Source: Apostichopus japonicus
Lineage: Eukaryota > Echinodermata > Holothuroidea > Aspidochirotida > Stichopodidae
Assembly: GCF_037975245.1 (NCBI RefSeq)
Contig: NC_092583.1
Coordinates: forward strand, 7,515,264-7,579,263
Length of the DNA stretch: 64,000 bases
Reading direction: 5' to 3'
The notes under the pieces were generated by a model. That model saw only the letters and a list, made by a program, of their open reading frames with translations. It was not told the origin of the DNA and searched no databases. A program made the translations under genes and the position numbers. Of the stretch, positions 1-64,000 are shown one piece after another (position 1 is the first letter of the stretch; each line of letters begins with the position of its first letter).

Positions 1-1020
1 ACAAAGAAACTTTGAAGTAAATATATAGACAACAATACCCCTATTAATTTACCCCCAGGTACTCTCATTATTTGATCTCTATGCTGGCAATTTACCACCC
101 ACGTTATACAGTGATTGAGGCGTCCGCATCAAGCTGGGGTTCCGCCCTTAATGTATACAGACACCCACTCTTAAGGTGATCAACCAAGTTCATCACAACT
201 TTAGTGCACTTAGTAATATTTGATAGGGTGCTGAGAAAAGTACATTATTTGCAGGATCTGCACGTACAATATTTGAAGACAATACCGATTGTAAAATTAA
301 ACAATGAGAAGACAATGAAGGGAAATGCAGCGTGCCTTTGAAAGTAACTGTGAGACGCCTGCCGAAGTTTGAACATAACGGAGACTACTTTTTGCCTCTT
401 ATATATTTGTTATTGGCGGGAGGGGGTAGGGGGGTGGAGGATGTCGGACTGGACTAATGACATCAGCCCCATTAAGCAAGATGTAAAATTGTAGAAATTT
501 ACTTAGGGACAAGAGTGGGATAGTTTACTGGAGATGGCAGTATGTCAGTTTGGTTTACAGCATTGTATGGATACGAATTACTGCTTTGTAATACTGTACG
601 TGCCTAAACACATTTCGCGTTTCCCATGCTAAACGATAGATCACGCCGTTTCGATGGCGCTATTTTATTATATATTAACTTGATACAGAGCCGTAGATAT
701 CAACAGCTCAGTATCAAGTTCATATTAAAGGAGAAATAAACGCTATAGCCTTTTCTGCTTAGAGAATACCGTTTTGAAGTACGCTTTTTTTTCGACAGAA
801 GCAACACGAATGCTTTTCAACCTTAATAATCGATTTAATTGTCACCCATGGCATTCGCAATTTTGTTTGAATTCCGGCAATTTCCACTTGTTTCGTGACG
901 TAGGCGAGCCACATATCTCATTTCAACACATTGAACTAACATTTCCTAAGCGCCGTTCACAATAACTACTGCAATATCTAGTCAAATTATTCTTCCGAAT
1001 TTTTGAGAAAAAAAGAAAAC
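1..1020. other. Left-end flank, no gene recognised
   Basis: This is AT-rich sequence with a G-run near 420-435. A TATA-like stretch lies at about 662-676, upstream of the ORF at 1021. I see no repeat family or coding signal that I can name. Confidence 0.5.
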
Positions 1021-1260
1021 ATGGATGCATTTGGACTTGGTTGCTATCAAATCGGGCCTGAATACACGATGAAAGAACTGAGACAACGAGACCTAGAGCT
1101 TGCTAAACAGATCGCATCTGTGGCCGACACTGGCAGTTACTCTGATGCTAGTACTGCCAACACTAGTAACAGTTCTGCGACGAAGGGGAAAACCTGGCGC
1201 TTTTGTGCCTTTTGTACGTCCCATTTCTCTAAAAACCTTCCCCCGTCAGGAATAACATAA
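1021..1260 (+). CDS. Unrecognised short ORF with good start context (possible broken gene)
   Basis: The ATG at 1021 sits in a favourable context (aaaacATGG) and opens about 79 codons before TAA at 1258. The product begins MDAFGLGCYQIG, has a charged helix-like stretch (KELRQRDLELAKQIA), a Ser/Thr/Asn-rich stretch, and a CAFC motif near its end. The same frame stays open after the stop, from 1261 to 1479, so one stop interrupts a frame of about 150 codons. I recognise no family. The CxxC does not extend into a nanos-type zinc finger, which I considered. It could be a small gene, a pseudogene, an exon whose donor I cannot place, or chance. Confidence 0.25.
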   Translation: MDAFGLGCYQIGPEYTMKELRQRDLELAKQIASVADTGSYSDASTANTSNSSATKGKTWRFCAFCTSHFSKNLPPSGIT

Positions 1261-1479
1261 TATCGTTTTCCCTTCCCTGCTCCTTCCTCTCATGTTTACT
1301 CAACCAACTGCTTGGCACTCCGAAATTTTGCACCAAGTTCGGAACAATCTCCAAGAGCAAGTGTACAATTCATATGCAGAGATGGGAATTGTTTGACTTA
1401 CGACATGTGGTTAGCTGACGTCATTTTTGAAGCAGAGAAAGCAGTTCAGTCCGGATTGTTTGCTATATATGCCAGGTAA

Positions 1480-2260
1480 AATGAGACTAACTGCTACGGG
1501 TGTACACCCCCTCCCAATCAACTTTGGAATCTCATCCGACCTGATTAGTACAGAGTTGCGTTTATAGCTAATTATGAACCTAATTTTTGATCTAGCCATG
1601 CCTCAAAATACATAATTTGACATCTAAACGTTTATTTTTCGGGGGGGGGGTGAGTGGCGGGGCTTGAGGACCCAGGTACAACCCCCAGGTGGGAGTAGAA
1701 TAAAAAATATCAGGGCTATAGCCCCTCCTATATAAAATCCTTCATTCGCCACTGGACAATCCATAAAGTTTCATGCTTTTTTCTAAATCAGTAAGGGGAT
1801 TTAAAAAAAATTGTCTCACCCCCTCCCCTGACACCTTTTGTTATGGGGGGAAATAAACGGCTACATTATTAATATCTCACAGCCAACATACCTTGTTTGT
1901 TATGATTGATAACGTCTACCTTTGTGTTCAGTCCTAATTCCCAGTATCGGTTGGACCATCATGACAATGTGACCACATAGCTATATACATTTCTACCTTA
2001 ACTACAAAATGTGTAGCCAAGTATGTACCACAAATAAGTCATTAATAACCATGACCAACATATAGTTACATTATATTGATGCATTTATTAGCTAGTACTT
2101 TTTATACGCATCACGAGACTGGAAGACTCGAATTTACAATAATATTATTTTCAATGAATGTCCATTTTATTTACAACTTTAATTTAAAATGCAATATTTT
2201 CATATTTATAGCAACTTTGATTTCAGTTTTCAATTTTAATATTTTTTATTTCACTTTACT
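1480..2260. other. Intergenic, low-complexity G/C runs
   Basis: It contains a G10 run near 1640 and C-rich tracts near 1500 and 1820, but no supported exon. Sequence similar to the right-hand duplicated block begins at about 2,265. Confidence 0.5.
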
Positions 2261-2826
2261 TAATCTTTTAACCCTAATTGACCCTCTACATCCAGACCGG
2301 GAAGTTTCGACAAGACCACTCTCCTCTTAAATACCTGGACCTACACTAGTCACGTGACCCAACAGTTTCCAAGACAAACGAACATGAAAACAAACTAACT
2401 TATAGTTAGTAAACAAATACATGTACATACTTGTTCAAACTTATAATATTAATGTGTGAAAGTGTGTAATGTATACGTGTGTTAATAAAAAAGGCTGTAA
2501 TAAAAAAAAATGTGTTCTTAGGAGAAAAATGTTAATACTTATCCCGGAAAAAGGTAAAAAAAGGCCTCTGAACTCTAAGTTAAAAAAAAGGCCTACTTAG
2601 TTTATACTTAATATTACTAACCTTATATACATAATTACCTTATTCTACTTATTACTTACAAACAACAATAATACACACAAAGACAAAAACCACAGACAAA
2701 CCATTGTCTGAAGAACAATACACAAAAACTGCTGAGTACATGACGTCATCTAGGTCCACTAATATTCCTACAATCTAGGTCTCGTCTACACTTCCGGTCT
2801 TTCAAATGGAGGGTCAAAGAAAAATA

Positions 2827-3006
2827 TTAAAATTTATTAAAGGAAGAGGGACCCTCATTTTCGGGACCACACTTCGTGGAAGGTGTGCGTGGCCATCGAG
2901 CTGCTCTTGGTCGTTCAAGCTTTTCTTGTGACGGTTTAGTGGCTGCTTCTGTAGCTGTGGGAGGTTCTAAGACTTGTGGTGTTACTGATCTAATACCCGC
3001 CGTTTT
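2827..3006 (-). CDS. Paralog A exon 5: basic/Pro-rich C-terminus and stop
   Basis: 180 nt from acceptor TCACACAG to TAA (2829-2827). It encodes a Pro/Thr/Lys/Arg-rich tail ending SSFNKF. The final codons include AATAAA, so a polyadenylation-type hexamer overlaps the coding end; the same is true in paralog B. Confidence 0.8.
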   Translation of the reverse strand, partial: KTAGIRSVTPQVLEPPTATEAATKPSQEKLERPRAARWPRTPSTKCGPENEGPSSFNKF

Positions 3007-6000
3007 CTGTGTGAGAATAAATAAAGAAAAGTCCGCAAAATGGAACTGACAAAGGCACCTAAGAAAAACAACTGGAGATTATCAAAAGAACTTGTCAGTG
3101 AAATGTTCGAAAATATTTCAAGATGTTTCAAGATGTTTATCAAGTGAAGACAGCCTTTAAATGTTGGTAACATCACCCCCCCCCCCCCCTCCCCGATCCT
3201 CATGATCTCGTATCCATTCCTGTTCATTAAGTATGGGCGAAATTGATAGAGAGAAACAATATATTATATACTAAACTAAGGAATTGATTGTAATTCTAAG
3301 AGGATCACATCTTTCCAAATTACCGGACGAGCAGATGCGGCTCTACTGATGGACGATCTGATAGTCTCGTCGATTTTGGCAAACTCTCCCTGATCATCTG
3401 GCATCGACAGGTTCCATCTCTTGAAGATTGCATTGATGGTTGCCTCCAACTCCTCCGTCGAGTTGGCGTATTTCGGCTCCTCTCCTTCCTCCATCTCCTC
3501 TTCGGACATCTCAGCGGTACCGTCGATGTCGATTACCTCCTCCTGCCACTCTTCATTGTCCGGTTCCTCATCCTCTTGAAATATTTCACGACAAACACCC
3601 TTCATCTCCTGGAACCGACTATTTGTTCCAGAGAGTGGGATCGGGGCAGGTGTAGAAGGTACAGGTGTTATGCCCTGTGAGATAAAGATATATAAAAAAT
3701 GTCCGATAGAATGGTTTTAAAGACTGCAGAAATTATTGTGGGGAACAGAATTCGCGCCAATGACGTCAGCAGTGATTGAGCCCTGTACCTCCAACAATTG
3801 AACCCATTTGCCTGAAAAAAATTCCCCTTGTTATGAAGCCAAGGGGAGGGGGTGTCCTCCTCCCCTTTGGATATTTTTTGCATTTCCAGGTGGCCTCAGA
3901 TGCAATTTGGTGCAATGTAGCACACTTCAACACCCACTCCATTTTGTTAATAATTTTGCATTTTCACCTGGCCCTAGATGCAATTTGGTGCTCCAAATGA
4001 GATTTTTCTCTCATTGGAAATGAAAAAGGGGTTTTCTGACTTGCGAAGCAGGGGGGGGGGGCGGAATGATACTTCCGCCCCCCATATTTTTCAATGGGGG
4101 GCCCTGGTTCCTACGCCTTTGTAAGTTCTTTCTTTCAATTTACTGGAATATCTGGATCAAGCAATTTGAAACACGGTATGATTGCTATGTAAGACCTACA
4201 TGAATCTTGAGGATGCCTTCCAAGTCCATCTCCCCCCCAGCCTCCTTGTCCTTCCTCTTCTCCAGTTTGGATGGCAACATCCTCTCGACTTGTGTCTTTA
4301 TCTGATCAAGCAGGTGTTCAGCATCTTCTTCACCGACGGCATTCCCACTCAAAGTCATGATGTCTCGGAGAAGTTGGATGTTATCTCTGTGATGATTGCA
4401 AGAAGTTCTGGCCAATCCTCGGGAGTTGTTGGCGCATGCGCAGTCTTGATCTACTGGAGTTTCATGGTGACCACGGTGGATAATGCGGGTAGCACATTGG
4501 GCATTGCCAGTTTCAGGTGCTACGACGAACAAAGAAAAGCAAATTGGAATTACTATCTGGACAACATAACTCGATTTTTATGAGGATAAAAATCATTAAC
4601 CATTCTTTCATGTGCAACGTTTTTTTAAGGACATTCACTACAAAAAGGTTGTTACGTAAGATTGATTAAAAGTTGTCTTGTTTGTCCCTACTTCAAGATG
4701 AATTAAATAGCAAATTATCCTATCGTGTCCTGTATGAGTAAGTGTTTGCCTTTGGGACAGTTTGCGTCACATTAAGCGAACGTGAATCTTATCCTCTATA
4801 TTTTTAATGGACAAATGAAGATTCTCAATTAAATTGATCACATTTCACAATAAAATGGGAGCACATTTAATGCGTCACGTACAAGTTCAAATAGAAAGAA
4901 AATATATACTTTTTTACCAAATGTCTTGGCACGGCATTCCTCTCCTAGGTGCTCGGAGAGGTTGTGAGAGCATGGTGGACTACTGGATGGGCTTCGGCAC
5001 CCAGTCTCTGATGCTCTGAAGGGCTGTACATCGGTTAGACGCACAGTGGGTTTGAACTGTTAAAATAGAAACAGAACCATTTTATCTATCTGTAACACCG
5101 CCCCCTTTAAAAGATGGAAAATAATAAGCTGAAAACAGCATTTATCCTGCAAGGATCTTTATTAACAAACTTGCCCCTCCCCCTCCCTTCGGTCCAGCCC
5201 ACTTTTCGTCCCCAAGGAACAGTTGTGTTAACAAAAAAATAAATCATTCTTATTTAGTAGCAAAGCTACGTTAAAAGTTCCCACTATTTCAATTTTTACC
5301 CATTTGCATGTTTCTCCCAAACTTACTGGGGAATCTGTTGGCAGGGGTGGCAGAGAGTGTGGGGGGGGGGTGTTCAGACGGTAGCAGACGAATAGGGGCA
5401 ATCAATTATGAACGATACACTGTAGCACAGGATCATTATCTTATCAGAACCTTTTTTATACCCACTGTGCGTCCCCAGTGAAACAAGTATGTTTTACAAT
5501 ACAGAAATAACTTGTCATGATATCATATTTTTACACAATTTTTTGTGGGATTTTTTTACCTTCACGCTCATATAAACATCGTCATATTGTTCCCAAATCA
5601 TCTATCCATTGATTAATATTTACATAGAGCCTCTTGTAGGACTGACGAATCACCCGCTATAGGAGAAAATGCTAACATTATCTGCACATATACATGAACA
5701 GAAGAAGCGTAATAAATTTAATGTTACCCAGGTTCAGCTGCTAAATATTGCTGTAACTTTTCAAAAGTACTTTCACGGAGATTCTTTACCTAGAGCTCCA
5801 ATTAAGCTCAGACATCGAAGAGTTATGATTGCAATACGTCTCAGAAAGAGGAATATTGTTTGAGGGGGGGGGGGGGGGTTGACCATTAGCTGATTGCCTA
5901 GCATATTTAGGGCCTATGTTTATATGAAAAATGAGGGTGAACGAAATATATAATTATATTCCAAAAATATAAGGTCATAGAGCGATAAAATGACGACAAA

Positions 6001-6911
6001 CATTTGTACCGATAACTTGTCCAAACAAAGCATTGAAACACATTATGATATCATTTCATCAGTCCTGATTGAGTAAAACCAACAACAACAAAAAACATTT
6101 TACTACACAAAAATCATTATTTTCAACAATTTGCACTGGGTACTACGAGATAAAAGGGCAACTTCATATGAGTATCATGTTGGCAATTTCAGTTAACTTC
6201 TACATGTACAATATTGATATCAAACATTGAAATACAAGCACTGTGGATTGAAAATGGCTCCGCGTTTTCCTAGCTGGGAGTTTAGTTTAGAAGCTATAAA
6301 TGCTGTATGTGTGTGTATGTGTGCGTATGTATGTGTGTATGTTGGCAATTGACTTGATTGAGAATTTGAGAACCCACTTAGCCGGGGTCGTGTTTGGAGA
6401 GGGGGGGGGGCAGAGGATGGCAGACGAATAGGGATTTCAGTGTGGGACAGTTAGCTATGAATGACTTCACTACAGCAAACGATCATTATAGTTTATGAAG
6501 GACGATCTCGATACAGAGTTGTTACTGCATTTACAGCTGTACAGGTAAACGCAAACCCATAGATGGTATAGACTTGTTTTGAAGTGCAATACATAATGTC
6601 GTTTTGTCGGGGATAAATAGTACCACTGCAAAACAGATGTATCCCCCTACCCCACCCTTCCACCTCCCCAGTTCAGGGTTTAACTTGTATTAATATGAAT
6701 ATCAAACGTACGTTCTTACTGATGTTGTAATGTTGAGTTCCATGTCGCTCTGTGGTTACAGCTGATCTGTTTACAGCTAATATATTATGATGGTTTAACT
6801 CACCAGTGCTCGGCGTTTTCGGCCAATCCACCGTTTAAAGTTGGCATATCGTCCGCTTGGGGCGGATGGATTCACTGATGCGAAGTGGACTTTCGAAGAA
6901 ACACAACCCAT
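2827..6911 (-). CDS. Acidic protein with MGCVSSK N-terminus, paralog A (five exons, 365 aa)
   Basis: Spliced CDS on the minus strand: exons 6911-6804, 5056-4918, 4519-4200, 3674-3324 and 3006-2827. All junctions are GT-AG and phases run 0,1,0,0. The lengths total 1,098 nt with no internal stop. Residues 1-36 start MGCVSSK and end in a basic stretch (KRWIGRKRRAL). Gly2, Cys3 and Ser/Lys at 5-7 fit N-myristoylation plus palmitoylation, so membrane attachment is likely (inference). Residues 83-189 carry several Cys/His and an acidic end. Residues 190-306 are Glu/Asp-rich. The C-terminus is Pro/Lys/Arg-rich. I do not recognise the family. The paralog at 58,762-61,875 keeps every splice phase, which supports the model. 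Confidence 0.8.
3324..3674 (-). CDS. Paralog A exon 4: Glu-rich segment
   Basis: 351 nt (117 codons) between acceptor ATCTCACAG and donor GTAATT, phase 0 at both ends. A Pro/Thr-rich start is followed by a very acidic core (QEDEEPDNEEWQEE) and a helix-like end (EELEATINAIFKRWNLS). The length equals exon 4 of paralog B. Confidence 0.8.
3800..4100. repeat. Dispersed repeat inside intron 3 of paralog A
   Basis: A block with TGCAATTTGGTGC motifs, a G-run and an AATGATACTTCCGCCCC motif recurs in opposite orientation at 53,715-54,065. It is absent from the matching intron of paralog B (59,904-60,302). So it inserted here after the duplication or was lost from the other copy. Confidence 0.7.
4200..4519 (-). 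CDS. Paralog A exon 3: Cys/His-containing and acidic segment
   Basis: 320 nt, acceptor CGTCGTAG, donor GTAGGT, returning to phase 0. The protein has a Cys-rich patch (DQDCACANNS) and SCNHH, a helix-like stretch (HLLDQIKTQVERML) and an acidic end. It is 36 nt shorter than in paralog B, where a Glu/Gly-rich run is longer. The open frame on the opposite strand at 4182-4583 is only its shadow. Confidence 0.75.
4918..5056 (-). CDS. Paralog A exon 2
   Basis: 139 nt, acceptor TTTTAACAG, donor GTAAAA, ending in phase 1. It encodes a Ser/Pro/Cys-rich stretch beginning FKPTVRLTDVQPF. The length and phase equal exon 2 of paralog B. Confidence 0.75.
5340..5455. repeat. Intron 1 repeat, unit 1 (pairs with 6,390-6,490)
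   Basis: The stretch around a G-run, GCAGACGAATAGGG and ATGAACGATACACTGTAGCA recurs, diverged, at 6,390-6,490 in the same intron. It is part of the expansion of this intron relative to paralog B. Confidence 0.55.
6390..6490. repeat. Intron 1 repeat, unit 2
   Basis: This is the diverged second copy of the 5,340-5,455 stretch: G-run, GGCAGACGAATAGGG, then a similar ATGAATGACTTCACTACAGC. A TGTG/TATG-rich microsatellite lies nearby at 6,300-6,345. Confidence 0.55.
6804..6911 (-). CDS. Paralog A exon 1: lipid-anchor N-terminus
   Basis: Thirty-six codons from ATG (6911-6909) to the donor GTGAGT, phase 0. It encodes MGCVSSK followed by a Ser/Pro/Ala-rich spacer, then a basic patch (FKRWIGRKRRAL). 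The basic patch next to an acylation site is typical of inner-membrane attachment. The spacer differs from paralog B while the ends are conserved. Confidence 0.8.
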
Positions 6912-7030
6912 TTTGATGAATAGCCTGTAGCTTTAAAGACACAGCGAGGAACGGAGTCAAGCGATAGCATAGCACAGCAATGTGTTGACAATGTTTTTCT
7001 ACCTTAACCCAGCGGATCAGTTCATTATTA

Positions 7031-7284
7031 TGACGTCGGCGCTTATTTGAATAGATGCGTAAATCACGCGTACGCGCGTATAGTTACAACAGAACTTCAA
7101 CGTGTTGGTGCGTGTATTTGTGGGTAGACGACCATGTATCTATGCATATTCGTGAAAATTATAACCTTAGTAATGGTAACCGAGATAAAGTACTACTCCA
7201 CACACAGAAAGTGTTGGTCAATGATTCCTAATACACAGTCACATACCGTTATCTAACGGAGTGACACAGCGGGTAGTGACGTCA
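7031..7284 (-). promoter_or_regulatory. Conserved upstream block of paralog A with CRE palindrome
   Basis: Sequence upstream of the start codon is conserved between the two paralogs, notably the block at 7,031-7,073 (GACGT..GGCGCTTATTTGAATA.ATGCGTAAATCACGCGTA) and a full cAMP-response palindrome TGACGTCA at 7,277-7,284, 366 bp upstream of ATG. Paralog B has the same palindrome 349 bp upstream. A CREB/ATF-family input is a reasonable inference. Confidence 0.5.
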
Positions 7285-7660
7285 CGACTGGGATACATGC
7301 ATCTCTATACATCAGTAGCGTATAGCCTATAGCCAATGTACTCTCAATAACGATATCATATCATATTGTATGTGTATCAGTGTCTGTATACACTATGTTT
7401 GATTACAGGCGGCGTTTTAAGAGAGTTCGTCACTAACATACTGGACATTAATATCCTATGCAACTCATCAACAGCAAACTGAATAAGCAAGAGGTATATA
7501 AAGAAATTCTGAAATTTGATATTATTGATTAAGAAGTCTCTCCCAGTTTAAGAACATACAATGCTTCTTCATCCTGATCCAATCCAACCCCTCCTCCACC
7601 CCTCCCTCTACGAAAATACGATCAGAGAAGTAAGAAACTTTGTTGACTTAACTCATTTTA

Positions 7661-7962
7661 GACTGGTGCTGTGGCCGATTGGATAAAGGCGGTGGCATTT
7701 GAAGCAATGAGGCTTACCAATCGGGAGGTTCGATTCCCGGCCGGGTCATAGTAAGGCGGGTTTTTCATCCAAGAGCAATGTACGGTTTTCCCATCTGAAA
7801 TGACTTTCTAAATTGAAAAGATTCCAAATTTGAGTTAAAATGTTGCATTGGAAGCCACCCGACGTGTAAGTTATAATCCATTAGCCCTTGCGTGTCTCTC
7901 CCACATTTGTGGTCGCTTAAGCGTCGTAAAAATAACTGCTGATTATTATTATTATTATGATC
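7661..7962 (+). repeat. tRNA-derived SINE with (TTA)n tail
   Basis: The head resembles a class II (Ser/Leu-like) tRNA with box A TGGCCGATTGG and box B GGTTCGATTCC. It is followed by an unrelated body and a short ATT/TTA repeat tail at about 7,945-7,960. No clean cloverleaf for a working tRNA is seen. Confidence 0.65.
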
Positions 7963-8399
7963 ATTTTTAATACAAAGAAATAAATATGACCCTCCCTGAG
8001 AAGAAACAAAGAGAGAATATAATATATAAAAATCTAGATGTTTGCGATATCTCTATCCAAACGGCATAATATCGGAAGTCACACAGCTGTTGCTACAAAA
8101 CGTACAATAATGTACATAATTTATGAACAATCTCTTCACATGAAGAAAATCTGGCAATATTGGTAATTTACATTTATACGGTAAAATCTCATTTTGCATG
8201 TGGTCATTAATATCACTTTCAAACAATGTGACAGTGTGAAGAGTAACGTAGTAAATATATGCAAAATAGTTTCGCTCACAGCAAAAGAGTAAGTTATTGA
8301 AAATATCTTTTATCTTAATGATAGCAGAGAATCATACTTGTTAGATAATAATTTTGCCAATGTACAAACATGTGAAAATAATTTTCTGCTAGAAAAACA

Positions 8400-8560
8400 A
8401 TGTGTCATATATATATCTAATTGACACCGTAGTGAGTTGGAAAATCCAGAACAGTGAAAAAACTTCCAGCTTCCACCGCGATTCGAACCCGGGCCTCCCG
8501 CTTTATATGCGGATACCCTAACCACTAGGATATGGACGCTGATTGTACGTCCAGAGGTTC
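8400..8560 (-). repeat. tRNA-derived SINE (minus), Tyr-like head
   Basis: On the reverse strand the head reads TAGTGGTTAGGG (box A) and GGTTCGAATC (box B), with loop ATATAAA (anticodon AUA, if read as a tRNA). A body containing TTTTCACTGTTCTGGATTTT follows. The same body recurs at 8,785-8,840, which argues for a SINE rather than a tRNA gene. Confidence 0.6.
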
Positions 8561-8769
8561 GAATCCGGTAAGGAAGATCTTAATTCCACTGTAGAGGTTT
8601 GTCACCTGTATCGAACAATAGTATTCTGTTTTGGTGACATATTTGCCTTACCCTAGAGATCAAACATGATGCTAACCAACTCGAAATCATTTGTGATTCC
8701 TAAAGCCGGATCTCGCAAGAGATACCTGGGACAGACTTTGTTAATGAAATGAAGGTAAACGACAAAGGC

Positions 8770-8845
8770 AAATGAATATATGTATATAATTGAAATCGTA
8801 GTGAGCTGGAAAATCCAGAACAGTGAAAAACCTTCCATATATATA
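8770..8845 (-). repeat. Truncated SINE body (same family as 8,400-8,560)
   Basis: The TGGAAAATCCAGAACAGTGA stretch and neighbouring CGTAGTGAG match the SINE body just upstream, without the tRNA-like head. Confidence 0.55.
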
Positions 8846-8859
8846 TACTTATACTACTT

Positions 8860-9030
8860 AATACTGAACAATACCAAACAATACACAAAAACTGCTGGGT
8901 ACATGACGTCATCTATGTCCACTAATATTCCAACAATCCAGGTCTCGTCTACACTTCCGGTCTTTCAAATAGAGGGTCAAAGAAAATAATTAACATGTAT
9001 TAAAGGAAGAGGGGCGCTCATTTTCAAAGA
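8860..9030 (-). pseudogene. 3'-end fragment of the MGCVSSK family (third copy)
   Basis: The sequence from ACAATACACAAAAACTGCTG through TGACGTCA (8,904-8,911), TCGTCTACACTTCCGG and TATTAAAGGAAGAGG matches the 3' flank and last codons of paralogs A and B. It stops being similar a few codons into the last exon and no other exon is present, so it is a truncated remnant. Confidence 0.7.
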
Positions 9031-9054
9031 ACTCAAGACTGAAATTCTGTCTTA

Positions 9055-9190
9055 AGTCAACCCGTGAAAACTTTAGACCAAGTTGGCTTTCTTTAATAGC
9101 GTCATCATTCATCACAAGCGGAGCCTTTTGACAAAGTTAGGGTTCTTTAATAGCGCCACCATTTACAACTAGTTGTCTTCTCTCCTTTTT
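9055..9190. repeat. Dispersed repeat, copy 1 (pairs with 20,308-20,425)
   Basis: The sequence around CGTGAAAACTTTAGACCAAG and two further AATAGCG-type segments recurs at 20,308-20,425. I see no coding capacity or terminal repeats. Confidence 0.6.
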
Positions 9191-9604
9191 TGTGCCAAAG
9201 GTAATGCACCACAATTAGAGTAGTGTTCATCCGCTCGAAAGGTTAACCATTGTCAGAGAAAGAGGTAAAAGTACCTAAGGTAAAGCTTGTTTAAACATGT
9301 AATCAGTTACTATCATCGTTTGTTCTGCCTTTATATGAAAGAGCATAATTTAAAGTACAGATGGTGTGAAAATATAGGGAGGATCGATGGTGATATAAAC
9401 CATTTTGTAAAATCTTTTGATAAATGTTGATATTACTCCGAGCGAGCAGATGGAAGGGTGGGAGTTCAGTATGCTAAACTTGCTCATCTTCTAGCTCAAA
9501 ATCTAAACGGTCATGATATGGAAGTTTGTGAGTGCCATGATAGGCCAAGATCTCAGCTATCATGTGGTGGGTAGGTTATGCCATTTGAAAACTTCTCTCT
9601 ATGC

Positions 9605-9775
9605 TTTGAAGAAAGACAACAGCTGAATGGAAGACTTAAGATACAGAGGAGGACAGACAACAATTGAAAAATACATTGAAGGCAACAGAGGAGGAAGAAC
9701 AACAGCTGGGATGGAAGACTAAATAAAACAGGGGAGGTAAGACAGTTATTCAAAGATACATTGAAGGCAACAAAG
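9605..9775 (+). pseudogene. Decayed copy of the coiled-coil exon of the large gene
   Basis: About four 42-bp units with ACAGAGGAGGA, AGACAACA and GATACATTGAAGGCAACA match the coiled-coil exon at 27,862-28,598. Small indels and a stop (ACTAAATAAA) break the frame. Together with the DED exon copy at 11,394 it shows a partial duplication of the large gene in the same order and strand. Confidence 0.8.
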
Positions 9776-9779
9776 GATT

Positions 9780-10310
9780 GTTACGGATAGCTTCCGGGGT
9801 CCATCAGTATGTGCAAGGATGCAGCTTTCTGATTGCTATACGGTTCTCTTAATTACGGTTTGATGTCAGTGGTTCCACTACCGCTTTCTACGGGCAGTTA
9901 CGTATTCCGTACGGGTTATTACGGCATGGTACGGTACTATCAAAGGGACCTTCCACCCGATGTAGCCATTCATTCCACACCTTGCTTCATACATTGAAGG
10001 ACCTCTGGAAAACTCGCCAGAAGTAGATGCAGATCTGGATCCAGGCCTTGATTCATCGTTGCATCCAGCCTCTGATGACTCTGTAGCGGCTAATATTGGC
10101 TCTTCCTCTCCCTCGTGGTGACCTCTTCTTGTATGGTATGATGAACTGCTGTGACGTAGAGATGTGCTCTGATCAATGGAGAAAGGCAGAATGATTGAAT
10201 AGTTGAACAAGCCTCACTACTTGATACAAGCATCGGGTGCCTCGATTCGTATGGCAACCCGTACCAAGCCGTATCAACCCATCACAACACGTTTCGACCC
10301 ATATCAAGTT
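9780..10310. repeat. Dispersed repeat related to 30,240-30,560, interrupted
   Basis: Phrases such as GGATTGTTAC.GATAG, CGGGTTATTAC, TGTACCAATA and GATCA.GTGATCATG are shared with the intron repeat at 30,240-30,560. Here the repeat is split by an exon-like insert (about 9,958-10,168) and by a CR1-like element; its far end is at 11,200-11,290. Confidence 0.55.
9958..10168 (-). other. Exon-like segment inside a repeat (possible captured exon)
   Basis: On the minus strand an acceptor-like TTGATCAG at 10,171-10,169 opens about 70 codons without a stop. They encode a Ser/Arg/Glu-rich peptide (starting STSLRHSSSSYHTRRGHHEG). The composition is more coding-like than the flanking repeat, and the related repeat at 30,240-30,560 lacks it. 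The donor side is unclear (GGGTGGAAG near 9,957). It may be a captured exon or a chance frame. No family recognised. Confidence 0.35.
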
Positions 10311-11195
10311 AATAATAATAATAATAATAAATTACACTTATAAAGCGATTAATACAGCGTTTCAAAGCGCTTTACAAAGTAGGAAAGAGACAAAGGAAAC
10401 CAAGGGGGAAAAAAAACTAGGTATCGAATAGAAATGTTTTAAGTTGTCTCTTGAAAATACAAATGTAGGGAGAGTCACGAATGTTAAATAGGAAATCGCC
10501 ATAACGAGTGCGGGTACGTGGACCAGGAGTTAATTGCAAATGCGCATGATTGGAAGAGTGAAGCGTAACTGTAGTTGACCTATACGCAAAGGAGTAATAA
10601 GGTCAGTGATATATTGAGGAGCAAGCCCGTTGATCGCTTGTAGGTGAGAAGTATGATCTTAAACTGGACGCGCTGCGAGATGGGAAGCCAATGCAATGAA
10701 CTGAGTACAGGGGTGAGGTTATCAAACTTTTTAGTGAGTCAGACTAGGCGCGCAGCAGCGTTCTGAATTCTCTGAAGGGGAGCTATATGAGAAACTGGCA
10801 AATTCACATACAAACTGTTGCAGTAATCCAAATAGGAGGAAACAGAAGCGTGAACCAGTCGTTCAGTTGAGCCTTGATCTAGATACCTCCTGAGTTTACC
10901 AATTTTGTAAATACCATACGCAGCTGAACGACAAGTGTTCTGAATATGTTTTCGCATATCGAGTTTATCGTCGAGCAAGACACCAAGATCACGTGTACTT
11001 TCGGAAGGAGTTATGACATTTGTACCAACAGTGAGGTCAGGTAGGTTACTCGAATCTCTAAACTAGGAGGTGACGTGGATGACTTTGGTCTTTGAATCGT
11101 TAAGGAGCGAACTGTTGCAAGTGGACCATTGCTTGATATCAGCGATACAATTGAAGAGACTGGTTGTATCAAGCCGTAGTGTGTACATACCAATA
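10308..11195 (-). mobile_element. CR1/L2-type non-LTR retrotransposon fragment (3' part)
   Basis: On the minus strand, reading frames with a few breaks encode the end of a reverse transcriptase: STRDLGVLLDDKLDM, a helix with YGIYKIGKLRRYLD, SSYLDYCNSLY, LQRIQNAAARLV and then LHWLPISQRVQFKIILLTYK. This is the conserved C-terminal part of CR1/L2/Rex1-like proteins. The 3' end shows a cell of (TAA)n at 10,311-10,330 and the CAAAGCGCTTTAC motif. It is 5'-truncated and inactive. Confidence 0.85.
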
Positions 11196-11199
11196 CTTC

Positions 11200-11290
11200 A
11201 CGCGATCTTTTTTATATATGTACCAATACGTACCAACCCGTAGTGGGTCCGTCACCGATCACGTGATCATGCCTTACTAAGATTGCGCTA
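11200..11290. repeat. Far end of the dispersed repeat split by the CR1-like insertion
   Basis: TATGTACCAATACGTACC and GATCACGTGATCATG match 30,475-30,560. This shows the CR1-like element inserted into a pre-existing repeat. Confidence 0.55.
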
Positions 11291-11304
11291 GGGTCCACTC
11301 ATCT

Positions 11305-11608
11305 ATTATTTAATAATCAGTTTTATCAATTAGTTTGTTGTACTGAGTGTGATCTTTAACTTTATTTTATTCTTACTTTTATTTACATTTCAGCTGTTTA
11401 CGGCAGATTAATCGTCAATGTTCATGAAGAACTTCCTCTAGACAGCACTCTGAAATTAGCAACTCTGTTTGGTTTACCACCGGCTGAAACTGATATGCTA
11501 CGCCGGGTTTCTCTGATAGAGACACCAGGAATCACTCTGATTAACTTCATGAAAACACGAAACATCATCAACATGTTGGATATCACTAACCTACAAAAGG
11601 GTTTGAGT
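11305..11608 (+). pseudogene. Duplicated DED exon of the large gene with upstream intron
   Basis: This stretch matches 34,360-34,655, including about 85 bp of intron and the acceptor TTACATTTCAG. The exon begins at 11,394 and stays open, encoding a DED-like module (LDSTLKLATLFGLPPAETDM). About 90 consecutive bases (about 11,483-11,575) are identical to exon 7 of the large gene, while the first part of the exon is diverged. After 11,608 the match is lost, so the exon lacks its end and donor. No complete gene is present around it. Confidence 0.8.
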
Positions 11609-11699
11609 TTATATACTTATTGCGTATGGGAAGGGGGGGGGGGGCGGGTTGATTTAAAAAATGGGACTTTCCAGATACTATCTCCACGCTAGCCAAATT

Positions 11700-14600
11700 C
11701 AGGCTTACGTATAAACTGTAAAACGTCAGGGCTGGAAGCCATTCTCGACATCGATACTATTTAATATATAAATGAGGAATTCTGTTTCATGATATGTAGA
11801 TTTAAACTAGTATACATGGGTAAAATGGACATATATGGACATATATCGATTAACATTGATCTTCATAGGTTTTCTGTGATTTGATACAGACGGCCTGCCA
11901 TAGTTTACTAATGAAATAATGTCTGACCAAACAAACTATGTTTGACAACTTGTTCGGCAATGCCATCATAGGAAATGAAAGAATGCCTCATATTACACGA
12001 TGATCATGCTTAAACTTTGACAATGCTGTATGTGAAACAACACGAAGAGTAATCTTTAGTTTCATTCCATTCTGAATTATCACTTTTGATGTTCGTTGTT
12101 AATATTAACCTTAATTGGCGTAGATCCTGGGGGAGGGGGGGGGGGGGCGGGGGACGTATCCTCCAGCATCTGACTAGGGGGATGTCCCATGTAATCATCC
12201 ATCCTTCTCAATGTTATGGATATGCGTGTGCCAGAAAGCATATTTTTCTTCACATGAAAAAAATGATGATTAATTAAAAAAGTGTTCATTTAAAATGTGT
12301 TTTTAATATTTGAAACAAGGTTACAAGATCAGGGGAATGGGAATGTATTCACCAAAATTTGACTGAGGGGGGGGGGGTGGGGAGGAGGGTGACCCATGTA
12401 ATCATCTCCCTCATGTACAGATAGCCCGTTACAAAGTTGATATCGTTAGATACTGTAATTTACGTGACTATGTAGCTATGACTGTGCATTTAGTAGGTAG
12501 ACTGGTACTATCGTTGTCCTTGGGAAACGTTATTTGGTAGGCTATTAACGGAAAGCCTAGCTCCATTTCTTAAGAAGCTCCACTCAAAGAAACCATAAAC
12601 AATTCTTTTCATTTCAAGATGATGTATTCTCTCCGTCTCATATATACAATCAATAATATAATCTTCAAACTAACGATTGGTCACAATCAATTTGATAAAT
12701 TATATGGCCATAACAGACACTTTCGGTCTCTCATTGAAACATTGACTGAAGCGGCTAAATTTGTGTTGAGTTGTTACAAAGTTGGATATTTTCATTTGCA
12801 CATCTCAATATGAAAATTTTGTGTGGTATATGTGAGCAAAAAAGGCAAAAAAAAACCATCTCCAAATTTCACCATTTTTCATAATTCACTACCTCGGTTG
12901 TCTAAAATTTCTGAAGGGGGGGGGGGGGTTAAAAATAAATCTACGTCACTGCTAAGCTTCATCCGGATGTTTCTATTTGTACACACGCAGCATGGGAAGG
13001 GACTTGCTATATAGATACAGCATGAGGAAATTTCGTTGTGAACTTTCCATAAACGGTGCCAAGTGTATAGGGTATTGTGTTAAATATGCTGTATTGGAAC
13101 AGCAGTGTGAAATCAATTAACTTGCAGTCCTATAGGCTAAGTATCATCAGCATTACCCAAACTACTCAAATATTTACTTTCCATATTTAAGTGAGAACAA
13201 TACGATCTTTGAACACAAATACAGTTTTATTTGAATACGAAATCATAATTTGTAGGCTCTCCCCGACACAGTCACGACAGCTATAGGTTCTTGGACAAGT
13301 TGTAACCGAAAATTGGATGGAAATTACCAGAATTGATTGAGGAACCACTCCCCCCTTCTCTTCCACATCTCCCCCTTCTTCTGTTGTAAGCGCGAAACAA
13401 TATCCTCATAAAATATTACAGAAAACTATTTTTATAATTCTATTAAATGAAGAAGACAGGGTTATCGAATTTGTTATCATTCTTGGTGACGCACATAGAC
13501 TGTTGGACTTGAAGAAGTGTGTAATTAAGCAACCAGCTCGAGCTAAAACAAAGCCTCGTTAGTGCATGGCTAGTTCAAAGTGCAAGATAACGCCAGTGTT
13601 GTCTGGGAACTTTTGAAATTAAGAATTAAAGCAGTAAAATATATATAAATATATTTAAGGTTTCTATTAAAAACCGGTATAATCTGATAAGGGTTTACCA
13701 TGTTAAATTTATTTAGAGGGCGTAATTGTGTCCCAATAGGAATGGAAGTTAAGGATGATTCATATCAGAACGAAGCTCATACAGGACGCTCAGCATCCTT
13801 TGCCTGCATGTGCACTGACAAACACGATGAACCAATTTTTGAACATATTTTCATCCACTCTCTTTACTCCTGTCTGAGATCCCCCAATCTCACTCCCTCC
13901 CCTCTGATGTGAAAAGCTCTCCTCTTTTTGTCAGGTTTCTATTTTGAATGATAACGGAAATTCGTAGAGAATTCTCCAATAGTCCACTATCAGATAAGAC
14001 TATGGGACCGTTTACCACACAAGTCGTCCGTAACTATATGAAAGATTCTATAACGTTATTCACCTTTTCCAGACTAATGATGGTTAGAGAGACAAATAAG
14101 GTGGCACAGTTACTCAATGGAAGTTAAATTGGGGAAGATTATCTCGATGGTCTGTAGACTTTACAGGCAGATCACCTGTATTAATATTAGGCCACCCCCC
14201 CTTCCACTCCTCTCCCTCCGGTTTTGGAAATTCGATGTATTTATTAAAGTACATCATAGGTTACAATTCAAGATAACACTCAAATATATAGGTTCAATAA
14301 AACAAAAACAAAAATCTCACTGAACTGCTTTAAGTTCGATATTGACTCAAACATCACGCGATATGGTTTATATCTAAGAGATCAAGGGTTAGTGGGCGTA
14401 AATTGTTTTATTCATTTGCTAGATACCAAATCATATCAAGCCTGTCCTCCTCTCTTACTACAGCATTCAACCCTCCGTTACCTCTTTCGTGCTCCACTCT
14501 TCAGCGTTTATTATCTAATATTCAGTTGAGAATTTGTCTCATCCTCTGATCGAAGTCATAGTATTTAGTTGTCTTTTAGATTATCTCTAAGGGCTCTCTG

Positions 14601-14780
14601 TTTGAAATTTGTGTTATCACTTCACGCTTCGTAAACGGGACAGCGACTCAGCATAAAAAAACGTATCGAATTATATCAAGAACAAGTTTATATTCAAGAC
14701 CTTTCGAAGAATATTAGCTGTACATCACCTGCACCTGTCTTACACAGACGTCTGTCATTGTAAGTAAAGTAAAACATTTA
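11700..14780. other. Intergenic, no gene recognised
   Basis: AT-rich sequence with G-runs at about 12,127, 12,367 and 12,917. Short open frames here are not supported by splice context, family motifs or repeat relationships. Confidence 0.5.
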
Positions 14781-14785
14781 TGAAT

Positions 14786-15510
14786 TTTTTGGTTTCGATG
14801 ATAATCGTAACCTATGCACACATGCATGTGGAGAGTGTGTGTACGTACGATGTATGTGTGTGTATGTGTGCGTTTGTTTTGCTATCTGACCGAGGACTTG
14901 AATAAAAGAATTTCAGGTCCTCGGTTGTGATTTCTAAAGAATCACCACGTCCTCGGAAGAATTCTATTGTATGGGGTATTGTTAAAGTTAGGGTACGTGG
15001 ATTTGAACAATGGAAAATACAATGGGGTCCTCGGTCTGAATGAAACACAAACATGTGAGGGTGCGTGTGTGTGCGTGACGCCTCGCTTGAAAACACCATA
15101 TCTGAAGGAGAGAAGCTTGGACTAATCTAATATTTGGTGTATACCAGTACCATATTAAGGAGCAACAGCCTATAGTTTATTTTTTTTTTTTTGAGATCAA
15201 TGGTCATTTGGGGGTCACCAGGGGTCAAAGTGAGTAAACCTTGTAAACACGATATCTCAAGAAGAAAAATCTTGGATCAATCTCGCATTTCGTGTGAAGG
15301 AGTACCACATTGAGTTTAAGATCCCTATTGTTTTTGGTGGAGGTCCAAGTCCATTTGGAGTCACTGTAATTCAAATTGTGAAAACCTTGTAACACGTACG
15401 ATAACTTAAGAAGGGAAGGTCAGACGAATCTCATTTTTAGTATGTAGTTGGTATACGCTCAGTACAATATTTTGTTGAGGTCAAAGTCAGTCGGAGTCAC
15501 CAGACGCCAA
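14786..15510. repeat. Short copy of the GGTCA-rich tandem repeat element
   Basis: It starts with TTTGGTTTCGATGA and ACCTATGCA.ACATG, as does 24,299. It ends with two or three diverged ~145-bp units (AACACGATATCTCAAGAAG, GGGGTCACCAGGGGTCAAAG). TG-rich microsatellite sequence lies inside at about 14,830-14,870 and 15,060-15,078. Confidence 0.65.
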
Positions 15511-16024
15511 ATTGTTGAAACATTGTTTTATTAGCTACCGTATCTCCCACATACCAGCCTATCAGATAACATGTGGGTTACGCCTCATACGAATGGAAGC
15601 CTATTGGCGATTCGAAATGAGCTTATGGGCATTCTTAGAATCTAAAACTGAAAATACGAACAAACTTGCATTGGCTTCAACGTGCCGCTCGGAAGCCTTA
15701 TTTCGCGTGCGGAAAGGTGTACTTTGTAGTACAGCAGTTCTATTGGACGTTTTCCGTCGTATTTATTTCAGGTTGGATGTAGTTTCGTTTTGACCAGGCA
15801 GCGTTAATGAAACTTAACAGTTCGTCTAGTTAGATTTTTTACTATGACCAATCTCAATGCGAAATAATTATGTAAGACGGTCTTAGTTTGGCAGTGAGTT
15901 CACGAGCCTTTGTCTGCATCGGCTGTTGATCTCAATTTGTGTAGTCTCTTCCACCAGTTTCAGCATAGCTAGGCCCTAATAGTAACCAGGTGCGTATCCA
16001 GGGGGACGTTGGGGGCGCGCGCCC

Positions 16025-16195
16025 CCCAGGTAAGAAAAAGAGGAGAGAAAAAAAAGAGAAGAAAAAAGGAAAAAAGAGGGGAAAAAAGAGGAGGAGGAGG
16101 AGAGGAAGGAAGGGAAAAGAAAAAGAAAAAAAGAGAGAAAAAGGAGAAAAGGAGGGAGTAAAAGAAAAACGCGAAGACACCGGGAAGAGAAAGAG
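16025..16195 (+). repeat. Purine-only low-complexity tract
   Basis: About 170 bases are almost entirely A and G on the + strand (GAAAAAAGAGGGGAAAAAAG and similar). Open frames on both strands here are compositional artefacts. Confidence 0.85.
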
Positions 16196-16519
16196 GAACA
16201 GTGACATCATTACAGCGCTGAAGGGTAGCCAGTGACGGATCAATGATTTCGTGACTCACCCTACCCCTTACACCGACAACTCCATTTTTGACGTTTCCAT
16301 TTTTCTCTCTCACTAATGATCTATATATATACTATATATGGTCTATCATAACGCGTGTGTAGAATTGTGCTATGAAACCAACTGTGGCTGGTCTCGAACT
16401 CGACCGTGTCGTCGGGGAACATGACGCATTTTGGAATGGGGGCGACCGCCGGCCCCCCCCCATTCAGCATTTTTTTAAATGATATCGCTAAGTAATTTCA
16501 AAATAGAAAGTGCTTAGAG

Positions 16520-16690
16520 GCAACTTACAAGGCCTGGGAAGTGTCATTTCCAGCGATCTGGGAGACATTTTCGGCCAAAATTTCTTGTACGCTTCGCGCC
16601 AACCTATGGTGGCGCTACGCTTAGATAATTTGCCTACAGGCTTCGCCCCTCCCTTGGCAAATTCCTCGCTACGTGCCTGTTCGAATTTGT
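16520..16690 (+). repeat. Dispersed repeat with GGCGCT.CGCTTAGATA motif, copy 1
   Basis: It shares TCATTTCC.GCGAT, AAATTT.CT.GTACGCT, CGCGCCAACC and GGTGGCGCT.CGCTTAGATA with 17,255-17,420, 17,930-18,095 and, reversed, 52,690-52,835. Confidence 0.65.
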
Positions 16691-17254
16691 AACGCAAACA
16701 GCAGATATCACATCATATCAGTGAGCATGAAAATGGCGTTCCAGGATGAAAAGCCTCAAAACTGTCCGACTTGCCTGAAAAAATAACCAAAAATTTTCGC
16801 GCGCGAGGCGCGCATTCAACGTGTTTATGTCAATATCATATAAGCAAGCATCGGTTATTACATCGCATGCCATCATGTACCGTACGGTCCGTTCAAATTG
16901 CGCAGTAAACCGCGGGATGCTAATGTAAACAACGACATGTCTCATGTAGATGTATAAAAAGCATGGAGGTCCAATTATGTCAAAACTCTCTTTTACATTA
17001 GTAATGGCGAATTAGGGGCTGCACCCCCGCCGCGCAGTGGCGGAGCGTCCATACGGTCAGGGGGCGCATGCCCCCTCCCCCTGACGGACTCAAATGGACT
17101 GCTGGCGCCTTTTTCAGCTCTTTACCACTTTTTACTTATTCTAGATTATTGACTTTTTCATTGCGCTCTCATCTACTTATTGACATTTGTCACATTTTGT
17201 TGGTGTAATTTGGAGATGACACCTATTTATTCTTTGTTTATCTGCAAATTAGCC

Positions 17255-17420
17255 AGGCCCGGAAAGGGTCATTTCCGGCGATATAGGGAGTATCTTTACT
17301 CAAAAATTTTCTGTACGCTACGCGCCAACCAGTGGTGGCGCTCCGCTTAGATAGTGTTGAAAGCGCCCCTACAGACCATTCTCGCCCCTCCTGACCAATA
17401 CCCCTAGCTCCGCCACTTCC
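17255..17420 (+). repeat. Dispersed repeat with GGCGCTCCGCTTAGATA motif, copy 2
   Basis: Same family and order of motifs as 16,520-16,690. It is followed by CCCCTAGCTCCGCCAC, a motif often seen at the end of this repeat in the window. Confidence 0.65.
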
Positions 17421-17929
17421 GCCGCGCCTCCTACGCCTATGTGTATAGTGTTCGGTTTCGGAAATATCTGCTATTTTTTCATTTCCTTCAACCAAGTTTT
17501 ATAATAGCCGTAATAAGAGGTTTTAATATTTGTACACCAATAAATTAACTGTGTCTGAATTTTAGAAAATTTATGACCAACATTCTGCATCACACTTCCC
17601 TCTACTCGTGCAATTTTGACCGGTCTGTTAGGGGTTGAAGGAAGTTTTTTCTATATTGGTTGTCCATAGATGAAATTTTGTACAACATTATGGGTATGTT
17701 TTGAAGTGAAATGTGAATTTTCAAATTCTGAACAAATATGGGGCTTAAAACCTTGAAAAGTGGGGCTGACGGGTATTGTGGGCCGCGACGTAGAATCACC
17801 TACAAAAGCAAAGACCCACAGGAGATGCGATCAGGTCGAACATGATGTGTGTCGGGTTGACAATCTTCAAAAAGGTTATGGATGGAAAAACAACAATTAG
17901 GAAATACTTGGTTCTCAGGCAAAAAGTGT

Positions 17930-18095
17930 ACATCTGGTTGGTCATTTCAAGCCCGAGAAGTGCCGTTTCCGGTGATCTGGGGGGTCTCAAAACAAGAAAT
18001 TTTCTTGTACGCTGCGCGCCAACCGATGGTGGCGCTCCGCTTAGATAGTAATTCGTGCCCCCCGGGTTCGAAAATCCTGGATACGCGCCTGGTAA
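17930..18095 (+). repeat. Dispersed repeat with GGCGCTCCGCTTAGATA motif, copy 3
   Basis: Same family. It ends with GGGTTCGAAAATCCTGGATA and CGCGCCTGG. Confidence 0.65.
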
Positions 18096-18099
18096 CGTT

Positions 18100-19500
18100 C
18101 GACTTTCGTCACGTTTATGATTATGGGACAACTTGAACAAACCTGGCTAGGCCTGTGAGCAATTTTATGTTGTCTAGTCCAGCAACGGTTGGGTAGAATA
18201 GGGTTCGTTAACACAACAACGTGAATTAATCCAGTCATAATACTAATACACCTTAAGATGGCAAAACATCTCCTCAATTATTTATTGAGGCATTTTCATA
18301 CTGGCTATCAGTCATAATACGCAAAGTATCGAACAATTTAAGGAGTTTTGAGAAAAGCTTGCTGTTGTTGCTGCTAGGACTTTTGGAAGATAGATGGCTC
18401 TTAAAACCTTAGATTTTCATTGTTTCAAGTTAAATTTCATACTGCAAAGAAACATGACTTTCCAATGCGCAATTACGTAGCGCCATGTATCTGACTAACT
18501 GCCTAAACTTTGTTCATAGAAAGTATTGATTTTGCAGTTCTGTACTTTGGAGACTTGAACAACAATCATATAGGCCTAGTGGGCGAGTGAAATTTGGCGA
18601 GTAGATGTTTAGCCACGGTTGTCAAATAGCGAGTACTTTTAAAAATATTTTTCCAGGACTGAAAACCTTCAAAACCTGTTTTCTCATGGTAGAAATCATG
18701 GATACTTCTCATACATGGTATATGGATTTGCCATATTGAGTACAAGAATCCTATTGCTTGTGAGGTCAATCTCCTATAGGTCACCAGAGGTCAAACTCTG
18801 AAAAACCTTTTACATGGTATCTAACGATGAAATCGTGGATTCCTCTTATACTTGGAGTGTTGATTCATAACATTGAGTACAATACCCCTATTGTTTTTGG
18901 TGGAGGTGTGTATAGCCACGTACAGTAGATTGACCTGAGTTTATTCTGCCATAGTGGTATTGTAACAGCTAGTTCTGATTATATATACTAACAAGCAGAA
19001 GTCTAGTGCATTGAAGTCATCGAAACCTCAATGCATTTAGCATTGGTTATTCACAGCACTCCAGTGAAGGTAAGCATAGCTACATTGTATAACATGCCTG
19101 TACGGGAAATTTTGAATAAAAATATAATTTCTTTAAATAAAATTTCCACTTTTGACCATCGCATACATGAATTTATCAGTTTCTCGAAATTTCACATATT
19201 TTCTCACGATTTCGTTTTTTTTTTCCTCGCAATTCACCATGAAATAAATATAAAACTTTGGTGTTAAATTCCTGATTGATCGTGGAAAGTGTAATTTTAG
19301 AATCGGGAATGACCAAAACCATAATTTCATTATCATATTAAATTCAAGGTTGTTCGTTATACATTCAATAAAAGCCACAACATTCACCCCTTAAGAAGTT
19401 TTCTTTCCGTTCCGATGAACTCTGTATCTATTGCGATATTCCTCGATAAGAATATTCTTTAGAAAGTCATATTTGTTTCTTACATTTTGTTCTAATTGTA
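18100..19500. other. Upstream flank of the large gene
   Basis: It includes a weak GGTCA-type repeat at about 18,640-18,920 (AAAACCTT, GAGTACAA, GGAGGT motifs). No exon is supported. The promoter of the large gene should lie in its last part, but I see no clear TATA box or initiator. Confidence 0.45.
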
Positions 19501-19566
19501 TGCGCAGATCGGGACTCCAGCTGCTTTAATATAATTCTCGTAGAACTAATCAAGCACATATCAAAA

Positions 19567-19586
19567 ATGGCCAGCACAAAAACCTC
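19567..19586 (+). CDS. Exon 1: start codon mini-exon
   Basis: AAAAATGG context, then codons for M-A-S-T-K-T and two bases TC before a perfect donor GTAAGT. The leftover TC joins the single A at 21404 to make a Ser codon in the open frame of exon 2. The phase match, start context and donor support it. It is short, so chance is possible. Confidence 0.6.
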
Positions 19587-22500
19587 GTAAGTATTTTTTA
19601 ATACAAGATTTAAATGTTTTTATAAATGACAGTATTTAAGAAAAGTATTATTTCTTTACTTTGCATTAATCTATGCACAAGCAATGTTATAAACTGACCT
19701 TTTTTTCATGAACAGATAAAAGACATTCTCATAAAGGCGGAGTGTATAGCCTAGTGGTTAACGCCGGCGTCTCCCAGTCATGAGATCCCCGGTTCGATTC
19801 CCCGCCGACAGCAATGTGTGTCGTCTGGCAAGGGTGTTGTTCAATAACAACTTCCTGACATGGACGTTAAATGAATGTGTGCCGAGAGATTGGCTTCGGT
19901 CAGCTTGCGAGTCTATAAGCCTCCATGGCTTCTTTCGCGAGTTCCTGCTTGCGGGAAGATCACATATACATACATACATACATACATACATAAAGAACTC
20001 CTGAAATGTGGGAAACAGTTCAATATCGAATAGGGGTGGGGCACAAAACTCCTAAGGGTAGTAAGACATCACTGCGTCGATTCTTTGGGGTGGTAAAGCA
20101 CAAAGCCATCTCAAATCGCCGATAAAATGGATCCTCTCTGCATTCTGTGCCACAAATTCCATTATTTTAATACGACAACGATGCAGCACCTATTGATTGA
20201 TTACTTTAATGTATTAGCAAAAGGACACTTCCTGTTTACATTTTTCCTAAATGTCTCAAAAAAGGACTTATTTTAAATACCGCCTAAAATTCAGTATGAA
20301 TTCACCCCGTGAAAACTTTAGACCAAGTTGGCTTTCTCTAATAGCGCCATCAATCATCATTAGCGGAGCCTTTTATCAAAGTTAGCTTTTTGGTATAGCG
20401 CCATCATTTACAACTTGTGAGCATGTGCCTCTTTCTCTCAGTTTTTGGCGCTAAATGCGAATGAATTAGAATGTACTGCATGCGTGTGGTCAACACACAG
20501 AAATAGTTGAATCAGAACGTTACATCAGTACATACATGTTATAACGATTAATATTGAAGATAAGTAAATCGTGTTCAAGCAAACTAAATATAGCCTACGC
20601 AATTTCATCAATTTTACTGAAACTGCATATTAACAAGGCTTATAGTCGGTGTTGTTATATATATGTAAGAGAAATTTTGTGAAAGGAATATTTAATATCC
20701 ACAGTAATCAATTGCAAATGTTTGTCTATTAAGAGGATACTTTAATAGGAAATTATTTTATTCGGTCGATTCTCCAATTTCTAGCACTTTTTTACTCCGC
20801 TCGCCATATATACATTCATGCGGACACGTATTTTCTTCACGTTTATGCGGGAGAGGGCTCTTAACTGGAAAATGCTATAATTGCTAGAAGTTTTCGAAAA
20901 GTACTTTCCTGCAGGTCTTTATTCTCCAAATTATTCTCAAACATTTTTTTTAAGAATACACAAGATGACTGAATGTCCCAATGAGGAATTTTTTTTCGAA
21001 GGTTGTAATAAAATCAGTTTAAAAAATTTGACCAAAGGTGACCATATTTAAATATCTAGCATATTTGGGGCCAATACAGCATAACAGGCTACAGGCTAGC
21101 TAGTATCCTAATAATTAGGTCTTGAACGTCTTATTTTTATATCTTCGAGATTTCCTTGCCGACTAATTTGATGGGAACATTTAGTGCTTTTGTGGTTCTC
21201 GACTTTGTAATTCCATGCATAAATCAACAGCTTTTCAAATAAATTAGTGCGGTTTTTAAGACCTAGGCTATATTTCGCAGGCTGAGAGCTGTTCATCATC
21301 ATCATTCCTTCGATCTAAAAATCAACTCTAAATTCTTCGTTACCACGGATACAACCTTCCAACCCTGACCTAACTTTTCACTTTTTGCCTTCCACACACA
21401 CAGAGTGCATACAACGATACCACGATTCACTGTGCAAGATGGTTACGAGGTGCTCGTCATGGACGTGCTAGATACAGGCCGTTTGGCTGTCGCTGGATAT
21501 AATGACAAGACAGAATGCAGCTTTATAGATCTGTTTATGTTACAATTTGATCCTGATTCTCAAGAAAAACCGTCATTATTGACGTCAGAGCCGTATTATT
21601 CTGAGGAATTTACCGAGTTTGGTTCAGAATTGCGGTCTGTTTGTTTACTGGATGATCGTCTGTTTTTAACGTGTTGTAATGATACGATTGCATTGTACGA
21701 TAGTAGTAATGGCGGTCTGGTCAATCGAGGGAAGTTTAACGGTGAAGCCTACTGTATGACAACCAGAGATGGTTTAGTCTATGTCGGTTTAACATCCAGT
21801 GAGGTGATTGTCTTAGATGCGAGAGAATTGAGAATAAAGAAGACAATCACCTTAACAGGATTAGAAGATAGAGACTATCCCTGGGAGATAACAGTTAGTA
21901 ATAATAAACTGTTTATCTGTACAGGCAGGGACGATAGAGCTTTAATGTGTAATAGTGAGGGAGAAATAGAACAGGAATATACACACACACAGTACAGTGC
22001 TTGGAGTATAACAGTCAGTGAAGAGAACGGATTAATATTTATATTATGGGCTGGTGGTGAGGGTAGTCAAGTTGTTGTTTACTCTCTATCTGGAGGTCAT
22101 TCTTCCATCTCTGGGGGTCATATCTTGGCTTCTTTTAAAGGTCCTGGTAATTTCTTGGGAATCAGGATCAATAATAACATAAACAGATTGTTTTTGGTTA
22201 CTACAACTGGAGAAGTACATGAATATCACACAGTAAGTACTAATACAGGATATATAGGCCTATGGTAAAAATTAGGACTATTTATCACTTTTATTAAAGC
22301 AATCCTTTGATTGAAGCACAACAAATTGGGTGTCATTCTATGCGAACAAGTAAGGAGAAGACACTCTTACATGTTTTGAGATCTGCTTTGCAATATTTAA
22401 AGAAAAATAAGAACATTTTTTTCCTTGGGATTTGCTGATTCTGGTAAGGTTGTCATCGAAGTGTTTCTGTCAATGTTCATAAAAGTGAAATTTTTTTCCT

Positions 22501-25500
22501 TATTTTCTCAGTCTTCATGCTTCAAATGTAGACAAAATTGATACCAATGAATGCAGAATTTTATTAAGAACACAACTATTAATTGTTTGTTATGAGGGAG
22601 ATCAAAATGGTGGAAAATTGAGTGCAAATTTTTTGAAAAATTAGGCCATTGGATGCTTCTTACACTTTGCAATGTTAAAGCAACACACTAAATTTGGCAA
22701 ATATTTTTTCTTACTTTCTGAGCTTACAAGCTGCTAATTATTACAAATATGGTATCAGTGAATGCGGAATATAATGAAGAACACAACTATTACTGGTTTG
22801 TGCAGAGGGAGATCAAAATGGTGGAAAATATAGTGCAAAATTTTAGGAAAAATAAGGCCAGTGGATGCTTCTTACACTTTGCAATATTAAAGCAACACAA
22901 TAAATTTGGCAAATATTTTTTTTTTTCTGAGCTTATAAGCTGCTAATTTTTACAAATTTGGTATCAGTGAATGTGGAATGTTATTAAGAACACAACTATT
23001 ACTGGTTTGTACAGAGGGAGATCAAAATGGTGGAAAAATGAGTGCAAAATTTTATGAAAAGTTTAGGCCATTGGATGCTTGTTGCACTTTGCAATATTAG
23101 AGCTACAGTATACACTAAACTTGGAAAGAATTTTTCTTATTTTCTGAGCTTTACAAGCTGTCAAAATTTGGTATAAGTGAATGCAAAATAGTCTCAATAG
23201 TGCAATAAGTGCTATTTTGTTTTGCAATGATGTCTATTTAATGAAAATCTAGGCCAACAATTCTATGAAAAGTGATGCGAGATGAATGTTGCATTGCATA
23301 CAGCTCAGACAAAAAAGTATTTGTTCCTTTATCAATACTTTTGATTGTCAAATATACAAATGTGACATAAATCAATGTGACATATCATTAAAACACCAGA
23401 GGTGCAATTTCCCATGAAATGAAGTAAATTTCAAGAAAAAGTATGGGCAATATTTTTATCTTAATTTAGGCCATGGTGATTAGCTTGGCACTAGTGCACA
23501 TGTATAGCAAATACTGTAGTGATGAGACCTTGATTTGATGATTGTAGTAAAGTCTTGATAAAAATGATATGACACAAGCTTGCTTCTATTTTGGGATTTA
23601 GGGTGGTTTATTCAGGTGCAAATTAGTCAAAATTGCAGATAAAGAAGGGAAAAAATTTGATTTTAGCCTTGTGGTGCTAATTTTCACATTGTCAACAGAG
23701 TTAAGACTGCAAAATTCACAAAGCCATTGAAATCATTTTTCATTACTTTTGAGGAGAGAAAGTTGTAGTTAAGTACAGGCTTTACTTTAATATGGATTGT
23801 ATTGAGTCAGTTGGAAGTCATATGTCAGTTCTATTCTAATTAGTTCACTTCGCCGATGGCCAATGATTTCCAGTAATGCGCAGTGTAATGTAGTCCTTAT
23901 AAGTAACAATATAAGTAACAAATTTCGGATTAATTCCTGAGAAATTCCAAGTAGGTACAATTTAGTTGTACTACACTCATAAAGAAGGTCATATAGGAAT
24001 AAGCAGGAAAATGGAGGCAAAAATGGAAAATGGACTGTGCAGTGTATTCCTGTCAATTTTGTGACAGTAACGATTATAGACATCACTTTGTGCAAGTGAC
24101 GATACACAATATCCTGCTCAATCGTCTAAATATGCAGTAAATTAGTACTTTTAAATTGTATTGACCAAGCATACAGTGTAATGTATGCAATTGTTATGAA
24201 CATGGATTAAACATGATCATTGCTATTATATCCATTGCATAAGAGAGCATTTATACCACATGTCAACCAGTGTAAGAACAATGGTCTTCATGTAAGGCCT
24301 TTTTGGTTTCGATGAATATCATAACCCATGCATTCATGATGGCGTATGTGTGTGTGTGAGTGTGTGCGTTTGTGACTCCCAGCTTGTAAACACAATATCT
24401 CAAGAAGGGAAAGCTGGACCAACTTCATATTTGGTGTGCGGATGTACCACATTGAGCACAAGAAGCCTATTGTTTTCTGTGGAGGTCAAAGGTCATTTGG
24501 GGTCACCAGGGGTCAAAATGTGGAAACCTTGTAAACACAATATCTCAAGAAGGGAAGCTTGGGCAGACCTCATATTTGGTGTGTAAACGTACCACATTGA
24601 GCACAAGAAGCCTATTGTTTTCTGTGGATGTCAAAGATCATTTAGGGTCACCAGGGTCAAATTGTGAAAACCTTGTAAACACAATAGCTCAAGAAAGGAA
24701 GCTTGGGCAGACTTCATATTTAATGTATACGTAGAAGTACCACATTGAGTACAGGAAGCCTATTGTTTTCTGTGGAGGTCAAAGGTCATTTAGGGTCGCT
24801 AGGGGTCAAAATGTCAATACCTTGTAAACACGATATCTCAAGAAAGGAAGTTGGGGCAAACCTCATATTTAATGTGTAAAAGTACCACATTGAGTACACA
24901 AAGCCTATAGTTTTCTGTGGAAGTCAAAGGTCATTTGGGGTCAGCAGGGGTCAAAATTTGAAAACATTGTAAACCCGATATCTCAAGAAGGGAAGCGTGG
25001 GCAGACCTCATATTTAGTGTTTAGACGTACCCCATTGAGTACAACCAGCCTGTTGTTTTTGGTGGAGGTCAAAGGTCTTTTGGGGTCACCAGAGGTCAAA
25101 ATTTGAAAACCTTGTAAACACGATATCTCAAGAAGGGAAGCTCGGACCAATTCTTATTTAGTGTGTAGACGTACCACATTGAGTACAGGAAGGGTAATGT
25201 TTTTTGGTGTAGGTCAAAGGTCATTTGGGGACAACAGGTCAAATCGTGACAACATTGTAAACATGATATTGCAAGAAAGGACATATCTCATTGGTTTGTA
25301 GATGTACCATATTAACTTTAAGGAGCCTATTATTGCTTTTGGTGGAGGTCAAAGGTCATTTGAAGTCAGCAAATGCCAAACATTTACTTCACTCCCCTCT
25401 TACCTGTCTCTCCACACTAACACATCTCCTTAACATAATATCATAAGGGAAGCTTGGACAGATTGCATATTTGGTATGTTATTGTACCACATTGAGTACA

Positions 25501-28500
25501 AGAAGCCATGTTGTGGGCGGAGGTCAATGGTTGTTTAAGTTCACCAGGGGTCAGATTGTGAAACCATGTCTTACACAATCTTTCAACAAGGACTGATGTC
25601 ATATTTAGTATGTTGATGTATCTATCACATGGAGTACAAGAAGCTTGTTGTTGAGGTCAATGATCATTTCAGGACAGCCTGTGTCATTGTGAATTTATTG
25701 TTCGTCACATCGCACTGCTTTTCACTGTATTACTAATATCAAGTTTGTTGTACACCCTCACTATACATTACGTCAGATTAATGCAGAAAATAGCTGAATG
25801 TTACATCATTGAAACCACTATTCATTTTGCATTCTGGTTATTAATGTCACCAGGCCACACCATATACTAGTAAATTATGTCTAACAGGATTAAGTAACCC
25901 AGGAAACTTGGTTTAGCATTACAGTATAGTTGATAACTGCGAACAGTTTTCAATAATTACATGTTTCACATGCATTCTTTGTCATGAAGCTGTGTAAAGC
26001 TCATAGTGCGGTAGCTTCACATAAAGTTTAGTGTATACACCAATCTTAAAGAAGTCTTGACAGTGCACATGGACTTTGATTATTCAGGCATTTGTGCTGC
26101 AGCACATGTGGTTCAGCTGTACAACTTACAAGCATAAACCATATCTTCCAGCCTATATAGTGCTTCTAAGTAAGTTGTGTACTCCTTCAGTACATGTCTT
26201 CTGCAAGATTGTAGGCTTAAATAAATGAATCTGTAAGTAAAAACCTGTGTAAAATACAACACTGCCTCAATGGTTGACATAGTAATTAATATGTTAACTC
26301 ATGAAAAACAACACTGTTAATAATTAAGGAGAATGTAAGAGGTAAGAAGGGGGTAGGGAGAGGGTGATTTGTGTGTGTTTTAATGTTACTGACCACCTAC
26401 TGTACATTGCCCAGAGTAGAAGACAATTTAAGTAGTTCCATGTCCATGATTACATTCCCATGCAAACATGGGTCACAATGTACTGTACATGTAGCTTTAT
26501 TGGTTAAATTTAAAGAATAAAGTTTAGCCCAATCAAGAATAATTATAAGTTGGTGGCATCATTAAGGAAATCTACAACAATCTGACTGATACAGCTTCAT
26601 ATATAGAAGTATGTACCTGTACAACTTAACAATCAATCCATCCAATTGTCAGCTTATAATACTATTATTTTTTTCTAAAATAAATATTGTAGTTGAAGTA
26701 ACTCAGGTAAATCACAGTCACATTATCCACACCTTCATCATACTAAAAGAAATCCCTTCTAAGAATATGTGTTGCTGTCTCAATGCCTCAAACATCTATT
26801 TTGTTTCATAGTCTGCTTTCACCCGTATATTTATTTGATGTTTTTTTTTTCGATTTTGTTACAGAGTGACATCTTCTTTGACAGCCTCACATCATTGGAG
26901 TTATTGATTGAGAAAGATGACTGTCAGAAGCTACTTGACTACCTTGAAGTTCCAGCCAAGGAATCAAAGGACATTATTGAGAGTGATACACCCTTTTCAT
27001 CTCTAGTCCACCATCTCAGAGAGGCAGGGAAGGTTTATTTTGATGACATCAACTATTTAATGACAGCATGCTCTGACAAAGGACTGAGTAAATTGATGGC
27101 AGTATTGACCATCTACCAACAGGCTCAAGGTATGTTTATATTAGAGAGCTTCACAAGCTTAACATATTATGAATTGACAAACAGGCAAATGCATTGCCCA
27201 CACAAAGAATAGATGCAATTTTAGGTAATATACCATTATATTAGCTTAACTTAATTAACCCATTGATGATAGGAGAAGGACCATGCATCAATACCATTTG
27301 ATACAAATAATGTGATTAATAAATTGACAAGAAATTCAATAACTGCAATGGCATGTAAAGTACTTCGAGCCCGGAAAGAGAATCCAATTTGGATGTTCAG
27401 AAGTGTAATTATTCCACACTGCATGTTTCCTGCAAAGTCAAGGTCTTGTGTATTAGTCAAATCTTTGCATAAGTCTGTAACTTATTATGGGATATACTCA
27501 AAAGTTTGACTTGGGATATGTTCAGACAAGATTGGTAAACTTTTGAAATTTGTAATTTAATATCCTTGATACTGTATGTTGGAGGATCATTGAAGGGGCT
27601 TGACTTTGTTCAATTGCTCAGAAACTGGGCAAAATCAGCACCAAGGGAAGTGAAAGATTTGCAGTGTCACCTCAAATAACATGCTAAAGTTGGACCAAAA
27701 AGTGAGCTCACTAAATTTGGTGTAAGTTTGTCACAATATTTTCCTGGAAGTTGTACAGCATAGATAATTAAGATACATTGAACTGTGTTTATTTACATAA
27801 CTAAATTTCTTGTGTGGAAGACAATCTTTAACCATTTTTGCATGTTATATGTTTGTTTCAGATTCAAAGTTGACCAAAAAAGTACTAAAAGATCAACTAA
27901 AGGCATTAGAAGAAAAAAGGGAGGAACTCTCTCACAAACTAATTGAATCAAAAGACAAAAAACAGCAGCTCACCGGAAGACTAAAGACAACAGAGGAGGA
28001 AAGACAAAAATTGAAAGATACATTGAAGGCAACAGAGGGAGAAAGACAACAGCTGAAAGGAACATTAAAGACAACAGAGGAGGAAAGACAGCAATTGAAA
28101 GATGCATTGAAGGCAACAGAGGAGGAAAGACAGCAATTCAAAGATGCATTGAAGGCAACAGAGGAGGAAAGACAACAGCTGACTGGAAGACTAGAGACAA
28201 CAGAGGAGGAAAGACAACAATTGAAAGATGCATTGATGGCAACAGAGGAGGAAAGACAACAATACAAGGATGCATTGAGAGCAACAGAGGAGGAAAGACA
28301 ACAGCTGACTGGAAGACTAAATACAACAGAGGAGGAAAGACAGCAATTGAAAGATACATTGAGGGCAACAGAGGGAGAAAGGAAACAATTCAAAGATACA
28401 TTGAAGACAACAGAGGAGGAAAGACAACAATTCAAAGATGCATTGAAGGCAACAGAGGAGGAAAGACAACAGCTGACTGAAAGACTAAATATAACAGAGG

Positions 28501-31500
28501 AGGAAAGACAACAATTCTCCGATAGATTGAATACAACTGAGAACAAACTGAAGATATTGAAGGATGAGAAGGAAGAATTACTGCAGCAGCAGAAAGAGGT
28601 TAGACTTCACATAGCATATGATTATAGATATCTGATGACCAAGTTACCTAACTTGGGTCATGAGAAATGTATTTATTATCAACAAGATGACCATTCTGTT
28701 TGATCTGGTGGTGTTAAAGTGAATTTGTAGTTTACCAGTTTGCAAACACAACATGTATTTTCAGAAATTATGGAATGTTTATGATGTTCAACAGTAGAGG
28801 TCCAATGATGAACATATTATGATTGAACCTGAATGGAGTTATGTAGGTAACGAATAGGTATGTTTAACTTCAAGTTCGTAACATTTCTATTTGTTCATAA
28901 ATGGTATAATACTGAAAATAAGTACAAAATAATGTCGGAATGAAGGCAATATGTCATTAAAATTTACACTTTGGTAAAGATTGAAGATGGATGGTTTGTC
29001 TGAGATACTTTTTGAGATGGATATTTTGAGTAACTATTCTTAGCCCATTTCAAGCCATTAACAGGTGACATTCACGTCGAGGTGGTTAGGCCATTCGCTT
29101 AGCACAGTGCTGACTAGGTAGGATGTCATATCTCCGTATTTTGGAAATTAAATCAAAAACCTTTTTTTTCTTTCCGAGAAACTCCAGAGGTAATTTGGTA
29201 CATGTTATACAAAATGATACCTTAGAATCTTGTATAACAACGAAGCAAAAGGAAACGGGAAAATCACAACAATAATTGTTTCTGTCAAACTTTATTGCCG
29301 ATTTTGTATAAACGGGATATTTTCTCATTTTCAAATAATCGGAATCGTAATGATTATGAAAAAAATAATCGGTAATCGGTATTTTCTGTTATGCATAATC
29401 GGTTGAACACTAATTAAGATGAGTTGAGGTAAATCAAAACTTGTAAAAGATCAAGGAGTGGAACAATCAAGAAGTGGAAATTTGACAAAGATTCTTCTAC
29501 TGTAGGCACGAAACTTTTACATGACAAGTACAAGATCCCATTTGTATTTAAATCTTTAAGTTCTACACCTAGAATACAGGTCTCTCTTTACCCACTGTAG
29601 GTAAAAATATTTAATCCCTTTGTCTAAATGGCAGATCTTTCAGAGAATTACAGTTTATATGCAAAACTAAACAAAAGGAATTATATTAATATAATCAAAC
29701 GTTTGTGCTACAATAAGATAGGCCTACATTCATTTTTCTAGAACAGTTATTCCACAATTCCTGGCCGTTCCCTCTGAAAGAGATCCTAGTTCTCTGCACT
29801 AATTTACATTGAACAAGTGACTACTCTGAGCCAGTTAATAATATTGTAATAGACACACTCGGCCTCAAGTAAAGATCAAAACCTTATCAGTTCAGCCTGC
29901 CTGGTAATAAATGTGAATAAATTTGTCAGCTTGGTAAATATGTTCCCTTCAGACATGACATACTTTACTGCTAGTATATATATGCAAGTAATCACTGGGA
30001 GGTGCGTCCCTCGTGTCTCATTCACTGTGCTATTTACATTACAGGAGCTGGAAGAGGCTAAATCAAGTCTGAGGGCTACAAAAGATGAACTTGTGAAGTC
30101 TCAACTGGAATATGCCAAAGAATCCATGGCCTTACAAGAGGTCTTGAAACAGACTAGGGAAGCCTTGAATCAACAAGAATTGGTAAAGCCCTTTCACACT
30201 TTCCCAGATCGGGTGACAGTTTTGAACGATCCGTAGCGCAAGGCGATGATGAGTATCCAGGACGGGTTGATATGGGTCCAGTATGGTGTACTACGGCGTT
30301 GTTATGGGTTGATAAGGATTGTTACAGATAGATTCCCCGGTCTATCCCGTATATGAACAGAAAACTTAGGGTTCTACTACGGCGTTCTACAGGCTGTTTA
30401 TCCATGACGGGTTATTACAAAGCTGTCACAACAAGATCCAACCCATAGCAAGTTGTATCAGCCGTAGTGCATATGTACCAATACATGGCGCGATCCTTTT
30501 CCATATGTACCAATATGTACCTTTATCAGCACCAACAGATCATGTGATCATGGCTTACTAGGTCCACTACATAGGGTTGCTATATATTGTCTATGGGTCG
30601 TCTATGGGTTGCTTCAGGTCCTCTACATAGGGTTGCGGTTCCTTGCTTTAGCAAAAGGAACCTATGTAGTCAGGTTGGCGTGTGCGTGTATGTGTGTGGT
30701 ACCTTCTGATCATAAATGTCAATAGGTTGACCCTGTGTGACTTTTGTGTGTGAAGTTATAATGGGGTCAAAATTTTGGTCGGAGTTAGGATGGCTGTACA
30801 GACCTGTCGTGTTCATTTTTTGAATCAGAAGATCAAAGATTTTGATGCTCTATTTAGGTCTCACCGATCAAAAATGTCAATGGGTTGACCCCCGGGTGAC
30901 CTTTGTGTGTGCAGGTGTGCAAGTTTAAAGTTAATTTTTAGACATTTAATGCAATTAACTCTCAGTGCCAAGGTCTGACACGATTGATATTTTGGGACAA
31001 GTTGTGAATGGGGTGGTGGAACATTTTCAAACTTAACGGTCATGTGATCTAAGGTCACCAATGTTATCATATCTGTTGACCCGCTTGTAGGTGACCTTAT
31101 ATTTCTTACATTTTTGACGCCATTTTCAGATCTCAAAAGTGCCTTCCGATCAAAAATCCGATCACAATTTGTTATCACAAAAGTGTTGGCTATAGTGTTG
31201 GTTCCTTTATGGGTACATGTAGGACCACAATTACTTGGACTATTTGAACCCAATTTTGCTATGATAATATTATGTGAATTGTCATATACCCCTACGCAAG
31301 GAACCACAATGCCTTGGGCTCTTGTTTATCTGTGGGTTAGACTCATATTTTTGTAAAGCAAGTTCAATATTTGTCAACGTATCCGAAGGCCGGATCGGTA
31401 CGGGTTGCCACAGATAGCTACAGAACATCCCAATTCATGGTAGATCAGATCACGGATCATGTGCCTTATTTACCGTTCAGGCAAGACCGGGCTCGCAATC

Positions 31501-34500
31501 TGTGAAAGTGTGAAATGTGCTCTAAAAGTATGATTAAGTTACTGTAAGTAAGTGAATTATTACTTTAGAACAGTGTGTACAGGTATGTGTTGCCAGTATA
31601 CTGTACCACCAGTAGACAAGAAGTTTATGAAGTTAGGATCATATTGTGACTAAACTATTAATGTGTTGAATTTATGACAAATATTCCACTGTTGAAGGTA
31701 TTACAAGGTGACAACATAATCTTGAGCTTTACAGAAAATAGTTCAATGAGTTTAAAAATGTTCTAAATTCATGCTCGATTTGATTACATGCAGTGTGAAG
31801 TATGTATGAGTACATTCACCTACGCTAAAATCAGTAGTTGTATCACCTAAAGACAATATTGGTTTAACTTGACAGTTGATAGATAGGAAAACTGAGGTTC
31901 TTTTGGTTACTTATCATAGGCAGACTATGCAGTCAAGTTGGGTTGTGTTGGTGCGCACGGGTGTGCTGTGTACATATGACACCCTAGATTGTAATTCACA
32001 ATATCTAAAGATCAGTAACCTCTGCAGTTGTCATATTTGGCACGTGGCTTCCCCACAATTAGTTAAAATAACCCTATAGGTTTGGGTGGAGGTCAAAAAG
32101 TCATTCGGGGTCAGCAGAGGGCAAAATATGAAAATCTCAAAAAATCTCCAGAACCCGAGATCAAAGGAGTTCATATGCATTGTAGGATAGCCTTATGTAG
32201 TTTTTCTTCACAATTTGGTGTACGTCAAGAGTTCATTTAAGGTCACCAGGGGTAAAAATATCTTCAAAATAGGAAACATTGTTGGCTCTATTTTGTTGCT
32301 TCCTTATAATGAATACAAGAACATTATTGCTTGTGGTGGAGGTCAAAGGTCATTTGGGATCATCAAAGATCATATTCTTTAAAGCCTTATACAAAAACCT
32401 TGTAAACATGATATATCAAAATGTGGTACATAACAAAGCTCATATCTGGCATGGGTCTTGTTTATAGTGAGTACAAGAAACCTTTCATTTTGGGTGGATG
32501 TCAAGGCAAGTAACCGCTGGGAGGTGTTTCCCTCTGGTCCAAAGTTTCAGTTCATCAAATAAGATATCTTTTCTATGTATTTATTTGCAGGCTTCATATA
32601 CATCTGTTACGGCGGAAGAAACCCTACTTGAAGAGTGTGAAACTCCAGACGTATCACAGGAATCAACTTTGGCAGGTAGGATCACAATGAAAAGATAATT
32701 GCTGCTGCTCAATGTAAATATCAAGCAGGCAGTACAATGTTTCATTATATCAGTCTGTCTGTTTTTAAATAGTCTTACCTGCAGATCTTCAAAGCTGTCA
32801 GGGGAGATGTAGGAAGAGGGACATAGGAGGTGGGGGGGGGGGGGTGTTCCTTGAGTCTATTTAATTAGTGTAGATGCATTGTCAAACTGTCAATCATGTT
32901 GAGATATTGAACATTCAAGTGAGCTATGCAAAGGTGTAAATAAATCAAGGGGTATCATGGAAACAAGTTAAATCTGTTTAAATGGATAGTCCGGGAATTA
33001 ATTGATTTGTGACATTAAATGCCAATGCGGATTTGATATGGGAATGACTGTACAAGATGCGTAGTCTTCCTTGTTAATCTTTTCCTGGTTCTTCTTTCTC
33101 ACCCGAAGCAATACACTGTCACTAATTTAGCTTAGTCTTTTAATCACCAAACTGCTATGAAACTTCAAAATTTGCACTACTCCTCTGGTAGTCGTGTGAT
33201 CACTATCGAATAAAAACAAAATATCACATCTAGGTATCTGTTGTATAACTGATACAAATTTATTGCAATTAAACTAAGTTCATTTGGGAGTCAATCATAG
33301 ACATATTAAGGAAGGCTAGACCACTTCAATGTCAATAAGGAGATGTTTGAAATGTATAACAACCATGGAGGGTCATGTGATGTGCTCCAGGGTAACATTT
33401 CAATCTGGTATCATATTTATTGTATAAATGTATCCCTTTTACAACTATTGTCATCATCAGATAACTACCACAGTCCTGAGAAAAACTTGGGAAACCTAGA
33501 AATTTAGCTAAGTAATGCACATACCAATGTTTACTGCAATTTTTAAATTGCTAAGACGCTAGTTCCTTTACAAGATTGAACTGCAGATGAAACACATGCA
33601 GCATATCAGGACTGTATGTGTACAGTGTACATTGACGTATGTAGCAGACGACAGGATTCACAGTTCCTTAGCAACACAAGCCTAATTGCCTTAAATGCAC
33701 TACAAGCGTAGATCAAGCATTTTCTGACACAAGAAAATCAATTTCAATGTTGTTATCATCCAAAACTAAAGATATTAATATCAAAAGTACAGTAAATCCC
33801 TGTTTAAGGTGCTTTCTGTTGGATACAAAACTCTGACAATTTCGAAAAGACAAAGTGTTAAAAACATACATGGTTATTAGCGTCAGGGGCACATCACAAG
33901 TCCCTGATGGTTGGTATGTTTTCTGAGTGTAAAGTGTGACATATAGATTTATATACATATCGCCAGGGTCAAAAAGCAAATAACGTAAGGCATATCAACA
34001 CCTGCAATGTCTTTCTTGTAAAATATTGTAGAAAATAAAAGCCTCATCTAATACCTCTTTATAATGTTTCTACTTTTTCTGTCATCACACCCTCCTAAAA
34101 GCTGAAGAGTATATTTATGATTTGAAAATCAATTTTCATCAAAAAAGGTGACAGTTAAAGTTGCTAGGGTAACACAGATGCTTGTTGTATAGATGAGGAG
34201 TTACATCAACAGGAATTTATTCATATTCCTCATTGATTATATCTCCTTCTGCTATTGAACTGATTTTAAAGAAATGTACTTTGTTGTTATAGATTAATGA
34301 GATACAAAGCAATCTAATAATCAAATGAATAATTGGAAAATGTGATCTCATGCATTATTTAATAATCAATTTTATCAATTGGTTTGTTGAGCTGAGTGTT
34401 ATCTTTAACTATATTTTATTCTTACTTTTATTTACATTTCAGCTGATTACGGTAGATTAATGGTCGATGTTGCCGACGATCTTACTCTAGACAGCACTCT

Positions 34501-37500
34501 GAAATTAGCAATTCTATTTGGTCTACCACCGGCAGAAACTGATATGCTACGCCGGGTTTCTCTGATAGAGACACCAGGAATCACTCTGATTAACTTCATG
34601 AAAACACGAAACATCATCAACATGTACGATGTCACTAACCTACAAAAGGGTTTGGTTTATATTCAGCTAAACCAAACAAATGAAAACCTTTTAGCTCCAT
34701 ATCAGTCTAAAGTTGACCCGTTTCAGTTTGAAGAAAACCAATTACCAGAACTGCTTGACTGGCCAGGTAAGAACGAATGAAAGGATGCAATCAGAATACA
34801 TAAAACAAAAATAGTACAGTAATAATAAAAATAATAATAAAATAGTACTTATATAGCGCATTCATCAGCAAGGCTGTCGAAGCGCTTTACAGGAATTGAA
34901 ACAATTAATACACAGTAAACAAATAAAATACAGGAAACATTCAAAAGCAAATAGTACAAAAATATTGCCTATTAAGGTATATATCATAAAACTTATAAAA
35001 GGATAGAAAAATACATTAAAGCTACAAACAGTAGAAGCCACATTGAGTACAAGAAGCCTTTTTTTGTGGAGGTCAGAGGTCATTTAGGGTCACCAGGGGT
35101 CAAATTGTGAAAACTTGTAAATATGATATCTCAAGACGGGAAGTATGGGAAGACCTCATATTTAGTATGAAGGTGTATAACATAAAGCAAAAGAATGCTT
35201 TTGATTTTGGTGGAGGTCGAAGGTCATTTTGGGGACAACATGTCAAATTGTGAAAGCCTTCTAAACTTGATATTGCAAGAAAAAAACCTTGGACACATAT
35301 AATATTTGGTTTTTAGATGTACCATATCAAATTTAAGGAGCCTATTATTGCTTTTGGACAAGGTCAACAGTCATTTGAAGTCAACAAATGCCAAACATTT
35401 ACCTCACTCCCCTCTTACCTGTCTCTTTACACTAACAGGTATTCTTAAACATAATATCACAAGGGAAGCCTAGATAGATCGCATTTTTTGGGTATGTTAT
35501 TGTACCACATTGAGTACAAGAAGCCTAATGTTGTGGGCAGAGTAAGAGTTTAATGGTCGTTTGAGTTCACCAGGGGACAAATTGTGAAAACCATGCTTTA
35601 CACAATATTTCAACATGGACAGATGTCATATTTAGTATGTTGATGTACATTATTTATCACATTTAGTACAAGAAGCCTGTTGTTTAGGTCAATGGTCATT
35701 TCAGGACAGCCTGTGTCATTGCGAAGTTATTGTTGTTATATCACACTGCTTTTCACTCTACTCTTAATAGATCAAGTATGTTGTAGACCCTCACTTCGTA
35801 AACATGTCAGCTTCAGGAAGAAAACTGCTCATGTTACATCATCGAAACTACAATGCATTTTTGTATTCTGGTTTCTATATCAAAGCATTAGTTACTGGTG
35901 ATTGTATTTATATCATTCTATTTTTAGTTGAAAATGTCAAATTTGTACCTGATGATGGATCAACTCCATCACAAGCCTCTGATGAAAGAGAGGAAGATCC
36001 CGACCATAGTAAGGAGAGTTTGGTGGAGAGAACAGAGAGAGAAGAACTACCAAAACAAAGAAAAGATTCAACTGTACTTGGAATGAGGCACAATCACTCA
36101 TACATTGAACACAGGATAAAATGTGAAGGTGGAACTATTAGCGTCATGGGGGTACATCTCACTATTCCTGAAGACGCTTTATCCTATGAAGGTGTAATTT
36201 CTGTTAAAGTGATTTATGATCCTGACATGCACCTCCCTGGAAGTGCTCATAGAGGCAGAATGACACCCCTGATAAAACTAGAGCCAGAAGGACTCGCCCT
36301 CAACAAGCCAGCCCAGCTGATTATTCCTCACTCGGCTATTATCCCTGAACCAGATCGACATGATGTTATTATCTTCACTGGTCTGAAAGAAAATTTACAA
36401 GAAGGTAAAGATGGTGACCTAAGAGCACTTTAAATGCATTTGATGTAAGGAGAAGTAAATTGAGTTAAATTCTGAGAATCAGTACGGTAAATTATATCTA
36501 ATTTAATAAGCTCTTTTTGTCTTTACTGTATTTAAGATTACCAAGTTACTAATATTGAATATTTATATAATATTACTTATTATAGGTGAAATCACTTGGA
36601 ATGAAGAGAAATCTGTTGATTGGAAGCTAGAACCGGAGAAGATCAGTCTTGATATTAACATTCTGAGCTACGTCTTTGTTAATTTAGTCAGCCAAGAAAC
36701 AGAACAGAAGCATATATTTCGTATTGTTCCATTTATTGACGGGATACTGGATGCCAAAGATGATGTTTTAATAACTGTTTGTTTCTGTAAGGACAGTGAT
36801 GAAGAGTACAAGGTGAGGATAATCTCCTGTTACCATGGTGATATGTGTAACAGTTTGAGGTGAATTATGCTTTGTGCTGTGATCTGTAGGTCGGATACTG
36901 GGAATCTTGCTTACTTTCATGATTTGCATAACAAAATGTTATCATGTATTACTGGCAAATTATGAAGTGATTGGTTAAGGGTACATTTGTGTGACATATT
37001 TATTGATTCATTATGGGTTATCAAAAAGAAAACACTGTTGCATTTGAAATACCAAACATTTACTCTTAATTTGCAATCATGATTTAGAGGATCTGATAAA
37101 AACAAGCAACATTAATTGGTAATTTTATTCATTTAAGGCCTTAAGGGAACAGAAGCTGCTGTTACTTGCTATAGCAGTATTGATGAAGAATAGTGAAGCT
37201 GCACAACAAATTGCATAATTGACTCTGCTTTTTTTTTCAATTACTTATCCATGTTCTTATGTTTTAGTTGTTGTTAGAGGACCACCAGTCCAAACTGAGT
37301 CTAGGAAACTATACAACATTTCAAGTTACCCGGACATTGAATGACGGCAGAGATTATGCTTCTTACATTGATCTGATGATGTCATCGCCCGGTGATAGTT
37401 ACCATCTGACGAAGGAAGAATCAAGAAAGGTTTGTAATCACCAATGCTATTAAAATTTGTCTTCTAACATTACATGTAAGACTTGTAGTTAAGGATTGGT

Positions 37501-40500
37501 TACCTGAAGTGGATCAAAATGTTGTAGTGGTTAGAATGTGGTTAAAAATACCCAACAGTGACCATAATCTATGCAAACGTCTGGTGGGCAGTGTAACAGC
37601 AGAATCTTGTGAGGGATGGTATTTTCAGTTCATGAAGTAGGAAGTAAAGTTTGATCCTATATTCTTTCACATGGTTTGATAAAAAGCTTCACTCACCATG
37701 GCTGCACTTAGGTGATCATGAATGAGGTTGTCTTTAATTCACCTCCCTTTGTATTTTTAGTTAGTGTTCAGGTGCTGTGGCAAATTTACAGTTGCTGGGG
37801 TGGGTTGTTGATTAGGTGGCTGTCCTGTGAGCAGGAATGAGTGAGACAATTACATGCCTTCCCAGTAATTCTCTGAACACTTATCAAAAAAAAAAAGGAT
37901 TGATATAAGCCGGTATACATCTACAATGACAGGACCATCTATGGCTCAACTTTATTCCTGTAGGGTTTCTACCCCATTGGACAAAATTAACCTAAATATT
38001 TTGTTATGGAATTCTTTGATACAATTACCAGGTTTTCCTTAATTTGTTTCTATATATGTGTGGAATTGTTTCTTTGAGTACATATCAAGCATTCTCATCC
38101 TCATTATAATTGATCTTCAATATCTTTTATCCATTAGCATGTAGACATTGATCACCTCTGTGCTGCCAGTAGAGTCTCTCATCAGTTCAGACTTAAAAGA
38201 AACAACGATGGAAACACTGACATGGTTGATGTGAAGCTAAAAGTATCACAACACGAGAAGAACCAGACAGCCCTTATCCTCCAATCAAAGGTGAGTTATG
38301 TCTGCTAATTTTCTTCCAGCAGTGTTTGTGTTCTCATATGACTCTTCATTACATAATTCTCTCTTCTGATCATTCCTTTGCTTAGTAATGTCCTGTCTGC
38401 TGGAAGTCTTGCAACTGTTTTCAGGCTGACTGAATGATGTCAGTGCTGAGACTGAATTCTTAGTTATTTGTTGGCATGTTTGCAGTGAATTAGCTCAGTG
38501 GTTAACGCCGGTGCCTTTCAATCATAAGGTCCCGGTTTCGAGGCACTTCCAGATTAATGTATGTCGTCCAGTTACAGAGTTGTTGACAATTCATAATCAT
38601 GGATATTAAATAAGAATATAAGAGACTGACTTTGGTCAGCTTTCGGCTTTTATAAGCCAGTGATGGCTTCTGCGCGAGTTCCTGCTTGCAGGAGGATCTA
38701 AAATACATACTAAATGTTCTCTCATGGATCCTTTTCTTTGTAATATTCACTGTGGATGACAATTGAATTTAATTATAGTAGTCTGTTATTCTGTAATTAA
38801 TGAGTAACTCAAAATGCAGTGAATTGCTGAAAAAAAATGTACATATCACCTGTGTTTTATTCAATGCACTGGTCAACAGTTTTTGGAAACTTTGTTTTGT
38901 GGGTATCTTAGGTACAAATTAGATACTCCATAAATGATAGGTATGTTGTCATCAAGATTCCTTTCCTTGGGATTTCACTCATTTATTATGTGTTGTTCCA
39001 TGTTTGACGCAGCCCAATTTTTCTACATTACATTTCTTCTTTAATCCTATTCAGTCACAGGGGTGTGATAGATAGTGAACACTACTGTACGTCAAACATT
39101 CATACATGTAAAGTTTCATTGGTCATACATTTTGGGGTTTTTTTTTTCTTCAGGTGAAAAACATTCTCTTATCTCCAGAAAGCCAGGAAATTCTTTTTAG
39201 AGAACAAAATCCAGGTGAGTTTTCAAGTGGAATTTGAACAAATGGTTGTACTTAGTTTTAAAATCCACCCTGACCTGCTTCTAAGTGAAGTTGGAACAAA
39301 AAATGAATGCTCCTTATCTTAGATATGCACCAGGTAAGTGTGCATTAGTGGAGATGAAAAGGTAAGCATACATACAGAACATGGACCCAGGTGAGTGTCT
39401 AAGTAGAGGCGAAAATGTAATAGCATTTGGTTTTAGAAGTAGACACACCTAAGTGTCACTTATAACAACTAAGGTTATTGGGAAACATTTAATCAGCAAC
39501 TACTTTGTAGCTCAAAGCAACTTTTGAAAGTGAAACTGCATACAAGACTAGAATTTATGCACAAGACGAGTGCTAATAGTTGAAAAGTTGCACGAAAGTT
39601 TTGGACAATAAGCTTAACCAATTTATTATATGCACGCACCAACGTCCTCCATGCAGGTTGCATGCTTCTTGTGGGCAAGTTGTGTACTTACTTGTTTATG
39701 TTAGTTGTGAACATTGCTCATTGTTCAAACCTGGCACACAATTAGCCTGTGATTCATGCACTCTTAGTTATACATGCGAATCTAGTCTTTTCTCTCCTTT
39801 GAATGTAATGTGGATGTTGTTGTCCTCACTTTCAGACTTAGACAAATATGAAGAGTTGAGAGGAGAGATTGCAAAGCTTCTGGATAAACAACATTGTGAA
39901 CAGCTAGGCATGTTCTTTGGGCTCACACCAGCAGAAAAAGAAAAAATTCAGGAAGCAGCAAAATCTGGAGAGATACTGATGAAAATATTGGATGAAAGAG
40001 AGCTCATCATGTCAGATAGAATGATTGGACTGTATGGAGGATTGAAAGCTATTCACTTTAATAAGGTGGCAACAAAGGTGCTGAAATACATTGATACGTC
40101 ACAGAAGAAGAATGGAAAGGAAAAGGAAGGAGCGAAAGATGATAAGAAAATAGTATGTGCTTAGTAAAACATTGTTAAGACTTAACATGTTAAGCGTGAA
40201 GCAAAACAAAAGTCACTTTGAATGAAGTCAAAATCTTAGAAGTTTAGAAGGTCTAGTACAGACTGTACTTACTGATATGAAAAGTTTTCTTTTTGCTGTC
40301 GTGCAAGTCTGTCTGAAAATTCATCCTTCCACTAATTGTGACAGTTTCTGTTTACTTAAAGTTACGTGTATAGATATCAAACGTACAAGAAGTCTGTGAA
40401 GAAATTTACTTAGCCAAACCAAATGCAGTAATTTTCATAAAATAATGATAACAAATGTGAATTTTATAAACAATTTGTACTATTTCAACATTATTGTTCA

Positions 40501-43500
40501 GGGAAAAGTTCCAGAGAAACCAGTAGTCATTTCAAAGAGGGAACCACTATTGTCAGTTAACTTCAACATTTTGATAGAAGAGGGATACAAGAAACTGGAT
40601 GTCCAAAGAGCCTTGAAATTGTCTCATGGAAAACTGGACTTGGGAAGACGGCTATTGCTGCTTGCTAAGGAAGAGCATGGTAAAGTACCCATATATTCAG
40701 CTACATTGGTATTTCTTATTTATGTCTTCCTGATTTAATCAACCTCATGCAATCTTATATGACATTCTAGGACAACATTTCATGCCCTTGTCTATTTCAG
40801 TGTTCATGGAAGGAAAAGGATTTTGTTATTTATTTTTGTAGGAGTATTACGCACAAAATAGCTGAAAAAATAGAAATATAATCTAGATGCTGTAAATAAA
40901 CCTTGTAAATAAGTCTTGATACTGTTCATGAAAAATTCTCTTCTACATCTATTTCCATTTATCACATCAAATATGTCGTATGTTCACTGTTCCACCTTTC
41001 ATTATTGTAATTTCTACAAATAGCCAAAAGATTAAGGCAGATTTGTGTAAAAGAGGCTATTTTCATAATGTGAATTGAACAGTATATGCAATTAACACAT
41101 GTTTAATAAAAGTGGCAAAAATACTTACCTTTCACATAAAATATATTACTTTTCTCCTCCAGAGAGACTTCCTTTGTTCCCTGGGTCAAATCTTTATAAA
41201 GAACAATACTTTGATCAGCATGGAGGAGAGTTGGTTATCGCAGGTGTTAATCTCCTTATACCAGCTGGGGCACTACACACTGGAAGGATTGTTAGTCTGT
41301 GGGTTTCTACTGAACCTGCCATTAAAGGACCTTTCTCAAACAAGAATCTAAGGTTGACCCCCTTTGTGAAATTTGGTCCAGAAAGCCTTACCTTACACAA
41401 GCCTGTCACCTTGATTATTCCACACTGTGCTTTTACTACAACTAACCAGATGGGTATTGATGCGTACTCTGGTGTCTTACAAACAGGTCTGTGTTTTTTT
41501 TGCCGTGTGTTTTTCTACTCCAGTGAGCGTTATATATAGTCACTAACATTTGTATAATCAACATAAATATGTATATGAGCTTGTGTGTACCACGTCTTGA
41601 CTTGAAAACATGAGATGCCTAAAAGTGCATATTGGTTTTATTTGACACTGGGTGTTTGGTTCGATGTTAAATGAATACAAAAAACCCGTTATTCTGTAGA
41701 GGTCACAATCATTCAAAACAGGAAGTGTGAACTATTTAAATCTAGTGGGGTTTATAAAACAAATTTTTAAGTGCTTTGTGGTGCTCAAAAGGTCATTTGA
41801 GGTCAATATGTGTCAAAGCCTGAAAACCTTCCAAGCCTTCATAACTGCTAAAGTAAAGCTAGAATGAAAGTCACACTTGATATGTGAAACCACCTAAGTA
41901 CACAAACACAATAATGGGAAGAAAATCACTAAGCCTTCTGGCTCTGTGTAATGTAAAAGTCAATATCTCAAGAAGCTAGAGGTAAGGTCCAGACATATCA
42001 TCTCCATTTCAAGAAACCTTTTAGTTGAACTTTGAGAGCAAACATTTTAGGGAGAAATAAACAATATTTCCAGAGGGAAATAATACCCTTCAAGCTGTGT
42101 TAAACTTCAGGGTTTTATCAACTGACCATGCATCCATACATACAGTTAGAAGTATAATATTTTACTATTTTGATGTTCTATGTATGCAATGTTGCATATT
42201 CTACCACCAGACTGACCCTTTAAAGTCATCTATGGTATAGGTTAGGACTGGTGTTGTACCTCTCACCATGTTATAAAATTTACTAGAAAAATGTTTTAAA
42301 ATTTCCTTCAGATAAATCTGTCAAATGGAGCTTAGAAAGGAAACACCTCAGCTGCTCTATGAATAGTCAGCACCTTGCAGTTGGAGCTCAGAAACCCTGT
42401 CTCATTGGTCTTCATGTCTCTTTCGTACCTAAGATGAGGAAGCGTGTTTGTATTTTACCGATTATAAACAGAGTTTTTGATTCAGGGGATCAATTGACAA
42501 TCCATCTTTGGTTTCATAATGATGACACACTGGAACATAAAGTAAGTAGCAGATTTTGGTAGCTCAAGTGGTAATGCTTATTATCTCATGGATTCCAGTT
42601 GTCTGCCTTTCTGATTTATTTTTACTTTTATTTTTTATTATTGTCATCTTTAATGAGGGTAGTCTTGCTCAGTGCAAAAGCACTGCTTCTAGAGGAGCCC
42701 TCAATACAATGACAAATGGTTCATACACAGACATGTACAGGGTTGATACATTGTTAACCATAGCTAGTAGCGTTGGAAATGATAAAGTTCTAGCTTGGTG
42801 CAGACACATTTGTAAACACACCTTGTCCAGGTGTTCAAGATTAGACAAAGATTTATATTTCAGAACATAGGCTGTCAGACTATTAAAGGTCTTTGATAAT
42901 ACATCCTACCAGACACTCCATTATATAAGATATTTTTAACATCTCCCTTATTTATGAAACAATAGCCACCCAAAAGAGGGTCATACCAGGGAGTAGTTAT
43001 TGCTTCCTGATCTTACATAGAACAACAAAGCAGTGTGTGAATTGATGTTAATATTCAAATTTACATACATACTAATAATAAAATATTAAATTGTTTCTTT
43101 TTTAAATTAATAGAGTCTTATCAATGAAGAAATCTACCAGCAAAAGGGAACCATAATTCATGATCCTGTGTTTGTTCATCTCAAGTCTATGACTTCAACT
43201 TTACATGTTAGCACCAACTCCAGTACCTCACAGTGTAACCCACATCCTAGAAAAGTGGTTAGTAATATTTGTTAAATATTCTTATTTCTTTGTTGGCAAC
43301 ATGAAAAGAATGCAGCTAATTCCTGTTCCACGGGTAATTTGCATTTGTTGGAAGAAAAGCTATATGCATCTATTGAGTGGTATGCATATGGTGTAAGCAT
43401 ATGTTGTTATTGAAATAAACATCATCTTATTTTAAAGTTGTCTCCTTCTGACATTCCTATGATATTCAATTAATAAAAAGGGGTCAGATGGTCCCAGCTA

Positions 43501-46500
43501 CAGTTGTCTATTCCTGTTGATTTCATTCTGGACAAGTCCTTCATTCCATCCTCATTGAATGTCCATGTATTGATTATATAAATACTTTGTAATGTGTGTA
43601 ACTGTTATGGTCTCTTATTATCTCAATACATTACATGTAGTGAGATATTGTAACAGTAAGTGGGACTCTCTCTTCTCTTAAAAATTTTTCAGCGTCTTCA
43701 TACGAAGTTCTTTTTCTCTGGAATTTCCAGAGCAAGCATATATCATATAGGCCGACAAAAGTTACTAATTTTTTATTGGAGAATTTTATCTCATTCTATG
43801 ACTTTTTCACCGATTTATGTCCAAATCGGCCCCAAAAACAGTTTTTGCAAGCCATATTTGCACACGCTCCGAAACTTGTGTTATTGCGCAATCGTTAAAC
43901 ACTTCGCAAAAGCGGTGAAATGCATTGTAGGAGCTTAGCCCATCACTATATTTTAGTACACTGCGGCTTGGATATCGTCTGAAAATCCGTTTTAATACAT
44001 ATTCATAAAGCAGCAATCGAATTGCTTCAAGCAAAACTTTGAACAAAAGAAGTTGAATATTCATTAAATATCTGTTTGCGACGATGTCGGACTCACAATG
44101 TGGATGAAATTCGGAAATTTCTTTTCCTCGGCTTGAAAAATAAAAACGAAACGTAAGTAAAATCCTTTCATCTTTCGAATTGCACATTTTCCGTTTTCAA
44201 GAAATTACCACCTGCATCGTCCGGTCGATTGTTTAAAACAAGTTAAACAATGATTTGAGGCCAAATTCGGAGTTGTTCCAGCATTCTGGGTTGAATTAAA
44301 GTGACATTTTTAAGGTTTTACTTGTTAACGGGCATCAACGTATCCTATCGTGGTTAATTGCATATGTACTTGAATATGCACGTTACCATAGTGTGTAGCC
44401 TATGGTTGTAGTTTTAAGTATTCTATAGTGCAGTGTATTCATATTACGGGACCGTGTGTTTATGAATTATGATGTTTGCTTTCAAGACATTGTTTACGAA
44501 TACAATGTCGTTGCCTTGAATTTTGGAGGACTTAAGCACTTAGTAGTAGGGTAGTGACAGTACAACTACACAATACTAAGCCTATGCTGGTATTATTAGT
44601 TTACTACTGACTAGAACTTAGTGTTTTCACGGGTTATCGGGGTACCCGCCCGACGCGATACTACCCGGTTCCTAATTTATTACCCGAATCCTACGGAGTG
44701 TGATTTAAAAAAAAAAAAAAGTGGCAAATCGACGGTTAGGCAGATTTCCCATTGACTTAGTGTGGTGTTAGGCTACCATGTGGTCGAAGATAACAGCAAC
44801 TACGAAGGTACCCGCCCGACGCGATACTACCCGGTTCTTAAATTGTTACCCGAATCCTACGCAAATTGTGATTTTTTTTTTTTGGCAAACCGATGGTTAT
44901 GCAGATTTCCCATTGACTTAGTGTGGTGTTAGGCTACAGTACCATGTGTCGAAGATAACAGCAATAACGAAAGTATTCCATCGATATCTTATAACTGCGT
45001 CACAATTTCATCGGTATAGGCTAGATTTCCCCCATTGACTTAGTGTGGTGTTAGGCAACCATGTGGTCGAACGTAACAGCAATTATGAAAATATCCATGG
45101 ATATCTTATATTACTGCGTCACCATTTCAGCGAATAAACAGATGGTAAGGCCTAGCTAGATTTCTTATTGACTTAGTGTGGTGTTAGGCTACCATGAGGA
45201 AGAAATTATTATTTATTCCTTCGTTTATTTCATGGAAGGAAAGGCTGACAAGGAATTTTACGAGATGTTTACGGATTATAGACGGCATAACTAAAAAATA
45301 ATAATCGCAAGTGGCTGTTTACTAATCGTTTATGCCAAATGCGATCAAATTTCGCGCAATCTCGCGGCTAATGCGAACCCTGGGCCTACATAATAGATAG
45401 TAGTAGTAACAACTGTTTACGAGCTAAATTGGATATTTACATGGTGTGATCAATAAACGTGGAGAGCAAGCATAAGCAGCGACGGTAGTGCGATGTTAGT
45501 AGTAATGTTAATTATATGAAGTTATTAACAAGTTAATGAAAGAAACAATAGCAAATAGAAATTATTGAGGAAAGTTTTATACCTTATCTTACACCTACGT
45601 TTTTGAACATGAAAACATTGTCAGTAGAGAATATGATTCATTTATAATAGCATCCAATATGTCATTTCTTGAAAATCGTGATACTGGAGGGTAAACAATT
45701 TTTTCCGGGTATCCGGATAACCGACGGGTAACGGCTCTCGGGTATCCGGTTCCTGTTTTTTGGACCCGTGTAACACTACTAGAACTGTCACTGGTGGTAT
45801 TCAGCACTGGCAATACCTTCATGCCCAGTACATATAATAGTACTTGAAAATTAAATAAGCTTATATTAAAAAAAGTACTGCCTTGGTCGGCTCTGGTTAG
45901 TACTAAGTATAGTTTTACCCTTGTGTGATTTTATCCGGTGTACCCAGATACATAGGCCCACCTGCTAATTCTGGATAAAGTCACTGTAGGCTACGTTACA
46001 CGTTGCTTGAGTCAGTGACAAGTTAACATTGGTTCTCTTCTTTGCCCAATGGATAAGTGTGCACTGAATTTTCGTACAGTGTTTGCAACGCATTTTGGCA
46101 GTATTCTTTTGTTTGTGAATTCATATTGCAGTTAATTTTTTTTTTTTTGGTTTTTGGTTGTGCATGTGCCTATTTCACTTTGTTTCGAAGTTCTTCACCC
46201 TGTAATGCTGTATGTTTCTGTCATTTTCAGAGAGAAAATGTATTTACAAGTTCCACTACAACATGTTATGTAATATGGGCCTGTTGCATTTAAAAGCAAT
46301 GTGAAGTCGTTCGTCATGTGACTTTACATATTGTCTCCTATTATCCAACGTTCTGTTAACATTTATTTTTGTTTCTTTCATTTTCAGGACTCTTTCTGCA
46401 TCTGCAGGTTGGTTTCTCCTATGTGTGCACTTGGGATAATAGTAACTTTTGGACTTCTTAATTTAATTCAGTACTTTTCACGCCATTACATTCATTGCCT

Positions 46501-49096
46501 TGATTCAATAAACTTTGATTAACCTTGAAAAAAACACATTCCTGTTATATTCTTTTGCACTAAATCGTACACCCATATTCACCAGTGTGAAGAGAAATTA
46601 ACAAGAAGTTCCTACATAAGATGTACATTTCACATATCCGAAAATACTTTTCAATTCATCACGAAGATAAGCTGATTGATGTCTAGGAACCTGATACATC
46701 ATAAACTATATGACCAAAAAGACCAACAGAGACTGACCCAAGATGAAGGATACCACATAAAAAACAAGTTCTTAAATATTCTATGACATTACTAAACCTT
46801 GCAACGCCGTTCTCTCGACAAACAGGAAATGGGCTCTAAAGGCAACACTCTCAGGATGAAGTGTAACCTGCATAGACTTTTCGTGGCAAAGTAGCTTAAA
46901 TGCAAGTTCTGTATTTGTTGTACCATGATTGATATTGATAATTGTAGAGACAGAGCAAAGATATGAAACTAGGAATTGAAATTAGAACTTCCAGTATTGA
47001 GATACTGCGTCATTGATGCTCTTGTTTATTATTTTTTTATTTTTTTGGTAGTACGAATAATCATTCTGTTCATAGCTTATAAGAGCTGAAAAGAATATTT
47101 TGTTGATAGTTTATAGCCTTGCCTGAAGCCCAACGCCTTGACTTTACAACATCCATCAATCTCAATATGCATAATTCCATTAGTTGGTCATAGAGTACTT
47201 CAGTGTACCATATATGTGTCCACTGGGGGTTATAGGTGCTGTCAAAGTAAAACACACAGCTATATTTACAAATTACTTTGCATTTTCCAATGTTTACACC
47301 TGGATAAAGACAGGTAGAAATTATTTCACTATGAAGAGGAATGCAGAAGAGCGGTTATTATGATTTTGTGTTTGGTGAGGGACCTGCCTTAAGGCAGATC
47401 ACCTTTAGAGAGAGAGAGAAAGACAGGCAGTTTAGGTTAATTCCCTTGCCCAAGGCCAGATCATAACGACCCAGTCGACCAGTACTGGGACCTGCATTCT
47501 TTAAATTGCAAGCCTGGTGCCAACAACTTGACCACCATGTTAAAGGCTCTCAAAAGGTTGATAAATGAATACTCATCACTTGATTTTTCTCTCTTCAAGG
47601 ATGTTGCTATGGAAACCCTATGGTTGAAGAACAGGCACAAGGTAGAATTCCGTCTTCAGAACAAAGGGATCAAAGATACTATAAACCTGGAAATAGAAGC
47701 AAGATATGGGATGTCAGTGAAGAATCTATTCCAGTTTAATATTCAGTTGCAGGTAACTTGATTTTGGTTTAAATTGACACAAAGAAAAATTTGAATACTT
47801 GGAGTTTAATGTTTCACTTTGGATTTATATAAGCTACTGAGACTTTTTATATTTACCTTTTCTTTATTTGTTTACCATTTTTACATTCTCTAATGAAGTC
47901 ATTTTTTTTACATCTATTGAAATTTCAACTTTGTTTGCCTAAATTATTGAACTGTCTTCCATAATACAAGTTTGAAATATGATACAATTTTCAACAAAGC
48001 AAATATCTTTATGACAAGCTGTCTTTATATCACAAATGTTATACGTACAAACTATCCTAAAAGTAATTACTAAATAGCATATCTTAATATTATCACTTAA
48101 ACCACATTTTGATACACACTGTCAATTGATAGAGATGAGATATTCACAAACTAATTTTCTAGGAGAATCATCAAGCTTTCCTCTTCCTTTTCTCTTCACA
48201 GATTGACAAATTACTACATATTGACCAAATCACATCTCCATTCCAGCTCGTCCTACCTGAATGTGAGTAATTAGTTACATGATTAAAATTTAATATCATG
48301 TTAATTAAATGTAGGCCTTTATATGTAAAGTGTTGATGTTTGCTTTACAATCCTTACATATGAGATGTGTACACCTTATCCTACTTTGCATAGAGGAGTC
48401 CAGGCTTTAGTTGCCATGTCAACTAGTGGACCAACTATCAGCTATTTGCTATACTCGATATTAAGGAAAATCAGTTCTGACACCAAAGCAACACACTTAA
48501 AGACTGAGTATATACACTGTATTGAAGTCTCAATGCAGTAAAAAATAAAAATTAATGAAATTCAACCACCTGTTTGAAAATATACATTCTGGAGTTATAT
48601 CAGATTTTAAATTTAGTCTCATTGAAAACTCTGAGCTTTTAAGGTTTATTTTGCCAGTGTGTGTAAGATACACATCACTGTTGTCTCACAATTCTGAATA
48701 TTGTTTGCATGAAACAGGTTCTGAGGAATTTACTGTATGTAGAGTAATGCATTTAACGTATTTGCAAGTTCCACCTCTTCTTTCAACATCACAGCCATCA
48801 TCAAATCTTTTGATCAGCTAAAGCAGAACTTATCAGAACATCTTGATGTAGACCAATCTACCCTGCTGGCAAATATTTTCCAACTTCCCGAGGAAGGAAT
48901 TACTGAAATCAAGAAGCACAAAACACCGGGAACTCTTTTATTAGAGAAGCTGACCAAAAATTCACTGATATCTCCCACAAACATCACAAAATTGGAAAAT
49001 GCCCTAACAGAACAAGGAAATGAAGAGTGTGCGAAACTTGTCAGAGATTTCAGATGGAAAAATCCTGTAGTTCAAGCAACAATGTGCCAAGAATAA
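19567..49096 (+). CDS. Large multidomain gene: propeller, DEDs, coiled coil, two ZU5-UPA-DED blocks, UBA-like (20 exons, 1,728 aa)
   Basis: Joined exons: 19567-19586, 21404-22232, 26865-27129, 27862-28598, 30045-30182, 32591-32675, 34443-34766, 35928-36404, 36586-36812, 37268-37429, 38138-38290, 39154-39214, 39836-40152, 40502-40679, 41163-41486, 42312-42541, 43114-43257, 47600-47752, 48202-48262, 48795-49096. All introns are GT-AG and every phase agrees, giving 5,187 nt. Modules by residue: propeller 8-283; DED-like 284-371; coiled coil 372-663; DED-like 692-780; ZU5 862-955 and UPA 959-1034; DED-like 1160-1250; UBA-like 1275-1320; ZU5 1332-1430 and UPA 1433-1509; DED-like 1629-1728. ZU5-UPA-death domain is known from UNC5, PIDD and ankyrins. 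No signal peptide or membrane segment is seen, so it is probably a cytoplasmic death-fold scaffold (inference). Confidence 0.82.
19735..19995 (+). repeat. tRNA-derived SINE with CATA repeat tail
   Basis: Box A TAGCCTAGTGGTTAACGCC and box B GGTTCGATTCC head, body with GTGTGTCGTCTGG, GGCTTCGGTCAGC, CATGGCTTCTTTCGCGAG and GCTTGCGGGAAGATC, and a (CATA)n tail at about 19,965-19,992. A diverged copy is at 38,482-38,715. Confidence 0.85.
20308..20425. repeat. Dispersed repeat, copy 2 (pairs with 9,055-9,190)
   Basis: CGTGAAAACTTTAGACCAAG and further AATAGCG-containing segments recur in the same order as at 9,055-9,190. It lies in intron 1 of the large gene. Confidence 0.6.
21404..22232 (+). CDS. 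Exon 2: beta-propeller-like domain
   Basis: 829 nt between acceptor CACACACACAG and donor GTAAGT, 276 open codons. It shows about six repeats of a beta-rich pattern in which a hydrophobic strand pair is followed by a D-rich turn (VCLLDDRLFLTCCNDTIALY; VYVGLTSSEVIVLD; LFICTGRDDRALMCN; LFLVTTTGEVHEYH). This fits a WD40/NHL-type propeller as found at the C-terminus of TRIM-like proteins, but here it is N-terminal and no RING or B-box is seen upstream. A propeller would serve as a binding or sensor platform. Confidence 0.8.
22500..23190 (+). repeat. ~215-bp tandem repeat, about three copies (intron 2)
   Basis: Successive copies share GGTATCAGTGAATG, AACACAACTATTA, GAGATCAAAATGGTGGAAAA, GGATGCTTCTTACACTTTGC and AAATTTGGCAAATATTTTT. 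Copies start at about 22,500, 22,715 and 22,925, with a partial fourth after 23,120. An open frame at 22,749-22,946 is one repeat unit, not an exon. Confidence 0.8.
24299..25690 (+). repeat. ~145-bp GGTCA-rich tandem array (about nine units, intron 2)
   Basis: Units contain ACAC.ATATCTCAAGAAGGGA, TACCACATTGAGTACA, AAGCCTATTGTTTT and AGGTCAAAGGTCATTTGGGG. The phrase ATATCTCAAGAA recurs near 24,393, 24,538, 24,831, 24,977 and 25,122, a spacing of about 145 bp. Divergence grows toward 25,690. Diverged relatives lie at 14,786-15,510, 32,085-32,420, 35,040-35,720 and 41,580-41,850. Confidence 0.85.
25700..26864. other. Intron 2, last part
   Basis: AT-rich with no recognised repeat or exon. It ends in a T-rich tract (T10 at 26,841-26,850) and the acceptor TTTTGTTACAG. 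Confidence 0.5.
26865..27129 (+). CDS. Exon 3: DED-like domain 1
   Basis: 265 nt, acceptor TTTTGTTACAG, donor GTATGT. Residues 284-371 follow the helix pattern of death-effector domains: SLELLIEKDDCQKLLDYLEV, then FSSLVHHLREAGKVYFDDIN, then LMTACSDKGLSKLMAVLTIY. A polar 'G.v...di..L' step leads into two amphipathic helices that end in 'L..i..y'. DEDs bind other DEDs in caspase-8/FADD-type assemblies (family knowledge). A DD is the alternative fold. Confidence 0.78.
27862..28598 (+). CDS. Exon 4: long coiled coil of 14-residue repeats
   Basis: 737 nt between acceptor TTTGTTTCAG and donor GTTAGA. After a Lys/Glu-rich helix start, thirteen units of 14 residues (consensus TEEERQQLKDALKA; 42 bp each, 27,990-28,535) form two heptads per unit, a continuous coiled coil of about 27 nm if fully helical (inference). 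Within it a 42-residue higher-order pattern is visible: LKDAL, F/YKDAL, LTGRL. Coiled coils usually drive oligomerisation. Confidence 0.88.
27990..28535 (+). repeat. 42-bp coding minisatellite with ~126-bp higher-order period
   Basis: Thirteen 42-bp units starting at each ACAGAGG.GG/AAAG. Groups of three units (LKDAL/FKDAL/LTGRL types) repeat, giving a 126-bp superunit. Length polymorphism is likely. A 204-codon open frame on the minus strand is a by-product. Confidence 0.85.
28600..30044. other. Intron 4, with a hAT-like terminal remnant
   Basis: Mostly unremarkable AT-rich DNA. At about 29,330-29,415 the sequence carries repeated AATCGG/ATAATCGGT and ends AATCGGTTGAACACTAAT, typical of one end of a hAT-type element. 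The partner end and target duplication were not found. Confidence 0.4.
30045..30182 (+). CDS. Exon 5: end of coiled coil
   Basis: 138 nt, phase 0 at both ends, acceptor TTTACATTACAG, donor GTAAAG. It encodes 46 residues of helix (ELEEAKSSLRATKDELVKSQ, then KQTREALNQQEL) with heptad spacing of hydrophobics, continuing the coiled coil. Confidence 0.8.
30240..30560. repeat. Dispersed repeat in intron 5
   Basis: CGGGTTGATA, ATTGTTACAGATAG, GACGGGTTATTAC, TGTACCAATA and GATCATGTGATCATGGC are shared with the interrupted copy at 9,780-10,310 and 11,200-11,290. A smaller related stretch is at 31,380-31,460. Confidence 0.55.
30625..31315. mobile_element. Possible non-autonomous DNA element with GGTTCCTTGC ends
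   Basis: GGTTCCTTGC at about 30,638 and its reverse complement GCAAGGAACC at about 31,297 bracket a stretch rich in TGACC and GTGTGTG. No clear target duplication. It could also be a recombined dispersed repeat. Confidence 0.35.
31460..32590. other. Intron 5, remainder
   Basis: Contains a diverged GGTCA-type repeat at about 32,085-32,420, with a perfect AGGTCAAAGGTCA at 32,340-32,352. Otherwise nothing recognised. Confidence 0.5.
32591..32675 (+). CDS. Exon 6: short linker exon
   Basis: 85 nt, acceptor TTATTTGCAG, donor GTAGGA, phase 0 in and 1 out. It encodes a Ser/Thr/Glu-rich linker (ASYTSVTAEETLLEECETPD). The phase fits both neighbours. Small linker exons are the least certain part of the model after exon 1. 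Confidence 0.68.
32680..34442. other. Intron 6
   Basis: A G-run lies at about 32,832-32,845. The last ~85 bases (from 34,358) are the part duplicated at 11,305-11,393. No other feature recognised. Confidence 0.5.
34443..34766 (+). CDS. Exon 7: DED-like domain 2
   Basis: 324 nt, acceptor TTACATTTCAG, donor GTAAGA, phase 1 at both ends. Residues include LDSTLKLAILFGLPPAETDM, then ETPGITLINFMKTRNIINM and DVTNLQKGLVYIQL. The pattern 'La.lfgLp..e', 'pG..Ll..L..r..i', 'di..L..gL..i' is shared with exons 13 and 20, so these are related death-fold modules. The exon is duplicated at 11,394-11,608. Confidence 0.75.
34820..34910. repeat. CR1/L2-like 3'-end remnant
   Basis: AATAATAAT repeats followed by TACTTATATAGCGC and AAGCGCTTTACA resemble the 3' end of the CR1-like element at 10,308. 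Only the terminal part is present. Confidence 0.5.
35035..35800 (+). repeat. GGTCA-rich repeat block in intron 7, homologous to 25,060-25,780
   Basis: The succession of units, including the unusual stretch with CTCACTCCCCTCTTACCTGT, TTGTACCACATTGAGTACAA and TTGTTG.AGACCCTCACT.., follows the same order as the end of the intron 2 array. This indicates that introns 2 and 7 share a copied block of about 700 bp. Confidence 0.75.
35928..36404 (+). CDS. Exon 8: acidic linker and ZU5 domain 1
   Basis: 477 nt, acceptor CTATTTTTAG, donor GTAAAG, phase 1 at both ends. After a Ser/Glu-rich linker, residues 862-955 match ZU5: GGTISVMGVHLTIPEDAL, then MTPLIKLEPEGLALNKPAQL and IIPHSA. The 'G.l...g..l.iP..Al', 'lsP.v...P.gl...kP..l.iPh' pattern is the family signature. 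In UNC5, PIDD and ankyrins ZU5 precedes UPA, as here. Confidence 0.88.
36586..36812 (+). CDS. Exon 9: UPA domain 1
   Basis: 227 nt, acceptor TTATTATAG, donor GTGAGG, phase 1 in and 0 out. Residues start WNEEKSVDWKLEPEKISLD and include YVFVNLVSQ and FRIVPFIDGILDAKDDVL. This is a beta-rich UPA-type segment directly after ZU5. The HFS autocleavage motif of PIDD is not seen at the equivalent place. Confidence 0.78.
37268..37429 (+). CDS. Exon 10: UPA-to-death-fold linker
   Basis: 162 nt, phase 0 at both ends, acceptor TGTTTTAG, donor GTTTGT. Residues LLLEDHQSKLSLGNYTTFQV probably complete the UPA beta-sandwich. It corresponds to exon 17 (144 nt) in the second block. Confidence 0.72.
37431..38137. 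other. Intron 10
   Basis: No recognised repeat or coding signal. Confidence 0.5.
38138..38290 (+). CDS. Exon 11: linker, counterpart of exon 18
   Basis: 153 nt, acceptor TCCATTAG, donor GTGAGT, phase 0 at both ends. It encodes HVDIDHLCAASRVSHQFRLK and a following beta-like stretch. Exon 18 has the same length and phases and a similar V-x-F-R-L pattern. Confidence 0.72.
38482..38715 (+). repeat. tRNA-derived SINE (same family as 19,735-19,995)
   Basis: Box A TTAGCTCAGTGGTTAACGCC, degenerate box B GGTTTCGAGGC, then the body with GTCGTCCAG, GACTTTGGTCAGC, TTATAAGCC, ATGGCTTCTGCGCGAGTTCC and GCTTGCAGGAGGATC. It matches the copy at 19,735 in order and is more decayed. Confidence 0.8.
39154..39214 (+). 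CDS. Exon 12: 61-nt exon, counterpart of exon 19
   Basis: Acceptor TTTTTCTTCAG, donor GTGAGT, phase 0 in and 1 out. It encodes VKNILLSPESQEILFREQNP. Exon 19 has the same length and phase and a similar peptide (IDKLLHIDQITSPFQLVLPE). This pairing supports both tiny exons. Confidence 0.72.
39836..40152 (+). CDS. Exon 13: DED-like domain 3
   Basis: 317 nt, acceptor CTCACTTTCAG, donor GTATGT, phase 1 in and 0 out. Residues YEELRGEIAKLLDKQHCEQL, GMFFGLTPAEKEKIQEAAKS, ILMKILDERELIMSDRMIGL and GGLKAIHFNKVATKVLKYID give six amphipathic helices with the same spacing as exons 7 and 20. A Lys-rich tail follows. By position it equals the death domain after ZU5-UPA in UNC5 or PIDD, so DED versus DD is open. 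Confidence 0.76.
40502..40679 (+). CDS. Exon 14: UBA-like segment between the two blocks
   Basis: 178 nt, acceptor TTATTGTTCAG, donor GTAAAG, phase 0 in and 1 out. Residues LIEEGYKKLDVQRALKLSHG and KLDLGRRLLLLA resemble the three-helix UBA pattern ('l.e.Gy....v.kAL..s.gn.e.a..lLl'). UBA domains bind ubiquitin (family knowledge). A ubiquitin link for this protein is inference. It has no partner in the other block. Confidence 0.6.
41163..41486 (+). CDS. Exon 15: ZU5 domain 2
   Basis: 324 nt, acceptor TTTCTCCTCCAG, donor GTCTGT, phase 1 at both ends like exon 8. Residues include GGELVIAGVNLLIPAGALHT, LRLTPFVKFGPESLTLHKPV and TLIIPHCA, all ZU5 signature positions. It is shorter than exon 8 because the Ser/Glu-rich linker is missing. 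Confidence 0.88.
41580..41850. repeat. Diverged GGTCA-type repeat in intron 15
   Basis: GTAGAGGTCACAATCATT, CAAAAGGTCATTTGAGGTCA and GTCAAAGCCTGAAAACCTT are distant relatives of the 145-bp unit. The rest of this intron is featureless. Confidence 0.45.
42312..42541 (+). CDS. Exon 16: UPA domain 2
   Basis: 230 nt, acceptor ATTTCCTTCAG, donor GTAAGT, phase 1 in and 0 out like exon 9. Residues WSLERKHLSCSMNSQHLAVG, IGLHVSFVPKMRKRVCILPI and DQLTIHLWFHNDDTLEHK align with exon 9 (WKLEPEKISLD..., IVPFIDGILDAKDDVLITVC). HLS stands roughly where PIDD has HFS, but this is not enough to claim cleavage. Confidence 0.75.
43114..43257 (+). CDS. Exon 17: UPA-to-death-fold linker, second block
   Basis: 144 nt, acceptor TTAATAG, donor GTTAGT, phase 0 at both ends like exon 10. 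It encodes SLINEEIYQQKGTIIHDPVF, VHLKSM and a Ser/Thr-rich tail. It has little similarity to exon 10 except position and phase, so it rests on splice logic. Confidence 0.65.
43260..44610. other. Intron 17, first part
   Basis: No recognised exon. Open frames of about 90-126 codons at 43,660-44,187 on both strands lack splice context or family motifs. Confidence 0.45.
44619..45778. mobile_element. Non-autonomous hAT-like element with 8-bp target duplication
   Basis: The ends are inverted repeats: left TAGTGTTTTCACGGGT, right (reverse complement) TAGTGTTACACGGGT. Both sides are flanked by the same 8 bases CTAGAACT (44,611-44,618 and 45,779-45,786), the target duplication size of hAT elements. 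Subterminal CCCG/CGGGTA-rich sequence is present at both ends. No transposase frame is seen. The inside contains tandem repeats at 44,640-45,200. Confidence 0.85.
44640..45200 (+). repeat. Tandem repeats inside the hAT-like element
   Basis: Two ~170-bp units (GTACCCGCCCGACGCGATAC ... CCCATTGACTTAGTGTGGTG ... AGATAACAGCAA) are followed by two shorter units that lack the GTACCCG part but keep GATTTC..ATTGACTTAGTG and ATCTTATA..ACTGCGTCAC. Confidence 0.8.
45790..47390. other. Intron 17, later part
   Basis: AT-rich, with an AATAAA-type site at about 46,508 that has no gene attached. No exon or named repeat supported. Confidence 0.4.
47390..47545 (-). repeat. Degenerate tRNA-derived SINE
   Basis: On the minus strand a box A-like TGGTGGTCAAGTTGTTGG, a box B-like GGTCCCAGTACTGG and CCTTGGGCAAGGGAAT resemble the head and body of a tRNA SINE. 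A GA-rich stretch lies at 47,408-47,425. It ends about 55 bp before exon 18. Confidence 0.45.
47600..47752 (+). CDS. Exon 18: linker, counterpart of exon 11
   Basis: 153 nt, acceptor TCTCTCTTCAAG, donor GTAACT, phase 0 at both ends. It encodes DVAMETLWLKNRHKVEFRLQ and a beta-like stretch. The length and phases equal exon 11. The preceding intron of about 4.3 kb holds the hAT-like element. Confidence 0.72.
47760..48200. other. Intron 18
   Basis: AT-rich with no features. It ends in the acceptor TTTTCTCTTCACAG. Confidence 0.5.
48202..48262 (+). CDS. Exon 19: 61-nt exon, counterpart of exon 12
   Basis: Donor GTGAGT, phase 0 in and 1 out, encoding IDKLLHIDQITSPFQLVLPE. It matches exon 12 in length and phase. 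Confidence 0.7.
48265..48794. other. Intron 19
   Basis: An open frame at 48,555-48,821 overlaps the acceptor but lacks splice support upstream. I read this as intron. Confidence 0.5.
48795..49096 (+). CDS. Exon 20: C-terminal DED-like domain 4 and stop
   Basis: 302 nt, acceptor TCAACATCACAG, stop TAA at 49,094-49,096. Residues FDQLKQNLSEHLDVDQSTLL, ANIFQLPEEGITEIKKHKTP, TLLLEKLTKNSLISPTNITK and ALTEQGNEECAKLVRDF follow the same six-helix pattern as exons 7 and 13. Ending a ZU5-UPA protein with a death fold matches UNC5, PIDD and ankyrin architecture. Confidence 0.78.
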
Positions 49097-49940
49097 TGAC
49101 TGAATTCATAATTTGGTTTATTGTAACCAAATAATGATTAATACGAACATCATATTACCAGTGGAGCTGTACCCAGGAATTTATTCACTTAAGGGGGTGG
49201 GGGGGGGGGACGGAGTCGGTGAGACTTTTTGTACAAACTGTTATTTACAGTCAGAGCTATAAACACAGGACTATATATAAGTGTAATTACACCTGCAGGA
49301 GTTACATAAAATATTCTTCACTTCACTTATCTAACACTGTTATGTATGTATATACTCTATGTGACTAAGTCCATATTGGTATACTTGCCTTTAATAGGCA
49401 AACAATTACAGTAACATATACAGAAATGTCAGCTTGTGCGTGTGCGAGTATGTGGCCCAAACCTGATAATATGGATGTATAGCTTCCCTATTGTGAGCAA
49501 GGGGGTAGGAAGCTTCCAAAAAATGTGGAACACAACTTCAGAGTGGCATTTTCTCATTCCACAACCACCACTCGTCATGCTATAAACAGATACACGCCGG
49601 CCATATCACTTAAATATATATGATGTGTTGGTATGCTATCAATACTATTATGGTGCAAGTGAATAATTAAAATAAAATATTAAAATTAACAAAGGCTTAA
49701 GATATTCAAAATGCATTTCTTCATCAAATGGGCACATTTTATTTGCCAGTAGTGCACATTTGCTATTTTGCAAAATAGTTGGGGGCACGTGCCCCCCCCC
49801 CCATGGCTCCTACCCCCCTGATTGTGAGTACAATGTTGTGATTGTTTTGGTGGTACTTGAAGGTTATGTAAGTTCAGCAAATGGCAACATGTGAACTCCT
49901 ATATTAGAACAACAGTAACTTTGACAGTTTTCATATGGAA
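49097..49940. other. 3' flank of the large gene
   Basis: An AATAAA at 49,671-49,676 is a possible polyadenylation signal, but it lies beyond a G-run (49,197-49,210) and dispersed-repeat-like sequence, so the true 3' end may be earlier. A C-run is at about 49,792-49,802. Confidence 0.35.
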
Positions 49941-49943
49941 GAT

Positions 49944-51810
49944 TACGGCATGCCATACGTTTCAAAAATGTCCAAAACAATATAAGCATGTCCAAAATTA
50001 TATAAGCATGTCCAAATTTATATAAACATGTCGAAACTAATATGAGTATGTCCAAAAATAATAAGAGCATGTCCAAAATAATATGAGAGTGTCGAAAGAC
50101 TATATGAGCATGTCCAACATATTAAAAGAATGTCGAAAAATAATACAAGTGGGACAAATGTAACTGCCTAATTCAATTTTGTATTGAACATTTTGGCGTT
50201 TTAAGTTACGCCATATGTTGCAAAATATCCAATAAAATATAAGCATGTCCAAACTTATATGAGCATGTCCAAATTTATATAGACATGTCAAAACTATATG
50301 AGTATGTCCAAAATAATACGCGCATGTCCAAACACATATAAGTATGTCAAAATATAATATGAGCACGCCCAAAATTATATGAGAGTGTCGAATAATAATA
50401 TAAAAGTCTCGAGTGTAACTGCTAACTTCAACTTTGTTATGAACATTTTGGCGTTTGAAGTCACGCCAAATGTTTCAAATATCGAACTTTTATATTGGTA
50501 TGTCGAAAAAAATTAGCTTACAATACCTTCTTTGGAGGTAATTTGTATCAACTGACACAATGGTTATCATTATGACAATATATTATTGAAACATTCTTCT
50601 GTTTTTGTGACGCAAATAATTCAAAATATGTAAAAACAAGACCATCACCTAACATTTTTCCTTTTTACATCCCTACGTAATGTGAGTGGTTTCGCCCTGC
50701 CTAGAGGTGCTGAGATTATTCATATATTGTTGCGACGGCAAAGAAGTTCACGTGCGAAAGTACGTAAAACATGCACAAGCGCTAACAACGTACATGTAGT
50801 TATCACACATGCGTACGTTGGCAGTGAAAATGAACTACTATACTGTGTTACTTTTTTAACGGAAAATTGTGACACTTAATTACGGTTACCAGGCGAAGTC
50901 GGACACTAGCCCAGAATTAAAAAAAAAATAAGCCTAGTTTAGGGGTATTCAACGTTTAATCTTCACTCTCACCTTTAAACTAAATTTCAAGATGGAAACG
51001 TGGGAAGAACTCGCCAACTACATATTATTGATTAAACCGCGTGGAATGTTGGACACAGTGGTTCTTCGTATTAAACTCACTGATAGTTACAGCACCTTGG
51101 GGCCAGGTTGATCACTCGCGCTACGAAACAACTCAACTAATATTTCCTCGAAAATAAAATCGTTCTTGATCGAAATATCATTAAAATATTAACACACACA
51201 CTAATACGGTAATGGATGAACTGTATATCGTCTTAAGTTACGCTGGATATGGTGTTTTTGTTTTCAGCATACCAAAATAAAAAGTTTGATATTTGGAACA
51301 TATGGCGTAAAATTCAAACGCCTGACTGTTCATTACAAAGTTGAATCGAGCAGTTACGCTCGTTACTTTTGTATTATTTTTCGACACTTTTTTATATTTT
51401 GGACATGCTCATATAGTCTTTCGACACTCTTATATTATTTTGGACATGCTCTCATTATTTTTGGACATACTCATATTGGTTTCGACATGTTTATATAAAT
51501 TTGGACATGCTTATATTTTTTTGGATATTTTGCAACAGATGGCGTGAATTCAGATGCCAAAATGTTCACTAAAAAGTTGAAGTTAGCAGTTACATTCGAC
51601 ATGTTCATATAATTTTTCGACACTCTCATATTATTTTGGGCATGATCATATTATTTTTGGACATACTTATATTAGTTTCGATATGTTTATATAAATTTGG
51701 ACATGCTTATATTTTTTTGGACATGCTTATATTTTTTTGGACATGCTTATATTTTTTTGGACATGCTTATATAGTTTTGGACATTTTTGATACATTTGGC
51801 ATTCCGTAGA
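49944..51810. mobile_element. Foldback element with long inverted arms of ~20-bp repeats
   Basis: The left arm (49,944-50,500) and right arm (51,270-51,810) are inverted copies, from TACGGCATGCCATACG...TTTCAAAAATGT at the outer ends to ATTGGT...ATATTGGT at the inner ends. Each arm has two modules: an array of a ~20-bp unit (AAGCATGTCCAAAATTATAT and variants) and a spacer with GGCGTTTGAAGTCACGCC and a TGTAACTGC motif. The central ~770 bp is unique and shows no gene. Long inverted, internally repetitive arms fit a foldback-type transposon. Confidence 0.75.
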
Positions 51811-51849
51811 AGATGCATTGTTCTTAGAATCTCTAACAGGTTTGTTTTA

Positions 51850-52680
51850 TGAAGGTATGTTGAGGTCAACAGATGTTGAAACCTGACAACTTTTGTAAAC
51901 ATAGTGTCTTAAGAAGTACAAAAGTTTCCAATATCTTGACCCCTTTTGCAGATTTCTTTGTCATTTTATAATGTTGGATAATATTGCACACTTTGACTGA
52001 TGTGTCAGTTTGTACATCAACCTGTTACATAAAAATGTTCAGTAATTCCCAACAAGATTGGCTACTTATATAAGGTATATTCGGGTGGCTCAATCAATTC
52101 TTAGATAATTACTGCTTCCTCTGGTCAAACCACATCCTCAAAGCCATTTTTTTTGTAGAAAGATATGAATTTGTTAAATATGATCATAGTAAGTTGTGAA
52201 TGCATCTGGCATTAACAGAATGAATGTCATTAAATGTTTCTGTTTTCTTCATAGTATCTTTATCATGTATGTATAGAATTATACAAAACTTCAAGAAAAG
52301 CTGAGATCTGATGAGCTATTTGGCTTTCAAAGAAATGTACATATTTACTTCATATTATTGACAATACAGATACGAACTCAGTAATCATTGATTATGCATG
52401 TAGAGTTGTTACTACCTGTAAGTTTAGGGTGATGGGAGGGGGACTATGCCAATGCCAAATGTATCTCTAGGTAAAGTGGAGGCAACAGATTCAAAATACA
52501 TTACAACAGACCTCTCAATACTCATTTTAGTACAGTGATCATACGGTTCTCATGAAGACCTTGATTATAGCTTTTACTTTGGCAGACCTATTCGTTCATG
52601 ACCCTTTTTGAGGAAAATTACACCCCTTGCATACGTATATACCTTTGTGGGTTTTTGCATTCCTGTAAACAGGCTGGCAA
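51850..52680. other. Intergenic, weak GGTCA-type repeat
   Basis: It starts with GAGGTCAACAGATGTTGAAA and TTGTAAACATAGTGTCTTAAG, distant matches to the 145-bp unit. The left flank of the foldback element has similar remnants, so that element may have inserted into one. The rest is featureless. Confidence 0.4.
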
Positions 52681-52689
52681 ACAATTAGA

Positions 52690-52835
52690 GAGATCCAGTG
52701 GTGTAGCTAGGATTTTTTGAGTGGGGGGCCGTGGGGGGGGGGGGCGCTGGAGGTTACTATCTAAGCGGAGCGCCACCTTGGTTGGCGCGGAGCGTACAGA
52801 GAAAATTTGAGATTTCAGCAGATAGCAGGAGATGG
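52690..52835 (-). repeat. Dispersed repeat with GGCGCT.CGCTTAGATA motif, reversed copy
   Basis: ACTATCTAAGCGGAGCGCCA and GTTGGCGCGGAGCGTACAG are the reverse complement of the motifs at 16.5-18.1 kb. A G-run precedes it. Confidence 0.65.
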
Positions 52836-53714
52836 CACCTGTGAGGCAAAATAGCAACCAAAAAGGTGTGCAACTTTGGTGACAGAAATGCAAAAAAAAA
52901 ATTTTCTCTTTCATGCTGACTGGCCTTGCCAACTCAGCCAGACTTTTAACTTGAGGGAAGTTGGCATCATTTGTCGTTTCAAGGTGTCAAGGCCTTTCTC
53001 CCAACTCAAACCCCTGTGGGCTACCGGTAGGTTTGCAGGATATGCCCACATGTGGACTTAAATAGCATTAGAGGAAGGGGATGGAAGACTAACACGCATC
53101 GATGTTTCAGTAATGGTCCACATTGGTGGCTCGATGCTAATTAGGCCATTTATTGGGTTTCTTGAGGCAGCTGTCATCAGAATCTGGGTTTTTGTGCCAA
53201 TCGATGACCGATAACATATATTGGTATGTAAATTTCTTCAGCCCTAGCCGGACTGTTGTTAATGTCCAGACTACGGGGCCAGTGCTGCCTGGAGCTTGTG
53301 CAGTTGTGCCCATCCGAACTCTCTGATTACTCGGACTACCTCCTACCTAGCAAGCGGATTCATTTATTCCTGCCTAGAGAAGGAACCAACATGCTGTACA
53401 TGGAGTTTGAATCTGACAAACAAGAAGGGTCATAATTCTCCAATGTGGATATTGTAGTATTGTTGATAGACTGATGAAACATTAAACTTACCCAGCGGAG
53501 CATCACGCACATATTGACGACAATTCATACCAAGTCTTTGCTATGACCAGCCTGAGATTTAAACCCCAGACCTCTGGCTGCTACTGACAATTTTCAATTC
53601 TGCTTTTCTACTAATAAACAAAAATAGAACAATGCTATAGTAGTTAGTAGTTCCTCATAATTATACACAAAACAATATCCATGCACTTGCAACCTCAAAT
53701 GTATTATGTATCAA

Positions 53715-54065
53715 GGGCGTAGTAACCGGGGGCTGGGGGCGCCAGCCCCCCCCCAGTGAAAAATGTGGGGGCGGAAGTATCATTCCGCCCCCCCCCCCGC
53801 CGCTTCGCAAGTCAGAAAACCCCTTTTTCATTTCTACATGAGAAAAAAAAAACCTCATTTGGAGCACCAAATTGCATCTAAGGCCAGGTGAAAATACAAA
53901 ATTAAGTTTACAAAATGGAGTGGGTGTTGAAGTGTGCTATATTGCACCAAATTGCATCTGAGGCCACCTGGAAATGCAAAAAAATTCCTGGGGAGGGTTC
54001 TAAGGGGAGGGGAACACCCCCTCCCCTTAGACCCCTCCTCAGGCCGGCCATCAGTCTTCAGCCCC
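53715..54065. repeat. Dispersed repeat, inverted relative to 3,800-4,100
   Basis: GGCGGAAGTATCATTCCGCC, AAATTGCATCTAAGGCCAGG, ATGGAGTGGGTGTTGAAGTG and the A/C/G-run motifs match the intron 3 copy of paralog A in reverse. It ends with CCTACGCCACTG. Confidence 0.75.
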
Positions 54066-54069
54066 CCAC

Positions 54070-57000
54070 TCAAAAGTACCTTCCTACGCCACTGTTATGT
54101 ATACATATAAACATATTTTCACAGACAGATGAAGATAAAAGGAACTGATTATGATCAGTACAAACGGAGCCAATCTTTTGATAGATTGTTGCGCTAGGTG
54201 GAAGCACTGAACATATTTTCAGCAGATATCGATATCGCGCAGCACATGCACAAGGTTCGTGGTGTATGGTCGCAATCGTCGCATCGACCATTGCCATGCC
54301 ATGCTGTGTGACCATTCTCATGATTACTTACAGATATTGTATTATTCTTATTCTGCCAGATGCAGACGAGAAAATTGTGTAACTCTATTCCCCAAATTAT
54401 TGAACAAAAAATATTAGTGAATCGCACTGATGAGTGTTTTTTTTTTTACAACATTTTTTTTACCCCAATCCCAGTGGGGGGCAGTGGGGGGCCAGCCGAA
54501 TTCATGGGGCCCCAGCCCCCCCCCCCCGTAGCTACGCCACTGGAGAGCTCATCACTAACGAAATGGAAGTATATCTTATATACCTCAAGTCATCCTAGTG
54601 ATTTTCGTAGGATTTAAAAGAGTGGGGGAAGGGGAGGGGGAGAGGTGGCAAATTCAAAACTGATTTAGGTAGGGGCACGAACCTTTATTTAAGGAAGAGA
54701 TGTGAATCAAGGATTTCATAAAGCAGGTGTTTTCCCTTGGATCATTAAGAGTGGAGAGGGGGAGGGGGTATATCCCTAAAAGAAAAACTTCAAATGGTTT
54801 ATTCTGAGGCATATGCAGACTGTATACTGTTTATATAAGTAGCTGTAAACGCAATGTCATGCTAATAAATACTTTGTTCCCCGACTGACGATTGGAGTTG
54901 AGGTGGTCTCCTGCGTCTGCGCACAACAGTGAGTCATCCACAGAAAACTATCACACAAAATTACAAGCCAACTCAATAAACCTGTTCTGTACTTATACAA
55001 CTGTGTGTTTAACAAAGATGAATTATCTCAACAGAGCCCCCCCCCCCACTCCCCCGTAAACTCCAAACAAGATGGCTCATATAATTAAAACTTGGTATAA
55101 CGATGTGCACACCCAGTAATTCAGTGGCGTAGCCAGATGGGGTGGGGGAGGGGTGAAAGGGAAAATTCCCAGAAATTTTCGAGGACGAAAAGTGGACGGC
55201 AATAAAAAATAAAAATGCCACAAGAAAATAAATAGCCATGATATAATATGATACTGGTTAAGCTACTTTTCTTTATAGCACGGTGTGATCTACATCTCAC
55301 TAAGTTGTCCTAATTAGCAATACTAATAAAGAGAGAGATTTCCCTGAACGAATTAACTAAGATTCAGTTATTGACACTTTAATCAAAGTTCCTTGATTGC
55401 CGTCTTTAATAGAAACAAAACATCTCCATTTGGGTCAATATAATATTGCGATATGAGATACCTGCATGCACATACTCACACGTATTATTATGTTTAAATG
55501 TTCTCGTTAACGTACACAGGGTCGTTTTCACTGGGGGAATGGGTAAACGTGCCTCATTCCAACCCCTATCGCAAACTTTCTTCGAATTAATTTGTATACA
55601 CTGGCAAAATGTAAGTTGTAGTACACAAATGAAGATACAATCATGGAAACATATTGCACCATTTTGAAACAAAGTCCCCTTAACGAAAGAAACTTCTCAA
55701 AAAGGAAGGAACTTAGACCCCTCCCCCTAACATTCAAAATCGTAACAGAGGGTAGAGCCTATATGGTGACAAGAAAAGTCACATCAATTAAAGCGTTACT
55801 TAACATAAATTTCCTGACCCTTAAAATGGGGACAAAACTTTGGCCACCTCGCACCACGAATGTTGGCTAAGCGCTTGCAATGATGACATCATGTTACTCA
55901 TATAAAACCCAAATTTGGGGTGAGATGTGTAACTCCACGGATTGCCTACCTGTCATTTTTCTTCTGGGGTGGGGATGGTAGGGTTCCCAATGGTAGTTTG
56001 GTGTCAATGGTGTCACCTTCACGGTTTCGAACATCTGATGACATCTTAGATACAAACTGTTTGTGACCTTTAGCCCTATTAATCACTCTCAGATCAATGA
56101 TCGGGGGAGGTTTCATCTTTGGTACATGTTTATGCATGTTAACACTAAGAAAGACTGTGTCAAGTTGATTGCTTATCTTTTACGATCTCCATACACAGCG
56201 AGTTTGTCGCTGTTCCTGTGCCCAGGGACGTCACTTTGGGAGGGGGGGGGGTTGTGAGTAGAGAAGCTTCTCCCTTTCCCAAAAATACTTTCCTATGGGT
56301 TGTACCTCAACGGTTGTCTGGCATATCCTGTTGTTTGTTAGAAAAAATAATTGTCATGTAAATCAGTGCGAAGATCCATCTAAGCTGTTGATTCTTAGTC
56401 GCCCGATTGTCTGGAAGAACTGTTTTCATAGAGCACAATGCTGACACGATTACGAAATAAATGACAATCATTTTATAAGGTACATCTTAGGATTGTACAT
56501 ATCATATCTGCGACATACAACTACAACCTTACTATATGCGATAGATCAAGTTCTATATCAGCAGTCAGCTTGTGTTGATCCAAACTTATCGGGACCACCG
56601 TTTGTTTTTATCTAAGATATATGTATATTGAGCGTTTTCTGCCTGACACAGTTGTGTGGCAGATTTTAGTCGCACCCAGTGACGCCACCACATATATTTC
56701 TGGTTGGGGTGGACGGGGAGGCTGGTCTTAAAACTTAAGGGGGATTCACCTCCCCCAACACACACACACAAAACAGTGGACAGAATATAAAAAATCTAGA
56801 GTGTACAATACATGAATATACAAAATGTATCTGTGGAACAACCTAAACAACTTTCCAAAGTTGCAAATATATGGCACCGTTTTGCATTTTACCAAGATTT
56901 CTCCTTAGACCCATTCCTTGCACAAAATATCACCTTACCCTTTACTCTCCAAGTACAAACATGGTGATTGCGCCCCTGGTCACACTTGACCATGCACATT

Positions 57001-57145
57001 TTGTGATATTGAAATGTGAACACATTGTATATTTAAACAAGATTTTGTATTTGAACTCGTTAGATCAGTTTTCATGTAGCCAGAAGAATAAAACAGTAAC
57101 GTAAAAAGGCTGAAAGCTGGTTTGAGGCCGTTCCAAAGAAGTGTT
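54070..57145. other. Intergenic, dispersed-repeat ends and G/C runs
   Basis: Several places carry the same 'GTAGC.ACGCCACTGG'-type boundary next to G- or C-runs (54,520-54,545, 55,030-55,060, 55,120-55,155, 56,240). I found no supported exon. Open frames here fall in low-complexity sequence. Confidence 0.45.
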
Positions 57146-57149
57146 TGTA

Positions 57150-57920
57150 ATTTTGTAGATGCTATCTCGAAATTAAGACGTTTCATCTCAACAGTTTGAC
57201 AATTTATCCCAACATTTTGATGTTTTCTCTAACACGTTTCAAGATCTATCTCAATATTTTGCAGTTTTGTCTAAGTACTTTGACTTTTTAGTTGTGTCAC
57301 GAAATTGTTTAGCTTTCTATCGAAACTACGACATTTCAGATAAAAAATTCACAATTTGAATTTCATCTCGAAAATTATCGATTTTACTTACTTTCTACGT
57401 TTTACCTCAATTTATCGCAATCCGTGGAGATGCATATCTTATCCCAAGTTTGGTTCCACAAGTGAATTTAATGATGTTATCACTGCAGGTGTGTATATAA
57501 CGCTTTAAATAATAATACGACCGTTCATGACACCATATTAGCGATACCCTCTGTTACGATTTTATGGGGAGGGTGTCTAGGTATTGAAAGGAAGTTTGAG
57601 AAATGGGAGGGGGGAAGAGAGGAGGCACGTTCCCAGGTCTGTTTAAGACATCGACAGTTAGATATTAAATTGATATTCTAACAATTTATGGCAAAATATT
57701 GATGTTTTAACCCCAAATTTCTATATTTTTGGCGCAACTAATGTTAGCTCGAAATTTTGAAGTTTTATCTAGAAAACTACATCTCAAAATATTGCTTCGT
57801 TTTCCTATCGAAGATTTGACGGTTAATCGCTAACAGTCGATGTCTTAGCCAGACATTACAACACTTCATCTTAACTTATTTTTTTAACTTTCATCTCGAA
57901 ATTTATGAGAAATTGGAGAC
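57150..57920. repeat. Degenerate ~24-bp minisatellite (two blocks)
   Basis: ATCTC.AAATTTTGA.GTTTTATCT-type units recur irregularly at 57,150-57,420 and again at 57,650-57,915 (examples TATCTCAATATTTTGCAG, CATCTCGAAAATTATCG, TATCTAGAAAACTACATCTC). A ~220-bp unrelated stretch separates them. Confidence 0.55.
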
Positions 57921-58761
57921 TTTTCGATATCATTTTGGCAGACGAAAATGCTAGCACCCCCCAGTCGTCGAACCTTAGTGACACCCCTCACTGTATTAAA
58001 AAATTATAAAAAAATTATATGATGCATTTTTTATCTATTTATTTACAATTTTGGAATAACAATACCAATTTTACTTATTTATAGCAGCTCTCGTTTCGAT
58101 TTTTAATGTTAGCTTTCAATTTTCTTAATCTTTTAACCCTAATTGACCCTCTATATCCAGACCGGGAAGTTTCGACAAGACCACTCTCCTCTTAAATACC
58201 TGGACCTACACTAGTCACGTGACCCAACAGTTTCCAAGACAAACAAACATGAAAACAAACAAATACTTAACAAATATCTCAACAATACTCAACATATACT
58301 CAACAAATATATGTAAATACTTATTAACACTTATAATAATAGTCTACGTAATGTATAATGTGTGAAAGTGTGTACAACAGATTAGTGTATTAAAAAAATA
58401 TGTTTTTTAGGGAAAAAAGGTTAATACTAATTCTGGAAAAAAAGGTAAAAAATGCCTCTGTACTCTTACTTAAAAAAAAAAATAAAAAAATTGTTACATA
58501 CTTTGGTGTTCGCATGTTACTTAATAATACTTGACCTTATAAATATATTTATATGTATATAATACCTTATACCTTATACTACTTAATACTCACAAACAAA
58601 CAATAATACACACAAAGACGAAAACCACAGACAAACCATTGTCTAAAGAACAATACACAAAAACTGCTGAGTACATGACGTCATCTAGGTCCACTAATAT
58701 TCCTACAATCTAGGTCTCGTCTACACTTCCGGTCTTTCAAATAGAGGGTCAAAGAAAAATA

Positions 58762-58941
58762 TTAAAATTTATTAAAGGAAGAGGGACCCTCATTTTCGGG
58801 ACCACACTTCGTGGAAGGTGTGCGTGGCCACCGAGCTGCTCTTGGTCGTTCAAGCTTTTCTTGTGAAGGTTTACTGGCTGCTTCTGTAGCTGTGGGAGGC
58901 TCTAAGACTTGTGAAGTTACTTGTCTAATTGCCGCCGTTTT
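58762..58941 (-). CDS. Paralog B exon 5: basic/Pro-rich C-terminus and stop
   Basis: 180 nt, acceptor CTAATGCAG, stop TAA at 58,764-58,762. The tail differs from paralog A at only a few residues and ends SSFNKF. AATAAA overlaps the last codons. Confidence 0.8.
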   Translation of the reverse strand, partial: KTAAIRQVTSQVLEPPTATEAASKPSQEKLERPRAARWPRTPSTKCGPENEGPSSFNKF

Positions 58942-61477
58942 CTGCATTAGAGAGAAAAATATTACAAGTAGTTTAACCAGAAATAAAGTCAAAACTCATT
59001 CAACTTTCAACTTTTGATGAATTTGTTAGTCAAACTCGTGTCAATTTTTCTAATGATTCGAGATGTTCATAAATTAATGAAATTAACTTTAATTAATCAT
59101 TCAAGATAGAATATAATTTCAAAGAGAGGATGGGGCGGGGGGGGGTAGGGGGTAGGTGAGCGGGTATGAAACTATGCACCAAAAACAACTACATATAATT
59201 AAAGATATATGTTAAAGTAACTACAAAACTTAAGAAAATCAATATCATCAATCATCAATGCAATATGATATTTTAAGGGCGTACATTCCATTCTACGATT
59301 CCAATTGTCAGTCGTCGGTGAATTCTTTAACTGGAACTCGATCGGGATAGTGAAGGTTGGAGGGGAGGGGGGGGGGGGACAAGACAAAACTCGTCCTTTC
59401 ATATTGGAATATATGGAATGAATGCCGACAGTTTCATTAACTTTACGAATATTTTTGCCTATTTTCAAAGAGACGAGGAATGTCCCCTCTCCAGGCCCCC
59501 TGCCTAACCCCTATAGCTGCTTCCCTCTAACTTTAAATCCTATTTATCTTACCGGACGAGCAGATGCGGCTCTACTGATGGACGATCTAATAGTCTCGTC
59601 GATCTTGGCAAACTCTCCCTGATCATCTGGCATCGACAGGTTCCATCTCTTGAAGATTGCATTGATGGTTGCCTCCAACTCCTCCGTCGAGTTAGCGTAT
59701 TTCGGCTCCTCTCCTTCCTCCATCTCCTCTTCGGACATCTCAGCGGTTTCGCCGATGTCGATTACCTCCTCCTGCCACTCTTCATTGTCCGGTTCCTCAT
59801 CCTCTTGAAAGATTTCACGACAAACATCCTTCATCTCCTGGAACCGACTCTTTCTTCCAGAAAGTTGGGTCGGAGCGGGAGTAGTTGGTGCAGGTGTCAT
59901 GCTCTGTGACAGAAGAAAATTATCCGATAGAATGGGACTCTAACCAGAAACCCGTCAGGAAAGACAGGAAATCACACTCTCTGACAGGTGAAGCATATTC
60001 AGATAGTTGGTGGCGATTCCTACTTAATCAAGTTTCTCACTCTTCAAATCATGGCAAACGCTGCAGCAAAACCAACTATAATTCAAGGTAGAATAGTGCA
60101 GTAACATATGTTATGAGCAGCTACCTAACTATCATCATGCCGACAGGATTTCGTATAAACAATTCATTACAGGGCATGCATGGGGCGCCCTCTGTCACAG
60201 TTAACAGAAATCACTCATGTCACTCAAGATGACGAACTACAAGCAAGGATACTACCAACATAGAAATACACACATACACAACTAAACTGAATTAATACCT
60301 ACCTCAATCTTGAGGATACCTTCCAAGTCCATCTCCTCCCCAGCCTCCTCCTCCCCCTCCTCCTCCTCCACCTCCTCAGCCTCATTGACCTTCCTTTGCT
60401 CCAGTTTCAATGAGAGCATCCCCTCGACTTGTGTCTTTATCTGATCAAGCAGGTGTTCAGCTTCTTCTTCACCGACGGCATTCCCACTCAAAGTCATGAT
60501 GTCTCGGAGAAGATGGATGTTATCGCTGTGATGATTGCAAGAAGTTCTGGCCAAACTTCGGGTGTTTGCGGCGCATGCGCAGGCTTGATCTACTGGAGTT
60601 TCACGGTGACCGCGGCGGATGATGCGAGTAGCACATCGGGCATTGCCAGTTTGAATTGCTACATGAGACGAACGCAGAAGGAAATATGAACATTTTCGGG
60701 ATAACAATACAAATAGTTTCGTTAAGCATGGCAATTCCTGAAGTACAAAATCATTTGCATGCGCAATGACAGGGGTGCCGATTAGTCGCCATCTCCCATC
60801 GTCAAGCGGGGGAAATGGTACAGTCGGGGATGTTTTGTATTCAACAAGGAAAGAAATAATCCACTATTACGGGGAACCAGCTCTGCTTCTCAAAATCACA
60901 CAAAATATTTATTAGTATAATCAAACTATTTCGATTTATCTAATATTTAGTTTAAATATGCCTAAGAATGTACCAACTGATTTCTATTTTTTTAGGGAAT
61001 TATTAAATTTGCCCTCCCCCCCCCCCCACCCCAATCCACTTTTGAAATCCTGCTCAAGTCAGTGTAAACACACATCTACATGATCCTCAATATTTCGGTA
61101 AGTCTTGTGTGGATCGAAAACAAGTATTATGTAATTTATTGTTAGTCAACTCGTCAAATCATTAATTCTGAAATAAAGTGAAAGCACATATATATCATTA
61201 TATACGAACATGAAGTTTTACAACATTTTGAAACAATTTGGAATGTATTTGCTTTACTTTGTCAAATAGAGTTGATTATTTATTATATATTTACAAGGTG
61301 TGTTGGCACGATATTCCTCTCCTGGGTGGTCTGAGAGGTTGATAGAGCAAGATGAGGTACTAGATGGGCTTCTGCACTCAGTCTCTGATGCTTTGAAGGG
61401 CTGAACATCGGTCAGGCGCACAGTGGGTTTGAACTGTTAAAACAGAAACAGAACAAGTTAATCTATTCGGCAATTAG

Positions 61478-61531
<54 letters not shown>

Positions 61532-61875
61532 CCTATATGGTACAAAGTTGATTTTAAGTTACTTGCTTAGTCAGGAGCATATATCAGTCCCCCTCCCCTC
61601 TCCACAGTTTTAACAGAGTTTATTTGCTTTATAGAATATGTATTCATAAACTGAATTTAATGCGACACTGTTATATATGGTCACTTATATCGTAAAATTA
61701 AATTCCGCTTCATGTTATACAGCTGACCTACTTGTGACTAATATGATATTATGGTTTTACTCACCAGTGCTCGGCGTTTTCGGCCAATCCACCGTTTAAA
61801 GTTGGCATATCGTCCGCTAGGGGCCGATGGAGTCGCTGATGAGTCGACCTGGATTTTTGAAGAAACACAACCCAT
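58762..61875 (-). CDS. Acidic protein with MGCVSSK N-terminus, paralog B (five exons, 378 aa)
   Basis: Spliced CDS: exons 61875-61765, 61433-61295, 60658-60303, 59903-59553 and 58941-58762, all GT-AG, phases 0,1,0,0, total 1,137 nt with no internal stop. Exons 2, 4 and 5 are equal in length to paralog A. Exon 1 is 3 nt and exon 3 is 36 nt longer, the latter through a Glu/Gly-rich expansion. The N-terminus is MGCVSSK plus a basic patch (KRWIGRKRRAL), consistent with a lipid-anchored acidic protein. Family not recognised. Intact frames in both copies suggest both are functional. Confidence 0.8.
59553..59903 (-). CDS. Paralog B exon 4: Glu-rich segment
   Basis: 351 nt, acceptor TCTGTCACAG, donor GTAAGA, phase 0. 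Pro/Thr-rich start, acidic core (QEDEEPDNEEWQEEVIDIG) and a helix-like end, nearly the same as paralog A. Confidence 0.82.
60303..60658 (-). CDS. Paralog B exon 3: Cys/His-containing and acidic segment
   Basis: 356 nt, acceptor TCTCATGTAG, donor GTAGGT. Same features as paralog A exon 3 (ACACAAN, SCNHH, HLLDQIKTQVEGML), with a longer EEVEEEEGEEEAGEE stretch. Confidence 0.78.
61295..61433 (-). CDS. Paralog B exon 2
   Basis: 139 nt, acceptor TTTTAACAG, donor GTAAAT, phase 1 out. It encodes FKPTVRLTDVQPFKASETEC and a Ser-rich stretch. The (TA)n tract just upstream in the same intron is at 61,481-61,529. Confidence 0.75.
61481..61529. repeat. (TA)n microsatellite
   Basis: A nearly perfect TA dinucleotide run of about 49 bases upstream of paralog B exon 2, inside intron 1. 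Confidence 0.95.
61765..61875 (-). CDS. Paralog B exon 1: lipid-anchor N-terminus
   Basis: 37 codons, donor GTGAGT, phase 0. It encodes MGCVSSK, a Ser/Ala/Thr/Pro spacer and GRYANFKRWIGRKRRAL. The last 18 residues or so are identical to paralog A. Confidence 0.8.
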
Positions 61876-61981
61876 TTTGATGGATAACCTTTAGCTTTAG
61901 AGACACAGAGAGTAACCGAGTCAAGCGATAGCACAGTAATGTGTTGATAGTGTGTCTTGACCAGCATATCATCTCATAATT

Positions 61982-62231
61982 ATGACGTTGGCGCTTATTT
62001 GAATAAATGCGTAAATCACGCGTATAGTTACAACAAACTTCAGCGTGTGCGTGCGTGCGTTTGTGTGTGTCCGTGTATGTACATGTGCATATTCATGATA
62101 TTATAACCTTAGTAACTGTAACAGTGATATGGGAATACTCCACACGCAGACACGATTGGTCACTAATTCGTAATACACACGTTACATCTTTGGTCACCGA
62201 GCGTCGGACACAGAGAGTATAAGTGACGTCA
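61982..62231 (-). promoter_or_regulatory. Conserved upstream block of paralog B with CRE palindrome
   Basis: Shares with paralog A the block at 61,982-62,025 (GACGT.GGCGCTTATTTGAATA.ATGCGTAAATCACGCGTA) and the palindrome TGACGTCA at 62,224-62,231, 349 bp upstream of ATG. Parts of the region between are diverged, so the retained parts may be regulatory. Confidence 0.5.
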
Positions 62232-62995
62232 TGACCGGCATGCATGCATCTCAGCTCTACATCTCAGTTGCCTAGCTATAGCCAGCGTACATGTTTAAAA
62301 CGGTAACATACAGTGTGTGTATCAACGTACGTATACGCTATTAATTAAATGACGGATTGGGTTATAATTAGAAAACCTCACTTACGAAATAAAATTATAT
62401 TTTGTTTATACCGCCGTGTCATCAACAGGAAAATTGACGCAGGAATTTAATAGCCAACTCAAAATCCGGCTTTAATCGTGAGAGGATATGCTCATCACGG
62501 AATGCAAAAAAATTGGCAACTTGAAAGCCTCCTTTTTCTATTCCACTCATCCCCCACCCAACCCCACCCCACCCCCCCCCCCCCCACACACACACACAAG
62601 CGCAGAAAGAGAAAATAAAAATGTCATAAATTATTTTGAAAAGAAATCATTTCTCAGACTAAACCAAGATTATCCAGCAATCCTTTAAGTAGGTTATTTC
62701 TCCCTACCAAAGATAGTTAACAAGTTGCGATATTTTGGGTTGTACATCAAAAGAAAACAATGCAAACCTCGTGAAGACATTTGTTTAATTTATGGTCCAT
62801 GTAAGTTGTCACTTTCAGAGCTTTATATTTTCATCTCAAGTTATAAGAATGCTGCAAGCATCCTCATTTTGTGTTTGTTCACTGCCATCTTCGATAAGGT
62901 GACAATTCAGTAACTTATTAAATATTGATTCCATTAGTGAAAGCTGAACGGAAATCGTTGCACCTCCCCATAAAATGAAAGGGGGACAAAATGAA

Positions 62996-63067
62996 AGGTT
63001 CCACCGAGACTTGAATTCGGATCACTGGATTCAAAGTCCAGAGTGCTAACCATTACACCATGAACCT
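62996..63067 (-). tRNA. tRNA-Gln (anticodon UUG)
   Basis: On the minus strand the 72-nt sequence has box A TGGTGTAATGG, anticodon arm CTGGACTTTGAATCCAG (loop with TTG) and T arm with GGTTC-like AATTCAAGTC. It closely follows animal tRNA-Gln. The acceptor stem pairs AGGTTC with GAACCT but its seventh pair is A-G, and one C of the usual GGTTCCA start is missing, so its function is probable rather than certain. Confidence 0.75.
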
Positions 63068-63579
63068 CACGAATGAACTAGTACAAAGCTTCGCACCTAC
63101 ATTACTCCATTAAGTTGATGAAGCTGAGAAAGGGCCAAGGTTTGAGAACCGAATTGGGTTTAGGGAAAATAAAATACCATTTCGCATGTCTTTTCCTGTC
63201 TTTTTGCGATACAATGATTTCTAGGTTTGAAGAAGTGTTTTAAGTGCATGTAACAACGATACTCTCCAGGATGCTGGGCCATTTTTCTACTTACTTACTT
63301 TTTGGAGGGGACGGTACTGGGATGGGTCCCAGATACGGTAGTTGTCCAAACCTCTCCCATATCGCTATCATGCATGCTTGTAGTAAGGATTGTAAGAACA
63401 ACAGGTAAGACCACGATCCAACCTGTTGCTTACCTTTAGTTGAGTAACTACGTTAAGTAGTTTAGGCAAATCCCATAAGTAAAACAAAACAAACACCCCC
63501 CCCCCCCCAATGAAAAAGAAATGCAATTAAGCTAGAGGACATATTGTTGATACCTTATCAAACAAAATATAGCATTTCG

Positions 63580-63960
63580 GGGACATTTTTTGGTGGTCCC
63601 GTAACATTCGTTTAAGAAGTGATGATGTAGTGGTCATTTAAATTGGTCAAGCACTCTTTGGACCGGGGAAGACGCGTTATGGTACTGTTCTACATTGTCC
63701 TTAGAGTTCATATTACTCCTTGATTCGGTGGTCCAAGGCGTGCTTGGTTTTATTAGGGCCCAAAGTTTTTTGTGGTCCTGTTACATCCATTTAATAAGTG
63801 ATGATGTAGTGGTCATGTGAAATGGTCAAAGCACTGTTTGGACCGGGAAGACGCATTGTGGTAATTTTCTAGGGTGTTACTAAAACGAATGACAATTGCG
63901 TTACACATAACGAATGACAATATGTTGTTCTACACCGTCTTCAGCGTTCATATGACCCAT
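63580..63960. repeat. ~190-bp tandem duplication at the right end
   Basis: Two copies share GGTGGTCC.GTAACATTCGTTTAA, GTGATGATGTAGTGGTCAT, GACCGGG.AAGACGC and TTC.GAGTTCATAT. The second copy carries a small insertion, with CGAATGACAA repeated, near 63,886-63,920. Confidence 0.75.
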
Positions 63961-64000
63961 TGATAAACCCTCATTATCTTTTTAAAAATACACTAAAATG

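Follow-up and report, generated by a model that had tools for sequence, protein, structure and literature searches.

A hypervariable propeller joined to death folds and two ZU5-UPA units marks a large, rapidly diversifying receptor-like gene family in sea cucumbers

What is the task of a protein that carries a propeller at its N terminus, four death folds, a long coiled coil and two ZU5-UPA units in a single chain? The question is raised by a gene of the sea cucumber Apostichopus japonicus that lies in the window, the stretch of 64,000 nucleotides analyzed here (C23:7515264-7579263 within the 671.6 Mb assembly). An earlier note, made from the sequence alone, had read the locus as one gene of 20 exons with 19 introns in phase, and this model was borne out. 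Joined by hand, the exons at 19567..49096 on the forward strand are separated by 19 GT-AG introns, all phases agreeing, and yield a CDS of 5187 nt encoding 1728 amino acids with a single terminal stop. The product is, letter for letter, the NCBI prediction P0001 ("uncharacterized protein [Apostichopus japonicus]"), a prediction and an assembly that are not independent of each other. Its modules follow in the order six-bladed propeller, DED-like, coiled coil, DED-like, ZU5-UPA-DED, UBA-like and ZU5-UPA-DED, distributed over the exons as follows (all on the forward strand, +).

19567..19586, +, exon 1: contains the start codon
21404..22232, +, exon 2: propeller of six blades (residues 8-283); its hypervariable codons fall mainly on the top face of the predicted model
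26865..27129, +, exon 3: D1, a DED-like death fold; the P0044 model shows six helices, D1-D4 profile match 93%
27862..28598, +, exon 4: coiled coil encoded by 12.7 copies of a 42-bp minisatellite unit (14 aa each)
30045..30182, +, exon 5: last part of the coiled coil
32591..32675, +, exon 6: linker
34443..34766, +, exon 7: D2, a DED-like death fold; the P0010 model shows six helices, D2-D3 profile match 97%
35928..36404, +, exon 8: ZU5 of unit 1 (Pfam ZU5 E 2e-8)
36586..36812, +, exon 9: end of ZU5, unit 1
37268..37429, +, exon 10: UPA, unit 1
38138..38290, +, exon 11: UPA, unit 1
39154..39214, +, exon 12: end of UPA, unit 1
39836..40152, +, exon 13: DED D3, which closes unit 1; mosaic among paralogs
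40502..40679, +, exon 14: putative UBA-like three-helix segment (weak evidence)
41163..41486, +, exon 15: ZU5 of unit 2 (Pfam ZU5 E 1e-12)
42312..42541, +, exon 16: end of ZU5, unit 2
43114..43257, +, exon 17: UPA, unit 2
47600..47752, +, exon 18: UPA, unit 2
48202..48262, +, exon 19: end of UPA, unit 2
48795..49096, +, exon 20: DED D4 and stop

Two ZU5-UPA-death-fold units in one chain, as the earlier note had it, are indeed present. Pfam PF00791 (ZU5) lies over its cut-off in two stretches (75.2 bits versus 21; 34.7 and 48.5 bits apart), the UPA fold follows the ZU5, and D3 and D4 each have a six-helix death fold that is nearest to DEDs. Unit 1 is duplicated as unit 2, exon for exon; UPAa and UPAb gave no profile alignment with each other, and the 100% match of ZU5a to ZU5b was set aside because single-unit members had fallen into both profile sets, leaving these partly mixed. 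For D1 and D2, a sequence search of the PDB returned no DED match; six helices are predicted for both in models of relatives, and their profiles are akin to those of D3 and D4. D2 and D3 are absent from the structural alignment rows, and this gives no evidence against either. Exon 2 is predicted to adopt a six-bladed propeller fold of the NHL type, with no Pfam NHL row for exons 1-2 at E up to 5. Of the modules that had been named, the propeller, coiled coil, ZU5, UPA and D3/D4 stand; the UBA-like exon stays below the Pfam cut-off in relatives (16.2 and 15.2 bits versus 22.4) and has no match in the window copy. Hydropathy gives no clear membrane segment or signal peptide in the window protein (highest 19-residue value 1.35), and its Pfam rows include neither NACHT nor, at E up to 1, leucine-rich repeats.

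A split after exon 13 into two tandem genes can be rejected because relatives carry the whole double-unit layout in one chain, namely 22 of the 41 proteins scanned from A. japonicus and 4 of the 18 from Holothuria leucospilota (59 in all, with home-made profiles). The propeller is cut in three of the 26, and some entries may represent isoforms of a single gene. Single-unit relatives (P0044, P0056 and P0040) exist too.

The arrangement has partial counterparts among known proteins. The cytoplasmic tail of UNC5B (3g5b), the best structural match of unit 2, shares the order of ZU5, UPA and death-superfamily domain; the window protein, in contrast, has no ectodomain or membrane segment that we could find, a DED instead of a Death domain, and two units. 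Ankyrins (ZU5-ZU5-UPA-DD, 4d8o) were also structurally matched and likewise have two ZU5 per chain, but with one UPA and one DD, whereas the window protein has two complete units and no Pfam row for ankyrin repeats. Compared with PIDD1 and the FIIND proteins (NLRP1 and CARD8), no LRR was found, each ZU5 has its own UPA and DED, and neither unit has HF/S or SF/S at the aligned place: where P0034 reads HFSW, unit 1 reads ILSY and unit 2 KPCL. PIDD-type self-cleavage of the window protein was therefore rejected as a candidate and appears unlikely, as the motif is missing from both units at that place. In relatives it is possible, judging from the sequences: the aligned place reads HFS in P0034, NFS in P0035 and SFS in a NACHT gene on C12. 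P0020, P0022 and P0031 contain HFS within unit 2 too, though some 17 residues ahead of the aligned place.

What the earlier note had missed is that the protein is no singleton: the assembly contains 110 propeller exons, and Holothuria has relatives as well. These 110 derive from 122 propeller match pieces (138 of 138 candidates scored), 12 short C-terminal pieces having been merged away. They fall into 51 exons at ≥62% identity, on C23, C15, C19 and C16, and 59 at 34-49% identity, mainly on C12; 105 of the 110 are stop-free in the matched part. A ZU5 exon lies 4-45 kb downstream on the same strand of 90 of the 110, with 0 in the strand-flipped control, and upstream of 27, as tandem arrays would give such pairs (the ZU5 exon list, with 150 of 204 candidates scored, is a lower bound). 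Three protein searches gave 41, 47 and 68 matches, and every species name shown was A. japonicus or H. leucospilota. No relatives beyond sea cucumbers appeared at 1e-3, 0.01 and 1e-3, respectively; because each search scored about 8000 word-sharing candidates, absence from urchins, sea stars or amphioxus is not implied. The database labels of the relatives are "uncharacterized", "Netrin receptor UNC5" and other names. A literature search found no published description of the family, and the main text of the Holothuria glaberrima genome preprint contains no UNC5, ZU5, death, netrin, propeller or NACHT.

The propellers on C12 mostly belong to genes with another body. One C12 gene, read from open frames, unspliced, runs on one strand over 28 kb through a propeller, two DED-like exons and a 629-aa frame with NACHT (Pfam E 7e-19), and has a ZU5 (E 7e-11) with the SFS motif at the ZU5-UPA border; its last frame resembles, by eye, the Death domain of P0034 and P0035. 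A NACHT exon follows 2-45 kb downstream on the same strand for at least 36 of 52 C12 propellers, compared with at least 1 of 58 elsewhere and 0 in the flipped control, these counts being lower bounds (106 of 487 NACHT candidates scored); among the matches listed, none of the 15 C23 propellers has a linked NACHT exon. The NACHT fusions P0046 and P0039 had at first been doubted as annotation mergers; the C12 gene shows that a NACHT form exists, and those two may still be mergers. In P0034 and P0035, the coiled-coil body is joined to a second unit with a Pfam Death domain over cut-off, and this second unit of P0034 is 65% identical to the C12 ZU5 exon. Since these two proteins mix the coiled-coil body with a Death-type unit, and given the likeness of the P0034 unit to the C12 exon, the NACHT and coiled-coil bodies seem to have exchanged parts. 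The window gene belongs to a large family of receptor-like genes that diversifies rapidly and has a sister branch of NLRs. Elsewhere in the assembly, a propeller at C19:5215243-5252491 precedes a NACHT exon (5244471) and a ZU5 and may mark a NACHT-type gene beyond the C12 array, and C12:19.4-20.0 Mb holds 15 ZU5 exons and a NACHT at 19436332 with no propeller match nearby; these could make up another, third arm or belong to ZU5 genes of other kinds.

Variation among the copies is concentrated in the propeller. Across 19 full-length A. japonicus paralogs (1677 residues), its median entropy of 0.30 bits does not stand out from those of the other modules (0.0-0.6), but of the 28 sites at ≥2.0 bits 20 lie in the propeller, as do 10 of the 11 at ≥2.5 bits. 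Mean propeller identity is 76% in 26 A. japonicus and 68% in 11 H. leucospilota sequences and 30% between the species, and the most variable sites nonetheless coincide: 17 are shared of 34 and 41 (5.3 expected, p 3e-7), or, after removal of the divergent P0055 and P0056 and at a hand-set threshold, 15 of 34 and 22 (2.9 expected, p 2e-10). On the predicted model, with the top face defined as loop residues plus the adjoining quarter of each strand, that face takes up 33 of 40 hypervariable sites versus 74 of 221 other sites in A. japonicus (p 9e-9) and 31 of 44 versus 81 of 226 in H. leucospilota (p 4e-5). Most of these sites cluster around the D-A and B-C loops of the predicted blades, and the variable pairs 22/24, 121/123, 165/167, 205/207 and 256/258 flank the more conserved residues 23, 122, 166, 206 and 257. 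At the 17 shared sites, the 26 A. japonicus propellers show 25 different residue combinations, and Trp plus Tyr is 3.5 and 2.8 times commoner at hypervariable than at moderately variable sites.

The variable sites also bear the mark of positive selection, in a test that is not circular because sites defined in H. leucospilota were used on the DNA of A. japonicus. With counting methods, from which all our dN/dS figures come (signs of gene conversion are present), nine copies gave a pairwise dN/dS of 4.0 over 24 top-face codons (codon bootstrap 2.6-7.5), compared with 0.83 outside the H. leucospilota set, 0.70 in the bottom loops (the A-B and C-D loops) and 1.09 for the whole exon, and 0 of 400 random codon sets matched the observed dN. 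Parsimony over a tree counted 96.5 versus 7.5 changes (dN/dS 3.0, P 0.001), with 2.3 for the B-C loops (P 0.03) and 1.5 for the D-A loops (P 0.12). The first H. leucospilota set, of 37 sites, was replaced by a cleaned set of 22 sites that leaves out the H. leucospilota propellers P0055 and P0056; this smaller set gave a pairwise dN/dS of 2.57, or 2.73 when the window copy is omitted, and dS was higher as well (0.224 versus 0.088). Larger samples, restricted to stop-free copies and with 19 and 18 usable sites, gave 2.59 for 29 of the 51 copies of subfamily 1 (P 5e-9; rest 0.93, bottom loops 0.93) and 6.77 for 20 of the 52 on C12 (P 5e-12; rest 1.51, P 1e-4; bottom loops 0.78). In the signaling exons dN/dS was 0.59 for D1 (10 copies), 0.29 for D2 (4) and 0.38 for ZU5 (3). 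The hypervariable selected sites are mostly on one predicted face, and the D1, D2 and ZU5 exons have dN/dS below 1. Exon 13 (39836-40152) is 89-96% identical to P0006/P0007/P0009 and 75-76% identical to P0002-P0005, the proteins whose flanks are 89-96%, a pattern that suggests exon-sized gene conversion of this DED.

Because the sites on the propeller face are hypervariable and positively selected, we consider it likely that the window gene is one of a set of sea cucumber genes for cytosolic recognition receptors, diversified in the germline, rather than encoding a fixed scaffold; by analogy, the protein probably signals through its DEDs and is neither a netrin receptor nor only a scaffold. 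The earlier note had suggested a possible scaffold, but selection on the propeller face favors recognition. Host scaffolds are common among propellers, and a constant platform for host proteins, with loops that vary through mere freedom, would suit the conserved D1, D2 and ZU5 exons (dN/dS 0.3-0.6). Relaxed constraint does not, however, yield a dN/dS of 2.6-6.8, nor does it account for D-A and B-C loops that vary while the A-B and C-D loops are quiet (0.93 and 0.78), for the enrichment of Trp and Tyr at variable sites or for the same variable sites in two species, and we regard such a scaffold as unlikely. The 2017 A. japonicus genome paper reports 234 "netrin receptor" genes and proposes that they respond to the missing central nervous system (PMC5638244). 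These 234 probably include the present family, as sequence names indicate: of the 19 relatives that bear BSL78 names from that annotation, 7 have the UniRef name "Netrin receptor UNC5", and among the 18 from H. leucospilota, 8 go under UNC5-type names at NCBI. An expanded UNC5 family compensating in this way is nevertheless very improbable as an account of the window gene, which is at odds with it in having a propeller, a coiled coil, four death folds and a sister with NACHT. No Ig or thrombospondin domain is among the Pfam rows of the window protein or, under what we take to be their accession numbers, in the Pfam columns of its relatives, and with ectodomain and clear membrane segment both missing, UNC5 membership was rejected.

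A closer parallel comes from fungi. In HET-D/HET-E of Podospora anserina, positive selection is described at codons 7 and 9 of the d-a loop and at codons 25 and 27 of the b-c turn; the residues between them are conserved, and all lie on top of the propeller (PMC1805685). By counting methods and on the predicted fold, selected D-A and B-C top-face positions of this kind are found in the sea cucumber propeller. These HNWD NLRs are alike in having a propeller in a multigene family, selected d-a/b-c pairs, a link to cell death and exchange between copies; they differ in that very alike WD40 repeats follow a NACHT, as opposed to six divergent NHL-like blades at the N terminus, and the window gene has death folds and ZU5-UPA instead of a NACHT. 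The similar loop positions (PMC1805685) would also suit a diversified propeller that reads self and non-self marks, as HET-D/HET-E do. By that analogy the family would serve allorecognition, an improbable role in our judgment. Sea cucumbers are not known to fuse, which counts against it. We lean slightly towards the family being an independently arisen animal counterpart of HET-D/HET-E immunity, with one hypervariable head, about 110 arrayed genes and two bodies, one NACHT-ZU5-UPA-Death and the other NACHT-free with a coiled coil, four DED-like folds and a doubled ZU5-UPA-DED. Expanded echinoderm death-fold families with variable flanks, some fused to UPA-ZU5, are known from TRADD-N/DED expansions in marine invertebrates (PMC8195603, as available); the window protein has no TRADD-N row in Pfam, and that part of the source describes no hypervariable propeller.

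If the gene encodes a recognition receptor, the top face of the NHL-like propeller, which varies between paralogs under positive selection, would bind a foreign or non-self ligand, and the coiled coil and UPA domains may bring chains together. The ZU5 would probably restrain UPA and DED until activation, without autocleavage; the ZU5 of UNC5b likewise restrains its signaling parts until activation. UPA is described as oligomerizing in NLRP1 and CARD8 (PMC7794386). D1-D4 may then nucleate assembly with DED partners such as caspase-8/FADD-type proteins, the output being presumably cell death or NF-κB-type signaling, and the sister subfamily would place the same head on a NACHT-ZU5-Death-like (NLR) body. 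The roles first proposed for these modules (a propeller that binds, a coiled coil that likely oligomerizes and DEDs for docking) are, from known families, judged right, whereas the proposed link to caspase-8/FADD-type or PIDD-type signaling is tentative. Should this hold, the family would add a receptor class to animal immunity and be, as far as our literature search shows, the first animal repertoire of intracellular receptors to be described that is built on a propeller and diversified in the germline; it would point to convergence of fungi and echinoderms on the same variable propeller positions and would correct the published netrin-receptor reading of A. japonicus genes. The family gives sea cucumber genetics concrete candidate loci, and a DED-based receptor working without NACHT becomes testable.

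Several minor features accompany the gene in the window. Upstream, 9608-9778 and 11387-11605 (+) are fragments of a second member: repeats of the coiled coil and a D2 exon that is cut short (about 84% to paralogs). The place gave no match to a propeller or ZU5 and is probably what is left of a pseudogene. The stretch at 14580-14760 (+) matches, in two frames, the 59 residues with which P0023 begins, ahead of its propeller, and is possibly an alternative 5' exon or a repeat. Intron 2 contains minisatellites of 209-bp and 145-bp units (22548-23160 and 24383-25281), and tRNA-derived SINE-like stretches were seen by eye in introns at about 19735-19990 and 38480-38700. Just 3' of the gene are two 20-bp minisatellite arrays (49952-50483 and 51288-51784) of unit ATGTCCAAAATAATATAAGC, the unit of the second array resembling its complement. 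ARAGORN places tRNA genes, which also match Rfam tRNA, at 8467-8540 (-) for Tyr (anticodon ata) and 62995-63068 (-) for Gln (ttg).
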